Origin: Closterium sp. NIES-65
Lineage: Eukaryota; Streptophyta; Zygnematophyceae; Desmidiales; Closteriaceae
DNA: 64,000 nt
Assembly: GCA_948144175.1 (NCBI GenBank)
Contig: CANXME010002057.1
Span: forward strand, 2,776,001-2,840,000
Direction: 5' to 3'
Positions 1 through 64,000 of this stretch are shown in pieces; the first letter of the stretch is position 1, and the number at the start of each line of letters is the position of its first letter. The notes beneath the pieces are model-generated. The model was not told the origin of the DNA. It searched no databases and worked only from the letters and a program-made list of their open reading frames with translations. Both the position numbers and the translations under genes were made by a program.

Positions 1-460
1 CAAGGGCAGTGGGTCTACCTGAGACACACCTGAAGGAGCAGGACCCTGAGGGGGGAGGGGGTCTACCAGAGGGGGACCTAGAGCAAGGAAGAGCGGCAGG
101 GGGGGGGGGGGGGGAGAGGGGTAGAGCGGTAGGGGAAGAGACGGTAAAAGGGAACCGACTCGTCGAACATGACGTCCTGAGAGGGCAGGACACAGCACAA
201 GGTGGGGTGGTAAAACTGCCAGCCAGGCACGTCAGGGGGAAGCCAAGGAAGACGCAGAGAATGGCGTGGGAGGAGAGCTTGTCCGCGGAGGTATCGCGGA
301 CAAAGGCATGACAGCCCCAGACCCGGAACACCGACGCATTGCCAACCTCTCCCGTCCAACGCAGTGTCGGCGAGGTCTCCAACAAGGAGACATGGGGCTA
401 GAGGTTGAGCTGATGCGCAGTGTACCGGACCACAAACGGCCACAGAAAATGGGGAGCAGC
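1..460 (-). mobile_element. Copia fragment A (S family), integrase C-terminal to linker remnant
   Basis: On the minus strand, residues GWQFYHP, then SQDV and FDESVPFYRLFPY, then a proline run, match the integrase C-terminal/linker segment of the other S-family elements (compare about 52150-52400 and 23700-23900). In copia elements this stretch lies between the DDE integrase core and reverse transcriptase. The fragment runs off the left edge of the window. Its right end stops abruptly at 460, at the end of the 3' LTR of element B. Frames are interrupted, so it is a pseudogene piece. A poly-G run near 100-113 (plus strand) is the proline-codon tract. Family assignment is clear; the missing part cannot be judged. 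Confidence 0.8.
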
Positions 461-591
461 TGTGAAAACAAAGAACGAGAATGGATGACTATGAAGTGAA
501 GTGAATACAAATAGGAAACCCTAATGTGTTGTACCCCCTATGGGATACCCCACTATAGCCTACACAAACAAGTAAGCTATATGTTCTGACA
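461..591 (-). repeat. 3' LTR of copia B (131 bp)
   Basis: On the minus strand the segment begins TGTCAGAAC and ends TTTTCACA, the TG...CA termini of an LTR. It resembles 5364-5486, 20501-20629 and 48634-48765 in length and in the central GGCTATAGTGGGGTA-like block. A purine tract immediately precedes it on the minus strand. It is much shorter than typical plant copia LTRs. Confidence 0.8.
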
Positions 592-602
592 CACCCCCAT
601 AG
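592..602 (-). promoter_or_regulatory. Polypurine tract of copia B
   Basis: The minus-strand sequence ATGGGGGTG directly abuts the TG start of the 3' LTR. The same tract precedes the LTR in elements C, E and J. By family knowledge this is the plus-strand DNA primer site. Confidence 0.7.
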
Positions 603-788
603 GCAAAGTGGGGGAGAACAAGGGGTCACAAAACCAGTCAAGCAAAGCAAAGCAAAGCTCAGGGTGGATCACAAAGTCACCACGCATTCCGAGCACAAGT
701 TCAAAGGCCACAAGGCCAGTTCACATGCAAGATCATATATAGAGATATACAAGAGCAAGAGTATATATATGCGAAGTTACAAGCAAGG

Positions 789-2450
789 TCAAGAGGAGAG
801 CAAGTGAGGCAAGACAGGCACAAGACCCAACTGCGTGCAGCAACGCTGATGATCACAAGGCGCAAGTGCCTTGGTGAAGACATCAGCAGTGTTGGCCTCA
901 GAGGCCACGTACGCAAGTCGCAGCTGTCCACGCTGCTGTAGCTCACGAGCAAGAAAGTAGCGAAGAGCAATGTGCTTCGTTCTGTGCTCCAGTCGCTACT
1001 CTCGACACAAGGCCAGCATGGCCTTGTTGTCTACGTACAGGACTGGAGGAGAACGAGGCTGCTCTCCAAGGTCGGTCAGCAGGTAGGTGAGCCAGCGTAA
1101 CTCCTGTGCAGCCATAGCCCCAGCGTAGATCTCAGCCTCACAACTGGAGCCGAGAACAGAAGACGAGCGGGTAGCCCGCCACGAGACAGAGCCGGAACCA
1201 AGGCTGAAGGTGTAACCCTGTGACGACCGCTGCGTAGCCTGGTCGTCAGCCCAAGAAGCGTCTGCGTGCCCAGTGAGGACCACTGGACTGCGCCCTCCAA
1301 GCACTAGCCCCATGCCCGACGTACTGCACAAGTAGCGCAACACCCTCTTCGCTGCAGCCATGTGCTCTGGTCGGTGTCTCCCAGGAGCAACAAAGCGTGC
1401 AAGAATGCTAAGAGGGTATGCGAGGTCAGGTCGTGTGCAGGTCATCAGGTACATGAGGCAGCCAACAAGCTCTGCAAACGGGCCACTCGACTCTACGGAC
1501 TCATCCGAAGGCAGAGCTGAGAGCGAGTGGCGAGTAGGCAGAGGAGTGGCCTGAGGCGAGGAGTACGTGAAGCCGAAGCGCTGAAGGACCTGCTGCACCA
1601 TGTGTGACTGAGTCAGGGTAATGGTGCGGCGTGCTCTGTCCCGGGTGATCTGCAAGCCAAGGTAGCTACGCAGTTCACCCAGGTCAGTGCACGTGTGTCT
1701 CTTCTGCAGCTCGGACTTCACGTAGGCTAGTCCAGCAGTGTCAGCTGTGGCAAAGACCAAGTCGTCGACGTACACGAGGATGTAGAACGGCGGCAGAGAG
1801 GTGTCGGTGCGCAGAAACAGCGACGGGTCGGCAGTGGAAGGAGCAAACCCAAGTGCCGCGAGCGTAGTCCTCAGTGTGTCGTGCCACTCACGTGGCGCCT
1901 GGCGGAGACCGTAGACTGGACGCCGGAGACTCCACTGGGTACCAGGAGGGAAAGACCCAGTGAAGCCAGGTGGGCGACGCAGCCAGATCTCCTCGTGCAG
2001 GCTGCCCTGCAAGAAAGCTGTGCTGAAGTCGAGAGAGTGGAGCTCGTAGTCACGGTGAGCAGCAACGTGCAGCAGAACCCGAAGAGTGGTCATCTTCGGG
2101 GTGGGGGAGAAGGTCTGAAAGTAGTCAACCCCCTGCCGCTGACTGAAGCCACGAGCCACGTAACGCGCCTTGAAGACAGGCGGGGAACCCGGCGGCCGCT
2201 TCACCCTGAAAATCCACATGCCACTGACGATGTTCGCCCCAGGAGGGGGAACAGCGTCAACGTAGGTGCCTGTGGACTTCCAGGAAGCCATCTCTGCGTC
2301 CATAGCTGCCTGCCACTGAGAGGAGTAGGGACCCTCTATCGCCTCCGCGTAAGAGCGCGGAGTCGGGATGTCTGGTGCATCCGGGTCTCCCTCAGGGGCT
2401 AGCAGTACAGATGCGAGATGGGGTGAAGGTGCGCAAGGCCTCAGCAGGCG
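789..2450 (-). pseudogene. Copia B reverse transcriptase-RNase H
   Basis: RT and RNase H of a Ty1/copia polyprotein. RT starts near EGDPDAPDIPTPRSYAEA and carries the catalytic YVDDLVFA. RNase H follows with HADASWADD, SSCEAEIY and LYVDNKA. The open frame stops at 996-998 with TAG where element C has CAG (CRE-stop-RLE against CREQRLE). The same frame then stays open through the rest of RNase H to the natural stop at 789-791. One nonsense change therefore separates this from a full RT-RH. Upstream the frame is fused out of phase to a protease-leader piece, so integrase is missing. The closest relative in the window is C (20836-23481). Confidence 0.85.
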
Positions 2451-2459
2451 CAGTACCAG

Positions 2460-3125
2460 AGAGAGTAGACTCACTTGCACCTAGAGCAGCAGCCTCTATA
2501 CCAGGTTCAGACGGCACACACAGGTAACTGTCACCCTCAGTACCAATAGTCAAAGCATACATGGTAGTAAGGATAGCGTCATAGTCTAGAGCAAAAATAT
2601 CCACACCCTGCCTAAGCAGCTCTAGTCAGCGGGGGAACTCACCCGCATCGCCAAACTCTGCGTGCCAGGCATCACTCAAACAGGAGAAGCAGCGCGAGTG
2701 TGTGTGACCAGGTGTCCCGCAAGTCTGACCAGCCCGATCACCTGTGCGAATGACGTACGGGCAGCGAGCACTACTCCGAGACGCCCCACGCTAAGCGTAC
2801 CACTCACGAAGCTACTGCGGCGTGAGGGTCTTGCACAGACGCAGCTGCAGGTGCACCAGGCCACCGCCAGAAACTCCCCACTGAACAGCTGCACAGCGAC
2901 TGCCACTACTGCCGCGGCCACCACTCCTACTAACGTACCACTCACGAAGCCGCTGGGGCATAATGGTCTCGCGCGGACGGCGCTGCAGCTGCATATGGCC
3001 ACCGCCAGAAACTCCCCACCAAACAGCTCCACAACGACAGCTACTACGGCCGCCTCCACTCCCAGTGCTGCCACCACCGCCGCCTCAACTCCCACCACTA
3101 CTACGAAGAGAAGTCATAGCGGGCA
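2460..3125 (-). pseudogene. Copia B gag C-terminus and protease leader, copy 1
   Basis: On the minus strand this carries the end of gag (QLREWY-like motif, glycine-rich stretch and a Cys-rich knuckle around 2690-2760), then the IFALDYDAILTTMYALT leader that precedes protease in this family. It ends at 2460-2480, where sequence jumps into the region just before RT, deleting the protease active site, integrase and linker. It is a near copy of 3590-4300: the shared block starting CTGCCTAAGCAGC lies at 2608 and 3781, an offset of 1173 bp. It is non-coding in practice because of frame breaks. Confidence 0.7.
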
Positions 3126-3129
3126 AAGT

Positions 3130-3560
3130 AAGGGGGCGTGCGATCAGTAGGGCAGCACGGAGGGAAGGCAGGGCAGCGGGCAGGCACCAGGGTAGGTTGG
3201 GGCGGCGCACAATCAGGAGCAGGGCGGAGAGTGGGCAGCACTGGTGGCATGCGGAAAGGCACGACAGTGCGATGGGCTGCAAGGGGGGCAGCACGGGCTG
3301 TAGGGCGTCGCGCGGGCAGCCAGGGTGGTGCGCGGGCTTGCAAGGGGCGGCGCGCGGGCTGCCAGGGTGGCGCGCGGGCAGGCAGGGGCGGCGCGCGGGC
3401 AGCAAGGCGGCGGGTGGGCAGTCAGGGGCGGCGCGTGGCCAGCAGGGCGGTGCGCGGGGCTGCAAGGGGCAGATCGCGGGCTGCAAGGGTGGCGCGCGGG
3501 CTGCAGATGGGCGGCGCGCGGGCTGCAGACGGGCTGCGAGTGGTGTGACTGTGGTGCTGT
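3130..3560. repeat. GC-rich minisatellite 1 in copia B
   Basis: Imperfect repeats of about 18-20 bp built on GGGCTGCAAGGGGCGGCGCG run through this stretch. Long open frames on both strands here are by-products of the repeat and the lack of A/T-rich stop codons. The array lies where protease would continue, right after the LDSGASRCFFRDS motif of copy 2. Confidence 0.8.
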
Positions 3561-4300
3561 CGCGAAAGAAGCAGCGAGAAGCACCTGAGTCAAGCGTGAA
3601 GGTGTGCAAGGCCTCGGCAGGCGCAGTACCAGAGAGAGCAGACTCACCAGCACCTAGAGCAGCAGCATCTATACCAGGGTCGGGTGGCACACACAGATAA
3701 CAGTCATCCTCAGTACCAATAGTCAAAGCATACATGGCAGTGGGGATAACGTCATAGTCTAGAGCAAAGATATCCACACCCTGCCTAAGCAGCTCTAGCC
3801 AGCGGGGGAGCTCACCCGCGTCGCCAAACTCTGCGCGCCAGGCGTCGCTCAGACAGGAGAAGCAGCGGGACTGTGTATGACCAACTGTCCCGCAAGTCTG
3901 ACCAGCCCGATCACCTATGCGAATGACGTATGGGCAGCGAGCACTACTCTGAGACGCCCCACGCTGAGCGTACCACTCACGAAGTTACTACGGCGTAAGG
4001 GTCTCGCGCGGACGCCGCTGTAGCTACACCAGGCCACCGCCAGAAGCTCCCGATTGAACAACTGCACAGCGACTGCCACTACTGCCGCCGCCACCACTCC
4101 TACTAGCGTACCACTCACGTAGCTGCTGGGGCGAAAGGGTCTCGCGCGGATGCCGCTGCAGCTGCATCTGGCCACTGCCAGAAACTCCCCACCGAACAGC
4201 TCCATAGCGACTGCTACTACGGGCGCCTCCACTCCCACTTCTGCCACCACCGCCGCCACCACTCCCAGTGCTACTATGAAGAGAAGTTATAGCGGGCAAG
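3560..4300 (-). pseudogene. Copia B gag C-terminus and protease start, copy 2
   Basis: The minus strand shows the gag knuckle region (about 3840-3920), the protease leader IFALDYDVIPTAMYALT and the aspartic protease signature LDSGASRCFFRDST near 3560-3610. The frame then enters the minisatellite at 3560. It duplicates 2460-3125 with moderate divergence, so the duplication is not very recent. A DSGAS triad is present but no flap region follows. Confidence 0.75.
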
Positions 4301-5290
4301 CAAGGAGGCGCACGACCAATAGGGCAGCACGGAGGGAAGGCAAGGCGGCCAGGAGGCACTACGTAGGTTGGGGCGGCGCACGGTCAGGGAAGAGCGGCGT
4401 GCGGCCAGAGCAGAGGCGGCGCACGGAAAGTCAGGACGGCGTGCGGGGCTGCAAGGGGGCAGTGCGCGGGCTGCATGGGTGGCGCGCGGGCTACATGGCA
4501 GCGCGCATGCTGCCAGGGTTGGCGCGCGGCCAGCAAAGTGGCGCGCAGGGTGCAGAGGGCTGCGCGTGGGCAGGCAGAGGTGGCGCGCGGCTAGGCAGGG
4601 GCGGCGCGCGGCCAGCAGGGCGGCGCGTCGGCTGCAGGGGCGTCGTGCGGGCTGCAGGGGCGGCGCGCGGGTTGTAGGGCAGGGCGGCGCGCTGGCTGCA
4701 GGGTGCGTGCAGGCAGGGCGCGTGTAGAGAGCGGGCGCGCGGGCAGGGCGCCCAGCATGCGCGCAAGAAGGGCAGCGCGCGGTGAGCAGGGCATTGCGCG
4801 GCAAGCACGGCAGCGCGCTGCGAGCAGGCAGCTCGCGACGAGCAGGGCAGGGAAGCGCGAGGGCCGTAGGGCGACGCGACGGGCTGCAGGGGCGGCGTGT
4901 TGGCTGTAGGGGTGGCGCGCGGGCTGCAGGGGCGGCGCGCGGGCTGCAGAGGGAGACGCACGGGCTGCAGGAGCGGTGCGCAGGCTGCAAGGGTGGCGCG
5001 CGGGCTGCAGGGGCGGCGCGAGGGCTGCAGGGGTGGTGCAATGTGGGGCAGGGAAGGGCGTGCGGGAGCGGCGCGACGCGGAGCAGGGCAGGGCGTGCCC
5101 GGGGCGTCGCAACGCGGGGCAGGGCAGGGCGTGCGCGGGGCAGCGCGACGCGGGGCAGGGCAGGGCGTGCGCAGGGCGGCGCAACGCGGGGCAGGGCAGG
5201 GTGTGCGCGGGACAGCGCGACGCAGAGTAAGGCAGGGCGTGCGCAGGGCGATGCGACGCGAGGCAGGGCAGGGGGTGGGGAAGCGCGGTA
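4300..5290. repeat. GC-rich minisatellite 2 in the leader of copia B
   Basis: Two sub-arrays are visible. From about 4430 to 5040 there are imperfect units of about 18-19 bp around GCGCGGGCTGCAGGGGCGG. From about 5040 to 5290 there are longer units, about 33 bp, containing GGGGCAGGGCAGGGCGTGCG. The array lies between the primer-binding site and gag, where an untranslated leader would be. No convincing protein is encoded despite several long open frames. Confidence 0.8.
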
Positions 5291-5349
5291 ACCACAGTTG
5301 GTTACTAGCTAATGGTGGGCCCTAAAAAAAAAACGGTCCTACGGAATTA

Positions 5350-5363
5350 CTGCTCTGAAACCA
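5350..5363 (-). promoter_or_regulatory. Primer-binding site of copia B
   Basis: The minus strand reads TGGTTTCAGAGCAG directly after the LTR end. It resembles the plant copia site TGGTATCAGAGC, complementary to initiator methionine tRNA, with one mismatch in the core. It fixes the 5' LTR boundary. Confidence 0.75.
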
Positions 5364-5486
5364 TGTCATAATCTAGAGAGCAGGAATGAATGCATTAGGC
5401 AGAAAGTTCGTACAAGTATAACCCTAATTGGGCTGCACCCCATATAGGCTACCCCACTACATCCTACACATCATAATAGTTTGACA
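5364..5486 (-). repeat. 5' LTR of copia B (123 bp)
   Basis: The minus strand begins TGTCAAAC and ends TTATGACA, followed at once by the primer-binding site. It is clearly diverged from the 3' LTR at 461-591, so the element is either old or a recombinant of two elements. Confidence 0.8.
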
Positions 5487-6330
5487 CCCCCACGTGTACT
5501 CAACCCCCTTCCTCAGCAGGTCGGTCAATTGAGCAGTCAACTGCGCCATGTCGGGCCCCAACTTGGTCAAGTTTGTCGACGCGTGCCACACTTGAATCGT
5601 CGCGATCTTCTTCGGGTCTATTTCCACTCCTGCAGCTGAAAAAATGTATCCCAGAAGCTCCATTCGGTTAAAACTCACACTTAGATGCTTTCGTTAGTAG
5701 GCGGTTCTCACTCAGTATTTTAAAAACTGCTTCGATGTCATGTAGGTGCTGTGCTTTGTTTGGGCTGTAAATCAGCATGTCGTCGAGGTACACGATGACG
5801 CACTTATCAAAAAGAGGGCAGAAGGCTTCGTTCATGGTCATTTGAAAAGTGGTGGGGGCGTTGGTTAGTCCGAAGGGCATTACGGTGTATTCGAAGGATC
5901 CGTAGCGCGTTCGGAAAGCGGTTTTCGTGAAGTCGGGTGGGTTGACTCAGATCTGGTGGTAGCCTCCTCGAAGGTAAATTTTCGAGAAAGCCTGGGCTGT
6001 GCGCAGTTAGTCGATCAGTTTGTCGGCTCGTGGGATGGGGTAACGGGACTCGAGCAAATGAACTCCTTCTCGAGCAGGTAATCCAGCTGCTTCCTCAGCT
6101 CGTCAAGTTCGGGGCTGGGTCAGTCGGAACTGTCACTGTACTATCGACTGTGGCCCCGATTCTAGTTCTATCCTGTGGTCGTGCGGTCACTAAGGTGGCA
6201 GTCCTGTCGGCAGGTCGTCCGAGAAAATTCCACTGTACTGCTTCAGGAGCACTGCCAAGTCATCCCGTACGTCGGCTAGCAGTTAATGCAAATCCCCCCC
6301 TTTGTCTGCTGCTCCGGCTTCCCAAATGTC
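5487..6330 (-). pseudogene. Gypsy G1 reverse transcriptase fragment
   Basis: Minus-strand Ty3/gypsy RT. MPFGLTNAPTTFQ and VYLDDMLIYSP (catalytic YLDD) sit at about 5668-5880. The thumb/connection region with LLGYIFSAAGVEIDPKK follows at 5490-5680 in another frame. Upstream sequence to about 6330 matches the RT fingers of G2 (10100-10700) but has stops. The gene ends at KGVEYTWG where it meets the B LTR at 5486. RNase H, integrase and the 3' LTR are missing. It belongs with the protease at 6409-6822 and the gag at 13306-14410. Confidence 0.8.
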
Positions 6331-6408
6331 AACCGCGTACATGTGAGCTCCTGCCGCTACGGCGCGTTTCATCGTAATAGCGTTGTCACGCACCGACGAA
6401 GACCCAGG

Positions 6409-6822
6409 CTAGCCCCAGCGAGGTAAGATGATGTCGTGTCGTCGCAGCCAATCACGGCCGAGTAAAATGTCGGTTCCGTCGAAGTTTGTTGCAAAAATTT
6501 CCTGACTAAACGTGAAATTGCCCCCGCATCGAATCCAAACTCGGTCCACGCGTACCCGTATCGCCAGTGGCATGCCGTCAACCAGTCTTGCGTTGATCTC
6601 AGGTAAACATCTATCTAGTGGCAGTCTCAGTTTCCACGCTGTGGCAGTGTTGATCAGGCTGTGGCTGGCTCCCCAGTCTACAAATATTTTAACTAAGTCT
6701 GTCCCAATTTTTCCACTAACCAGTATGGGGCTGTCCACCATAGTACCCTCCTTATTCGGCCGGTTGTGGTCGATTGCGTGAACCGGCACAATCACTCGGT
6801 GAGGGTCGGTTGGGTTGGGCAA
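6409..6822 (-). pseudogene. Gypsy G1 protease
   Basis: Retropepsin-like domain of a gypsy Pol. VKIFVDWGASHSLINTATA corresponds to VKIFIDGGASHGLVNTATA of G2, so the usual D-S/T-G active site reads DWG, which should be inactive. The later ILLGRDWLRR motif is intact. The open frame of about 137 residues starts at PNPTDPHRV, matching G2's PNHTDPHRV. Upstream sequence to 6930 continues toward gag and is cut by solo LTR K. Confidence 0.8.
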
Positions 6823-6930
6823 GTGGCGTGACCTGTTAGTAGAGGGCCCGTTTGCTACTGATTCCCAGCGTTTCCCTGCTGCTTGGTCTGTTTGTGCTGC
6901 TCAGCTTCCCCTTTCCCTTGGCGTTTTCCG

Positions 6931-7465
6931 TGTTGGTGCAACCGTACGGTTTGCACTCGGCTTGTTGTCCGTGTGCGTGCATGCGTGTGTGCATGGAATG
7001 ATATGAGGGCATGAGATAATATATTTTTCATGCTTATTATAGTGTGTGCATGAAGAGTCATGATGTCGAGTGTGTGTGTGTCGAATCAATAGCGAGTTAT
7101 CGCTAGTCGCGTGTTACGGGGTCATTTGTGTCTCGCGCGCGATTTCTATTTTGTCGTGTGTCCCGTGCGTGGTTTCTATTTTGTCATGTGTCGAACGTTC
7201 GGCGTGTCGCAGGTGTGTGCAGCGAAACCATCAAGAACTCAAGGATGAATTTGTGATGAAGAACCCGAGCCTTGGTGTCAAGCCTCAAGTGATTTCGAAG
7301 CTCGCCAAAAGGGTACACTTCAAGATGTTGAAGATAGTTACATTACAATGTGTAGTGTATCATTTCTGTTGGTGTAGACCCTTGTGGAGGGTAGTTTCGA
7401 GACCCTTCTTGGTTGGGGATTGTGTGGCACTGTTCCACATCATTGTACCTCGGCTCTTGGGGTTT
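6931..7465 (+). repeat. Solo LTR K (H family), left part
   Basis: Starts TGTTGGTGCAACC and aligns over its whole length with the 5' LTR of element H (59075-59908). It is interrupted at 7465 by G2 and resumes at 13006. The target duplication TTCCG lies at 6926-6930 and 13306-13310. No internal H sequence is present, so it is a solo LTR. The open frame at 7070-7483 lies wholly within LTR sequence and is not a gene. Confidence 0.9.
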
Positions 7466-7797
7466 TGTTACGAGTGCAATTGAGTGAACGAACGAGAATT
7501 GCACTATCGAAGCAAGAATACAAATGAGCGAAGGCATGAGCGAACATTATATAGCGAAACTACCGTGGTAACGGTAATGGTCGCGCGACGAGCCTGGGAC
7601 TGAGGTTGGGAAAGTGTCGAAGCGTAGGTCCGGAGCGCGGGTTACCAGCCGAGCCGTGAGGTCGGGATGCGATGTGCGAAAAGGGCGGGATGATGAATGA
7701 TGCGATGGTCGCGAGTGGTAACGGTGCTGACTGAGGTGCTACAGTGATGTACGCGTTGAGCAGGGACGCGAAGTAAGGAAAAGGGAATTTCCTTACA
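7466..7797 (-). repeat. 3' LTR of gypsy G2 (332 bp)
   Basis: The minus strand starts TGTAAGGAAATTCCC and ends GTAACA, the expected TG...CA. It is the same length as 12674-13005 with five substitutions. GGTTT precedes it on the plus strand. Confidence 0.95.
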
Positions 7798-7826
7798 CTA
7801 CCCCCCCCTCCTAAGGAGGTCCCCCT
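7798..7826 (-). promoter_or_regulatory. Polypurine tract of gypsy G2
   Basis: The minus strand reads AGGAGGGGGGGGTAG immediately before the 3' LTR, the expected primer for plus-strand synthesis. Confidence 0.85.
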
Positions 7827-8515
7827 TATGAAAGCGCGTGGATGTCTCGGAAATTGCGGCTACGCAGGTAGTCGGTGACGACGGGGTGATTTTCAACTTT
7901 CTCCAGGGGAACCCAATTGTCCTCGGTGGGGGTACGATCTTTCCAGCGGATCAGAAACTCCACTTTTCGGGCTCCTCGAGGGTCGCGAACTCTGTGGCTC
8001 AGGATCTTGTCGGGGGTGATGACTGGTTCGGTTGGTGGTCGTGTCATGCTGGTGGGTCGATGTCGTGGGAGTTGGCTGGTGGATGGCACGTAAGGGCGAA
8101 GTAAGTTGACGTGGAACGAGGGGCTGACGTACCAGTCAGCAGGGAGGAGGAGGTGCGCGGTGACTGGCGTAACCATGTGACTGATTCGAAATGGCCCACA
8201 GTATCGAGGGCTGAGTTTTGGAGTGATGTGCAGGCGGAGGTTTTGAGTGTCGAGTAAAACGAGGTCGCCGGGCTGATAAGTTACGGGTCTGCGATGGCGA
8301 TCGGCGTTGCGTTTAGCGATGATGTTTGATATTTTGATTGCTTCTGCTGCCCTGGTCCGTGCTGCTTGCAGAATCTTGGCGAACTGTTGTGCTCGTGGGA
8401 CGGGGTTGTCGGGATTCGGTGTCATTGGTACTGTTGGGTCCTGTCCGTAATTCAAGTAAAACGGCGACTGTTGCGTCGTGGCTGATGGTGCGTTATTGTA
8501 TGCGAACTCGATGAG
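7826..8515 (-). CDS. Gypsy G2 integrase C-terminus and chromodomain
   Basis: C-terminal part of G2 Pol, in the same frame as the upstream integrase frame but separated from it by a TAG near 8516, in DPNT-stop-EQQLPLIEF where most relatives have a tryptophan codon. YQPGDLVLLDT and the following SPRYCGPF are the integrase GPY/F-type module. Near the C-terminus KVEFLIRWKDRTPTEDNWVP and ENHPVVTDYL form a chromodomain, with aromatic residues placed as in known chromodomains. In chromoviruses this module guides integration toward histone-marked chromatin. The first methionine of the isolated frame is at 8455, but the true protein continues from upstream. Confidence 0.85.
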   Translation of the reverse strand, partial: LIEFAYNNAPSATTQQSPFYLNYGQDPTVPMTPNPDNPVPRAQQFAKILQAARTRAAEAIKISNIIAKRNADRHRRPVTYQPGDLVLLDTQNLRLHITPKLSPRYCGPFRISHMVTPVTAHLLLPADWYVSPSFHVNLLRPYVPSTSQLPRHRPTSMTRPPTEPVITPDKILSHRVRDPRGARKVEFLIRWKDRTPTEDNWVPLEKVENHPVVTDYLRSRNFRDIHALS

Positions 8516-8530
8516 TGGCAGCTGCTGTTC

Positions 8531-9866
8531 CTACGTATTCGGATCGTCGCACGTGGCTCGAATCAGCTGCTCCATGGTCTGATTTGTCCGTTCCGTCTGT
8601 CCGTCGGTTTCGGGGTGATAGGATGAACTGAACTGTAAGCGCGTGCCGAACTGCTGCCACAGGTTCCGCCAGAAGTTGCTTGTAAATTTCGTGTCTCTGT
8701 CGCTGATGATCGATGCGGGTATCCCGTGCAGTCGAACGACGGTGGTGATGAAGAGTCGGGCGGTTTCCTCGGCTGTGATTGATTTCCTGCATGCTGCGAA
8801 ATGAGCCATCTTTGTTAGTCGATCGACGACGACCAGGATCGCGTCATTCCCACTCGCCCCAGCTGGTAACCCCGTAACGAAATCCATCGTCACCTGCTGC
8901 CAAGCACGCTCTGGGGGCGGGATGGGTTGTAATTGTCCCGCCGGTCGCTTCCTGCTTGACTTCATGAGCTGGCAAGTGGGGCACGATGCCACGTGTCGTT
9001 GCACATCGGTCAACATTTCTGGCCAGTAGTAGTACCGCTGCAGCTGCTGCCGTGTTTTTTCTACCCCGAAATGTCCCGAGGTAACTCCGTCGTGTGCCTC
9101 CTGTAACAGTAGTTCCCGCAGTAGCGTGTATCCTGGTACCCAGATGCGGTCGGTTCCAGCTTTTACGTAATAGACTCCTTTTGCCGCTGCGAATTGCTGT
9201 GAGTTGCCTCCTGTAAAGAACGGGTCTGTTTGATATCCGTGGGTAAATAGGCCTGTCAGTAGCGGGCTGGTCTGGGCGAGTAGTATCGCGTGGATCTGGG
9301 CAGTGGGGCGGGTCAGTGCGTCGTCGATATTCGAGGCTCCTTTTTTGTATGTGACCGTATAGTGAAAATTCGACTCGAGGAAATCGAGCCATCGAATCTG
9401 TCGTGGGTTGAGGTGGGGCTGTGCACGGAGGTACTGTAGAGATCGATGGTCTGTCCGTACTGTCACGTCTGCGCCGGTCAAGTAGCAGCGCCACACTTTG
9501 AATGCGTGCACGATCGCGAGCATTTCGCGGTCGTGTATCGGGTAATTTCGCTCAGGCGGATGTAGTTTGCGTGATTCGTAGGCGATGGGTTGGAGGCCGT
9601 CGCCGAAGTCCTGTAACAGTACAGCTCCGATGGCGATGTCACTTGCGTCGGTAACCACTTCGAAAGGGCGGTGGGGATCAGCGATGCGTAGAGCGGGTGG
9701 TGAACAGAGAACGTTTTTCAGGGCAGAGAAGGCAGCATGCTCTTTCTCTCCCCACGTAAAAGCGACCCCCTTACGCTGTAAATCAGTGAGTGGGGCTGTT
9801 AAACGTGCCATGTCGGGCACGAACCGTCGAACGTAATTAACAAAACCTAAAAACCCTGCAGTTCCG
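8531..9866 (-). CDS. Gypsy G2 RNase H and integrase
   Basis: The frame opens in the FLGFVNYVRRFVPDMARLTAPL connection. RNase H follows: EVVTDASDIAIGAVL supplies the first Asp and the domain ends near YKKGASNIDDALTRP, where the usual ADALSR-like motif reads IDDALTR. The integrase zinc-binding motif (HFGVEKTRQQL ... ASCPTCQLMK) follows. The DDE core has MDFVTGLP, ISDRDTKF and ETDGQTERTNQT as the three acidic positions. The apparent start at 9889 is out of frame with the real upstream sequence: a one-base loss in a T run near 9852 separates it from the RT frame. The frame closes with the TAG near 8516-8531. Confidence 0.9.
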
Positions 9867-11421
9867 TGATGTTCGTCGGGGGGCGCCACGCTTTTACCGT
9901 ATCCAGCTTCTTTGGGTCAATCTCAACCCCAGCCTCCGAAATGACGTGACCCAAAAACTCTAGCCTGTCCCGAAAAAACTCGCACTTGGAGCCCTTGGTG
10001 AGTAGCCGATTTTCCTCCAAAACCTTAAAAACTGCTTCAAGATCCACTAAGTGCTGCTGCTTATCCCGGCTGTAAACTAGAATATCGTCTAGGTAAACTA
10101 TCACGCATTTATCTAAAAGTGGTCTAAACGCCTCGTTCATGGTCATCTGAAATGTCGCAGGCGCGTTCGTCAGCCCGAATGGCATTACTGTATACTCGAA
10201 TGACCCGTACCTAGTCCTAAATGCTGTTTTGGCGCAGTCCGATGGTTCGACCCGAATCTGATGGTAACCTCCCCGTAAATCTATTTTCGAAAAGACTCGT
10301 GCTGTTCGCAGTTGGTCGATCAGTTCGTCGGCGCGGGGGATGGGGTATCGCGATTTGACTGTTACCCTATTAAGCGCTCGGTAGTCGATGCACATGTGGA
10401 ACCCTTCGTCTTTTTTCGGTGTGAACAGTATCGGTGCGGCGAACGGTGACGAGCTCGGTCGGATAAACTGCTTCTCTAACAGGTAATCTAACTGCTTCCT
10501 TAACTCGTCGAGCTCGGGCTGTGTCAGTCGAAATTGCCGCTGTACAGTTGGCTGTGCCCCCGGTTCTAACTCGATCCTATGGTCGTGCGCCCGCTGAGGT
10601 GGCAATCCCTGTGGTAAATCATCCGGAAATATCCCCGGGAACTGTTTCAGTAGTGCCTGTAGTTCGGTCGGTACAGTTGCCAGCAGTTTCTCCAAATCAC
10701 TCGGCTGCTCATCTTTTTCTACGAGTGCGATATCCACTGCGTACACGTCAGCTCCAGCAGCGACAGCCCGTTTCATCGTGATGGCGTTGACCTGGACCGT
10801 CGAAGATGTGGGTGGCTGCCAGCGAGGTTGAACGACCCAGTTACCACTACTTCGCACTATGCAGCTCCCCGTCGTCCAGTCGATCCGTGGGTTGTACCGT
10901 CGCAGCCAATCACGTCCTAATAAAATGTCGTGCCCATCCAGTGTCGTCGCGAGCATTTCCTGTGTAAACCCGAAGTTCCCCCCGCAGCGGACTTTTACGC
11001 GCTCCACCTTTTCCCGTATGGCCAGGGGCGTGCCGTCGACTAAGCGTGCATCTATCTCAGGTAAACATCGGTTAAGCGTTAACTGTAATTTTCGTGCGGT
11101 TGCGGTATTAACTAAGCCGTGGCTTGCTCCTCCGTCAATGAAGATCTTCACTGCTGCTCCCTGTATTTTCCCGTAGATCAGTACCGGGCAATCCGTCGCT
11201 GTACCCTCCTTATTCATCCGAGCCCGATCGATGGCGTGAATCGGTACTGTGACTCGGTGAGGGTCGGTGTGGTTGGGCGAGCAGGCAGTCTCGTCAGTAG
11301 TTGGCCCAACTTCTACTGACTGCTGGCGTTTCCCTGCCTCCGAGACTCCTTCCCCTGCTCTGCTCCTCGACGCCTCAGCTCCTCTGGACATTCGCTCTTG
11401 CGATGGCCCGGCCGGTTGCAA
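9847..11421 (-). CDS. Gypsy G2 protease and reverse transcriptase
   Basis: Protease then RT of a Ty3/gypsy Pol, 524 codons as an open frame. The first 30-40 residues overlap gag in another frame and are probably not translated as shown. Protease: VKIFIDGGASH at residues 93-101 (DGG in place of the usual DSG/DTG, so activity is uncertain) and LLGRDWLRR. RT: LDYLLEKQFIRPSSSPFAAP, then FHMCIDYRALN, LRGGYHQIRV, MPFGLTNAPATFQ, and YLDD at residues 443-446. The frame ends at TELQGF, where a T run of five instead of six shifts phase before the conserved LGFVNYV. Confidence 0.9.
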   Translation of the reverse strand: MQPAGPSQERMSRGAEASRSRAGEGVSEAGKRQQSVEVGPTTDETACSPNHTDPHRVTVPIHAIDRARMNKEGTATDCPVLIYGKIQGAAVKIFIDGGASHGLVNTATARKLQLTLNRCLPEIDARLVDGTPLAIREKVERVKVRCGGNFGFTQEMLATTLDGHDILLGRDWLRRYNPRIDWTTGSCIVRSSGNWVVQPRWQPPTSSTVQVNAITMKRAVAAGADVYAVDIALVEKDEQPSDLEKLLATVPTELQALLKQFPGIFPDDLPQGLPPQRAHDHRIELEPGAQPTVQRQFRLTQPELDELRKQLDYLLEKQFIRPSSSPFAAPILFTPKKDEGFHMCIDYRALNRVTVKSRYPIPRADELIDQLRTARVFSKIDLRGGYHQIRVEPSDCAKTAFRTRYGSFEYTVMPFGLTNAPATFQMTMNEAFRPLLDKCVIVYLDDILVYSRDKQQHLVDLEAVFKVLEENRLLTKGSKCEFFRDRLEFLGHVISEAGVEIDPKKLDTVKAWRPPTNITELQGF

Positions 11422-12491
11422 GCAAAGCAGCGCCCTCTAAACGGCGCGGCAGCTGCATTCGCTGCGACGGCATGTACAGTGGCGTGCTCGGTCGGTCCCC
11501 GAGGGCGATGTCCGTAATAGGACCCCGGTCTCGGTCGGCGTAGGATATCGATTTTCTCGGCGAGCGCGAGGATCTCGTTGAAATTCGAGAGCCCGCGTAG
11601 CATTATCTCGTGCGAGATGTCCGGCTTCAGCCCTCCGACGTAACGGTCCACCCGCTCCGCCTCGTGCATGTAGCCGACCTGTTCGCAAAGTGCGAGAAAC
11701 CCGCTGGTGTAGTCTTGAACTGACCCGAGCTGGCGCCAAGTGCGCAGTTTCTGACGCGCCGAAATCGAGGCCGCGATCGGCTCAAAGCGCGCCCGAAGCC
11801 CTGCGCACCACGCATCCCACGTGCTGTATTGGGCGGTTTCGCAGAACGAACTCCAGGTAACAGCTGGACCCGAGGGCCCTTCCTCGTGCGACGGTGGCTC
11901 GTAGGCGCGCGGCGACGTCACAATGACTCGCCACCAGTCCATGGCAGGGCCCCTGAGTAGTGAAACCGCATACCGGATCTTGGCGGCGTCCGACTCGACG
12001 TAGTTGGCGTCGAAAAACACATTCATCGTGAAGACCCACGATTGAACTGTCGGGCCGCCGCGTTGGCTTGGGTCGAAGCAGGGCGGGCGTTGCGGCTTGA
12101 GTGGCATTGGGGCCATCATGGCGTTCTCGCCACTTGTCGCGGCAAACTCCACGTGCCGACGGGCTTCTCGGGGCTCCCGTGGGCTTAATGCGCTCCTGTT
12201 CCCTCCCATGCCGGGCATCGGTTGGGCTGCGCCGTCACTGGCTGCGCCTGAGCGCTGTCCTGTGCTGTTGTGTTGCGTTGGTGTGCCGGATGAGATGAAG
12301 ATGGGCTCCTCCGAATGTGCAGATGCATTGGTTGGTGCGTGTGATGTCGTCGGTACGTTCACCGTTGACTGTTGACGGGCGGAGTCACGTTCCGCCGTGA
12401 GAGTCGCGATTTCGAGCGCCGAATCCTCCAATTGACGCACGAGACGATCGAGTTGCTCCTGCGTCAACGTGGCGAGATTGAAATCGGCCAT
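11313..12491 (-). CDS. Gypsy G2 Gag
   Basis: Capsid-nucleocapsid protein of about 392 residues. I start at the ATG at 12491 (MADFNLATLTQEQL) because G1 gag begins at the equivalent place; the open frame extends 22 codons further up without similarity. A short coiled-coil-like heptad stretch covers residues about 8-40. The retrotransposon Gag core has VFTMNVFFDANYV, AMDWWRVIV and the LRARFEPI ... YTSGFLALCEQVGYM segment. One CCHC knuckle, CFACNRPGHRKSEC, lies about 25 residues before the end. Gag ends at 11313 and protease continues in another frame with an overlap of about 100 bp, so a frameshift is needed to make Gag-Pol. Confidence 0.9.
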   Translation of the reverse strand: MADFNLATLTQEQLDRLVRQLEDSALEIATLTAERDSARQQSTVNVPTTSHAPTNASAHSEEPIFISSGTPTQHNSTGQRSGAASDGAAQPMPGMGGNRSALSPREPREARRHVEFAATSGENAMMAPMPLKPQRPPCFDPSQRGGPTVQSWVFTMNVFFDANYVESDAAKIRYAVSLLRGPAMDWWRVIVTSPRAYEPPSHEEGPSGPAVTWSSFCETAQYSTWDAWCAGLRARFEPIAASISARQKLRTWRQLGSVQDYTSGFLALCEQVGYMHEAERVDRYVGGLKPDISHEIMLRGLSNFNEILALAEKIDILRRPRPGSYYGHRPRGPTEHATVHAVAANAAAAPFRGRCFACNRPGHRKSECPEELRRRGAEQGKESRRQGNASSQ

Positions 12492-12650
12492 GGCGGGGGT
12501 GTCGAGCAAGCTCAGCGAGAGCCTCGGTCGTGGCCGTGCGTGCTTTCGAGAGAGCACTACGAGCGGCGGTGCTGTGTCGCTGAGAGACGTCTACCCCCCC
12601 CAAAAAATTGAGATAGTGGGAAGCGAAGGTGTGGATGCGGTCCGAGATGA

Positions 12651-12673
12651 GATCGTAGGCTCTGAATACCAAG
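12651..12673 (-). promoter_or_regulatory. Primer-binding site of gypsy G2
   Basis: The minus strand reads CTTGGTATTCAGAGCC directly after the 5' LTR. It is the initiator-methionine-type site with one inserted T relative to TGGTATCAGAGC, and a CT spacer after the LTR. Confidence 0.8.
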
Positions 12674-13005
12674 TGTTACGAGTGCAATTGAGTGAACGAA
12701 CGAGAATCGCACTATCGAAGCAAGAATACAAATGAGCGAAGGCATGAGCGAACATTATATAGCGAAACTACCGTGGTAACGGTAATGGTCGCGCGGCGAG
12801 CCTGGGACTGAGGTTGGGAAAGTGTCGAAGCGTAGGTCCGGAGCGCGGGTTACCAGCCGAGCCATGAGGTCGGGATGCGATGTGCGAAAAGGGCGGGATG
12901 ATGAATGATGCGATGGTCGCGAGTGGTAACGGTGTTGACTGAGGTGCTACAGTGATGTACGCGTTGAGCAGGGACGCAAAGTAAGGAAAAGGGAATTTCC
13001 TTACA
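12674..13005 (-). repeat. 5' LTR of gypsy G2 (332 bp)
   Basis: Pairs with 7466-7797: same length and five transitions by eye. It is followed on the plus strand by the GGTTT target duplication. Confidence 0.95.
12754..12761 (-). promoter_or_regulatory. Putative TATA box in the G2 5' LTR
   Basis: The minus strand carries TATATAAT in the 5' LTR about 80 bp before its inner end, a plausible RNA polymerase II TATA element. The same box is at 7546-7553 in the 3' LTR. Position and sequence only; no transcript evidence. Confidence 0.5.
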
Positions 13006-13305
13006 GGTTTGTAGGAGCTGGGAGTCATTCCCAACTCGTAACGGTTCCTATCTTGTGTTCTAAGACTATAGTGGCTGCCATAGTGTCATTCGTTCAAATC
13101 GACGCTGTGTCGTCAATACTTGGTGAAATCGTGCAATCTAAATTGCCTATTGTAGGCAACGTTAAGACGCTCTAGATCCAAGTTGAAGGAGGTCATTTGA
13201 AGCTGTGACAAGAACGCTATGAACGTTTAAAGCCGCTGTGCAGAAATTCGACAGTGTACTCTATCTTTCGTTTAAGGCTCATTGAAGCCTACTGTGATTA
13301 TAACA
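13006..13305 (+). repeat. Solo LTR K (H family), right part
   Basis: Continues K after G2, beginning in the duplicated GGTTT and ending GATTATAACA. With the left part it totals about 830 bp, close to the 834-bp LTR of H. TTCCG follows at 13306-13310. Confidence 0.9.
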
Positions 13306-14410
13306 TTCCGGGCATTCGCTTTTGCGGTGTCCCAGCTGATTGCACGCAAAGCAGCGCCCTTAAAATGGTGCTGCAGTGGCATTCGCGGCGATGGCACGTA
13401 TCATGGCGCCCTCGTTTGGCCCACGAGATCGATGTCCCAAGTTGCTGTTGTTTCCATAGGACCCTGGTCTTGGTCGGCGGAAAAAGTCGAGCTTCTCCGC
13501 CATGGCGAGAATCTCTTGAAAATCAGTGACGCCACGGAGCTGAATTTCCTAAGCGATGTCATGCTTCAGGCCGCCGATGTAGCGGTCGATACGCTAAGAT
13601 TCATGCATGTAGCCCACATGCTCGCACAACGCCAGAAACCCGCTGGTGTAGTCTTGGACGGAACCGAGTTGGCGCCAAGTGCGGAGCTTCTGACGCGCCG
13701 CTATCGAAGCCGCAATTGGCTCAAACCGAGCACGTAGACCTGCGCACCACGCGTCCCACGTGCGATATTGGGGCACCTCCACGAAATACGACGGCGCCCA
13801 GGGTTTGGTTTGTCCTTCCCGTGTTGGTAGAGTTGCGTAGTCCATCGGCTTCATGACGATGACGCGCCACCAGTCCATGGCGGGTCCTCGCAGCAGCGAC
13901 ACGGCGTAGCGAATCTTCATCATATCCTCCAAGACGTAGTTGGCGTAAAAAAACACGTTCATTGTAAACAACCATGCCTGAACGGTAGGACCACCCCGTT
14001 GACTCGGGTCAAAGCATGGCGGACGCTGCGGCTTCAGTGGCATCGGTGACGACATTTCCGAATCGTTGGTCGGTGCCGAAATCGTGACGCGAGGCTGGCT
14101 CCTGGCCGCATTCGTCACTTCGGGGTGTGTGGTGCCGTGGTCGTCGTCTCCATCGTTGCGGACGATGCAATCACTGGCCGCGCTTACGGGATGCCCCACA
14201 CTTCCGTGCTGCGATGCATGTGGTATAGGTTCTCCTGTTGTGCCAGATACTTGTGATTATGCTTGTTGTGCTCGTGCGACGTCATTCTGCAGGGATGCGC
14301 GTTCCGCCGTTAGCGCCGCAATTTCTTCTTAATTCTCGTGCAGCTGGCGCAACAGTTTGTTCAGGCGGTCCTGCGTAAGCGTCGTGACATCGATGTGGTT
14401 AGCCATAACG
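13306..14410 (-). pseudogene. Gypsy G1 gag
   Basis: Minus-strand Gag close to that of G2. The start at about 14406 reads MANHIDVTTLTQDRLN. The core has PLKPQRPPCFDPSQRGGPTVQAWLFTMNVFF, AMDWWRVIV and LRARFEPIAASIAARQKL (main open frame 13594-14199). The CCHC knuckle CxxCNQLGHRKSEC lies at about 13306-13350, right beside the K insertion. Stops and frameshifts occur at both ends of the main frame. Protease continues at 6930 beyond K and G2. Confidence 0.85.
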
Positions 14411-14575
14411 AAGGGCGTTGGCTCAGCTTATTCTAGGCGCATTCGTGGCTGCACGCGTTTACGAGAGAACGCGAGGACAGCGCCTCCTAGGTGCTAAGGG
14501 GCGTGAGTCCCTTCGAGCGAAAAAATCAAAAGTTGATTTCCTGGGGTGCGGAGATGCGCAGTCCGAAAAGAAAGT

Positions 14576-14589
14576 GGCTCTGATAACCA
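14576..14589 (-). promoter_or_regulatory. Primer-binding site of gypsy G1
   Basis: The minus strand reads TGGTTATCAGAGCC beside the 5' LTR remnant, a variant of the initiator-methionine-type site. It aligns in position with the site of G2. Confidence 0.7.
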
Positions 14590-14591
14590 AG

Positions 14592-14820
14592 GGTTACGGG
14601 TGCAATGAATCGAGGTAGCGAGGATCGCACTAAGGTGTTCAATGAGTACAAAGTATGAGCGAAGGCATGAGCGAATTCTTATAGGCGAAACATGCAAACG
14701 GTAACGCGGTGCGTGCCAGCTAGCTAGTGCTATGCTGGCGCGAGGTTCGGGCTAGTCCCGAAGCGTAGGCTGACTCGGGTGCTCCAACAGTGCAAGGTTT
14801 GGTGAAACAGTGCGCGCGAA
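14592..14820 (-). repeat. Degenerate 5' LTR of gypsy G1
   Basis: The inner end GGTTACGGGTGCAAT matches TGTTACGAGTGCAAT of the G2 LTR, and GAGCGAAGGCATGAGCGAA is shared. Similarity fades after about 14800, so the outer boundary is approximate. 14820-14990 holds nothing I can assign; it may be LTR remainder or leader of element F. Confidence 0.6.
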
Positions 14821-15024
14821 GTTGGTCAAGCCCTGTTAGCAGTAACCCCATCACCGTGGACCTGGAATACGATGACGAGGAGGAGCACGTTTTGAACCTG
14901 CCAATCCCGCTACTCGAAAAACCTCCGTACATACATGACCCAGGCGGACACTGACCAGCTGGAGTGTGCACAAACGCTTTTTGACATTTGACACCCTGCA
15001 TATCATCACGCGACACTGATCAAA

Positions 15025-15400
15025 ACCATAACACCTGGTACCTCGACAGTTGTTGTGGACAACACATGGTGGGCTTGAAACGCTTCATCTTGAGTCCCAT
15101 AGTTACATATATCACCACGGCAAACAAGGCCGAGGGCAAGTGCCCAGGGGATCGTCGTGCTCAAGGCTCATGACACCAGCACAAACATCACCTTGAACGA
15201 CACGCTCATCGTGCAAAACCTGCGCTTCAACCTACTATCGGCGTCGAAGCTCGTAGACTGTGGCATGGAGCTCCGCACCAACCAGCAAACATGCAATATT
15301 CTCCTCGTACGCCGCCCCCAACAGAACGCGCAAATGCCTAAGCCGGGCACGCCCCAACAACAGCATGTACGTGCTTGACTTCGACATCCCGGACCGCAGC
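15025..15400 (+). pseudogene. Copia F protease region
   Basis: WYLDSCCGQHMVGLKRF near 15037 is the copia protease signature with C in place of G (usual WxxDSGCxxHM). It is followed by downstream protease residues FNLLSASKLVDCGMEL at about 15220-15270, which match the LLSVSQL-like motif. Frame changes occur within 200 bp. Confidence 0.7.
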
Positions 15401-15949
15401 GGTGACACGGACCAGCTGATCGACCCTTGTCCCGTTACACTTCGGAAATATCTTTGAATCTGAGTGAAAGCATCCTGATAGTGGAACCTCTGTACCCCAC
15501 CATCAACATCTCCGCAAGACTAATCTCCACAATTCTGGACCTGATAGCGTATTGTCATACCCCAACAACCTTAGCAATCAACATTGCCGGCAGAGGGCTG
15601 GACGAAATCGAGGAAGTAGAACACCTCACACAGCCTGAAGAAGAACTGTTAGCCATAGAGCTCGACGGCGCCACACAAGCCATTCTCCCCCCAATAGCCC
15701 ATCGCCAACCAGGAACTGCCACGCCATACTCCAATGTATCCTGCAAAGCGAGACGCGCGGCACCTATGTCAAAACATGATAGGCATGACCTAACGATAAG
15801 CAGATCTACCTCACCCTCTATGCCTGCTGGCGCGACCCCGACAAGAAGCTGAGCATGGAAGAAGAGGAGGAACTAGCACAATGCGAAGCTGCAGAGCTGC
15901 GGCGCCAAAGTAGAATCCAAGGACGCGGCAACAAAGTCATTAGCGCTTA

Positions 15950-16250
15950 GGGGCTAGTGGCGATGGCGGACCCTGGGCAACACTTGATGAAGGCGGATGG
16001 GGGATGAAGGCTGGGGATAAGGCAGCGGCGGCACATGGCTCAACAAAAAAGGCAGATGGGGAACATTTGGCAAAGGATGGGGAGATTCAGGGGGCATATG
16101 GGGCACATCAGGGAACAAAGAAGAAAAATATGGGGAAATCGGAAAAAAAGGGGAAATTGGAGAAGAAACTACACCGACTATTGTTCCCCTTGGTCGTCCT
16201 CCGTGCCGCCCAACACTACCACCCATAACTGAAGCCAAGAGACAGCATGG
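15950..16250 (+). other. Purine-rich insert within copia F
   Basis: The plus strand is unusually A/G-rich from about 16040 to 16175, with repeated AAATTGG/GGAAATCGG-like words, between the protease and integrase remnants of F. I see no protein similarity. It may be a separate small insertion or degenerate microsatellite. Confidence 0.4.
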
Positions 16251-16489
16251 CAATCCATAGGAGACCATCCCATGGACTCTGAACCCTCAACCCCTCGCCG
16301 TACCGTCTATGGTTCTGACTTAGAGCCTTGAGAGGATATAATCAACCTAGGCAGCATTGAAAGAACTAACATTCCGATCTCTATCATCCCTGACTGCATC
16401 GTCCTAGCCCCCATTATGAACAGCTTTGGGAGAAACAGAGGCAGAAGAAATAGAAGCAGAAGCCAAAACTGAACCTGAGAAAACCTCTG

Positions 16490-17420
16490 TTGAAGCTCGT
16501 GCGCAACACCTCCGCAGTCATGGAGTCCGCGCAACATACGATCTTTGGCACCAGCACCTCGGACATCCCTCGCGAAAAACTCTCAGCAAGCATCGCTGCC
16601 AAAATGTTCGCACATAGAGCAATCTTGTGCCCGGACAGAACTGAGCTTGGGATCACTGCACAACCTTGCATCTGTAGTGACTGCCCCAAAGCCGCGCTCA
16701 TTTATAAGCCTTTCCCTTTGGTGGAACCAAGCACCAACCAGTACTCAAAGCTGCATAGAATGTACACAACTTCCTAGTCGTCGGCCAGTGTGGTCTAAAT
16801 GATGAGAACTACACGCTGACATTCGTAGACGCAGGCACGCACTTCGTCTGGATTGCAAATGTACAGTTCCGTAGCAAGGCATATGAGGTATTCCACCTTT
16901 GGCTGGCACACGTGCAATGGCAATCCAGGAAGAAGCTGCAAGTTTGGCATATAAATGGTGCAGCAGATTTTCGCAGCAAGGAGCTCTAGGACTTCCTCAG
17001 CAAGAAGGAAATCCTGCAGCACATGCACACCTACAGTAAGGCGTAGCTGAACGGACCAATCACACGCTCATGACAAAGGTGCGCATGCTCTTGAAGCAGT
17101 TTGGATTCCCCGCCACCTACTGGCCATACGCCATGCACAACGCTGTACGACAACACAACCTCTTCTCCACCACAGCAATCATCGGAAATCTCTCGCCTCA
17201 CGTAAAGTGGACGAGGAAGAAGGGCGACACCTCAGTGTTGCGAGTGTGGGGGTGCATGGTGCAGTACAGATCCGCCATCGCAACCACCAAGAAGTTCACC
17301 AAGATGTGCGCGTTGGGGAATCCACCTTAGCATCAGCTATGAATTCAAGGGGTGGAAAATTTTCAATATGGAAAGCAGCAAGATCGCACCTCCACGCGAC
17401 ATTCTCTTCTACAAGATAGA
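16490..17420 (+). pseudogene. Copia F integrase
   Basis: LWHQHLGHPSRKTLS at about 16550 is the pre-integrase zinc motif, followed by a CSDCPKA pair at about 16675. The core is degenerate: LTFVDAGTHFVW at about 16820 supplies one Asp region, and the second catalytic motif reads WHINGAADFRSKE where relatives have DxGGEF. Downstream FGFPATYWPYAMHNAVRQHN and VLRVWGCMVQY match the integrase C-terminal region. Several stops occur. Confidence 0.75.
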
Positions 17421-17769
17421 AACCCTTGCGTTGATCAGCAGGCAGGAGCGGACCTGGTGTACGCGCATGGCGGACCTGGCTTCGCCACTCCTGAAGACAA
17501 GGCCACCGCAGTAATCCTCGACCAAGACGCACCCGGTGAACATCCCCCTAGTTCTTGTCTCTCAGTGTCAGCACATTGTGAACCCGCAACGCCGCGACGA
17601 TGATGAGGAAAGAGCGCCATTTGGACCATCGCATGACAAAGATTCCATACATCACCCCTCACCTACACCGGAAAGCGACAACGGCGACGTGCAGGAAGTT
17701 ACCCCTAAGGATCGTCACAACACCACAGTGTTCGGACTACAGCTACTCGGCCTACAACTCAATTGAGTG

Positions 17770-18450
17770 TTACAAGGCTCGCTGGCTGGTGCGCGGCAAT
17801 GACTAGTGCCACATGATTGACTTCGACCAAACCTTCACCCCCGTGAGCTGCCACACCTCTGTGCGCATTCTCCTCGCCATCGTCGTTGCCAAGCATCTCC
17901 CACTTCGACGGGTCGATTTGAAAAATGCATTCTCATACGTATTAGTGGACGTCATAATCTTTGTGGAGCGACAGCATACCTAGGACGAAGGAGACTCAAG
18001 GGTTTGTTAGCTGAAGAAGTCGCTATATGGCATCAAGCAAGCACCGCGGTTGTGGCAACGGCACCTACACAATATCCTGCTCCATATTGGCTTCACTCAA
18101 CTGCCACATGACCCAGGGATATATCGCCTTCATTTATGCGGAGACTACATTCTGCTTATCATTCACGTCGACAATCTGCTATACGTAGAGACAAGCTACA
18201 CCTTGCTCAATCAGTTCAAGAGGAACCTTAGAAAGACGCGTTGACATCACCACTAACCACAACGTGACGCAATTCCTTGGCCTCTACATCTCCTACACTC
18301 CTGAAGCCATCCATCTCTCAGCTTTGAAGTATGCTAAAACACTTGGGGAGCGTTTCAATATCTCATCTGCACCCCTCTTAACTCCCTACTGCACGCATGG
18401 ACCCAACCTCAAACCAAACATCAAACCCCTATTTTTGCAGGACTCCATCT
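17770..18450 (+). pseudogene. Copia F reverse transcriptase
   Basis: Recognisable motifs are CYKARWLVRGN, FDQTFTPVSCHTSVRILLAIV, RRVDLKNAF (first catalytic Asp), LKKSLYGIKQAPRLW, and HVDNLLYV in place of YVDDxxx. This N for D in the second aspartate should be inactivating. Stops interrupt the frame at several places. Confidence 0.8.
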
Positions 18451-18599
18451 CTACCAACAACAACTGGGTTGCCTGTTGTTTGCCTATGGCACATGCAGGC
18501 TTTACCTTTCCTACATCGCAGGTCAGCTGACCCAGCACTCCCACAAGCTAGTGGTTGAGAACATTCTGGATCTCCAATGCGCCCTGCAGTACTTCATTT

Positions 18600-19080
18600 C
18601 AACGCCGAACATTGGACGTTCCAATTCCACACTCACAATTCGATCCTTCAGCCTCTTCAGCTACGTGGACGCTGATCATGATGCTCATCTTGGCAATCAA
18701 AGATCTCGAGCAGACTCCCTCTTCTGACTCGAGCCGCTGCGGCCAATCTTTTGGAACTCCCAGAAGCAAGATTTGGTTGCCCTGTCGTCAACCATAGCAG
18801 AATTCATCGCCGAGACTGCAGCAGTTCGCGAAGGCATCTACTTATAGGAGCTTCCACATGCAGTGAGAATTGGGACGTCGTCTACCTTCTGTCTTCACTG
18901 CAACAACCAGAGCGCAACCAAGATCGCAAACAAGCGTGGTATCATCCATCGGACCAAGCACATCACGATATGATACTTGAAATTGACAAAAGGAAAGTTG
19001 ACATGACGTACTGCCCTATAGATGACATGGCAACTGAGTTTCTCACAAAGAGACAAATACATCAGTAGTACCAGCACTGC
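18600..19080 (+). pseudogene. Copia F RNase H
   Basis: YVDADHDAHLGNQRSRADSLF, DLVALSSTIAEFIAETAAVREGIYL, HCNNQSATKIANKRG and RTKHI follow the standard copia RNase H order. A stop follows the first motif and others are scattered through the rest. Confidence 0.75.
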
Positions 19081-19141
19081 GTCAACCTCACTGGAGTGCT
19101 CAAGGGAGTCAAAACCTGCTACGCCGAGGGATGAAAGCGGG

Positions 19142-19601
19142 TGTTATGATAAGGAACTACACTTGGTATTCATATACGTTATAGAAACATGTATTGCCGA
19201 GTATAGATACCAAGGGTCGAGATGCAGGCATGCACCGAGCATGTGGAAACTACAAGTATGCATGGACCAATTTATGATATGCTTGTCTCGTCAACAATCA
19301 GCATGCTAGATACTATTGTTGGTTGACTAGAGAGGGAAAAAGGGTATCACATTGCCCTCCTCATTTTGGTGTTGCGTCTTCGGATTGTTGGGAACACTGA
19401 TATGTGCGCAAAGTCTTTGCACTCTCTGTTCGCAAATTTTGGTTACTGGTGTTTTTTCAGGGTTTCTTTTTTGTTGTTTTTTTTTTATGTTTTCTTTAAT
19501 GGTTACTTTCTTTTCATTCTAACCAGAGTCCCTGTGTGGTGGCATTGTGTCTCGCGTGAGCTGCTTACGACAGTTTGTCAGCCAAACTAAGCCTCCCAAC
19601 A
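19142..19601 (+). repeat. Probable 3' LTR of copia F
   Basis: Begins TGTTATGATAAGG after the purine-rich GGGATGAAAGCGGG, a fit to tract plus LTR start. The end at a CCAACA near 19601 is a guess, because no 5' copy was found for comparison. Confidence 0.45.
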
Positions 19602-19689
19602 TGTGTATTTATGAAAGTGCAAACTGTAAGTTTTCCCCATAAATAGCCGAACCGTGCTCCCTGACTTCATCCTTGCATCCCTGCCAATT

Positions 19690-20471
19690 TTGACTATAAG
19701 ATCATGTGTTAGGTGTGGTACGCAATAGGATACAAGCATCTCACGACCTGCCACATCCCATCCCTTTGCACGGTCATGTTTCACTGTCTATGACGGGTCA
19801 TTCGGCTGTGGCAAGACACGGAATAGCTCCTTCAACGGTAAAGAGCAGCCCTACTAAGACTCAACAAAGACAATGGCCACGTAAACGTAATGGCCATCCC
19901 CATCAAGCACTATGAGGGTGATATAAACTCCCCTCGAAAACGTCGTGACCTTGTGTATGGACAGTGGGTCAAACTACGCCGCAACATGCCGCAAATTGAT
20001 GGCCAAGTTTCCTCACATGGAGTACATCCCATGGGCTACCCACGTCCTTGACCTACTGATGGAGGACATCAGGAAAATGGGATGGGCAAAGGACATTGTG
20101 ACGCGAGGTGCCAAGGTGATACCCTTTGTCCATAACCTCCACTTCACCCGTTTTTGCTTGAAGAGCACCAAGGTGAACGACGGGAAAGGAAAGCAGGTAC
20201 TGAAATGCGCGGGCACCCGATTAAGCAAAAAACTTCATCACGATTTCCCGCGTGTGTTAAGTATAAGTTGCCCTGGTGCAAATGGTCTTGAGTGGGAGTG
20301 GCGGGGATGGACAACAGGAGGAAGGGGGGCAAGGGAAAGAGTTCCCGCGACACCGTCCTTGATGCCCCTTGATGGAAGCATGCTAAGTCTTTAGCCAAGC
20401 TGTTTGACCTCCCGTTTGTGGTCATGCACAAAATCAACGCAACGGCGAATGGTATGATGGGTCGTCTTTCC
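19690..20471 (+). pseudogene. hAT transposase, left half
   Basis: ENVVTLCMDSGSNYAATCRKLM followed by IPWATHVLDLLMEDI and FVHNLHFTR is the central region typical of plant hAT-superfamily transposases (DUF659-type: catalytic-core Asp, then a HCLDLxLED-like motif, then FxxNH). The frame is clear from 19925 to 20228 and degenerates after it. The left end at 19690 is approximate; residues such as GYKHLTTCHIPS around 19730 fit the family loosely. At 20471 it reads GRL and is cut by the D1 LTR. The rest is at 47042. No terminal inverted repeat was identified. Confidence 0.75.
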
Positions 20472-20500
20472 TGTCAACGAGAGTTGTGTTAGGCCCCGTC
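20472..20500 (+). repeat. First 29 bp of the D1 5' LTR
   Basis: TGTCAACGAGAGTTGTGTT and the following AGGCCCCGTC match the start of the D-family LTR at 46162 and 44467. It is interrupted at 20501 by copia C. The remainder of this LTR and the start of D1 gag are missing. Confidence 0.8.
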
Positions 20501-20629
20501 TGTGAAGTAAAGAAAACAGGAATGGAATGACTAAGGAAAGATTGGGTACAAATACAACCCTAGAAACCCTGTACCCCATATGTGCTACCCCACTATAGCC
20601 TACAGCAACTATGTCATATAAATCTGACA
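20501..20629 (-). repeat. 3' LTR of copia C (129 bp)
   Basis: The minus strand begins TGTCAGATTT and ends ACTTCACA. It is preceded (plus 20630-20640) by the ATGGGGGTG polypurine tract. It shares the GGCTATAGTGGGGTAGC core with the other S-family LTRs. Confidence 0.85.
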
Positions 20630-20835
20630 CACCCCCATAGGCAAAGTGGGGGAGAACAAGGGGTCACAAGACCAGTCAAGCAAAGCAAAGCAAGCTCAGG
20701 GTGGATCACAAAGTCACCACACAGTCCGAGCACAAGAGTAGGGCCAGAGGCCAGTTCACATGCAGGAGTACAGACATATATATAAAACTAGACAAACAAG
20801 AGCAAGCATATATATATGTCACAGTACAAGTGAAG

Positions 20836-23481
20836 TCAAGAGGAGAGCAAGTGAGGCAAGACAGGCACAAGACCCAGCTGGGTGCAAAAGCGCTGATGGT
20901 CACAAGGCGCGAGTGCCTTGGTGAACACATCAGCAGTGTTGGCCTCAGAGGCCACGTACGCAAGTCGCAACTGACCACGCTGCTGCAGCTCACGAGCAAG
21001 GAAGTAGCGGAGAGCAATGTGCTTCGTTCTGTGCTCCAAGCGCTGCTCTCGACACAAGGCCAGCATAGCCTTGTTGTCTACGTACAGCACTGGAGGAGAA
21101 CGAGGTGGCTCTCCAAGGTCAGTCAGCAGGTAGGTGAGCCAGCGAAGCTCCTGTGCAGCCATGGCCCCGGCGTAGATCTCAGCCTCACAACTGGAGCCGA
21201 GAACCGAAGTCGAGCGAGTAGAACGCCACGAGACAGAGCCGGAACCAAGGCTGAAGGTGTAACCCTGTGACGACCGCTGCGTAGCCTGGTCGTCAGCCCA
21301 AGAAGCGTCCGCGTGGCCGGTAAGGACCACTGGACTCCGCCCTCCAAGCACTAGCCCCATGCCCGACGTACTGCACAGGTAGCGCAATACCCTCTTCGCT
21401 GCAGCCATGTGCTCCGGTCTGTGTCTCCCAGGAGCAACATAGCGTGCAAGAATGCTCAGAGGGTATGCAAGGTCAGGTCGTGTGCAGGTCATCAGGTACA
21501 TGAGGCAGCCAACAAGCTCTGCATACGGACCACTCGACTCTACGGACTCATCCGAAGGCAGAGCTGAGAGTGAGTGGCGAGTAGGCAGAGGAGTGGCCTG
21601 AGGCGAGGAGTACGTGAAGCCGAAGCGCTGAAGGACCTGCTGCACCATGTGTGACTGAGTCAAGGTAATGGTGCGGCGTGCTCTGTCCCGAGTGATCTGC
21701 AAGCCAAGGTAGCTGCGCAGTTCACCCAGGTCTGTGCACGTGTGTCTCTTCAGCAGCTCGGACTTCACGTAGGCGAGTCCAGCAGTGTCCGCTGTGGCAA
21801 AGACCAAGTCGTCGACGTACACGAGGATGTAGAACGGCGGCAGGGAAGTGTCGGTGCGAAGAAACAGCGACGGGTCAGCAGTAGAAGGAGCAAACCCAAG
21901 AGCCGCAAGCGTAGTCCTCAGTGTGTCGTGCCACTCACGCGGTGCCTGGCGGAGACCGTAGACTGGCCGTCGGAGGCTCCACTGGGTGCCAGGAGGGAAA
22001 GTCCCAGTGAAGCCAGGTGGACGGCGAAGCCAGATCTCCTCGTGCAGGCTACCCTGCAAGAACGCAGTGCTCAAGTCGAGAGAGTGAAGCTCGTAGTCGC
22101 GCTGAGCGGCTATGTGCAGCAGAACCCGAAGAGTAGTCATCTTCGGGGTGGGAGAGAAGGTCTGAAAGTAGTCAACTCCCTGTCGCTGACTGAAGCCACG
22201 AGCAACGTACCGTGCCTTGAAGACAGGTGGAGAGCCCGGCGGCCGCTTCACCCTGAAGATCCACATGCCACTGACGATGTTCGCCCCAGGAGGGGGAACC
22301 GCGTCAACGTAGGTGCCTGTGGACTTCCAGGAAGCCATCTCTGCATCCATAGCTGCCTGCCACTGAGAGGAGTAGGGACCCTCTACGGCCTCCGCGTAAG
22401 AACGCGGAGTCGGGATGTCTAGTGCATCCGGGTCTCCCTCAGGGGCAAGCAGTACAGACGCGAGATGAGGTGAAGCAGCCGCTAGACACTGTAACTCCTC
22501 CTGCCTGTCCTCTAGGACGTCCGTGCCAAGAGCACACTCACCCCCGACGGACGGAGGACAGACAGACGCAGACTCAGCAACAAGACTAGCAGCGTAGTCG
22601 AGACGACAGCGAGCAGCAAAGTCGACGAGCTCAGCGACAAGGGCAGACGCAGCAGTGGACTCAAACGAGGGGTCAGTGACAGCAGTAGCAAGGAGACGCG
22701 TGACAGTAGGACTGGCAGCACGAAGAGAGTCCGACTCAGGGTCGGCAAGCACAGGAAGAGAGGACTCAGGAGGAGAAGGCAAAGGGGCACGCAGAGGAGC
22801 AGTGGACGGACGCAAAGACATCCGGTGCGTGCCAGGGACAGGAGGAGGACGCTGACGCGAACTGCGACCACTAGCGCGAGCAGCACGAACAGGCGACGCG
22901 GGACGAGACGCAGGCTCACGACGCTCAGCAAGACCTCCAGTAGGACCAGTGTAAGGAGAGGGAGCAGGCAGTGGAGAGGAAAGCTCCAGCAGGGACTGCG
23001 ACTGGAGAGGCGGTGGACCTTCTACTGGAGGAGAAAGACCAAGAACCTGCTGTAGGAGTGGAACGAAGTACGGCCGAGGCCGCGCGGCAGCTCGAGACTC
23101 AGCAGGGACAGCACCACCACCCTCAGCGACAGCACGAGCGCCACCCACACCTCCAGCGGCAGGACCAACAGCAGTAGGCTCAGCACCAACGCCCTCAGCA
23201 GCTCTAGCTCCAGGAGGACCCGCAGGTCCAGCAGCTCCGGGACCGGCAGCACCTGCACCCTCGACAGTCGAAGAAGCTCCAGCTCCAGCTCCAGCAGCAC
23301 CTCCAGACGCAGCAGCACGCCTCCAGCGGCGAGCGAACCACTCGCGCAGCTCCTGTGGAGAGAGGGGCTCCCGGCAAGACGCAGCAGCAGGAGAAACCCC
23401 AGGCTCAGCAGCTCCAGACGCAGCACCCCCAGGCTCAGCAGCTCCCGACCCAGCACCCCCAGACCCAGCACCTCCAGGCAC
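20836..23481 (-). CDS. Copia C linker, reverse transcriptase and RNase H
   Basis: 881-codon open frame, the best preserved RT-RH of the S family. Residues 1-150 are an Ala/Gly/Pro-rich linker containing the SPQELREWFARRW box, and residues 150-350 a Ser/Pro-rich spacer. RT covers residues about 360-610, with WIFRVKRPPG, KARYVARGFSQRQGVDY, LDLSTAFLQG (first Asp), YGLRQAPREWH and YVDD at 555-558. RNase H covers residues about 720-880, with HADASWADD (D725), SSCEAEIY (E767) and YVDNKAMLALC. It ends naturally at 20836. It continues upstream in a different frame (integrase), so the frame start is not a protein start. Confidence 0.9.
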   Translation of the reverse strand: MPGGAGSGGAGSGAAEPGGAASGAAEPGVSPAAASCREPLSPQELREWFARRWRRAAASGGAAGAGAGASSTVEGAGAAGPGAAGPAGPPGARAAEGVGAEPTAVGPAAGGVGGARAVAEGGGAVPAESRAAARPRPYFVPLLQQVLGLSPPVEGPPPLQSQSLLELSSPLPAPSPYTGPTGGLAERREPASRPASPVRAARASGRSSRQRPPPVPGTHRMSLRPSTAPLRAPLPSPPESSLPVLADPESDSLRAASPTVTRLLATAVTDPSFESTAASALVAELVDFAARCRLDYAASLVAESASVCPPSVGGECALGTDVLEDRQEELQCLAAASPHLASVLLAPEGDPDALDIPTPRSYAEAVEGPYSSQWQAAMDAEMASWKSTGTYVDAVPPPGANIVSGMWIFRVKRPPGSPPVFKARYVARGFSQRQGVDYFQTFSPTPKMTTLRVLLHIAAQRDYELHSLDLSTAFLQGSLHEEIWLRRPPGFTGTFPPGTQWSLRRPVYGLRQAPREWHDTLRTTLAALGFAPSTADPSLFLRTDTSLPPFYILVYVDDLVFATADTAGLAYVKSELLKRHTCTDLGELRSYLGLQITRDRARRTITLTQSHMVQQVLQRFGFTYSSPQATPLPTRHSLSALPSDESVESSGPYAELVGCLMYLMTCTRPDLAYPLSILARYVAPGRHRPEHMAAAKRVLRYLCSTSGMGLVLGGRSPVVLTGHADASWADDQATQRSSQGYTFSLGSGSVSWRSTRSTSVLGSSCEAEIYAGAMAAQELRWLTYLLTDLGEPPRSPPVLYVDNKAMLALCREQRLEHRTKHIALRYFLARELQQRGQLRLAYVASEANTADVFTKALAPCDHQRFCTQLGLVPVLPHLLSS

Positions 23482-23650
23482 AGCACCCCCCAGCTCAGCA
23501 CCCCCAGCTCCGCACTCTCCGCAGTAGCACCCTCACGCCCAGCACCCCCAGCAGTAGCACCCCCAGGCTCAGCACCCCCGCGCACAGCACCCCCAGAGTC
23601 AGCACCCCCAGGCTCAGCACCCGCAGCAGCACCAGAGTCACCAGTAACCT
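23400..23650 (-). repeat. 15-bp linker minisatellite of copia C
   Basis: Units of about 15 bp around GCACCCCCAGGCTCA (plus strand) encode five-residue AEPGG-like repeats between integrase and RT. The phase shift between the two C reading frames lies in or beside this array, consistent with repeat slippage. Confidence 0.75.
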
Positions 23651-25400
23651 CGACCGGGTCAACGGCGTCTACCTGGGACACACCTGAGGGGGCAGGAACC
23701 TGAGGGGGGAGGGGGTCTACCGGGGGGGGAACCGGCACAAGGAAGTCCGGGGGAGGGGGGAGGGAAGGAGTGCGGTAGGGGAAGAGACGGTAGAAGGGGA
23801 CTGACTCGTCGAACGTGACGTCCTGGGAGGACAGAACACGACGAGAGGAGGGGTGGTAAAACTGCCACCCTGGGGCGTCAGTGGGGAAGCCAAGGAAGAC
23901 ACAGGGAGCAGCACGAGGGGACAGCTTGTCCGCAGACAAGTCGCGGACAAACGCCCGAGATCCCCAGACACGGAACACAGACGCATCGCCAACCTTCCCC
24001 GTCCACAGCAAGGCTGGGGACATCGCAGGCCGAGAGACCCGGGGGTGAAGGTTGAGCTGATGCGCCGCGTACCTCACCGCAAACGGCCACAGAAAATGGG
24101 GGGCAGCCGCATGCATCATGGACGTACGAGCGACATCCATGACCATGCCAATGCGGCGCTCAGCAATCCCATTTTGCTGTGGTGAGTCCGGAAGCGTGAA
24201 GTTCTGGCGGATCCCCCGTGCACGACAGTAGTCTCGCAGAAGGCGAGAAGAGAACTCTCCGCCTCTGTCAGAGTGCAGACGCAGAACAGGAAAGTCCGAG
24301 CCGAAGCTCTTCCTGAGCTGGAGACGAGCCACGCGGATCCAGTCGATCAGCACCTCAGTGACCGCACCCTTGCTGCGCAAGGGGAGGACTGTGGTGTAAC
24401 GCGAGTAGTCGTCAACCACCAACAGGAAGTAGCGCTCGTAACCCTGCCCACGGACGGGGGCTGGGCCCCACACATCCATGTGAAGCGTCTGCAGGGGAGC
24501 CTCTGTCGGGGGGAAGTGGGAGGAGTGAGGAGTAGCCCGGAGGCGACCCTCGACACAGGGGACACAAGAAGGTCCTGGCCCGGAGGGGAGAGGAAGGAGA
24601 GACTGGGGAAGACCAGAGACAAGGACACGGGAAGCCATGCTCCGAAGACGGGGCAAGGAGGGGTGGCCAAGACGGTGGTGCCACAGGAGAGTCTCGTGAG
24701 ACAGGAGGCGACAAGAACAGGGGGCAGACTCAGGACCTGACCGGGACGCAGCAGCAAGTACCTGACCCGACGCAGCCACCTGACCAGACGCAGGGACAGG
24801 AGGAGACTCAACGGTCAGGGTGTAGAGACTCGACCCCGGCCGACGCGAGAACGTGGCCAGGTGTCGGCCTGTGCGTGCCTCCGTGCAGTGGGTCACCCGC
24901 TGACTCGCAGGAGTGAACTGGTGAACACCCACATCCTGCAGGTCCGCTCCACTCACCAAGTTCGTAGAGAACGAGGGAAGGTACAGACCCGACAGGGTGC
25001 CCGAAGGGGCAGCCGGACACGGGAGGACAGTGGAGAAGTGAGACAGGACAGGACCCCCAGAGGGGTCAGCAAGGGAGACGGCAACCGGCCGGCCGAGCGG
25101 CGTAAGGGTAGTGCGGTCTCGAAAGAAGGAGCGAGAAGCTCCGGAGTCAAGTGTGAAAGTGAGGGAGGACGAGGACGACTCAGTACCTGAGAGCGCAGTC
25201 TCACCAGTACCTGAGAGCGCAGACGCACTGGCACCTAGAGCAGCAGCCTCACAAGCACCTAGCGCAGCAGTACCAATGCCCGGGTCGGGCTGGAAACAGC
25301 GGTAACCCTCATTCTCCTCACTATAATCCACAACATACATAGCAGTAAGGATAGCATCAAAATCAAGATCAAAGATCGCTACACCAGCCCTGAGAAGCTC
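23480..25400 (-). CDS. Copia C protease and integrase
   Basis: The frame is open from the gag-side IFDLDFDAILTAMYVV leader. Protease: FTLDSGASRSFFRDRTTLTPL near residue 60 of the frame (first methionine at 25340). Integrase zinc motif: LLWHHRLGHPSLPRL then CVPCVEGR. DDE core: HMDVWGP, HSDRGGEFSS and SPQQNGIAERR. FRVWGSRAFVRD and the GWQFYHP linker follow. The open frame itself runs on to 23022, but after about 23480 it reads the linker repeat in the wrong phase; the correct phase is that of the RT frame. Gag lies upstream in the same frame. Confidence 0.9.
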
Positions 25401-26604
25401 ATCCCAGCGAGGGATCTCACTAGCCCCAGGGAACTGCTGACGCCAGGCGTCCGTCAGGCGGCCAAAGCAGCGCTGGGTGGCGTGGGCACCCCCACACTGC
25501 TCACCCGCGCGGTCGCCGGAACGAAGAACGTAGGTGCAGGGACCAGTACCCCCACCCCTCTGACGCCCAGCGTACCACTCACGGAGCTGCTGAGGCGAAG
25601 GGATGTCCCGAGAGCGCTGCTGCTACTGCCGCTGCGAGCGCTGGCCACCACCACCGCCGCTACGCTGCTGGGTACCACCCCGACCAGATCCACCCCCTCC
25701 ACCACCACTGCCTCCTCCGCTGCCGCCTCCACCGCCTCCACCTCCGCCGCCTCCACCTCCGCCGCTGCCTCCACCACCACCGCTGGCACCACCACCACCG
25801 TCTCCGCCGCTGCTGCCACCACCACCACCACCCCCGCCACTAGTCCCGCCGCCACCCCCACTCCCTCCGCCGCCACCGCCGCCACCGCCACCGCCCCCTC
25901 CAGCTCCACCCGCGCCCTTGCTCCCCTTGCCCTTGCTGGAGCGACGTCTCCCACTAGGGGCAGACGCCGCGCCGACCGACTCAAGACCAAGCAGGTCGGC
26001 AGCAGCAGCAGAGGCAACAGAGGGCAGCAAGGGGGAAGGAGAGCACCCCTCAAAGATGGGGGTGCGAGGGTCACCACGAGAAGCACCTACAGCGACGATG
26101 CTCTTCTCCGCTGCGAGGAGGGCCTTCTCGAGGAGGTCGACGGTGAGGGTGGTGGGACAGACTGCGAGAAAGTGGTCCCTGACGACTCGAAGGGAGTCAG
26201 GGAGGCGCGCGACTACGTAGTAGAGAGCGATGTACATGGGGGGGGGGTTCTTAGCGCAGAACTCAGCAGGAAGGGCGGCGCGGTAGCGAGTGTCACTAGT
26301 GCGGAGGTGCGTAATGAGGTCAGCGACAGTGGGAAAGGCAGAGAGGTCAGGAAAGAGGTAGGGAAGCATGAGACGACTCAGTGCAGCAGTGGCAGGGGAG
26401 GAGTAGCGCGCAACTACAGCGTCGTACAAGGTCTGAGCACTCTTGTACTGACTGAAGTGCGCACGCTCAGAGGTAGGGAGGTGGCGACGCACAGCAAGAC
26501 GTGCAGCAGCATCGCGGGTGGCCCACTTAGAGCGGACAGCGGGATCAGCATCAGCAGCAGGAGCAGGAGAGGCGGCAGAGGTGAGATCAAAGAGGCGGCA
26601 TCGA
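25400..26604 (-). pseudogene. Copia C gag (N-terminally truncated)
   Basis: Gag with the UBN2/copia-type core: VRSKWATRDAAARLAVRRHL, YKSAQTLYDAVVARYSSPA and DHFLAVCPTTLTVDLLEKAL. A very long glycine tract follows (about 25640-25915, GGX repeats), then SPQQLREWYAG and a Cys-rich knuckle (CTYVLRSGDRAGEQCG ... RCF). The open frame ends at 25623-25625 with TAG where relatives have CAG, then stays open into protease. The N-terminus is missing beyond 26604. The long plus-strand frames here are the antisense of the glycine tract. Confidence 0.85.
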
Positions 26605-26639
26605 AGTGGATGGACGCCGATGTCGGCGACCCATATGAC

Positions 26640-27540
26640 AGCAGGCGGGATTGCACCGAGCTACGGCTACTTCAAGTTTACGCCGGACGGGATCTTGGTC
26701 ACTCCCCTTCTGGCCATTTGACCCGACATTCTCACCTAGAAGGAAGCCATCAAGCCCCAGCTGGAGATGGCCGGGCTGATCGGCTTTGCTCGTGGTACCG
26801 TGGCAACACCGGATGACCTCGACCTACATGCAAAGTTTTGCGCGGTGCAGTTGCTGACCTTCACGGTCATCTCGGGGTGCTGCTCGCTGAGCGTGCAGAT
26901 CACCCTGAAGTCATGCAGGGGGTACCTTGATGACGGCTACCGGGCGTGGCACTTCATCAAGTCGACTTACCAAGTTACCGCCAACTTGTTCATCGCCCAG
27001 CTTGAAGGGCACTTCATCAAGTCGACATACCAAGCAGCCGACAACTTGTTCATTGCCCAGCTTGAAGGTCAACTTACCAAGGGAGGCTGCGGGAGGTCTG
27101 GCATACATTGTCCACGTCGAGGAGGAGACAAGCCACGCAACGAGACGCAGTCGACCAAGTCGACCTCGGCGAAGGACACCGACTCCTCTGTTGGCGGCAA
27201 GAGGCGGGACGACAAGGCGGCGTCGTGCTCGCTGGTCGTCGTTGTAGAGCCAACCGCCTCGCTGGCGTCGGAGGCTGGCGAGGACTTCCAGGCAATGGCA
27301 GCAGCTGTGCAGGCGAATCCTTTGGTGGTCTTGCTCGACAACTGCTGCTCCCACGACATGATGGGGACGAAAGAGGTCTTCGTCGACCTACCGCCAAGCG
27401 GCGACGTCAAGCATGTGCGCCGCTTCAATGGGGTGCTGCAAGACGTCCAGGGCCGCGGCACTATCGTCCAGGGGAGGCCGGGAAGTAGGTGCTCATCCCC
27501 AACGTGCTCTACGTCCTAGGTGTGCGAGCGAACCTACTTT
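26640..27540 (+). pseudogene. Copia D1 gag and protease
   Basis: GGIAPSYGYFKFTPD, LEMAGLIGFARGTVATP and LLTFTVISGCCS match gag of D2. A 60-bp tandem duplication (26950-27009, 27010-27069) repeats the STYQ...NLFIAQLEG segment. The following gag portion with the CCHC knuckle, present in D2, is deleted. Protease reads VVLLDNCCSHDMMGTKEVF against LDSGCSHHLMGTKEVF of D2, so the active-site DSG is DNC and probably dead. Two stops lie before 26770. Confidence 0.85.
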
Positions 27541-28430
27541 CGGCCGGGCAGCTGAAGGAGAACGGCGTGAAGCTGCAGGAGGACGGCGATGGGATGCTGC
27601 TCGTCTCGGCGGCGGGAGAGGTGCTCGGTCGAGCAACGTACACCGGGGGTGTCCTCTTCACCAGCGTGCGCCCCTGCTCGACAAATCAGAAGACGACCAC
27701 CATGGAGGTGGTGGCCCTGCGGGCGATCGTTTCAACGTCGAAGGCAACGCCGGACAGGCTGCATGCGAGGCTTGCATACGTTGGCATGGACACCATACAG
27801 AGCTCGGCAAAGCACGAGGTCGCCACCGGGACCTCAAGCCGGCGTCGGGCGCCGGCTCCCCGTGTGTCTCATGCGTCGACGGGAAGTTGGCGCGGCACAC
27901 CTTCCCCGACTAGGGCTCTGACGCCGACGACGTGCTGGCTATCGTGCACATCGACCTGTGCATGCCTTTCCGCGTGGCTGCCAAGAACGGCAGCCTGTAC
28001 TTCTTGCTGCTAAAGGACCACAAGACCCGCTACGTCTGGTTGAGGTCGATCGCAAGGAAGTCGGATGCGTTGCCGGAGTTTGTGCAGTGGCTGACGGTGG
28101 CTGAGCGACAGACGAAGAAGTCGGTGTTGATGCTGCGCTCTGATCGGGGAGGGGAGTTTCTCGGGAAGCAGTTCACTGACTTCGTCAACGGCAAGGGGAT
28201 CCTCCACGACCTGACCTGCCCGTACACCCCGCAGCAGAACGGCATGGCGGAGAGGGAGATGAGGATGGTGGTGGAGTCGGTGCAAACAATGCTACTGCAC
28301 ATGGGCGTTCAGCACCACTAGTCGCACCTTGCTCAGCGGCAAGCCATCTAGGTCTGCAACTGCCTAGAGAGGTCGACACTGCCACCGGGGACGACGCCGT
28401 ACCAGCTGCTCACCGGGAAGAAGCCCGACC
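27489..28430 (+). pseudogene. Copia D1 integrase
   Basis: IPNVLYVLGVRANLLSAGQLKENG leads to a degenerate zinc region (frameshift near 27830). The core has HIDLCMPFRV, LRSDRGGEFLGKQFTDF and TPQQNGMAEREMRMVVE, all three acidic positions present. Stops replace tryptophan codons near 28319 and 28350. RVWGCMAQFLVPE follows at 28441. Confidence 0.85.
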
Positions 28431-28435
28431 TGTCG

Positions 28436-30489
28436 ATGGCACGTGTGTGGGGCTGCATGGCGCAGTTCTTGGTCCCTGAGCTGCAACGTGGTGGGAAGTT
28501 GAAGGCGAAGGCCAGGTGGGGCCTTCACCTCGGTGTGTCGAGGGAGAGCAAGGGTTGGGAGCTACTCGACATCACCGACATCCGGGTGGTCACCACGTCG
28601 GATGTGGTCTTCTACGAGGACGTGTCGTTGGAGGTGTGGAAGTCGGAGCACGGGCCGGCATCGGGCCGGACGTCGACCGACACCTTGACGGCAACACTCC
28701 CTTTGCTCGCCGAGGTCGGTGAGCCTGCTGCTGAGGATGTCAAAGATGTCCCCTTTCCCTCTCCCTCCCCTGTCCCTCCTGCCCCTTCCCTTGTAGCCAA
28801 CCTGCGTGGGCTGACTCCAATGTCGGCCTCCAACAATGGGAGAGACGTGGGACGACGCCTTTGGCGTCGGCCAAGAGCATCGCCGGTGGACGACGTGACG
28901 AACAGCAAGTCGACGTGGGAGTGAAGTCGACGTTGATAGAGGAGGAGCAGGCCAAGGAGGTGCAGCCAAATTTGGTGAAGCCGGCAAAGAAGGCACCAGC
29001 AGGGCAGCAACTGATAGGGGAGCAGGCAGCCGCGACGCCGACCGCGTACTCGGCGACTCGGCAGTCGGTAGGTGAGCCGACCACAGGGGAGAAGTCGGCA
29101 GGGAAGCCGACCGTTGTTCGGCAGGACTATGAGGGCAGTGAAGCCGATGACGATGAAGGGGACGCCGAGGAGTCCACCGACAGCGATGTGGTGGAGGTTC
29201 ATCTTGGACCTCGGACGTCAGGCCGAATTCGGAGGCCACCCGACTTCTTCATTCCCGCTGCCTTCACCACGGTCTACGATGTGGACGATGATGATGAATC
29301 GCTATATGACGACGTTGAGGAGGATGAGGAGTTTCCGGAGCTCGACTCTGACATGCATGCCGACCCTAAACACCGTTGGGACATCTCGAAGATGACGGTG
29401 AAGGAGGCGTTGGCGAGCTGGAAGGGCGCGGTGGTGAAGGCCACCATGGAGGAGGAGATCCGCAGCCTCATCAGCATAGGGACGTGGGAGCTTGTCGAAC
29501 GCCCGCTGGGAGTGAACATCATGAAAAACCGGTGAGTGCTGACGACGAAGTACCACATCGACAACATCGTTGAGCGTGAATAGGCCAGGCTGGTCATAAA
29601 GGGCTTCACCCAAGTGTATGGCGCCGACTATGACGAGACGTTCACGCTGGTGGGCAGCTATGTCATGCTGAGGATCTTCCTCAGCATCGTCATCGTCCTC
29701 AACCTCAACCTGATGCAGCTCGACATGAAGAACGCCTTCCTGCAAAGCAAGCTTGACCGGGTGCTGTACATGTACCCGCCGAAACCGGCCGGGTGTGAAA
29801 GCTGCTGAAGAGCATGTACGGGCTGAAGTAGTCGCCACTGCTGTGGTAATTGGCGCTCAACGACATGCTGGTCAGCACCGGGTGGAAGAAGAGCCAGGTC
29901 AACAAGGCTCTATACTTCAAAGTCGGCGACAACGGTGTGGCCTGCTGGGTGCTGGTCTACGTCAACGACCTGCTCGCTACCAGCAATAGCCTGAGATGCT
30001 GGAGGAGCCAAAGGAACTGCTAGAGGCCGCCTATGAGCTGCGCGAGAACTCACCGGTGCAGAAGTACCTTGAGATGGAGATCGCGAGCAAGAGGCCGTCG
30101 AGGAAGCTATGGCTGCACCAGCAGGGCTACGCCGACAAGCTGCGTAGGCGCTTCATCGATGAGGAGTAGACCGGGCGCACCCTGAAAACGCTGGTCTTGG
30201 TCTACGCCTACGCCGAGCTTACCTTTGATGACGAGGAGGCGCAGGAACGCCAGGAGGAGGAGTACCGGCAGAAGGTCGGCTCGCTGCAGTTCGGGGCAAC
30301 GACGTCGAGGCCGAACATCGCCTTCGCCTGCAGCAAGCTGGGGAGCGGCCTCATGGTGAGGAGCGACCAGCATTGGCGCGAGGTCGACCGCTGCCTCGCC
30401 TACCTCGCCAACACGCGTGACACCGCCCTGGAGTTCGGCGGTGGACCAGAGACGCTAGAGCTGGTCGGCTATGTGGACGCCAACAACGC
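28436..30489 (+). pseudogene. Copia D1 linker, reverse transcriptase and partial RNase H
   Basis: An acidic linker to about 29350, then RT: MKNRWVLTTKYHIDN, LMQLDMKNAFLQSKL (first Asp at about 29722) and YVNDLLATS where YVDD is expected, i.e. N for the first Asp. CAG-to-TAG stops lie at 29829 and 30167. RNase H begins NTRDTALEFGGGPETLELVGYVDA and is cut at 30489 by D3. Confidence 0.85.
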
Positions 30490-30618
30490 TGTCAACGGGA
30501 GTTGTGTGCTGGCCCCGTCCTCGCTTGGGCGGAGCCGACTTCGTGGTCGGGTGCGCGGGGAGCAGCCGACTTGTAGCAGTGGGCGAGCTGGTTGACAAGG
30601 AGGTCGACCTGCATGGCA
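30490..30618 (+). repeat. D3 5' LTR, first part
   Basis: TGTCAACGGGAGTTGTGTG begins the LTR, which runs to the D2 target site GCCAC. It aligns with 44467-44595 and continues after D2 at 38390. Confidence 0.85.
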
Positions 30619-30623
30619 GCCAC
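30619..30623 (+). repeat. Target site duplication of D2, left copy
   Basis: GCCAC, repeated exactly at 38385-38389. The uninterrupted site is seen in the sister LTR near 44596 (GGAGCCACTGCATGGGC). Confidence 0.9.
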
Positions 30624-31820
30624 TGCGGAGATAACTACTACAACGGGAGCTTAGAGTACTGGCTAGGCACGTGTGCTCGTGTGATGTCTGCGTTCGTTGG
30701 TCCTTAGACGTTTTCCTAGTGCTCACACTGCTTGCTAGTTCATGGGGCAATTTGGCAAGAGTTTCACTAGAGAACGTTGTCAATATTGGTACAATCAAGT
30801 TGGCATGGCAAGACTACATCAGAGCTAGCATTCAGGTTGGTCGACTGCCAGCACAACATGGTCGACCGCGTTCCAGCACGACTTGGTCGACCGCGCTCCA
30901 GCAGTGCAAAGTCGACAGCTTGCCAACGCTGCAGGTTGACGGTGTGCCAGCATTGCTCACGCAGGACAGCAGTGCACCCGCTTTGCAGGTGCGCGCAGAT
31001 GGTTTGCATGCAAAGTCTCGTCATCTGCACAGCGCACACACCAGGTCAACCTCGGGCTAGCGACTGCCTCTGATCCGCCACGACGACCTCGGGATACCAC
31101 CATGGAGGTCGGTCTCGCCAACTTCGCCTGGGTGACCGTCGCACTCCTTCGCAGAACCTCGTCACCCAGGTATCCTGGTCGACCGGGCAACTATGTCGAC
31201 CAGCTGCTCCTATATGTGCTCGTCGACCTCCCAAGTCGACAACCACACCAAGTCGACCTCACCAGGTCGACCACTCCTCTGGTCGACCAGCTCCAGGTCA
31301 ACGTCACTCCTGGTCGACCAGTGCAGTTGTCAGCCGACCACCCAAGTCGGCTACCCAAAGTCGGCGTCACCAGTTCGACGCCCCTTCTACGTCGGCGCCG
31401 ACTTCCAGGCTGACCTCTCGAAGTCGGCGTCCTCCCAAATCGGCGCCGACTTGCAAGTCGGTGACCTTGCAAGTCTGTGACCTTGCAAGTCGGTGACCTT
31501 GCAAGTCGGTGACCTTGCAAGTCGGTGACCTTGCAAGTCGGTGACCTTGCAAGTCGGTGACCTTGCAAGTCGGTGACCTTGCAAGTCGGTGCCGACTTCC
31601 AGGTCGACGTGCCACATCGCCGACCACCAGTTGAAGTCGGCCGCCGGCTTCCCAAGTCGGCGGCATTGCAGTGGCGCCGTGCAAGTCGACCAACCCCGTC
31701 GACCAGCTCGTCCAAGTCGGCGTCCCCACTGCTGCAAGTCGGCTGTACCTTCCGTACACCCCACCACAAAGTCGGCTCCACCCAAGCGTGGACGGGGCCA
31801 ACACACAACTCCCGTTGAAA
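30624..31820 (-). repeat. 3' LTR of D2 (1197 bp)
   Basis: The minus strand starts TTTCAACGGGAG (first TG degraded to TT) and ends TTATCTCCGCA. It contains nine copies of the 16-bp repeat around 31450-31600 and a dense set of GTCGAC hexamers. Confidence 0.95.
31450..31600 (+). repeat. 16-bp tandem repeat inside the D2 3' LTR
   Basis: Nine units of TGACCTTGCAAGTCGG, one with a single change (31476). The 5' LTR has eight. The length difference of exactly 16 bp between LTRs is explained by one unit. Confidence 0.95.
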
Positions 31821-31832
31821 CTCCCCTGCCGC
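31821..31832 (-). promoter_or_regulatory. Polypurine tract of D2
   Basis: The minus strand reads GCGGCAGGGGAG directly before the 3' LTR. The same tract precedes the LTRs at 44467 and 46162. Confidence 0.8.
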
Positions 31833-31950
31833 GTTCACGCTTGGCCCCCCCAAGTCCACTCGGCAGTACTCCTCGGAGAATAGCTCGTCGACATGCACCC
31901 AACACACAGCACGTCGTCCACCGCACCAGCCATGCAAGAGGGCATGGCAC

Positions 31951-33861
31951 CTACTGCTGCACGTTGTCATCTTCGTCGCCCACGTCGGCCAAGCGCACCT
32001 GGCCGATGGCGACGGAGCACCGGTTGAAGGCCGGATAGTGCAGCGCCTTTGTCAGGAAGTCGGCCGGCTGCTCAGTGGTCGGGATGTACCTCAGCGAGAA
32101 CTTCCCGCGCTTCACCATGTGCTGCAGCCAGGCCTGTCGCCGCTCCATGTGCTTGAGGTTGCCCGTCAACCCCATGCCCTCGACGACTGTGATGGCCGAC
32201 TTGTTGTCCACCCGAAGGACGGTCGGCTTCCCGGCATCCAGCTGCCGGAACTCTGCAAGGAGGAAGCGAAGTCGGCGTCCTTCCTTGCCGACTTCGGTGG
32301 CTGCCACGTACTCCGACTCAGTCGACGACAACGTCGCACACTTGATGCGCTGGCTCGACCAGGAGACTGCGGCCCCTCCATAGACGAACACGTAGCCACC
32401 CGTGCTCGTCCTGTTCTGCTTGTCACCGGCGTCGTCGGCGTCCACGTAGCCGACCAGCTCCAGCGACTCAGGTCTACCGCCGAACTCCAGTGCGGTGTCG
32501 CGCGTATTGGCGAGGTAGGCGAGGCAGCGGTCGACCTCGCGCCAGTGCTGGTCGCTCCTCACCGTGAGGCCGCTCCCCAGCTTGGTGCAGGCGAAGGCGA
32601 TGTCCGGCCTTGTCGTCGTCGCCGCGAATTGTAGCGAGCCGACCTTCTGCCGGTACTCCTCTTCCTGCCGCTCCTGTGCCTCCTCGTCATCGAACGTGAG
32701 CTCGGCGTAGGCATCGACCGAAACCAGCGTCTTCGGGGTGCGCCCGGTCTGCTCCTCGTCGATGAAGCGCCTACGAAGCTTGTCGGCGTAGCCCTGCTGG
32801 TGCAGCCACAGCTTCCCCGCCGACCTGTCGCGGACGATCTCCAGCCCGAGGTACTTCTGTACCGGCGAGATCTCACGCAGCTCGAAGGCGGCTTCCAGCA
32901 GCTCCTTCAGCTCCTTCAACATCGCGGCGCTACTGCTGGCGGCAAGTAGGTCGTCGACGTAGACCAGCACCCAACAGGCCACTCCGTCCTTTCCGTCCTT
33001 GAAGTAGAGAGCCTCGTCGACCTGGCTCTTCTTCCACCCGGCGTCGACCAGCACGTCATTGAGCGCCAAGTACCATAGCAGCGGCGACTGCTTTAGCCCG
33101 TACAGGCTCTTCAGCAGCTTGCACACCCGGCCGGTCCCGTCGTTGAAGTAGTCCGGCTGGGACATGTAGAGCACCCTGTCGAGCTTGCTCTGCAAGAAGG
33201 CGTTCTTCATGTCGAGCTGCATCAGGTTGAGGTTGCGGACGGCGACGATGCTGAGGAAGATCCTCAGCGTGACGTAGCTGCCCACCGGCGCGAACGTCTC
33301 GTCGTAGTCGGCGCCGTACACCTGCGTGAAGCCCTTCACAACCAGCCTCGCCTTCTCGCGCTCGACGGTGTCGTCGACGTGGTACTTCGTCGTCAACACC
33401 CACCGGTTCTTCATGACATTCACTCCCGGCGGACGTTCGACCAACTCCCACGTTCCCATGTTGAGGAGGCTGCGAATCTCCTCCTCCATGGCGGCCTTCA
33501 CCGCCGGGCCCTTCCAGCTCGCCAATGCGTCCTTCACCGTCATCGTCGAGATGTCCCAACGGTGCTCGGGGTCGGCTAGCATGTCGGGGTCGAGCTCTGG
33601 AAACTCCTCATCCTCCTCGGCATCGTCGTACAGCAAGTCGTCGGCCTCATCGTCCACGTCGTACACCGTGGTGAAGGCAGCGGGGACGAAGAAGTCAGGC
33701 GGCCTCCGAAGTCGGCCTGAACGCCGTGGTCCTGGCTGGACCTCCTCGGCGTCCCCTCCATCGTTGTTGTTGTCGCTGCCCTCGGCGTCCTGCTGCTCCT
33801 CAGCCGGCGTCCCAGCCGACTTCTCCCCTATGATCGGCTCCCCTGCCGACTGCCCGGTCGC
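31951..33861 (-). CDS. D2 reverse transcriptase and RNase H
   Basis: Third open segment of the D2 frame (first methionine at 33666). RT: MKNRWVLTTKYHVDDTVEREKAR, DYDETFAPVGSYVTLRIFL, MQLDMKNAFLQSKL, LKSLYGLKQSPLLWY and VYVDDLLAA with both Asp present. RNase H: LVGYVDADDAGDKQNRTSTGG, SSTESEYVAATEVGKEG and LRVDNKSAITV. It ends ADVGDEDDNVQQ with a natural stop. All expected catalytic residues are visible, so the enzyme part looks intact apart from the upstream TAG at 33862. Confidence 0.92.
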   Translation of the reverse strand, partial: ATGQSAGEPIIGEKSAGTPAEEQQDAEGSDNNNDGGDAEEVQPGPRRSGRLRRPPDFFVPAAFTTVYDVDDEADDLLYDDAEEDEEFPELDPDMLADPEHRWDISTMTVKDALASWKGPAVKAAMEEEIRSLLNMGTWELVERPPGVNVMKNRWVLTTKYHVDDTVEREKARLVVKGFTQVYGADYDETFAPVGSYVTLRIFLSIVAVRNLNLMQLDMKNAFLQSKLDRVLYMSQPDYFNDGTGRVCKLLKSLYGLKQSPLLWYLALNDVLVDAGWKKSQVDEALYFKDGKDGVACWVLVYVDDLLAASSSAAMLKELKELLEAAFELREISPVQKYLGLEIVRDRSAGKLWLHQQGYADKLRRRFIDEEQTGRTPKTLVSVDAYAELTFDDEEAQERQEEEYRQKVGSLQFAATTTRPDIAFACTKLGSGLTVRSDQHWREVDRCLAYLANTRDTALEFGGRPESLELVGYVDADDAGDKQNRTSTGGYVFVYGGAAVSWSSQRIKCATLSSTESEYVAATEVGKEGRRLRFLLAEFRQLDAGKPTVLRVDNKSAITVVEGMGLTGNLKHMERRQAWLQHMVKRGKFSLRYIPTTEQPADFLTKALHYPAFNRCSVAIGQVRLADVGDEDDNVQQ

Positions 33862-35457
33862 CTACTGCTCCTTGGTCGGCGTCACTGCTGCCTGCTCCTT
33901 TGTCGGCCGCTGGTCCTCGACCTTCTTCTCGACCTGCTCCTCCCCTGTCGGCGTCGACTGCAATCCCACGTCGACGTGCCGCTCGTCACGTCGGCCACCG
34001 GCGATGCACTTGGCCGAAGGCGACGTCCCACTACTCCCCTCATCGCCGGAGGCCGACACCGAGGTCAGCCCACGTAGGTCGGCCACGAGGGTAGGGGCAG
34101 GGGTCGGAGGGCGAGGGGTAGGGGGGCGGACGTCCTCGACGTCCGTAATAGCAAGCTCACCGACCTCGGCAAGCAGTGGCAGCGTCGCCGACGAGGTGTC
34201 AGAGGGCGGGGTGGGCGACGAGCGGCCGGACACCGACCCGTACTCCGTCTTCCACTCGGCCAGCGACAGCTCCTCGTAGAACACCACATCCGACGTGGTG
34301 ACCACCCGGTCGGCGTCGACGTCGAGGAGCTCCCAGCCCTTGCTCGCCGCCGACACGCCAAGGTGCACGCCCCACCTGGCCTTCGGCTGCAGCTTCCCAC
34401 CACGCTGCTGCTCAGGGACAAGGAACTGCGCCATGCAGCCCCACACCCGCGCCAGCGACAAGTCGGGTTTCTTCCCGGTCAGCAGCTGGTATGGCGTCGT
34501 CCCCGGTGGCAGCGTCGACCTCTCAAGACAGTTGCGGACCCAGACGGCCTGTCGCAGAGCGAGGTGCCACCAGTGGTGCTGCACGCCCATGTGCAGCAGC
34601 ATTGTCCGCACTGACTCCACCACCGTCCTCATCTCCCGCTCCGCCATGCCGTTCTGCTGCGGGGTGTATGGGCAGGTCAGGTTGTGGACGATCCCCTTGT
34701 CGTTCACGAAGTCGGTGAACTGCTTCCCGAGGAACTCCCCTCCCCGGTCTGAGCGCAGCATCAACACCGACTTCTTCGTCTGCCTCTCAGCCACCGCTAG
34801 CCACTGCACGAACGCCGGCAACGCATCTGACTTCTTGGTGACCGGCTTCACCCACACGTAGCGGGTCTTGCGGTCCTTCAGCAACAAGAAGTACAGGCTG
34901 CCATCCTTGGCAGCCACGCGGAATGGCCCGCACAGGTCGATGTGCACGACGGCCAGCACATCGTCGGCGTCGGAGCCGTGGTCGGGGAAGGTGTGCCGCG
35001 CCAGCTTCCCGCCGACGCACGAGACACAAGGTGAGTCAGCGCCCGTCGACGACTTGAGGTCCAGCCCAATGGCGACCTCGTTCTTCGCCGAGCTCCGTAT
35101 GGTGTCCATGCCGACATGTGCAAGCCGGGCATGCATACGGTCCGGCGTCGACTTCGTCTTCGAGACGATCGCCCGCAGAGCCACAACCTCCGTCGTGGGC
35201 GACGTCGACCTCGTTGGGCAGGGACGCAGGTCGGTGCAGAGGACACGCCCGGAGTACGTCGCCCGACCGAGCACCTCTCTCGTTGCCGAGACGAGTAGCA
35301 TCCCGTCACCGTTCTCTTGCAGTTTCACACCGTGCTCCTTCAGCTGGCCGGACGACAGCAAGTTCGCCCGCACACCCGGGACGTACAGCACGTCGGGGAT
35401 GAGCACCTGCTTCCCGGCCTCCCCTTGCAGGGCGACGGTGCCGCGGCCCTGGACATC
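33862..35457 (-). CDS. D2 integrase and acidic linker
   Basis: Middle segment of the D2 frame, from just after TAG 35458 (first in-frame ORF call at 35406) to TAG 33862. LIPDVLYVPGVRANLLSSGQL ends the protease domain. MHARLAHVGMDT and CVSCVGGKLARHTF form the integrase zinc motif. The DDE core is HIDLCGPFRVAAKDG, LRSDRGGEFLGKQF and TPQQNGMAEREMRTVVE. ARVWGCMAQFLVPEQQ follows, then a Pro/Ser/Glu-rich linker ending TKEQ-stop. Confidence 0.92.
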   Translation of the reverse strand, partial: DVQGRGTVALQGEAGKQVLIPDVLYVPGVRANLLSSGQLKEHGVKLQENGDGMLLVSATREVLGRATYSGRVLCTDLRPCPTRSTSPTTEVVALRAIVSKTKSTPDRMHARLAHVGMDTIRSSAKNEVAIGLDLKSSTGADSPCVSCVGGKLARHTFPDHGSDADDVLAVVHIDLCGPFRVAAKDGSLYFLLLKDRKTRYVWVKPVTKKSDALPAFVQWLAVAERQTKKSVLMLRSDRGGEFLGKQFTDFVNDKGIVHNLTCPYTPQQNGMAEREMRTVVESVRTMLLHMGVQHHWWHLALRQAVWVRNCLERSTLPPGTTPYQLLTGKKPDLSLARVWGCMAQFLVPEQQRGGKLQPKARWGVHLGVSAASKGWELLDVDADRVVTTSDVVFYEELSLAEWKTEYGSVSGRSSPTPPSDTSSATLPLLAEVGELAITDVEDVRPPTPRPPTPAPTLVADLRGLTSVSASGDEGSSGTSPSAKCIAGGRRDERHVDVGLQSTPTGEEQVEKKVEDQRPTKEQAAVTPTKEQ

Positions 35458-37080
35458 CTACAGCGCCCCATTGAAGCCGCGCACGTGCTTGATGAAGCCG
35501 CTCGGCTGCAGGTCGACGAAGACTTCCTTCGTCCCCATCAGGTGGTGGGAGCAACCGCTGTCAAGCAGGACCACCGCCGGGTTCGCCTGCACAGCCGCCG
35601 CCACCGCCTGGAAGTCCTCTCCGGCCTCCGGCGCCAGAGAGATGGTCGGCTCCACGACGCCGACCAGCGAGCACGACGCCGTCTTGTCGTCTCGCCCCTT
35701 GCCGCTTGCAACGGAGTCGGCGTCCTTCGCCGAGGTCGATGTCTTGGTCGACTGCTTCTCCTTGCGCGGCTGGTTTCCTCCACGACGAGGACGACGGCTG
35801 CCAGACCTCCCGCGGCCACCCTTGTCGTCGTCGTCGGAGTCACTGCGGTCGGGACACTCGAAGGAGAGGTGATCGGGGCTGTGGCAGATCCAGCACTCCC
35901 GACGTCGACCTCCTCCTCCTCGACCGCCGTCCTTGGTCGACTTCCTCTTGTCGACCTCCTTGGCCGGCTTCCAGCCACTGCTACCACCACCGCCAGACTG
36001 CCCGCGTTGTCCCGGTCGGCCTCCTTGCTTCGCTGAGGTGACAAAGTTCGCCTGCGCCAAGAGCTCCTGCGACCGCTCAGCCTCCTGCATCGCCTCGTCC
36101 TGCAGGATATACGAGGTCAGGTTGTCCTCGTTGAGCGTCGCCCTTGTGCTCGGCACCATAGACAACCGCTTTAGCAGGTTGTAGCTGCTAGAGAGACCCA
36201 GCATGACATGGGTGATGTACGACGCCGTGGAGTACTGTGCGCCGGCCATCCTGATGGTGGCGAGAATTCGCCGTGCCCGGTTGCAGTAGTCGGTCGCTGT
36301 CTCCTCGTCACCCATACGCAGGTGCGTCAGCTGTCCCTCCAGCTGGGCGATGAACAGGTCGTCGGTGACCTGGTACGTCGACTCAATGAAGTGCCACGCT
36401 CGGTGGCCGGCGTCGAGGTACTCCCGGCACCACTTCAAGGCGATCTGCACGCCCGGCGAGCAGCACCGCGAGATGACCGTGAAGGTCAACAGCTGCACGG
36501 CGCGAAACTCCGCTCGCAGGTCGGGGTGGTGCTCCCCCGGCGTCGCCACGGTCCCTCGGGCGAAGCCGATCAGCCCGGCCATCTCCAGCTGGGGCTCGAT
36601 GGCTTCCTTCCAGGTGAGAATGTCAGGTCGAGCGACCAGCGGAGGGGTGACCGAGATCCTGTCCGGCGTAAACTTGAAGTAGCCGTAGCTCGGTGCAATC
36701 CCACCTGCCGTCACTTGGGACGCCGACATCGGCGACAGCCCACTCCGTCGACCTCCGACGTCACCCCGCGAAGCGTCTGCAGCCGCCGACGACTGCATCC
36801 CCCGCGCCTGAACGCCGCCGACTTCACCGGCGTGTATCACACCTCTCTGCCTCGACGTGCCTCCCGCACTGCTGCCGACCTGACCTCCACCGGCGTTGAC
36901 ACCCACGTCGACGCCGCCGTCGTTGTTCACCGGTCGAGGAGAGGCAGGTCGGGAAGGGGGGTGCTCCGCCGCCCACACGGAGCGGAGTCCAGCCTCGACG
37001 ACTGCCCAGGGTATCGCCCCATACTCCTGGGCCTCATGGCGTCTCCTCGCATCCTCCAGCCGTCCCTCCAGGGTATCCAT
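35458..37080 (-). CDS. D2 gag and start of protease
   Basis: First segment of the D2 frame. I start at ATG 37080 (MDTLEGRLEDARRRHEAQEY); the frame is open upstream, but only to GTG codons. The gag core has YGYFKFTPDRISVTPPL, GFARGTVATPGEHHPDL, YLDAGHRAWHFIESTYQV and LTHLRMGDEETATDYCNRARR. A CCHC knuckle CWICHSPDHLSFEC follows in a Lys/Gly-rich tail. Protease begins VVLLDSGCSHHLMGTKEVF with an intact DSG. The frame is cut at 35458-35460 by TAG in NGAL-stop-DVQG, where D1 has CAG. Confidence 0.92.
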   Translation of the reverse strand: MDTLEGRLEDARRRHEAQEYGAIPWAVVEAGLRSVWAAEHPPSRPASPRPVNNDGGVDVGVNAGGGQVGSSAGGTSRQRGVIHAGEVGGVQARGMQSSAAADASRGDVGGRRSGLSPMSASQVTAGGIAPSYGYFKFTPDRISVTPPLVARPDILTWKEAIEPQLEMAGLIGFARGTVATPGEHHPDLRAEFRAVQLLTFTVISRCCSPGVQIALKWCREYLDAGHRAWHFIESTYQVTDDLFIAQLEGQLTHLRMGDEETATDYCNRARRILATIRMAGAQYSTASYITHVMLGLSSSYNLLKRLSMVPSTRATLNEDNLTSYILQDEAMQEAERSQELLAQANFVTSAKQGGRPGQRGQSGGGGSSGWKPAKEVDKRKSTKDGGRGGGGRRRECWICHSPDHLSFECPDRSDSDDDDKGGRGRSGSRRPRRGGNQPRKEKQSTKTSTSAKDADSVASGKGRDDKTASCSLVGVVEPTISLAPEAGEDFQAVAAAVQANPAVVLLDSGCSHHLMGTKEVFVDLQPSGFIKHVRGFNGAL

Positions 37081-37190
37081 CACCTCGGCGTCGCCTACGC
37101 GCACGCTAGTGACCGCACGGCTGCCGGTCTACGAACACGATCGGTATGTGCTAAGTCGGCTAGACTGAACGACGTCGCGGTGTCGTCCAC

Positions 37191-37203
37191 GCTCACCGCA
37201 CCA
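37191..37203 (-). promoter_or_regulatory. Putative primer-binding site of D2
   Basis: The minus strand directly after the LTR reads TGGTGCGGTGAGC. TGG is complementary to a tRNA CCA end, but the rest does not match the initiator-methionine site used by the other families here. The matching tRNA is not identified. Confidence 0.6.
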
Positions 37204-38384
37204 TGCGGAGATAACTACTACAACGGGAGCTTAGAGTACTGGCTAGGCACGTGTGCTCGTGTGATGTCTGCGTTCGTTGGTCCTTAGACGTTTTCCTAGT
37301 GCTCACACTGCTTGCTAGTTCATGGGGCAATTTGGCAAGAGTTTCACTAGAGAACGTTGTCAATATTGGTACAATCAAGTTGGCATGGCAAGACTACATC
37401 AGAGCTAGCATTCAGGTTGGTCGACTGCCAGCACAGCATGGTCGACCGCGTTCCAGCACGACTTGGTCGACCGCGCTCCAGCAGTGCAAAGTCGACAGCT
37501 TGCCAACGCTGCAGGTTGACGGTGTGCCAGCATTGCTCACGCAGGACAGCAGTGCACCCGCTTTGCAGGTGCGCGCAGATGGTTTGCATGCAGAGTCTCG
37601 TCATCTGCACAGCGCACACACCAGGTCAACCTCGGGCTAGCGACTGCCTCTGATCCGCCACGACGACCTCGGGATACCACCATGGAGGTCGGTCTCGCCA
37701 ACTTCGCCTGGGTGACCGTCGCACTCCTTCGCAGAACCTCGTCACCCAGGTATCCTGGTCGACCGGGCAACTATGTCGACCAGCTGCTCCTGTATGTGCT
37801 CGTCGACCTCCCAAGTCGACAACCACACCAAGTCGACCTCACCAGGTCGACCACTCCTCTGGTCGACCAGCTCCAGGTCAACGTCACTCCTGGTCGACCA
37901 GTGCAGTTGTCAGCCGACCACCCAAGTCGGCTACCCAAAGTCGGCGTCACCAGGTCGACGCCCCTTCTACGTCGGCGCCGACTTCCAGGCTGACCTCTCG
38001 AAGTCGGCGTCCTCCCAAATCGGCGCCGACTTGCAAGTCGGTGACCTTGCAAGTCGGTGACCTTGCAAGTCGGTGACCTTGCAAGTCGGTGACCTTGCAA
38101 GTCGGTGACCTTGCAAGTCGGTGACCTTGCAAGTCGGTGACCTTGCAAGTCGGTGCCGACTTCCAGGTCGACGTGCCACATCGCCGACCACCAGTTGAAG
38201 TCGGCCGCCGGCTTCCCAAGTCGGCGGCATTGCAGTGGCGCCGTGCAAGTCGACCAACCCCGTCGACCAGCTCGTCCAAGCCGGCGTCCCCACTGCTGCA
38301 AGTCGGCTGTACCTTCCGTACACCCCACCACAAAGTCGGCTCCACCCAAGCGTGGACGGGGCCAACACACAACTTCCGTTGACA
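37204..38384 (-). repeat. 5' LTR of D2 (1181 bp)
   Basis: The minus strand starts TGTCAACGGAAG and ends TTATCTCCGCA. It has eight copies of the 16-bp unit (about 38030-38155). It is almost identical to 30624-31820. It is flanked by GCCAC at 38385. Confidence 0.95.
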
Positions 38385-38389
38385 GCCAC
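38385..38389 (+). repeat. Target site duplication of D2, right copy
   Basis: GCCAC, matching 30619-30623. Confidence 0.9.
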
Positions 38390-39325
38390 TGCACGGGCGC
38401 CGACTTCAGGGTGGCGCCAACTTTAGGGAGGTCGACCTGGGAAGTCGACCTGCGGAGGGCGTCGACTTGGTGACGCCAACTTAGGGCAGCCGACTTGGAT
38501 GGTCGGCTGACAGGCTGCTGGTCAACTTGGTGCTTGGTCGACCAGGCGTGATGTCGACCTGACCTGGTGGTCGACGGAGGAGGGGCCGACGTCGACCACG
38601 ACTCAGGACGCCGAGCAGCTGAGCGTCGAGTAGTAGGGCGTCAACTTGGTGATGCCGACTTCGGGTAGCCGACTTGGGTAGTTGGCTGACAACCGCGCTG
38701 GTCGACGTGGAGCTGGTCGACCAGGAGCGACGTCGACCTGGAGCTGGTCGACCAGGGGCGTGGTCGACCTGGTGAGGCCGACTTGGGGTGGTCGTCAACT
38801 TGGGAGGTGGACGGGCACATACAAAAGCAGCTGGTCGACGTGGTTGCCCGGTCGACCAGGTCACATGGGTGACGAGGTTCTACGGAGGAGTGCGACTGTC
38901 GCCCAGGCAAAGTTGGCGAGTCCGACCTCGGTGGTGGTATCCCGAGGTCGACGTGGCTGATCAGAGACAGTAGTCAACGCCAGGTTGACTTGGCGTGTGT
39001 GCTGTGCAAATGACAAGGCTCCGCACGCCAATCATATACGAGAACCTGCGAAGCTGGTGCGATGCTGTTCTGCGGGAGCAACGCTGGCACGCCGTCAACC
39101 TGCAACGTTGGCATGCCGTTGACTTTGGACTGCTGGAGCGCGGTCAACCAAGTCGTGCTGGAACGCGATCGACCATGCTGTGCTGGCAGTCCACCGACCT
39201 AAATGCTAGCTCTGATGTAGTCTTGCCATGCCAACAACATTGTACTATTGTTGTCCAATTTTCTCTAGTGAAACTCTTTGCCAACTTGCCCTGTGAACTA
39301 GCAAGCACTGTGTGCATACGACATA
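38390..39325 (+). repeat. D3 5' LTR, second part
   Basis: Resumes TGCACGGGCGCCGACTTCAG after D2 and aligns with 44600-45480. The last 100 bp or so of the LTR and the primer-binding site are missing or replaced: after AGCACTGTGTGCA sequence diverges before D3 gag begins near 39360. Long frames here are artefacts of GTCGAC-rich repeats. Confidence 0.8.
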
Positions 39326-39397
39326 CCTTTCAGTCAGGTCGACGTAGTGGTCACTTACCTAAGTTGCTCGTAGGCCGGTAGCCGTACAGTCCCTAGC

Positions 39398-40790
39398 GTG
39401 CGCATAGGTGACACCCTGGATGGACGGCTGGAGGATGCGAGGAGACGCCATGAGGCCCAGGAGTACGGGGCGGTACCCCGGGCGATCGTCAAGGCTGGAC
39501 TCCGCTCCATGTGGGCGACAGAGCGTCCCCCTTCTCGACCAGCTTCTCCTCGACCGGTGACCAACGAAGGCGGCGTCGACGTGGGTGTCAACGCCGGAGG
39601 TGGCCAAGTCGGCAGGAGTGCGGGAGGCACGTCGAGGCAGCGTGGAGCGATTCACGCCGTTGAAGTCGGCGGTGTTCAGGTGCGAGGGAGGCAGTCGTCG
39701 GCGGCTGCAGTCTCCTTGCAAGGCGCATCGGAGGTCGACGAAGCAGATTGTCGCCGATGTTGGCGACCCATGTGACGGCGGGCGGGATAGCACCAAGCTA
39801 CGGCTACTTCAAGTTTGCGCCGGATAGGATCTTGGTCACCCCGCCGCTCTTTGGTCGACAGTACATACTCACCTGGAAGGAGGCCATTGAGCCCCAGCTG
39901 GAGATGGTCGGGCTGATCAACTTTGCTCGAGGTACTCTGGCGACTCCGGACGACCCCGACTTACGTGCGGAGTTTCGCGCCGTGCAGCTGTTCACCTTCA
40001 TGGTCATCTCGCGGTGCTGCTCACCGGGCATGCAGATCGCCTTGAAGTGGTGTCGAGAGTACCTCGACGCCGGCCATCAAGCGTGGCACTTCACCGATGA
40101 CTTGTTCAACTCCCAGCTTGAGGGGCAGCTGACGCACCTGCGTATGGGCGACTAAGAGACAGTGACCGACTACTGCAACCGAGCTCGGCGAATTTTCGCC
40201 ACCATCAGGAGGGCCGGCGCGCAGTATTCGACGGCTTCGTACGTCACCCACGTCATGCAGGGACTCTCGAGCAGCTACAACCTCCTGAAGCGGCTGTCCA
40301 TGGCGCCGAGCACGAGGACGATGCTCAACGAGGACAAATTGACCTCGTACATCCTGCAGGACGAGGCAATGCAGGAGGCCGAGTGGTCTCAGGAGCTCTT
40401 GGTGCAGGCAAACTACGTCGCCCCGGGGAAGTCAGATGGCCGATCGGGGCAGCGCGGATAATCTGGCAAAGGAGGTAGCAGTGGCTGGAAGTCGAACAAG
40501 GAAGTCGACTAGAAGAAGTCGACCAAGGACAGCGATCAAGGAGGAGGAAGTCGACGTCGGGAGTGCTGGATCTGCCACAGCCCCGACCACCTCTCCTTCG
40601 AGTGCCTCGACCGCAGTGACTCCAAAGACGATGACGCCAAGGGAGGCCGCGGGAGGTCTAGCAATCGTCGTCCTCCTCGAGGAGGAAACCAGCCGCGCAA
40701 GAAGAAGCAGTCGACCAAGGCGTCGACATCGGCGAAGGACACCGACTCCTCTGCTTGCGGCAAGGGGCGGGATGATAAGACGGCGTCGTG
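39398..40790 (+). pseudogene. Copia D3 gag
   Basis: LDGRLEDARRRHEAQEYGAVP opens gag. PSYGYFKFAPDRILVTPPL, INFARGTLATPDDPDL and DYCNRARRIFATIRRAG follow. A TAA near 40153 replaces an expected Asp/Glu codon in MGD-stop-ETVTDY. The CCHC knuckle CWICHSPDHLSFEC is retained near 40563-40605 in a shifted frame. Upstream the gag start is near the damaged LTR end. Confidence 0.85.
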
Positions 40791-42145
40791 CTCGCTGGTT
40801 GGCGTCGTGGAGCCGACCGTCTTGCTGGCACCGAAGGCCAGAGAGGACTTCCACGCGGTGGCAGCAGCTATGCAGGCGAACCCGGCGGTGGTCCTGCTTG
40901 ACAGCGGCTGCTCCCACCACCTGATGGGGACGAAAGAAGTCTTCGTCGACCTGCAGCCGAGCGGCTCCATCAAGCACGTGCGCAGATTCAATGGGGCGCT
41001 ACAGGACGTCCAGGGCTGCGGCACCGTCGCCCTGCAAGGGGAGGCCGGGAAGCAGGTGCTCATCCCCAAAGTGCTGTACGTCCCGGGTGTTCAGGCAAAC
41101 CTGCTATCGTCTGGACAGCGGAAGTTGTAGGAGGACGGTGACAGGATGTTGCTCGTCTTGGCAGCGGGAGAGGTGCTCGGTCGGGCGACGTACTTCGGGC
41201 GTGTCCTTTGCACCGACTTGCGTCCCTGCTCAAAGAGGTCGGCGTCTCCCACGCCGAAGGTTGCGGCCCTGCGGGCGATCGCCTCGAAGACGAAGTCGAC
41301 GCTGGACAGGATGCATGCGAGGCTTGCACACGTCGGCATGGACACCATACGGAGCTCGGCGAAGCACAAGGTCGCTACAGGGCTGGACCTAGAGTCGACA
41401 ACGGGCGCCGACTCACTGTGTGTCTCGTGCGTCGGCGGGAAGCTGGCGCGGCACACCTTCCCCAACCAAGGCACCTGACGCCGACGACGAGCTGGCCGTC
41501 GTGCACATCGACCTGTGTGAGCCGTTCCGCGTGGCTGCCAAGGACGGCAGCTTGTACTTCTTGCTGCTGAAGGACTGCAAGACCCGCTACGTGTGGTCAG
41601 GCCGGTCACCAAGGAGTCGGATGTGCTGCTGGAGTTCCAGAAGTGGCTGGTGTTGGTGGAGAGGCAGGTGAAGAAGTTGGTGCTGATGCTGCGCTCAGAC
41701 CAGGGAGGGGAGTTCCTCAAGAAGAAGTTCACCGACTTCGTGGACGACAAGGGGATCGTCCACGACCTTACCTGCCCGTACACCCTGCAGCAGAACGGCA
41801 TGGCGGAGCGGGAGATGAGGACAGTGGTGGAGTCGGTATGGAGGATACTGCTGCACATGGGCATGCAGCACCACTGGTGGCACCTCGCTCTACGACAGGT
41901 CGTATGGGTCTGCAACTGCCTTGAGAGGTTGACGCTGCTGCCGGGGACAACGTCGTACCAGCTGCTCACCGGGCAGAAGCCCGACGTGTCGCTGGCACGG
42001 GTGTGGGGCTGCATGGCGCAGTTCCTTGTCCCCGAGCAGTAACGTGGTGGGAAGCTGAAGCTGAAGACCAGGTGGGGCCTTCACCTCTGTGCGTAGACGG
42101 AGAGCAAGGGCTGGGAGCTCCTTGACATCGCCGACAATCGGGTGG
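40790..42145 (+). pseudogene. Copia D3 protease and integrase
   Basis: Protease VVLLDSGCSHHLMGTKEVF is intact in sequence. A stop follows SGQRKL at 41128. The integrase zinc motif has MHARLAHVGMDT and CVSCVGGKLARHTF. A frameshift lies near 41475-41500. The core HIDLCEPFRV, LRSDQGGEFLKKKF and LQQNGMAEREMRTVVE keeps the acidic positions (Q for R after the second Asp). A stop near 42040 in PEQ-stop-RGG ends the frame. Confidence 0.85.
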
Positions 42146-43620
42146 TCACCACGTCGGACGTGGTGTTCTACGAGGATAAGTCACTGGAGGTGTGGAAGTC
42201 AGAGCACGGGCCGGTGACAGGACGGATCCCGACCACCTCGCCGTCCGACTTCTTAACGGCGACGCCACCTCTACTCGCCGGGGTTGGTAAGCTTACTGGT
42301 GAGGACGTCGAGGTCGTCTGTCCTCCTCCCACTACGACCCCTGCCCCTCCCCTGGTTGCCGACCTGCACGGGCTGACTCCTATGTCTTTCTCCGCCGATG
42401 AGAGGAGTAGTGGGACGTCGCCTTCGGCGTCGGCCAAGGGCATCGCCGGTGGCCGGCGTGTCGAGCGGCAAGTCGACGTGGGGGTGCAGGTCGAGCAGGT
42501 CGAGGAGGAGCAGCCGACTTGGGTGAAGCCGGTGAAGAAGGCAGCCGGGCAGCAGCCGACGAAGGAGCAGGCAGCGGTGAAGCCGACCACGGAGCAGTCT
42601 GCAACCAGGCCGTCGGCAGAGGAGCCGACCACAGGGGAGAAGTCGGCCAGGAAGTCGATTGAGGTGCAGCAGGGCGACGAAGGCAGCAAAGCCGGTGACG
42701 AAAGAGGGGACGCCGAGCTGTTCACCGACAGCGACGTGGTGGAGGTTTGGCCTGAACCCCGGAAGTTAGGCCAACTTCGGAGACCACTGGACTTCTTCGT
42801 CCCCGCTGCCTTCACCATGGTGTACGGCGTCGACGACGACGACCTGGCGTATGACGATGCCAAGGTTGATGAGGAGTTTCCGGAGCTCGACCCTGACATG
42901 CATGCCAACCCCGAGCACCGTTGGAACATCTCGACGATGACGGTGAAGGAGGCGTTGGCGAGCTGGAAGGGCCCAGCGGTGAAGGCCGCCATGGAGGAGG
43001 AGATCCGAAGCCTCATCAACATGGGCACTTAGGAGCTGGTTGAGCGCCCGCCGTGGGTGAACATTATTATGAACCGGTGGGTGTTGACGACGAAGTACCA
43101 CGTCCACGACACCATCGAGCGCGAGAAGGCGAGGACTACTTCAACGACGGAATCGGCCGGGTATGCAAGTTGCTGAAGAGCATGTACGGCCTGAAGCAGT
43201 CGCCGCTGCTGTGGTACTTGGCGCTCAACGACGTGCTGGTCGGCGCCGGGTGGAAGAAGAGCCAAATCGACGGGGCTCTGTACTTCAAGTTTGGCGACGA
43301 CAGAGTAGCCTGCTGGGTGTTGGTCTACGTCGACGACCTGCTCGCCGCCTGCAGCAGCACCGAGATGCTGAAGGAGTTGAAGGAGCTGCTGGAGACCGCC
43401 TTCGAACTGTGTGAGATCTTGCCGGTGCAGAAGTACCTCGGGCTGGAGATCATCCGTGATAGGTCGGCGGGGAAGCTGTGGCTGCACCAGCAGGGCTATG
43501 CCGACAAGCTGCGTATGCGCTTCATTGATGAGGAGCAGACCGGGCGCACCCCGAAGACGCCAGTCTCAGTCGAAGCCTACGCCGACCTCACCTTCGACAA
43601 AGAGGAGGCGCAGGAGTGAT
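42142..43620 (+). pseudogene. Copia D3 linker and reverse transcriptase with internal deletion
   Basis: The acidic linker (42142-42900) and the N-terminal RT portion (HRWNISTMTVKEALASWKG, then stop at 43030) are followed by EREKAR joined directly to DYFNDGIGRVCKLLKSMYGL at 43134. Compared with D2, about 66 codons are missing here, including MQLDMKNAF with the first catalytic Asp. YVDDLLAA at about 43327 is intact. The downstream frame is open to 43619. RT cannot be functional. Confidence 0.88.
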
Positions 43621-43639
43621 AGGAGGAGGAGTACCGGCA

Positions 43640-44336
43640 GAAGGTCAGCTCGCTGCAGTTTGCGGCGACGACGACGAGGCCGGACATCGCCTTCGCCTGC
43701 AGCAAGCTGGGGAGCGGCCTCACGGTGAGGAGCGACCAGCACTGGCGCGAGGCCGACCGCTGTCTTGCCTACCTCACCAATACGCGTGACACTGCCCCGG
43801 AGTTCGGCGGTGGACCTGAGTCGCTGGAGCTGGTCGGCTACATGGACGCCGGCGACGCCGGTGACAAGCAGAATAGGACGAGCACTGGCGGATATGTGTT
43901 CGTCTACGGAGGGGCTGCAGTCTCTTGGTCGAGCCAGCGCATCAAGTGCGCGACGGTGTTGTCGACCAAGTCGGAGTACGTGGCGGCCAACGAAGCCGGC
44001 AAGGTGGGACGCTGACTCCGCTTCCTCTTTGCAGAGTTCCGGCAGCCGGATGCCGGGAAGCCGACAGTCCTCCGGGTGGACAACAAGTCGGCCACCAATG
44101 TCGCTGAGGGCATGGGGTTGACGGGCAACCTCAAGCACATGGAGCGGCGATACGCCTGGCTGCAGCACATGGTTAAGCGCAGGAAGTTCTCGCTGAGGTA
44201 CATCCCGACCACCGAGCAGCCGGCCGACTTCCTAACGAAGGCGCTGCACTATCCGGCCTTCAACCAGTGCTCCGTCGCCATCGGCCAGGTGCGCTTGGCC
44301 GACGTGGGTGACGAAGTTGACGAACTGCAGCAGTAG
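43640..44336 (+). pseudogene. Copia D3 RNase H
   Basis: LVGYMDAGDAGDKQNRTSTGGYVF, STKSEYVAANEAGKVG (a stop follows at 44013) and LRVDNKSATNVAEG lead to RQVRLADVGDEVDELQQ-like C-terminal residues and the natural stop at 44334-44336. The catalytic Glu position reads K-S-E as in the family's T-E/K-S-E variant. It is continuous with the RT remnant upstream. Confidence 0.85.
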
Positions 44337-44466
44337 GTGCCATGCCCTCTTGCATGGCTGGTGCGGTGGAGGACGTGCTGTGTGTTGGGTGCATGTTGAT
44401 GAGCTATTCTCCGAGGAGCGCTGCCGTGTGGGCCGGTGGGGCCCAAGCGTGAACGCGGCAGGGGAG

Positions 44467-45576
44467 TGTCAACGGGAGTTGTGTGTTGGCTCCGACCTCG
44501 CTTGGGCGGAGCCGACTTCGTGGCCGGGTGCGCGGGGAGCAGCCGACTTGTAGTAGTGGGCGAGCTGGTTGACGAGGAGGTCGACCTTCATGGGAGCCAC
44601 TGCATGGGCACCGACTTTAGGGTGGCACCGACTTCAAGGAGGTCGACCTGCGGAGGGCGTCGACTTGGTGATGCCAACTTAGGGCAGAAGAACTTGGGTG
44701 GTTGGCTGACAGGCTACTGGTCGACTTGGTGCTTGGTCGACCAGGCGTGATGTCGACCTGGTGGTCGACCTGACCTAGTGGTCGACGGAGGAGGGGCCGA
44801 CGTCGACCACGACTCAGGACGCCGAGCAGCTGCGCGTCGAGTAGTAGGGCGTCAACTTGGAGACGCCGACTTCGGGTAGCTGACTTGGGTAGTGAGCTGA
44901 CAACCGCGCTGGTCGACGTGGAGCTGGTCGACCAGGAGCAACGTCAACCTAGAGCTGGTCGACTAGGGGTGTGGTCGACTTGGTGAGGCCGACTTGGGGT
45001 GGTCGACGACTTGGGAGGTTGACAGGCACATACAGGAGCAGCTGGTCGATGTGGTTGCGTGGTCGACCAGGTTACCTGGGTGACGAGGTTTTGCGGAGGA
45101 GTGCGACTGTCGCCCAAGCGAAGTTGGCGAGTCCGACCTTGGTGGTGGTATCCCGAGGTCGACGTGGCTGATCAAAGGCAGTAGTCAACGCCAGGTTGAC
45201 TTGGCGTGTGCGCTGTGCAGGTGATAAGACTCCGCACGCCAATCATCTACGAGAACCTGCGAAGCTGGTGCGATGCTGGCACACCGTCAACCTGCAACGT
45301 TGGCATGCCATCGACTTTGCACTGCTGGAACGCGGTCGACCATGCTGTGCTGGCAGTCGACCGACCTGAATGCTAGCTCTGATGTAGTCTTGCCATGCCA
45401 ACTTCATTGTACTATTGTTGTCAACTTTCTCTAGTGAAACTCTTGCCAACTTGCCCCATGAACTAGCAAGCAATGTGTGCACTAGGAAAACGACTAAGGA
45501 ACAGAGAACGCAGAGATCACACGAGCATCCGTGCCTAGCCCGTAGTCTAGCTCAAGTTGTAGTAGTTATCTCCGCA
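44467..45576 (+). repeat. 3' LTR of D3 (1110 bp)
   Basis: Starts TGTCAACGGGAGTTGTGTG after the GGCAGGGGAG tract and ends GTAGTTATCTCCGCA. It shows the uninterrupted GGAGCCACTGCATGGGC that corresponds to the D2 insertion site in the 5' LTR. It lacks the expanded 16-bp array of D2. GTCGAC hexamers are frequent. Confidence 0.9.
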
Positions 45577-46065
45577 GTGACAAACAGAGCCAGACGAGCA
45601 CGGGTGGCTACGTGTTCGTCTATGGAGGGGCCGCAGTCTTGTGGTCGAGCGGGCACATCAAGTGCGCGAGGCTGTCGTCGACCGAATCGGATTACGTGGC
45701 GGCAACTAAAGTCGGCAAGGAGGGACGCCGCCTTCGCTTCCTCCTTGCAGGAGTTCTGGCAGCTGGATGTTGGGAAACTGACCGTCCTTCAAGTGGACAA
45801 CAAGTCGGCCATCACGGTCGCCGAGGGTTATGGGGTTGACGGGCAACCTCAAGGACATGGAGCGGCGACAGGCCTGGCTGCAGCACATGGTGAAGTGCTG
45901 GAAGTTTTTGCTGAAGTACATCCCGACCGCTGAGCAGCCGGCCGACAACCTGACGAAGGCGTTGCACTATCCGGCCTTCAACCGGTACTGTGTCGAAATT
46001 GGCCAGGTGCGCTTGGCTGACGTGGGCGACGACGTGCCATGCCTTCTTGCATGGCTTGTGCGGTG
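45577..46065 (+). pseudogene. Copia D1 RNase H, second half
   Basis: GTGACAAACAGAGCCAGACG resumes RNase H about two bases after the point where D1 broke at 30489. TSTGGYVFVYGGAAV, SSTESDYVAATKVGKEG, LQVDNKSAITVAEG and MERRQAWLQHMVK follow. The C-terminus ADVGDD matches D2 and D3. Two frame changes occur. Its 3' LTR begins at 46162. Confidence 0.85.
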
Positions 46066-46149
46066 ACCAGCGTGCTGTGTGTTAGGTGCACGCTGACGGG
46101 CTATTCTCGGAGCTGCACTGCCGTATGGGCTGGAGGCCCAAGCGTGAAT

Positions 46150-46161
46150 GCGGCAGGGGAG
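46150..46161 (+). promoter_or_regulatory. Polypurine tract of D1
   Basis: GCGGCAGGGGAG directly before TGTCAACGGG of the D1 3' LTR, as in D2 and D3. Confidence 0.75.
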
Positions 46162-47041
46162 TGTCAACGGGAGTTGTGTTAGGCCCCGTCCTCGCTTGGG
46201 CGGAGCAAACCTGGTAATTGGGTGTGCGGGGGAGCGCAGTCAACCTATGCGGGGGCCATTGCACTAGCGGCGACTTCAGGTTGCCGACTTTGGGGTGGTC
46301 GACCTAACCTGGTGGTCGACGAGGGAGGGGCCAAGGTCGACCTTGATAGGGGAGGCTGGGGACGCTGAGTTGGCGCCGAGCAGCTGGGCGTCGAGCGGGC
46401 TTCGTGGTGGAGGGCGTCGGACATTGGGGACGCCGGGCTTGTGTAGCCAGCGACCGACCAAGCTGGTTGACTAGGAGTGGTTGCCCGGTCGACCAGGATA
46501 CCCGGGCGACGTGTGCGAAGGTCGCCTGGGGATGGCCTGTGCGAGGCCGACCACGGGGGTGGTATCTCGAGGTCGACATGGCTGGTGGGCGCAGTCACTG
46601 GCGTGGAGTCTGCCAGGCGTCTGCGTTGTGCTCATGACGAGGAGTAGTGCACCAATCAGCTGCATGCACCTACGAAGCAGGTGCACCGTTGTCCTACGGG
46701 TGCAAAGCTGTGCAGCCGACTTGCTGCAGCATTGACACACTGTGGATTTGCAACGTTGGCAAGCCGCGACTTTGCTCTGCTGGAACGCGGTCGACCAAGT
46801 CGTGCTAGCATGCGGTCGATTGTGCTGCACTGGCGGTCGACCAGCAGCTTTGCTAGGCCTGATGTGGTCTTGCATGCCATCATTGTTGTGAACTTTTGCT
46901 AGTGTAACCCTTTCCCAAATCCCTCGTGAACCAGCAAGTAGTGCAAGCACGAGTAAACAACCAAGTGAACAAACGCAGAGATCACACGAGCATCCGTGCC
47001 TAGCCTGTAGTCTAGCTCCCATTGCTTTATTTATCTCCGCA
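46162..47041 (+). repeat. 3' LTR of D1 (880 bp)
   Basis: Starts TGTCAACGGGAGTTGTGTT and ends TTTATCTCCGCA. It shares GTTAGGCCCCGTC with the 29-bp remnant at 20472-20500, which supports both as ends of the same element. It is shorter than other D LTRs because of internal deletions. Confidence 0.85.
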
Positions 47042-47760
47042 TCTACGACCTCCTGCTCCAGCTCGCCGAGGACGCCCGTGACTATCTCAATGAGCATACG
47101 AGGGGGTAGGTGGGGGAGATTCGCAAGATTGTGAAGGACTGTTGGGACGGGGGGTTGGCATGCAACATGCACATGGTTGGCCGCATTCTGAACCTAGCCA
47201 ACCAAGAAGAAGGCATCTTCCGTACTGACCTAGAGTGCACGAGGGTGTTCAAGGCATACATAACTGCGACCACCTGACCATCACCAAGAAGGATGTGGTC
47301 GACTGTCGTGCCTCCCTCATTATCCAAGAGGGCCTCACGGCATTCACGGACCTCCAAGGTAGCTTTGACATGCCCGACATGATTGTGGATTGTATGAAGG
47401 AGGGCAAGCAAAGCGCTGTTTCTTTATGGATGAGGCACAAGACCGATTTTCTTGAGATCGCAATACTCGCATGCCGCGTCCTTACTCAGCCTGAGTCTGC
47501 AGCAATGTGAGAGGAATTGGGCGATATGGGATGCCGTGCATAAGGTATGGCAGAACCACCGGGGCTCCGAGAAGCTGTGGGACCTCGTGTACGTTGCGCA
47601 TAATAGGGAAAGGGGTCCCTCAAGGGCAAGGGGTGGTCAGGTGAAACAATGAGGAGCCCCCCATTCCCACAGGTTACAATGTCGACAAGGAGATGGGGTA
47701 GGACAATGTCCTGAACAATGAGTATGTGTAGAATGTGCACTGGCATGTGGGGTAGAAAGG
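47042..47760 (+). pseudogene. hAT transposase, right half
   Basis: YDLLLQLAEDARDYLNEH opens the segment, then GGLACNMHMVGRILNLANQE, ILACRVLTQPESAA and CERNWAIWDAVHKVWQNH followed by KLWDLVYVAHNRER. This is the C-terminal dimerisation region of hAT transposases (ERNWS...IH...RNRL...KLxxLVYVxxN). Three or more frameshifts or stops are needed to join the blocks (TAG near 47107, shifts near 47270 and 47507). Joining to 20471 through TCTAC restores G-R-L-Y-D in frame. Confidence 0.8.
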
Positions 47761-48633
47761 GGTTTTATTTATCTTTTTGCTATCATTTGTATATTAATAA
47801 TTAAGGTTTGGGGGTTCAGAGGCCTTAATAGCACCACCATATCCCCACCTCTTAACCCCAAAAAAACTGCCTGGTAAATTTTAGCTGCCCGGATCAGCGA
47901 ATTCTATGCTTACTAGACCCCTTCCAGGCCAGCGTACTGCGTTTAGACGCTGGCGTAGTAAACGTGAAACACGTATATTCCAACATCGAAGCAAGTTCGG
48001 ATTCCACTGACTCGTAGAACAAATTTTATCATTGAACCTCTATCAACTTTTGATTGAAAATGCATGATGCATGACCTACGTCATGCCAGGCGCTGACTGC
48101 AGCGAAACTAGCAAATATCCCGTCCCACGTTCATCTAGTGTCACTTCAAGACGGACATCTATTAACCTTGCTCTTCTTGAGCAACTCATCTCTCGCATCA
48201 AAACGGTGGAGAGTCATCACAAGCCCATGAGCATCAACGGCTCCAGCTTTGCCTGAAGACCTCCAGATCCTGCCAGAGCCAACTCCGAGCTAAAACTTAC
48301 CTTTGACAGTCAAGGCCAAGCATCTGCACAAATACAACGGTCGCATTTTGAGGCGTTATGATCGGTCCATAACAAGTTTCTGGCTACCTCCAAGCTCAAG
48401 ATAAGACGCCCTTTGTCGAAAGTGACTTCCATACCTGGAGCTTCGAATTCGAGCTCCAAACGCAAAATGTGCAAACTTAGGTATACTACTATAGTACACT
48501 CCTTTTTTGGAACAAAGGAACGCCTCAAGAAAAGACTCGGTATTACAACGAGTCACAGCGCGCCTATACAGCGCTTATTTGTATCTCTCGCCTGCGGAAC
48601 AACGCGGAATTTGCTCATTCAAAAACCAGTGGG
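47760..48633. other. AT-richer unassigned stretch
   Basis: Lower GC than the surroundings, with A/T runs and no frame with recognisable similarity. The first part could be the 3' end of the hAT element, but I see no clear terminal inverted repeat. The frames at 48071 and 48310-48667 have no family resemblance I recognise. Confidence 0.5.
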
Positions 48634-48765
48634 TGTTGGAATCACTGAACAGGAATGGATGAACTAGCAGTGAAATGAGTACAAGTACCTAACCCTAGAA
48701 TTGTGTACCCCCTATAGGCTAACCCACTGTAGCCTAAACTAACACAACATATATAATGTTTGACA
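48634..48765 (-). repeat. 3' LTR of copia E (132 bp)
   Basis: The minus strand begins TGTCAAACATT and ends GATTCCAACA. The ATGGGGGTG tract abuts it at 48766-48776. 48777-48998 is the 3' untranslated segment shared with B and C. Confidence 0.85.
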
Positions 48766-48998
48766 CACCCCCATAGGCAAAGTGGGGGAGAACTAGGGGT
48801 CACAAGACCAGTCAAGGCAAAGCAAGGCAAAACAAGCTCAGGGTGGATCTCAAGGATACCACACAAATTCCGAGCACAAGCAAGTGGTCACAAGACCAGT
48901 TCACATGCAGGTTTATAATAGAGCAAAAGGTACAATGATCACAACATAACAAGAGTAAACATGCAGGTATATATATAGAGATCACAGTACAAACAGAC

Positions 48999-51900
48999 TC
49001 AAGAAGTAAGCAAGTGAGGTCCAGTAGGCACAAGGCCTAGAAGAGTGCAAAAGCGCTGATGGTCACAAGGCTGAAGCGCCTTGGTGAACGCATCAGCAGT
49101 GTTGGCCTCAGAGGCCACGTAACGCAGGCGAAGCTGACCACGCTGCTGCAGCTCTCGAGCAAGGAAGTAACGCAGAGCAATGTGCTTCGTTCTGTGCTCC
49201 AGTCTGTGCTCCTCACACAAGGCAATGGCTGCCTTGTTGTCGACGTACAGCACTGGAGGAGAACGAGGCTGCTCTCCAAGGTCGGTCAGCAAGTAGGTGA
49301 GCCAGCGTAGCTCCTGGGCCGCCATGGCTGTGGCGTAGATCTCAGCCTCACAACTGGAGCTGAGAACAGAAGAAGAGCGAGTAGAACGCCAAGAAACAGA
49401 ACCAGAGCCAAGACTGAAGGACTAACCCTGAGACGACCGCTGACTAGCCTGGTCGTCTTACCAAGAAGCGTCTAAGTTCCCAGTGAGAACAACTGGGACT
49501 CGCCCTCCAAGCACTAGCCCCATGCCCGACGTACTGCACAAGTAGCGCAACACCCTCTTAGCTGCATCCATGTGCTCCTTCCGGTGACGGCCGGGAGCGA
49601 CATAGCGTGCAAGAATGCTAAGAGGGTATGCAAGGCCTGGTCGAGTGCAGGTCATCAGGTACATGAGGCAACCCACAAGCTTTGGATACGGGCCACTCGG
49701 CTCTACGGACTCATCCGAAGGCAGAGCTGAGAGCGAGTGACCGGTAGGCAGAGGAGTGGGCTGAGGCGAGGAGTACGTGAAGCGGAAGCGCTGAAGGACC
49801 TGCTGCACCATGTGTGACTGAGTCAAGGTGATGGTGCGGTGTGCTCTGTCCCGGGTGATCCGCAAGCCAAGATAGCTTGTCAGTTCACCCAGGTCTGTGC
49901 ACGTGTGTCTCTTCTGCAGCTCCGACTTCACGAGGGCGAGTGCCACAGTGTCAGCAGTAGCAAAGACCAAGTCGTCGACGTACACAAGGACGTAGAACGG
50001 CGGCAGTGAGGTGTCGGTGTGTAGAAACAACGACGGGTCAGCAGTAGAAGGCGCGAACCCAAGAGCCGCAAGCGTAGTCCTCAGTGTGTCGTGCCACTTA
50101 CGAGGCACCTGGCGGAGACCGTAGACTGGCCGTCGGAGGCTCCACTGGGTACCAGGAGGGAACGACCCAGTGAAGCCAGGTGGACGGCGCAGCCAGATCT
50201 CCTCGTGCAGGCTGCCCTGCAGGAAAGCAGTGTTGAAGTCAAGCGAGTGGAGCTCGTAGTCTTGCTGAGCGGCGACGTGCAGCAGAACCCGAAGAGTGGT
50301 CATCTTCGGGGTCGGGGAGAAGGTCTGGAAGAAGTCAACTCCCTCTCGCTGACTGAAGCCTCGTGCAACGTAACGCGCCTTGAAGACAGGCGGAGAGCCC
50401 GGCGGCCGCTTCACCTTGAAAATCCACATGCCACAGACGATGTTCGCCCCAGGTGGGGGAACCTCGTTGACGTAGGTGCCTGTGGACTTCCATGAAGCCA
50501 TCTCTGTGTCCATGGCTGACTGCCACTGAGAGGAGTAGGGACCGGCCATCGCCTCTGCGTAAGAGCGTGGGGCTGGGATGTCTGGTGCATCCGGGTCTCC
50601 CTCAGGGGCAACAAGCATGGACACGAGATGGGGCAAAGCGGCAGCAAAGCACTCAAACTCCTCCTGCCTGTCCTCAAGGACGTCAGTGCCAAGAGCACAC
50701 TCACCCCCGACGGACGGAGGACAGACAGACTCAGACTCAGCAACTAGGCTAGCAGCGTAGTCTAGACGACAGCGAGCAGCAAAGTCGACAAGCTCAGCAA
50801 CTAAGGAAGACGCAGCAGCAGACTCAAAGGAAGGGTCAGTGAGAACAGTAGCCAGGAGACGCGTGACAGTAGGACTGGTAGCACGAAGAGAGTCTGACCC
50901 AGGGTCAGCAAGAGCAGGAAGAGAGGAAGCAGGAGGAGACGGCAGTGGGACACGCTGTGGAGCAGTGGACGGACGAAGCGCCATCCGGTGAGTGCCTAGG
51001 ACAGCAGGAGGACGCTGACGCTGGACTCGACTACTCGAGAGAGCAGTGCGGACAGGCGATTTAGGACGAGACTCAGGCGACGCAGGACGAGACGCAGGCT
51101 CACGCCGCTCAGTAAGACCTCCAGTCGGACCAGTGTAAGGAGCAGGACCAGGGAGAAAGGAGGCACACGGTAACGCCGACTGCAGCTGGATAGGCGGAGG
51201 ACACGCTAAGGAGGGAGGAAGAAAAGTAGGAGGAAGCTGACCAAGGACCTGCTGAAGGAGGGGAACAAAGTACGGCCGAGACCGAGCAGCGACACCAGAG
51301 CCAGCAGGGACACCCGCACCAGGGTCCGCAGCACCAGCAGCAGCTCCAACGCCCACGTCCTCAGCACCTGCAGCAGCTCCAACGCCCGGGTCCTCAGCAC
51401 CAGCAGCAGCTCCAACGCCCGGGTCCTCAGCACCAGCAGCAGCTCCAGCGCCCGGGTCCTCAGCACCAGTAGTAGCTCCAACGCCCGGGTCCGCAGCACC
51501 AGTGGCAGCTCCAACGCCTCGGTCCTCAGCACCAGCAGCAGCTCCAACGCCCGGGTCCTCAGCACCAGCAGCGGCTCCAACGCCCGGGTCCTCAGCACCA
51601 GCAGCAGCTCCAACGCCCGGGTCCTCAGCACCAGCAGCAGCTCCAACGCCCGGGTCCTCAGCACCAGCAGCAGCTCCAACAGCAGTGGGGTCCGTAACAC
51701 GAGGCACGCCACTCCGAAGAGTGCAGCGCCGCTCGTACCACTCACGGATCCGCTCGCGGGAGGGGAGCTCCCGAACGGGAGAAGAAGCACTAGCACCAGT
51801 CCCAGTAGTACGTCCGGCTCGAGCGGTACCTCTCCGGAGGCTGCAGTACTCTAAGTACCACGCACGCACCTGCTCTGAGGAGAGGGCTCCTCCAGGTGCA

Positions 51901-53820
51901 GGACTCCCAGGCCTAGTACCTCCAGACTCAGAACCCCCAGACTCCGGACTCCGCAGCTCAGCACCACGAGGCTCCACACCCCCAAGCTCAGCACCCTCAA
52001 GCTCCACACCCCCAGGCTCCACACCCCCAGGCTCAGCACCCCCAGGCTCAGCACCCCCTGCAGGACGAGAGTCGACAGCTACCTCAACAGGCTCAACCGG
52101 GTCTACCTGAGACACACCTGAGGGAGCGGCACCCTGAGGGGGGAGGGGGTCTACAACAGCAGCACCTGGCGCGAGGAAGAGAGGCGGGGGGGGGAGCGGG
52201 GCAGTGCGGGGGAAGAGGTGGTAGTAGGGGACGGACTCGTCAAAAGTGACGTCCTGGGAGGGCAAGACTCGGCGCGAGGTGGCGTGGTAAAACTGCCAAC
52301 CAGACGCGTCCGGGACAAAGCCGAGGAAGACGCAGGGAACAGCACGGGAGGAGAGCTTGTCCGCAGACGAATCGCGGACAAAAGCTCGAGACCCCCAGAC
52401 CCGGAAACGCGACGCATCGCCAACCTCCCCCGTCCACAGCAGCGTGGGCGAGGTCTCCGGCAAGGAGACACGGGGCCAGAGGTTGAGCTGATGCGCAGCG
52501 TACCTGACCGCAAACGGCCACAGAAAGTGGGGGGCAGCCGCATGGATCAAGGAGGTACGGGCGACCTCCATGACTAGGCCAATGCGGCGCTCCGCAACCC
52601 CATTCTGCTTTGGAGAAGCCGGAAGCGTGAACGAGTGCTCAATGGCGTGCTCAGCACAGTAGGCTGCCAAGAGGTCGGAGGAGAACTCACCACCTCTGTC
52701 AGAGTGCAAGCGCAGGACAGGAAAGTCCGAGTGAAAACGCTCGCTGAGCTGGAGACGGGCTCTGCGGATCCAAGGGATCAAGACATCAGGGACCTCACCC
52801 TTGGTGCGCAAGGGGAAGACCGAGGTGTAGCGCGAGTAGTCGTCAACAACTATCAGGAAGTACCTCTCCTGACCCTGACCACGGACGCGGGCTGGGCCCC
52901 ACACGTCCATGTGGAGTGTCTGCAAGGGAGCAGTCGTCGGGGGGAACGAGGAGGAGTGAGGAGCGGCGCGCTGCCGTCCCTCGACACAGGATTGACAGGT
53001 AGGAGCAGGCGAGGGTGGGAGGGCAGGAAGGACCCTGGGCAGGCCAGAGACAAGGTACCGGGAGTGCATGGCACGAAGCCGCTGCACAGACGGGTGGCCA
53101 AGGCGGTGGTGCCAGAGGACAGTCTCGTGTGCCAAAGAGCGACACGAGCAGGGGGCGGACAGCTGACCTGACGCGGACGCGGACGCAGTCGCAGCAACCT
53201 GAGGGGGGGCAGTAGTCAGTGTGTACAGGTCCGACCCCGGCTGCCGAGTGAAGGTAGCCAAGTGACGGCCCGTACGAGCACACGTGCAGTGTGTCACGCG
53301 CTCGTAGGCAGGGGTGAACTGGTGAACACCCCCGTCCTGGAGTGCACATCCTGCCACCAAGTTCGTAGAGAACGAGGGGAGGTGGAGACCTGACAGTGTG
53401 CCCGACGGGACCGCAGGGCAGGGAAGGACAGTGGAAGAGGTCGCAATGACCGGACCCCCAGAGGGGTCAGCAAGGGAGACAGCAACTGGCCGAGCAAGCG
53501 GCTCAAGGGCAGTGCGGTCACGAAAGAAGCAGCAAGAAGCACCTGAGTCCAGTGTGAAGGTGTGCAGTGCGGCAGTCGACGCAGTACCAAGGGGGGGAGA
53601 CACACGAGCACCTAGAGCAGCAGCCTCACCAGCACCTAGGGTAGCCGACACGCGAGTACCTGGAGCGGCAGACGCACTGGCCCTAATGCCCGGGTCGGGC
53701 GGCACACACAAGTACTCAGCACCCTCTCCACTAGTAGACATCACATACATGGCAGATAGAATAGCATCAAAGTCTAGAGCATAGATATCAATCCCCTTCT
53801 TCAGGCCAGCGGGGCAGCTC
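48999..53820 (-). pseudogene. Copia E protease, integrase, linker, RT and RNase H
   Basis: One frame is open from the protease leader (IDIYALDFDAILSAMYV) to 49458. Protease: FTLDSGASCCFFRDRTALEPL. Integrase: LWHHRLGHPSVQRL, CQSCVEGR, HMDVWGPARV, HSDRGGEFSSD and SPKQNGVAERR. A long repetitive linker follows. RT has LDFNTAFLQG, YGLRQVPRKWH and YVDDLVFA. RNase H starts GNLDASW, then stops (TAA near 49455; another near 49425), but the same frame continues through SSSCEAEIYATAMAAQELRWL to a natural stop at 48999. The annotated frame extends to 54416 upstream, but that part is antiphase to gag. It is the longest pol in the window. Confidence 0.9.
51300..51690 (-). repeat. 33-bp linker minisatellite of copia E
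   Basis: About eleven tandem units of 33 bp encode an 11-residue repeat AAAGAEDPGVG between integrase and RT. The minor variants (A, R, T or V substitutions) show it is ageing. The unit differs from the 15-bp linker repeats of C and J at the corresponding place. Confidence 0.9.
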
Positions 53821-55038
53821 AGTGGCCTGAGGGAACTGAACACGCCAAGCGTCCTCGAGACGAGAGAAGCAGCGCTATGTGGCGTGCGGTCGTCCACACT
53901 TCTGACCAGTGCGGTCACCAGTGCAAATGACGTACGTGCAGCTAAGACCACCCCCACCCCCGTGCTGAGAGTACCACTCACGGACCTCCTGGGGCGAGGG
54001 AGTGTGCTGCTGGCCCTGGCCACCGCCAGTGCCTCCATGGCCACCACCACCGCTGCCACCTCCTCGACCACCCCAACCCCTGCCGCCGCCTCGTCCACCG
54101 CCACCCCAACCGCCGCCTCCACTCCTGCCACCTCCCCCGCCGCTGCCGCCACCACCCCCAACGCTACCACTCGCCCCTCCAGCCGAGCCACCACCCCCAC
54201 TGCCTCCACCGCCCCCACCGCCGCCTCCCCCGCCGTCACCGCCACCACCGTTGCCCCCTTTGCCCTTGCCGCTGCGGCGTCCGTTCGAGGCAGACGCAGC
54301 GCCGACCTTCTCAGTACCAAGAAGGCCGACAGCAGCACCAGAGGCGACAGAGGGAAGAAGGGGGGAAGGAGAACACCCCTCAAAGAACGGGGTACGGGGG
54401 TCGCCACGAGAGGCACCTACAGCGACTATGCTAGTCTCAGCTGCAAGTAGCTCCTTCTCGAGGAGGGCAATGGTGAGCTCAGTGGGGCAACGAGCTAGGA
54501 AGTGGTCCCTGACAGCACGCAGTGTGTCAGGGAGGCGGGTGACTAGGTGGTAGAGAGTGAGCCAGAGTGGAGGGGGGTGCGTGGCAAGGAACTCAGCAGG
54601 CATGGCGGCACGGAAGCGGGCCTCACTAATACGGAGGTGCGTGATGAGGTCAGCGACTGTGTGAAAGGAGGCCAGGTCGGGAAATATGTAGGGGAGGGAG
54701 AGACGGCCTAGTGCGGCAGAGGCAGGTGAGGAGTAGCGAGCAACTACAGCTGTGTACAGTGCCTGTGCAGTCTTGTGCTGACCAAAGTGCTCGCGTTCGT
54801 CTATCGGCAGGGAGTTGCGAATGGCGAAGCAAGCGTGGGCATCACGAGTCTGCCACTGTGAGCGAGCAGTGCCGTCAGCAGTAGCAGCAGGGGCAGTGAC
54901 ATGGCCTAGGGCGTGATCGTACAGTGAGATGTCATCCTTGGCTGTGAGCTGTAGGTAGAGGTGCAGGTCATCGAGCCAGGTGTCAAACTTCACAGGGCGG
55001 CCCTCAGCATCGAACACGAGAACCTGTGGGCTAGCCAT
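53821..55038 (-). pseudogene. Copia E gag
   Basis: Starts at ATG 55038, MASPQVLVFDAEGRPVKFDTW. The core has DDLHLYLQLTAKDDISLYDHAL, SQWQTRDAHACFAIRNSLP, HKTAQALYTAVVARYSSPA and DHFLARCPTELTIALLEKEL. A glycine-rich tract (about 54000-54250) precedes SPQEVREWYSQHGG and the Cys-rich knuckle CTYVICTGDRTGQKCG. The frame ends at 53875 with TAG where other copies have CAG, and then stays open to a TGA near 53800, where pol is in the next frame. It is the only S-family gag here with its N-terminus. Confidence 0.88.
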
Positions 55039-55079
55039 AGGAACAGTAGAAATAGCAGCAGTAGCAGTAGGAGAAGCAG

Positions 55080-55737
55080 GTAGGACAAACCAGGTAGGGC
55101 AGGGCGGCGCGGCTCGGTTCAGGTCGGGTCGCGGCTCGGCTGGGTGGCGCGGCTCGGCTCTGGGCGCGCGGCTTGGCTCGGGGCGCGCGGCTCGGGTCGC
55201 GGCGGGGACGGGCCGCCCGCTCTCCCTCGCGTGCTGCGGCGGGAACGGGCTGCTCGGGGCCTCTAGGTGGTGGGCACGGGTCGGCGAGGTCGGGACGGGG
55301 CCGGTTGGGGCCCTAGAGGGGCGAGCGCGGGGCCGATCGGGGCCTGAGCGGGGCTAGCGCGGGGCCAAATGGGGCTAGCAAGGGGCCGACGGGGCCTGAA
55401 CGGGGCTAGCGCGGGGCCGACGGGGCCTGAAACGGGGCCGACGGGGCCTGAAACGGGGCTAGCGCGGGGCCGATCGGGGCCTGAATGGGGCTAGCGCGGG
55501 GCCGACGGGGCCTGAGAGGGGCTAGCGCGGGGCCGACGGGGCCTGAAACGGGGCTAGCGCGCGCCGACGGGGCCTGAGAGGGGCTAGCGCGGGGCCGACG
55601 GGGCCTGAAACGGGGCCAACGGGGCCTGAAACGGGGCTAGCGCGGGCCGATGGGGCCTGAGAGGGGCTAGCGCGGGGTTTGGCTCGGGGCGCGGCTCGGC
55701 TGGGTGGCGCGGCTCGGCTCTGGGCGCGCGGCTCGGC
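55080..55737. repeat. GC-rich leader minisatellite of copia E
   Basis: Between gag and the LTR remnant. From about 55320 to 55680 there are imperfect units of about 30 bp containing GGGGCTAGCGCGGGGCCGAC and GGGGCCTGAAACGGGG. The GGCTCGGCTCTGGGCGCGCG words at 55110-55200 recur at 55680-55740. No gene is supported. It occupies the same place as the leader minisatellite of B but with different unit sequences. Confidence 0.8.
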
Positions 55738-55812
55738 TCTATAGCATATTCTCCACCACTATATTCTCTACCCCACTACAGCCTACACAAACTATAGCAT
55801 ATGAGTTTGACA
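55738..55812 (-). repeat. Partial S-family LTR between J and E
   Basis: The minus strand begins TGTCAAACTCATATG with a GTAGTGGGGTAG core, but only about 75 bp are LTR-like before the E leader repeats start. A J-side polypurine tract (55813-55823) abuts it, so it is the start of J's 3' LTR. It also stands where E's 5' LTR should be. Confidence 0.75.
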
Positions 55813-56000
55813 CACCCCCATAGGCAAAGTGGGGGAGAATAAGAGCTCACAAGACCAGTCAAGCAAAGCAAAGCAAGCTCAGGGTGGATGACAACGTCAC
55901 CACACATTCCGAGCACAAGTTCAAAGCCACAAGGCCAGTTCACATACAAGATCATATATAAGGGTAAACAAGCAAGTGCAGGTATAGAAAGATCATAGTA

Positions 56001-57380
56001 CAACAGTAGCTAGAAGACGCGTGACAGTAGGACTGGCAGCACGAAGAGAGTCAGACTCCGAGTCAGCAAGAACATGAAGAGAGGACTCTGGAGGAGACGG
56101 CAACGGGACACGCCGAGGAGCAGTGGAAGGACGCAATGCCATCTGGTGTGTGCCTGGGACCGCAGGAGGACGCGGACGCTGAGCACGACTACTAGTGCGA
56201 GCAGCACGAACAGGCGACGCAGGACGAGACGCAGGCTCACGACGCTCAGCAAGACCTCCAGTAGGACCAGTGTAGGGAGAAGGAGCAGGCAGGAGGGAGG
56301 CGGGCAGTAACTGTGACCACGATTGGACAGGCTGTGGACACTCTAAGGGAGGAGCAGGACCAGTAGAGGGCGGGAGACCAAGAACATGCTTAAGGAGCGG
56401 AACGAAGTACGGACGCGGCCGCGCAGCGCCTCCGGAACCAGCAGGGAAAGCACCAGTACCCCCAGCGGCAGCACCAGCGCCATCAGCACCTCCAGCTCCA
56501 ACAGCGCCAACTCCAGCACCCTCAGACGCACCACCACCAGCAGCATCTCTAGCGCCAACACCCCCAGCAGCTCCAGCTCCAGCAGGACCGTCAGCTCCAG
56601 GACCGCGAGCAGCTCCAGCAATACCTCCAGCAGGACCAACTCCAACAGCCCCAGCAGCACCCCCTGTCCCAGCAGCTCCAGTACCGCCAGTACAAGCACC
56701 TCCAGGACCAGCAGCAACAGTAGCACCTCCAGCTCCAGCAGCACGGCTCTAGCGCCGGGCAAACCACTCGCGCAGCTCCTGCGGAGAGAGTAGCTCCCGC
56801 CTCGACAAAGCACCGACAAAGGCCACACGAGCAGACCCAGCACCCCCAGGCTCCTCACCCCCAGGCCCAGCACCCCCAGACTCAGCACCCCCAGGCTCCG
56901 CACCCCCAGGTTCAGCACCCCAAGACGCAGCACCCCCAGGCTCAGCACCCCTAGACTCAGCACCCCCAGGCTCCGCACCCCCAGGCTCCGTACCCCCAGG
57001 CTCAGCACCCCCAGGCTCAGCACCCCCAGGCTCAGCACCCCCAGACGCAGCACCCCCAGGCTCAGCTCCCCTAGACTCAGCACCCCCAGGCTCCGCACCC
57101 CCAGGCTCAGCACCCTCAGACCCGGCACCCGCAGGCTCAGCACCCCTAGCAGCACCAGAGTCAACCGCTACCTCGACAGGCTCGACTGCGTCTACGTGGG
57201 ACACACCTGACGTGGCAGGACCCTCAGGGGGGAGAGGGTCTACCGGGGGAGGACCTGGCACAAGGAAGAGCAGCAGCGGGGGGAAGGGCGCAGTGCTGTA
57301 GGGGAAGAGAGGGTAGTAAGGCACCGACTTGCAAAGGTGACGTCCTGGGAGGACAGAACACGGCGCGAGGTGGGGTGGTA
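56001..57380 (-). pseudogene. Copia J integrase-RT linker with repeats
   Basis: The GWQFYHPTSRRVLSSQDVTF-like linker start is at about 57300-57390. A five-residue AEPGG repeat (15-bp units, about 56860-57130), SPQELREWFARR near 56760, and a Gly/Ala/Val-rich variable part follow, up to the junction with the 3' untranslated segment near 56001. Frames change at least twice. No enzyme motif of RT is present. Confidence 0.8.
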
Positions 57381-58290
57381 AAACTGCCAACTAGGCGCGT
57401 CACGGGGGAAGCCAAGGAAGACGCAGGGAACAGCGCGAGGGGACAGCTTGTCCGCAGACAAGTCACGGACAAACGCCCGAGATCCCTAGACCCGAAACGC
57501 AGACACATCGCCAACCTTCCCCGTCCACCGCAAGGTGGGGGAGGTCTCTGGCAAGGAGACCCGGGGCTGAAGGTTGAGCTGATGCGCTGCGTACTGAACA
57601 GCAAACGACCACAGAAAATGGGGAGCAGCCGCATGGATCATGGACGTACGAGCGACGTCCATGACCATACCAATGCGGCGCTCAGCAATCCCACTTTGCT
57701 GTGGAGAGGCCGGAAGCGTGAAGGTCTGGCGGATGCCCTTTGCACGACAGAAGGCTCCCAGACAAGCAGAGGAAAACTCCTCGCCTCTGTCAGAGTGCAG
57801 ACGCAGAACAAGAAAGTCCGAGCCGAAACTCTCTCTGAGCTGGAGACGAGCTGCGCGGATCCAGTCGATCAACACCTCAGTGACGTCACCCTTGCTGCGC
57901 AAGGGGAACACCGTGGTGTAACGCGAGTAGTCGTCAACCACCAACAGGAAGTAACGCTCGTGACCCTGGCCACGGACGCAGGCGCGGCCCCACACGTCCA
58001 TGTGAAGAGTCTGCAGGGGAGCCTCTGTTGGAGTGAGGGGCCGCGCGCTGCCGCCCCTCGACGCAGGGAACACAGGTAGGGGCAGGCCCCGGAGGGAGGG
58101 GAGGGAGGGACCAAGGGAGACCAGAGACAAGGACGCGGGAGGCCATGCCTCGGAGACGAGGCAGGGAGGGGTGACCAAGGCGGTGGTGCCAGAGGAGAGT
58201 CTGGTGGGACAGGAGACGACACGAGCAGGGAGCAGACTCAGGACCAGACCTAGACGCTGCAGCAAACACCTGACTTGACGCAGCTACCTG
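57380..58290 (-). pseudogene. Copia J integrase
   Basis: LLWHHRLGHPSLPRLRGMASR and CVPCVEGRQRA form the zinc motif (58060-58210). The DDE core is HMDVWGRACVRG, LHSDRGEEFSSACLGAF (E for G before the F) and SPQQSGIAERRIGMV. FAVQYAAHQLNLQPRV follows. Frameshifts lie between the zinc motif and the core (near 58030) and at the C-terminal FRV near 57486. Confidence 0.85.
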
Positions 58291-59074
58291 ACCAGACTCA
58301 GCAACCGGAGGAGACTCAATAGTCAGTGTGTACAGGCTCGACCCCGGCCGACGGGTAAACGTGGCCAAGTGTCGGCCCGTCCGAGCACACGTGCAGAAGC
58401 GGACTCGCAGAAGTGAACTAGTCAACCCCCCCATCCTGGAGGTCAGCACCACTCACCAAGTTCATAGAGAACGAGGGGAGATAGAGACTCCACAAGGTGC
58501 CAGAGGGGGCTGCCGGAAACGGTAAGACACTGGAGAAGCAAGCAAGGACAGGACCCCTAGAGGGGTCCGACACGGAGACCGCAACCGGCCGACTAAGCGG
58601 CGTAAGCGTGGTGCGGTCTCGAAAGAAGGAGCGGGAAGCACCCGAGTCAAGGGTGAAGGTGTGTAAGGCCTGAGCCGATGTGGTACCTGAGAGAGCAGAC
58701 TCACCAGCACCCGGGGCAGCAGGCGCACTAGCACCTAGAGCAGCAGCCTCACCAGCACCAAGATCAGCAGCATCAATGTCCGGTTCAAGCGGAACACACA
58801 GGTAACAATCACCCTCATCACTAGTAGACACAACATACATGGCAGCAAGAAGAGCATCATAGCAACCCCCGCCCTAGACAGCTCTCCCCAGCGAGGGATC
58901 TCAGTGGCAACTGGTGACGCCAAGCGTCCGTCAGGCGACCGAAGCAGCGCTGGGTGGAGTGCGAGCCCCCGCACTGCTCACCAGCGCGGTCGCCGGTATG
59001 GAGGACGTCGTAGGTAAAGGGACCAGTACCCCCACCTCGCTGACGCCCAGCGTACCACTCACGAAGCTGCTGGG
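58290..59074 (-). pseudogene. Copia J protease and end of gag
   Basis: Protease FTLDSGASRSFFRDRTTLTPLSRP near 58610-58660, with the leader MYVVSTSDEGDCYLCVP at 58840. A frame change follows LQDGGVD near 58420. The gag tail with a Cys-rich knuckle lies at 58940-59050, ending at the QQLREWYAGRQR-like box where H inserted. Confidence 0.82.
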
Positions 59075-59908
59075 TGTTGGTGCAACCCTACGGTTTGCAC
59101 TCGGCTTGTTGTCCGTGTGCGTGCATGTGTGTGTGTGTGTATGGAATGGTATGAGGGCCTGGGATGATATATATTTCATGCTTATAATTGTGTGTGAATG
59201 TTGAGTCATGATGTCGAGTGTGTGTGTCGAGTCAATAGCGAGTTATCGCTAGACGCGTGTTACGCGGTCGTTTGTGTCTCGCGCGCGGTTTCTATTTTTG
59301 TCGTGCGCGGTTTCTATTTTGTCCTGTGTCGAACGTTCGGTGTGTCGCAGGTGTGTGCAGCAGACCCATCAAGAACTCAAGGATGAGTTTGTGATGAAGA
59401 GCCCGAGCCTTGGTGTCAAGCCTCAAGTGATTTCGAAGCTCGCCAAAAGGGTACACCTCAAGATATTGAAGATAGTTACATTACTTTGTGTAGTGTAACA
59501 TTTCACTTGGTGTAGGCCCTAGTGAAGGGTAGTTTCGAGACCCTTTGTGGTTGGGGACAGTGTGGCACTGTTTCACATCACTGTACCTCGGCTCTTGGGG
59601 TTTGTAGGAGCTGGGAGTCATTCCCAACTCGTAACTCTTCATATCTCTTCCTATTTTGTGTTCTAAAACCATAGTGGCTGCCATAGTGCCGTTCGTTCAA
59701 ACCGACACAGTGTCGTCAATACTTGGTAAAAATGTGCGATTTAAATTGCCTATTGTAGGGGACGTTTAGACGCTCCAGATCCAAGTTGAATCAGGTCATT
59801 TGAAGTTGTGACCAGAACGCTATGAACGTTTGAAGCCGCTGTGCAGAAATCCGGCTGTGCACTCTATCTTTCGTTTTAGGCACATTGGAGCCTATTGTGA
59901 CTATAACA
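59075..59908 (+). repeat. 5' LTR of copia H (834 bp)
   Basis: Starts TGTTGGTGCAACC and ends GTGACTATAACA. It aligns with solo LTR K. TATATATT at 59168 may be the TATA box; this is position-based only. Confidence 0.93.
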
Positions 59909-59910
59909 AG

Positions 59911-59925
59911 TGGTATCAGAGCCCC
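59911..59925 (+). promoter_or_regulatory. Primer-binding site of copia H
   Basis: TGGTATCAGAGCCCC two bases after the LTR. It is the canonical plant initiator-methionine tRNA site and the cleanest in the window. Confidence 0.95.
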
Positions 59926-60026
59926 TTGGAGCAGTTTCGACAATCGCTGGACCTGAGGAAAGGGGTGGCAGAGGTGCTGGTGGCAGAGGAGAATCCCAAG
60001 CTCAAGGCCAACCCCGTGATTCAGCC

Positions 60027-61133
60027 ATGGCGCCTGTGCAACCAAGTGTTGGCCCATCTAAGGATGAGCCTAGAGTGTTTGGCCTTGACAAGTTCAATGG
60101 TGATAACCTTGCTGAGTGGTCCTTCAGAATGGAGAACATATTTGACCACTATGACCTGCTGGAGGTAATGGAAGGAACGGAGAAGCGTCCCGAGAACGAC
60201 CCGGAGAAGAGCCCGTGGGTGCGGAAGAGCGCACAAGGCTACCTCCTACTTGGGCAAGCGTTGGGGAGCAGCCAAATCCGTCACATCAAGCCTTTCCAGC
60301 GTGAACCAGAGAAGGGACCAAAGGCATGGGCTGCTCTCAAGGGTGTACACGCTCCTGCAACAGCGGCGGTAGCTGTGGTGTTGGAACGGCAAATGGCGAC
60401 ACTACGAATTGAAGAGGATGAAGCGATTGAAGAAGGGGTGCAGAATTTCTTCGACTTGTTGACGCGGCTTGAGGGAGCTGATTTGAACTATAGTGAGCTC
60501 CAAAAGAAGACCAAGTTGCTGGCCCTACTCCCTGAGTCATGGTCCTCGCTCATCATCAACCTTAATCGCGACTTGCCCCGGCTCTCGCTTGAAGACGTGA
60601 AGCGAGCTATCCTTCAAGAGGATTTCCGCCGCCGTGAGTTGGCGAGTGCGGATGGCGCTGGGGCAGCGAGCATCGGCCGTGGATATGGTCAAGGAAGAGG
60701 TAGAGGACGAGGGGGAGGAAGGTTTGGTGGCAGCAACTTCGGCGGAGGCCGCGGGAGTGGCGGTTACGGCAGCGACGACAAGAGCTACGGACGCGGTCGC
60801 GGCCGATTCGACGGCGAGTGTCACTATTGCCACAAGAGCGGACACATGTGGCCCGATTGCTACAAACTCCCTGATGGTTGGACCCCTGCTCAAGGCCAAG
60901 AGGGTAGAGGAGCAGGAGGAGGGAGAGGAAGAGGCCGTGGAGGCCGTGGCGGTCGCGGTGGCGGAGCTGCAAACATGAAGAGCGAAGACAACGACAAGGA
61001 CCCGAGCAACGATCGGTACCCGGGTCTATTCTACTTCGTGTCGACGCAAGTACCGACTGGTCCAGAGAAAGATGAAGGCTTTGAGGAGCCAGCAGCTGTG
61101 GGGAAGGTGACTGGACTATTGGGTGATCGATAG
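60027..61133 (+). CDS. Copia H Gag
   Basis: 368-residue Gag. I start at ATG 60027 (MAPVQPSVG); the frame is open upstream into the primer-binding site but has no ATG there. The core has LDKFNGDNLAEWSFRMENIFDHYDLLEVMEG (copia UBN2-type), then the LTRLEGADLNYSEL and LLALLPESWSSLI capsid motifs. A Gly/Arg-rich tract and one CCHC knuckle, CHYCHKSGHMWPDC, follow at about 60819-60860. A second RGGRGG stretch lies near the end. The frame is uninterrupted. Protease begins in another frame that overlaps the last codons. Confidence 0.92.
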   Translation: MAPVQPSVGPSKDEPRVFGLDKFNGDNLAEWSFRMENIFDHYDLLEVMEGTEKRPENDPEKSPWVRKSAQGYLLLGQALGSSQIRHIKPFQREPEKGPKAWAALKGVHAPATAAVAVVLERQMATLRIEEDEAIEEGVQNFFDLLTRLEGADLNYSELQKKTKLLALLPESWSSLIINLNRDLPRLSLEDVKRAILQEDFRRRELASADGAGAASIGRGYGQGRGRGRGGGRFGGSNFGGGRGSGGYGSDDKSYGRGRGRFDGECHYCHKSGHMWPDCYKLPDGWTPAQGQEGRGAGGGRGRGRGGRGGRGGGAANMKSEDNDKDPSNDRYPGLFYFVSTQVPTGPEKDEGFEEPAAVGKVTGLLGDR

Positions 61134-63807
61134 TGGCGCTACCTATAGCATGACACCTCGCCCGGACTTGCTCATCGAACTCGAACCGTCACCGGTGAAG
61201 CATGTCACATCAGCTTTAGGGCAGCGAGCGGAGGTGAAAGGCATGGGCAAGGCCATGTTGAAGAGTGCTGATGGGAAGATGGTGGGCCTCAAGAATGTGC
61301 TTTGGGTGCCCAGCCTTGCTGCCAACCTGATTTCCGTGCGGCGGTTGGCAAAGGCCGGCATGGACACGAACTCAAAGGGAGCCAAGACCTACACCGCAAG
61401 GCTTGGCGATCAGATTCTTTGGGACCTTCATTGGGACAGAGATGTCTACAACGAGATGTGGCAGATCCCTGTGGTCCCAATGCCTAAGGAGAGGCAAGTG
61501 GCAGCAAGCGTCAGCACCAAAGGTGGAGCGGTTGGTAGCGGCGATTGCGCGGACGGTCGCGCTAAGGAGAAGGAGTCCAAGAAGTGCAATCTTGGAGGGA
61601 CCAGCAAGCTTGGTGAACCTATGGAGAGAGGTGCAGCAGCCAAGGAGCAGCAAAAGGGTGAGGAGAACCCCGAGGCAGCAGCGGAGAAGGACTACAGAGA
61701 GAATATGTGGGGCGCTATTGCGAGCGCGGCATTCTCCAATCCAACTTCGGCTACGGGGGAGTGTGATTGGCTCACCTTGCATCGGCGCATGGGGCATGTG
61801 GCCCTGCCCATCTTGCAGAAGCTAGTAAAGAATGAGATGGTTGCTGGCATACGTGTGAAGGGGGAGCCCGATGAGGTACTTGGCTGCCCGACGTGCATGC
61901 AAGCCAAGTTCACCCGTTTCCCATTCTCTAGTTCGGAGGCAACGGCTAAGGCACCACTTGACGAGGTGGTGATGGACGTGGTGGGCCCCCTGAAGCTTGG
62001 AGCTGCTGGAGCTGAGTACTTCCTCACTATTGTGGACGTCTACACCCGTATGACTTGGGTGTACGTGCTGGCCAAGAAGAGCGACGTGGCTGAAACGTTG
62101 AAGGCCGATTGGTTCCCGATGGTGGAGCGGCAACAAGACCGTCTAGTCAAGTCAATCCGCACCGATCGAGGGGGAGAGTTCTTGAGCAAGGAGTTTGGGT
62201 TGTGGCTGAAGAAGAATGGTATTCGGCACTCCCTCACCATGCCATACTCCCCTGCAATAAACGGCATTGCCGAGCGAGCGAACCGCACAATCACGGAGGC
62301 GGCACGCGGGTTGCTCATTGAAGCCGGGCTACCCGACTATTTCTGGCCTGATGCGGTGCGGAGCGCGTGTGTGGCCAAGAACCAAGCCTTGACTCATGTG
62401 GGAGCAGACAAATGGGTGCCCTATGTGGAGTGGCTAGGAAGGAAACCAAAGGTGGATATGCTTCGGGTGTTCGGGTGCATGTGCATGGCGCTCGTGCCTA
62501 AGCATCTTCGGCACAACAAGCTTGGTGCCAAGGCGGTATGGGCCGTGCACTTGGGCATGGCTCAAAACAGCAAGGGATGGCTTCTTTGGGACCCATTCAC
62601 CAAGAAGTTCTTGGTGAGCAGGGACTGCAAGTTCATGGAGAACTTCATGTACAAAGATTGGAAGGCGGAGAATGAGGCAAAGATAGGCGTGCGGTTTGGG
62701 GAGGTGAAGAGTTCCGGTTTGGAGCATGTGGAGCTGCCTTTGGAGCTGAGCAGCGGCAGCACAACCACAAGGCAATCCTCCCTTGTGAATGGAGGAGAGG
62801 AGGCCAATGATGCAGAGGAAGAAGAGGAGGAGGTGCAGCAAGTGAGCGAGCGTGCACCGTCACTCCCTTCCCGTACTACGAGTGCTCCACGGATTCGAGC
62901 CACACCGCAGCAACGCCAAGGCCTTCAAGTCCCTGCAGCTGAGGAGGAAGGAAGGGGCAAGAGGAGAGTTCAACCCCCTAATAGGCTGACCTATGATGCG
63001 CTGGGAAAGCAGGGCAAGACAGCACTGGCCGGAGCGGCAATGATGGTCGGAGACGACGAGGAGAGTGACTACGAGGAGTGTGCCTTCGCGTTCTTCTCTC
63101 CGGTGGAGATGCCGGGAGAACCAGCAACTCTCAAGGAGGCTTTGGAGAGTAGTGATGCTGAGGAGTGGAAGAAGGCCATGGAGAGTGAGCTGAAGAGCAT
63201 CAAGGAGAATGACACGTTTGAATTGGTGGAGCTACCGGAGGGGCGTACGGCGATAACGTCCAAGTGGCTCTTCAAAATCAAGTCGGATGCCGACAGCAAG
63301 ATCGAGCGCTACAAGTCTAGGCTTGTCGCCAAGGGGTACCAGCAGGAGGAGAAGGTGGACTTCAAGGAGCTGTTTGCCCCTGTGGTGAAGCCGACGACGC
63401 TGCGAACCCTATTCGCGGGAGCCGCCATCAAAGGATGGGTAGTAAAACAAATGGACATCGTAACGGCATTCCTTAACGGCATCCTTGAGGAGGAGATTTT
63501 TATGGCGCAGCCAGAGGGGTTTCATGATGGTAGTGGCAGAGTGTGGAAGCTGAAGAAGGCCCTCTATGGGCTGAAGCAGGCCCCTAGGAAATGGTACATG
63601 AAGCTGCGCGAAGTGTTGGAGGGGATCGGCTTCACTCCCTCAACGGCCGATCACTCCTTGTTCATGCTTGGCGAGGGGGAGCAGAGGAGTTTCATGGTGG
63701 TTTATGTGGATAACATTCTTATATTCTCACCCTCCTCTGACCTTGTGAAGGAGGTGATGCTGAAGCTGCATGACAAATGTTCAAGTGCAAGTCCCTTGGT
63801 GACGTGA
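61111..63807 (+). CDS. Copia H Pol (protease-integrase-truncated RT)
   Basis: Frame of about 898 codons after a TGA at 61108. Protease: WVIDSGATYSMT at the start. Integrase: LHRRMGHVALPIL and CPTCMQAKF (zinc), then MDVVGPLKL, IRTDRGGEFLSKEF and SPAINGIAERANRT (DDE). RT: SKWLFKIKSDADSKIERYKSRLVAKGYQ, MDIVTAFLNGIL, LKKALYGLKQAPRKW, and YVDN at residues 861-864 counted from 61123, where YVDD is expected. A one-base shift after LHDK breaks the KSLGDV segment, and the frame ends at 63807 where the LTR remnant begins. RNase H is missing. Confidence 0.92.
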   Translation: MDYWVIDSGATYSMTPRPDLLIELEPSPVKHVTSALGQRAEVKGMGKAMLKSADGKMVGLKNVLWVPSLAANLISVRRLAKAGMDTNSKGAKTYTARLGDQILWDLHWDRDVYNEMWQIPVVPMPKERQVAASVSTKGGAVGSGDCADGRAKEKESKKCNLGGTSKLGEPMERGAAAKEQQKGEENPEAAAEKDYRENMWGAIASAAFSNPTSATGECDWLTLHRRMGHVALPILQKLVKNEMVAGIRVKGEPDEVLGCPTCMQAKFTRFPFSSSEATAKAPLDEVVMDVVGPLKLGAAGAEYFLTIVDVYTRMTWVYVLAKKSDVAETLKADWFPMVERQQDRLVKSIRTDRGGEFLSKEFGLWLKKNGIRHSLTMPYSPAINGIAERANRTITEAARGLLIEAGLPDYFWPDAVRSACVAKNQALTHVGADKWVPYVEWLGRKPKVDMLRVFGCMCMALVPKHLRHNKLGAKAVWAVHLGMAQNSKGWLLWDPFTKKFLVSRDCKFMENFMYKDWKAENEAKIGVRFGEVKSSGLEHVELPLELSSGSTTTRQSSLVNGGEEANDAEEEEEEVQQVSERAPSLPSRTTSAPRIRATPQQRQGLQVPAAEEEGRGKRRVQPPNRLTYDALGKQGKTALAGAAMMVGDDEESDYEECAFAFFSPVEMPGEPATLKEALESSDAEEWKKAMESELKSIKENDTFELVELPEGRTAITSKWLFKIKSDADSKIERYKSRLVAKGYQQEEKVDFKELFAPVVKPTTLRTLFAGAAIKGWVVKQMDIVTAFLNGILEEEIFMAQPEGFHDGSGRVWKLKKALYGLKQAPRKWYMKLREVLEGIGFTPSTADHSLFMLGEGEQRSFMVVYVDNILIFSPSSDLVKEVMLKLHDKCSSASPLVT

Positions 63808-63810
63808 ACT

Positions 63811-63842
63811 TGGGCACATTGGAGCCTACTGTGACTATAACA
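63811..63842 (+). repeat. 3' LTR remnant of copia H
   Basis: GGCACATTGGAGCC followed by TACTGTGACTATAACA matches the last 32 bp or so of the 5' LTR. CTGGG follows at once. Confidence 0.88.
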
Positions 63843-64000
63843 CTGGGGGGACGGGGTCTCACGAGTGCGCACCTGCAGCTGGCGCGGACCACCACCGGAG
63901 CCACTCCTCTGTGCAGAGCCGCGACCAACTCCACTGCCGCCGCCGCCGCCGCCTCCACCACCTCCTCCGCCTCCGCTCCCACCGCCGCCGCCTCCTCCGC
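63843..64000 (-). pseudogene. Copia J gag, continuation after H
   Basis: The minus strand reads the glycine-codon tract (GGX repeats) and, next to H, the region after the QLREWY box, as at 25600-25700 in C. It runs off the right edge. The long triplet repeat at 63930-64000 is the glycine tract. Confidence 0.85.

Follow-up and report, generated by a model that had tools for sequence, protein, structure and literature searches.

The window, a stretch of 64,000 bases, contains a dead hAT transposase gene in which copia-type elements are nested in an ordinary way. The two halves of this gene are separated by a block of 26,570 bp (20472-47041). With good confidence we conclude that the element D1 inserted into the hAT gene, that C and D3 were then added in D1 and D2 in D3, and that a deletion at the boundary of C and D1 may have followed. 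The nest can be read from the domain matches, the LTR edges, the topology of the interruptions, the target-site duplication of D2 and the in-phase join of the hAT halves. The features of the locus are as follows.

19927 to 20471, + strand: left part of a DUF659-type hAT transposase gene, decayed (PF04937 match and reading frames)
20467 to 20471, + strand: TTTCC, putative left copy of the target-site duplication of D1 (3 of 5 bases identical to TCTAC)
20472 to 20500, + strand: left (5') LTR of D1, first 29 nt only (28 of 29 identical to 46162-46190)
20501 to 26590, - strand: element C, copia-type retrotransposon in the left LTR of D1, truncated at its 5' end (RVT_2, rve, SH3_retrovirus, gag_pre-integrs)
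26590 to 30489, + strand: internal region of D1, first piece (aligned to D3 39739-43858 and, in reverse, to D2)
30490 to 45576, + strand: element D3, copia-type, in the RNase H-like reading of D1 (self-alignment, interrupted reading, RVT_2)
30624 to 38384, - strand: element D2, copia-type, in the left LTR of D3 (5-bp duplication, RVT_2 and rve)
45577 to 46161, + strand: internal region of D1, second piece (picks up the reading broken by D3)
46162 to 47041, + strand: right (3') LTR of D1, 880 nt (TG...CA ends; terminates level with the LTRs of D2 and D3)
47042 to 47046, + strand: TCTAC, putative right copy of the target-site duplication of D1 (compared with TTTCC)
47042 to 47649, + strand: right part, taken as the same hAT transposase gene (PF05699 match and reading frames)

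The two halves of the presumed hAT gene

According to an excerpt of PMC3985635, DUF659 belongs to hAT transposases and is often accompanied by a C-terminal dimerisation domain, the DUF659-type family being found mostly in Viridiplantae. The left half was recognised by a match of the Pfam profile for the catalytic domain DUF659 (PF04937) in the open reading frame 19927-20394 (E value 1.2e-11, 45 bits at a cut-off of 34.7). This match is partial, comprising positions 92-150 of the 152 positions of the profile, and is situated at 19936-20112. A hAT N-terminal domain was not recognised in the pieces scanned, profile positions 1-91 of DUF659 being unmatched, nor was the N-terminal part recognised in 19690-19926 when this region was read in three frames. 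The reading shifts frame at least once upstream of the cut and may include a stop near 20370. Past a frameshift the left half reads on as ...LAKLFDLPFVVMHKINATANGMMGRL, and the codons GGT CGT CTT TCC (G-R-L-S) run to 20471, the last base before the block.

On the other side of the block the right half, starting at 47042 with TC TAC GAC CTC CTG (Y-D-L-L in the joined frame), reads YDLLLQLAEDARDYLNEHTRG. Read by eye, it comprises one in-frame stop and two frameshifts. The putative C-terminal dimerisation region lies in this half. The profile of the hAT dimerisation domain (PF05699) matched the right half alone with an E value of 5.1e-4 and 20.2 bits, just under the cut-off of 21.4, and the joined read-through with an E value of 0.0012 and 19 bits, also just below the curated cut-off. 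Both halves are located on the same strand and the recognised domains do not overlap. The G+C content of the halves, 0.52 and 0.54, is below that of C, D2 and the first D1 piece (0.61-0.63). We infer that the two halves were once one gene copy.

A sequence-only reading had proposed that one hAT gene is split by a 26.6-kb nest, and this proposal is upheld by the DUF659 match on the left, the weak dimerisation match on the right and the LTR boundaries at the edges. The interval of 19690-47760 given in that reading starts near the edge of an upstream remnant, whereas the recognised hAT sequence starts near 19927.

Rejoining of the halves and the proposed D1 target site

When the block and 5 bp are removed, the halves join in phase, as the earlier reading had stated for the removal of 20472-47041 and one 5-bp copy. 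Of the overlaps tried, from three to eight bases, those of 5 and 8 preserve the phase and those of 3, 4, 6, and 7 break it. A length of 5 bp is also that of the duplications at D2 (GCCAC) and at the gypsy-type element at 7466-13005 (GGTTT). The same reading had taken TCTAC as the target site with TTTCC as its mutated left copy. The 5-bp overlap agrees with this assignment in keeping the phase, but the two pentamers are identical at 3 of 5 positions only, and among pentamer pairs drawn at random from the window 11% agree equally well or better (chance 0.11). The proposed duplication is compatible with an insertion and is by itself little evidence for one.

DUF659 transposases have an M-G-x-x-Y-[ED] stretch, which the junction resembles. 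Since the searches turned up no relative that spans the junction, the presumed continuity across 20471/47042 rests on the phase and on this motif. Several of the collections searched for such a relative may leave out records of the genome to which the window belongs. PDB sequences gave one match, an unrelated enzyme with an E value of 1.2, and no hAT relative across the junction; no stretch of IMG/VR matched the read-through protein, phage records gave no match by tblastn, and no NCBIfam family matched. Among GTDB genomes 8 stretches fitted a pattern and none was confirmed. Degenerate DNA patterns for hAT motifs yielded 4 viral and 62 genome loci, and later patterns 1 and 11 viral loci. The read-through, compared by tblastn with the first 66 of these loci, gave three weak hits (best E value 0.062), and the same three were obtained with all 78 loci (best E value 0.075). 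We rejected the pattern loci as hAT relatives; the translations around the patterns look unrelated to hAT by eye. A plasmid search with 69 amino acids of the left half returned one match, an unrelated gene with an E value of 1, and a text search of the literature for the letters of a hAT motif found no match.

D1, the probable founding element

The right LTR of D1 is complete, starting with TGTCAACG and ending with CCGCA, and self-alignment places its end at the end of the D2 and D3 LTRs. The 29 nt that are left of the left LTR were searched for in the 64,000 bases allowing up to 3 mismatches. Just two sites were found, 20472-20500 and 46162-46190, compared with no match in 100 shuffles. The LTRs of D2 and D3 differ from the D1 LTR within this stretch, and thus the left fragment is tied to D1. 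A remnant of 29 nt is too short to gauge the LTR divergence of D1.

The interior of D1 restarts between 26566 and 26602. The alignment is firm only from 26602, which corresponds to 39739 in D3, and consequently the remainder of the left LTR and the beginning of the interior are missing. At the other end 45577-46231 was self-aligned to D3 43861-44537 with the LTR start included. The one open reading frame of D1 that was scanned (28735-29535) matched no Pfam family, RVT_2 included; the element is probably copia-type, as its DNA aligns with that of D2 and D3.

Two rival explanations have to be weighed here. The hAT pieces could stem from different copies if recombination between LTRs of the D family had fused two separate loci. 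The 3 of 5 match of the D1 target-site duplication would suit such a fusion, as would the presence of several D-family elements close together and a left D1 LTR that is down to 29 nt. We nevertheless regard the fusion as unlikely, as the recognised hAT domains, DUF659 in the left piece and the dimerisation region in the right one, do not overlap, the phase is kept at the expected 5 bp, and the variant found in the left LTR fragment is that of D1 and not that of D2 or D3. Alternatively, a misassembly or a chimeric contig could have flanked the repeats with unrelated hAT fragments. The region consists almost wholly of repeats and the locus is known here from the assembly alone. Random misjoining, however, would not be expected to produce the perfect duplication of D2, a D1 reading that resumes beyond D3 just 2 bp short or an in-phase hAT join, and we consider this explanation very unlikely. 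An insertion of D1 into a single hAT gene copy is thus the reading that we prefer.

Element C in the left LTR of D1

Element C starts at 20501, directly at the end of the 29-nt fragment, and its right edge lies somewhere from 26566 to 26602. C aligns with a related element up to 26566, which corresponds to 54896 in that element. We also considered C as a complete element and rejected this; the only match of its LTR end in 26000-26800 was 15 nt long (E value 0.34) and is no convincing second copy. Perhaps one deletion across the boundary of C and D1 removed both the 5' end of C and most of the left LTR of D1.

Relatives of C are present in the window at 1-5470, 48640-54900, and 55768-59072, being about 67-91% identical to C in the aligned pieces. 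One of them, at 460-5470, carries at its ends repeats of about 95 bp with 73% identity. Tandem repeats occur in C-type polyprotein reading frames at 51230-51746 (33-bp unit) and 23357-23652 (15-bp unit), the units being multiples of three.

Elements D3 and D2

D3 interrupts an RNase H-like reading of D1, which was recognised by eye. Its RVT_2 domain was matched in the open reading frame 43044-43619 with 84.1 bits at a cut-off of 31.6 and is partial (positions 110-226 of 244). A target-site duplication was not found for D3: the pentamers AACGC (30485-30489) and GTGAC (45577-45581) match at 1 of 5 positions. The reading of D1 breaks off at ...GACGCCAACAACGC before D3 and resumes with GTGACAAACAG... 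after it. In D3's own copy of this stretch two bases stand between the flanks; therefore D3 lacks a duplication, and D1 is short of about 2 bp at this site. For D3, and perhaps also for D1, a repair-like entry that does not depend on integrase, makes no normal target-site duplication and costs a few bases at the site is conceivable, though in our view quite unlikely.

The self-alignment of the D3 LTRs stops at 39316/45481, about 95 nt before the end of the right LTR, so that the end of the left LTR of D3 also seems to be lost. The two LTRs, the left one being set together from two pieces, differ by 72 substitutions in 1002 sites (7.2%), with 72 gap columns.

D2 is inserted in this left LTR and is flanked by a perfect duplication, GCCAC at 30619-30623 and 38385-38389. 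Its LTRs show 6 substitutions in 1179 aligned sites (0.5%) and 16 gap columns. Between the LTRs the minus strand carries open reading frames from 37128 to 31951, in the order gag, integrase, and RVT_2. The integrase profile rve scored 45.4 bits and RVT_2 186.4 bits; gag reached 25.1 bits, just under the cut-off of 27.

Further elements of the window

Upstream of the hAT gene we recognised by eye, from stop-to-stop readings, a decayed copia-like remnant on the + strand at 14700-19690, which ends at about 19690 with an apparent 3' LTR abutting the hAT gene. The one fragment of this remnant that was scanned (18338-18727) had no Pfam match. Its 5' LTR was not found by blastn in 1-19100, and a local alignment in 13301-15100 scored 14 compared with a shuffled mean of 14.1. 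On the minus strand at 7466-13005 lies a gypsy-type element with LTRs of 332 bp (5 substitutions) and a perfect 5-bp duplication, which splits older sequence related to 59074-59908. Rfam at gathering thresholds gave no matches in the window.

Proposed order of the insertions

We propose that D1, a probable copia-type LTR retrotransposon, would have integrated in sense within the coding sequence of a hAT gene of DUF659 type, just past the M-G-R-L codons. C, a member of a second copia family, would later have entered the left LTR of D1, and D3 would later have entered the RNase H-like region of D1, no order being implied between C and D3. D2 would have entered the left LTR of D3. A deletion over the boundary of C and D1 could then have taken the 5' end of C, most of the left LTR of D1 and the start of the D1 interior. 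The LTR divergence of D2 is lower than that of D3, as the position of D2 inside D3 requires. The earlier suggestion that D1 is the founder, with C, D3 and D2 nested, is therefore in agreement with both the interruptions and the divergence of the LTRs.

Very probably the locus is no more than non-functional debris. As a worked example of how nested insertions are read from nothing but the sequence, it offers a relative clock, D2 being young and D3 older, and a disrupted hAT gene by which the oldest event of the nest is anchored. No general view of transposons is altered by it.

Comparison with known systems

Nested LTR retrotransposons have been described for large plant genomes. The present nest resembles them in that younger elements lie in older ones, in that the LTRs of D2 are less diverged than those of the interrupted D3 and in the 5-bp duplication of D2. 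It differs in details only: a duplication is lacking at D3, and both C and D1 have lost sequence at the point where they meet.

The Ty1/copia superfamily is characterised by the reverse transcriptase PF07727, with the integrase ahead of the reverse transcriptase. RVT_2 is present in C, D2, and D3, with rve and SH3 matches also in C and D2, whereas D1 is placed in this superfamily solely by its DNA alignment to D2 and D3. With the DUF659-type hAT transposases (PF04937 with PF05699) the split gene shares a DUF659 match and, more weakly and just under the cut-off, a match to the dimerisation domain. In contrast to these, the copy described here is decayed and has no recognised N-terminal domain, and a copia-like remnant ends just upstream of it.
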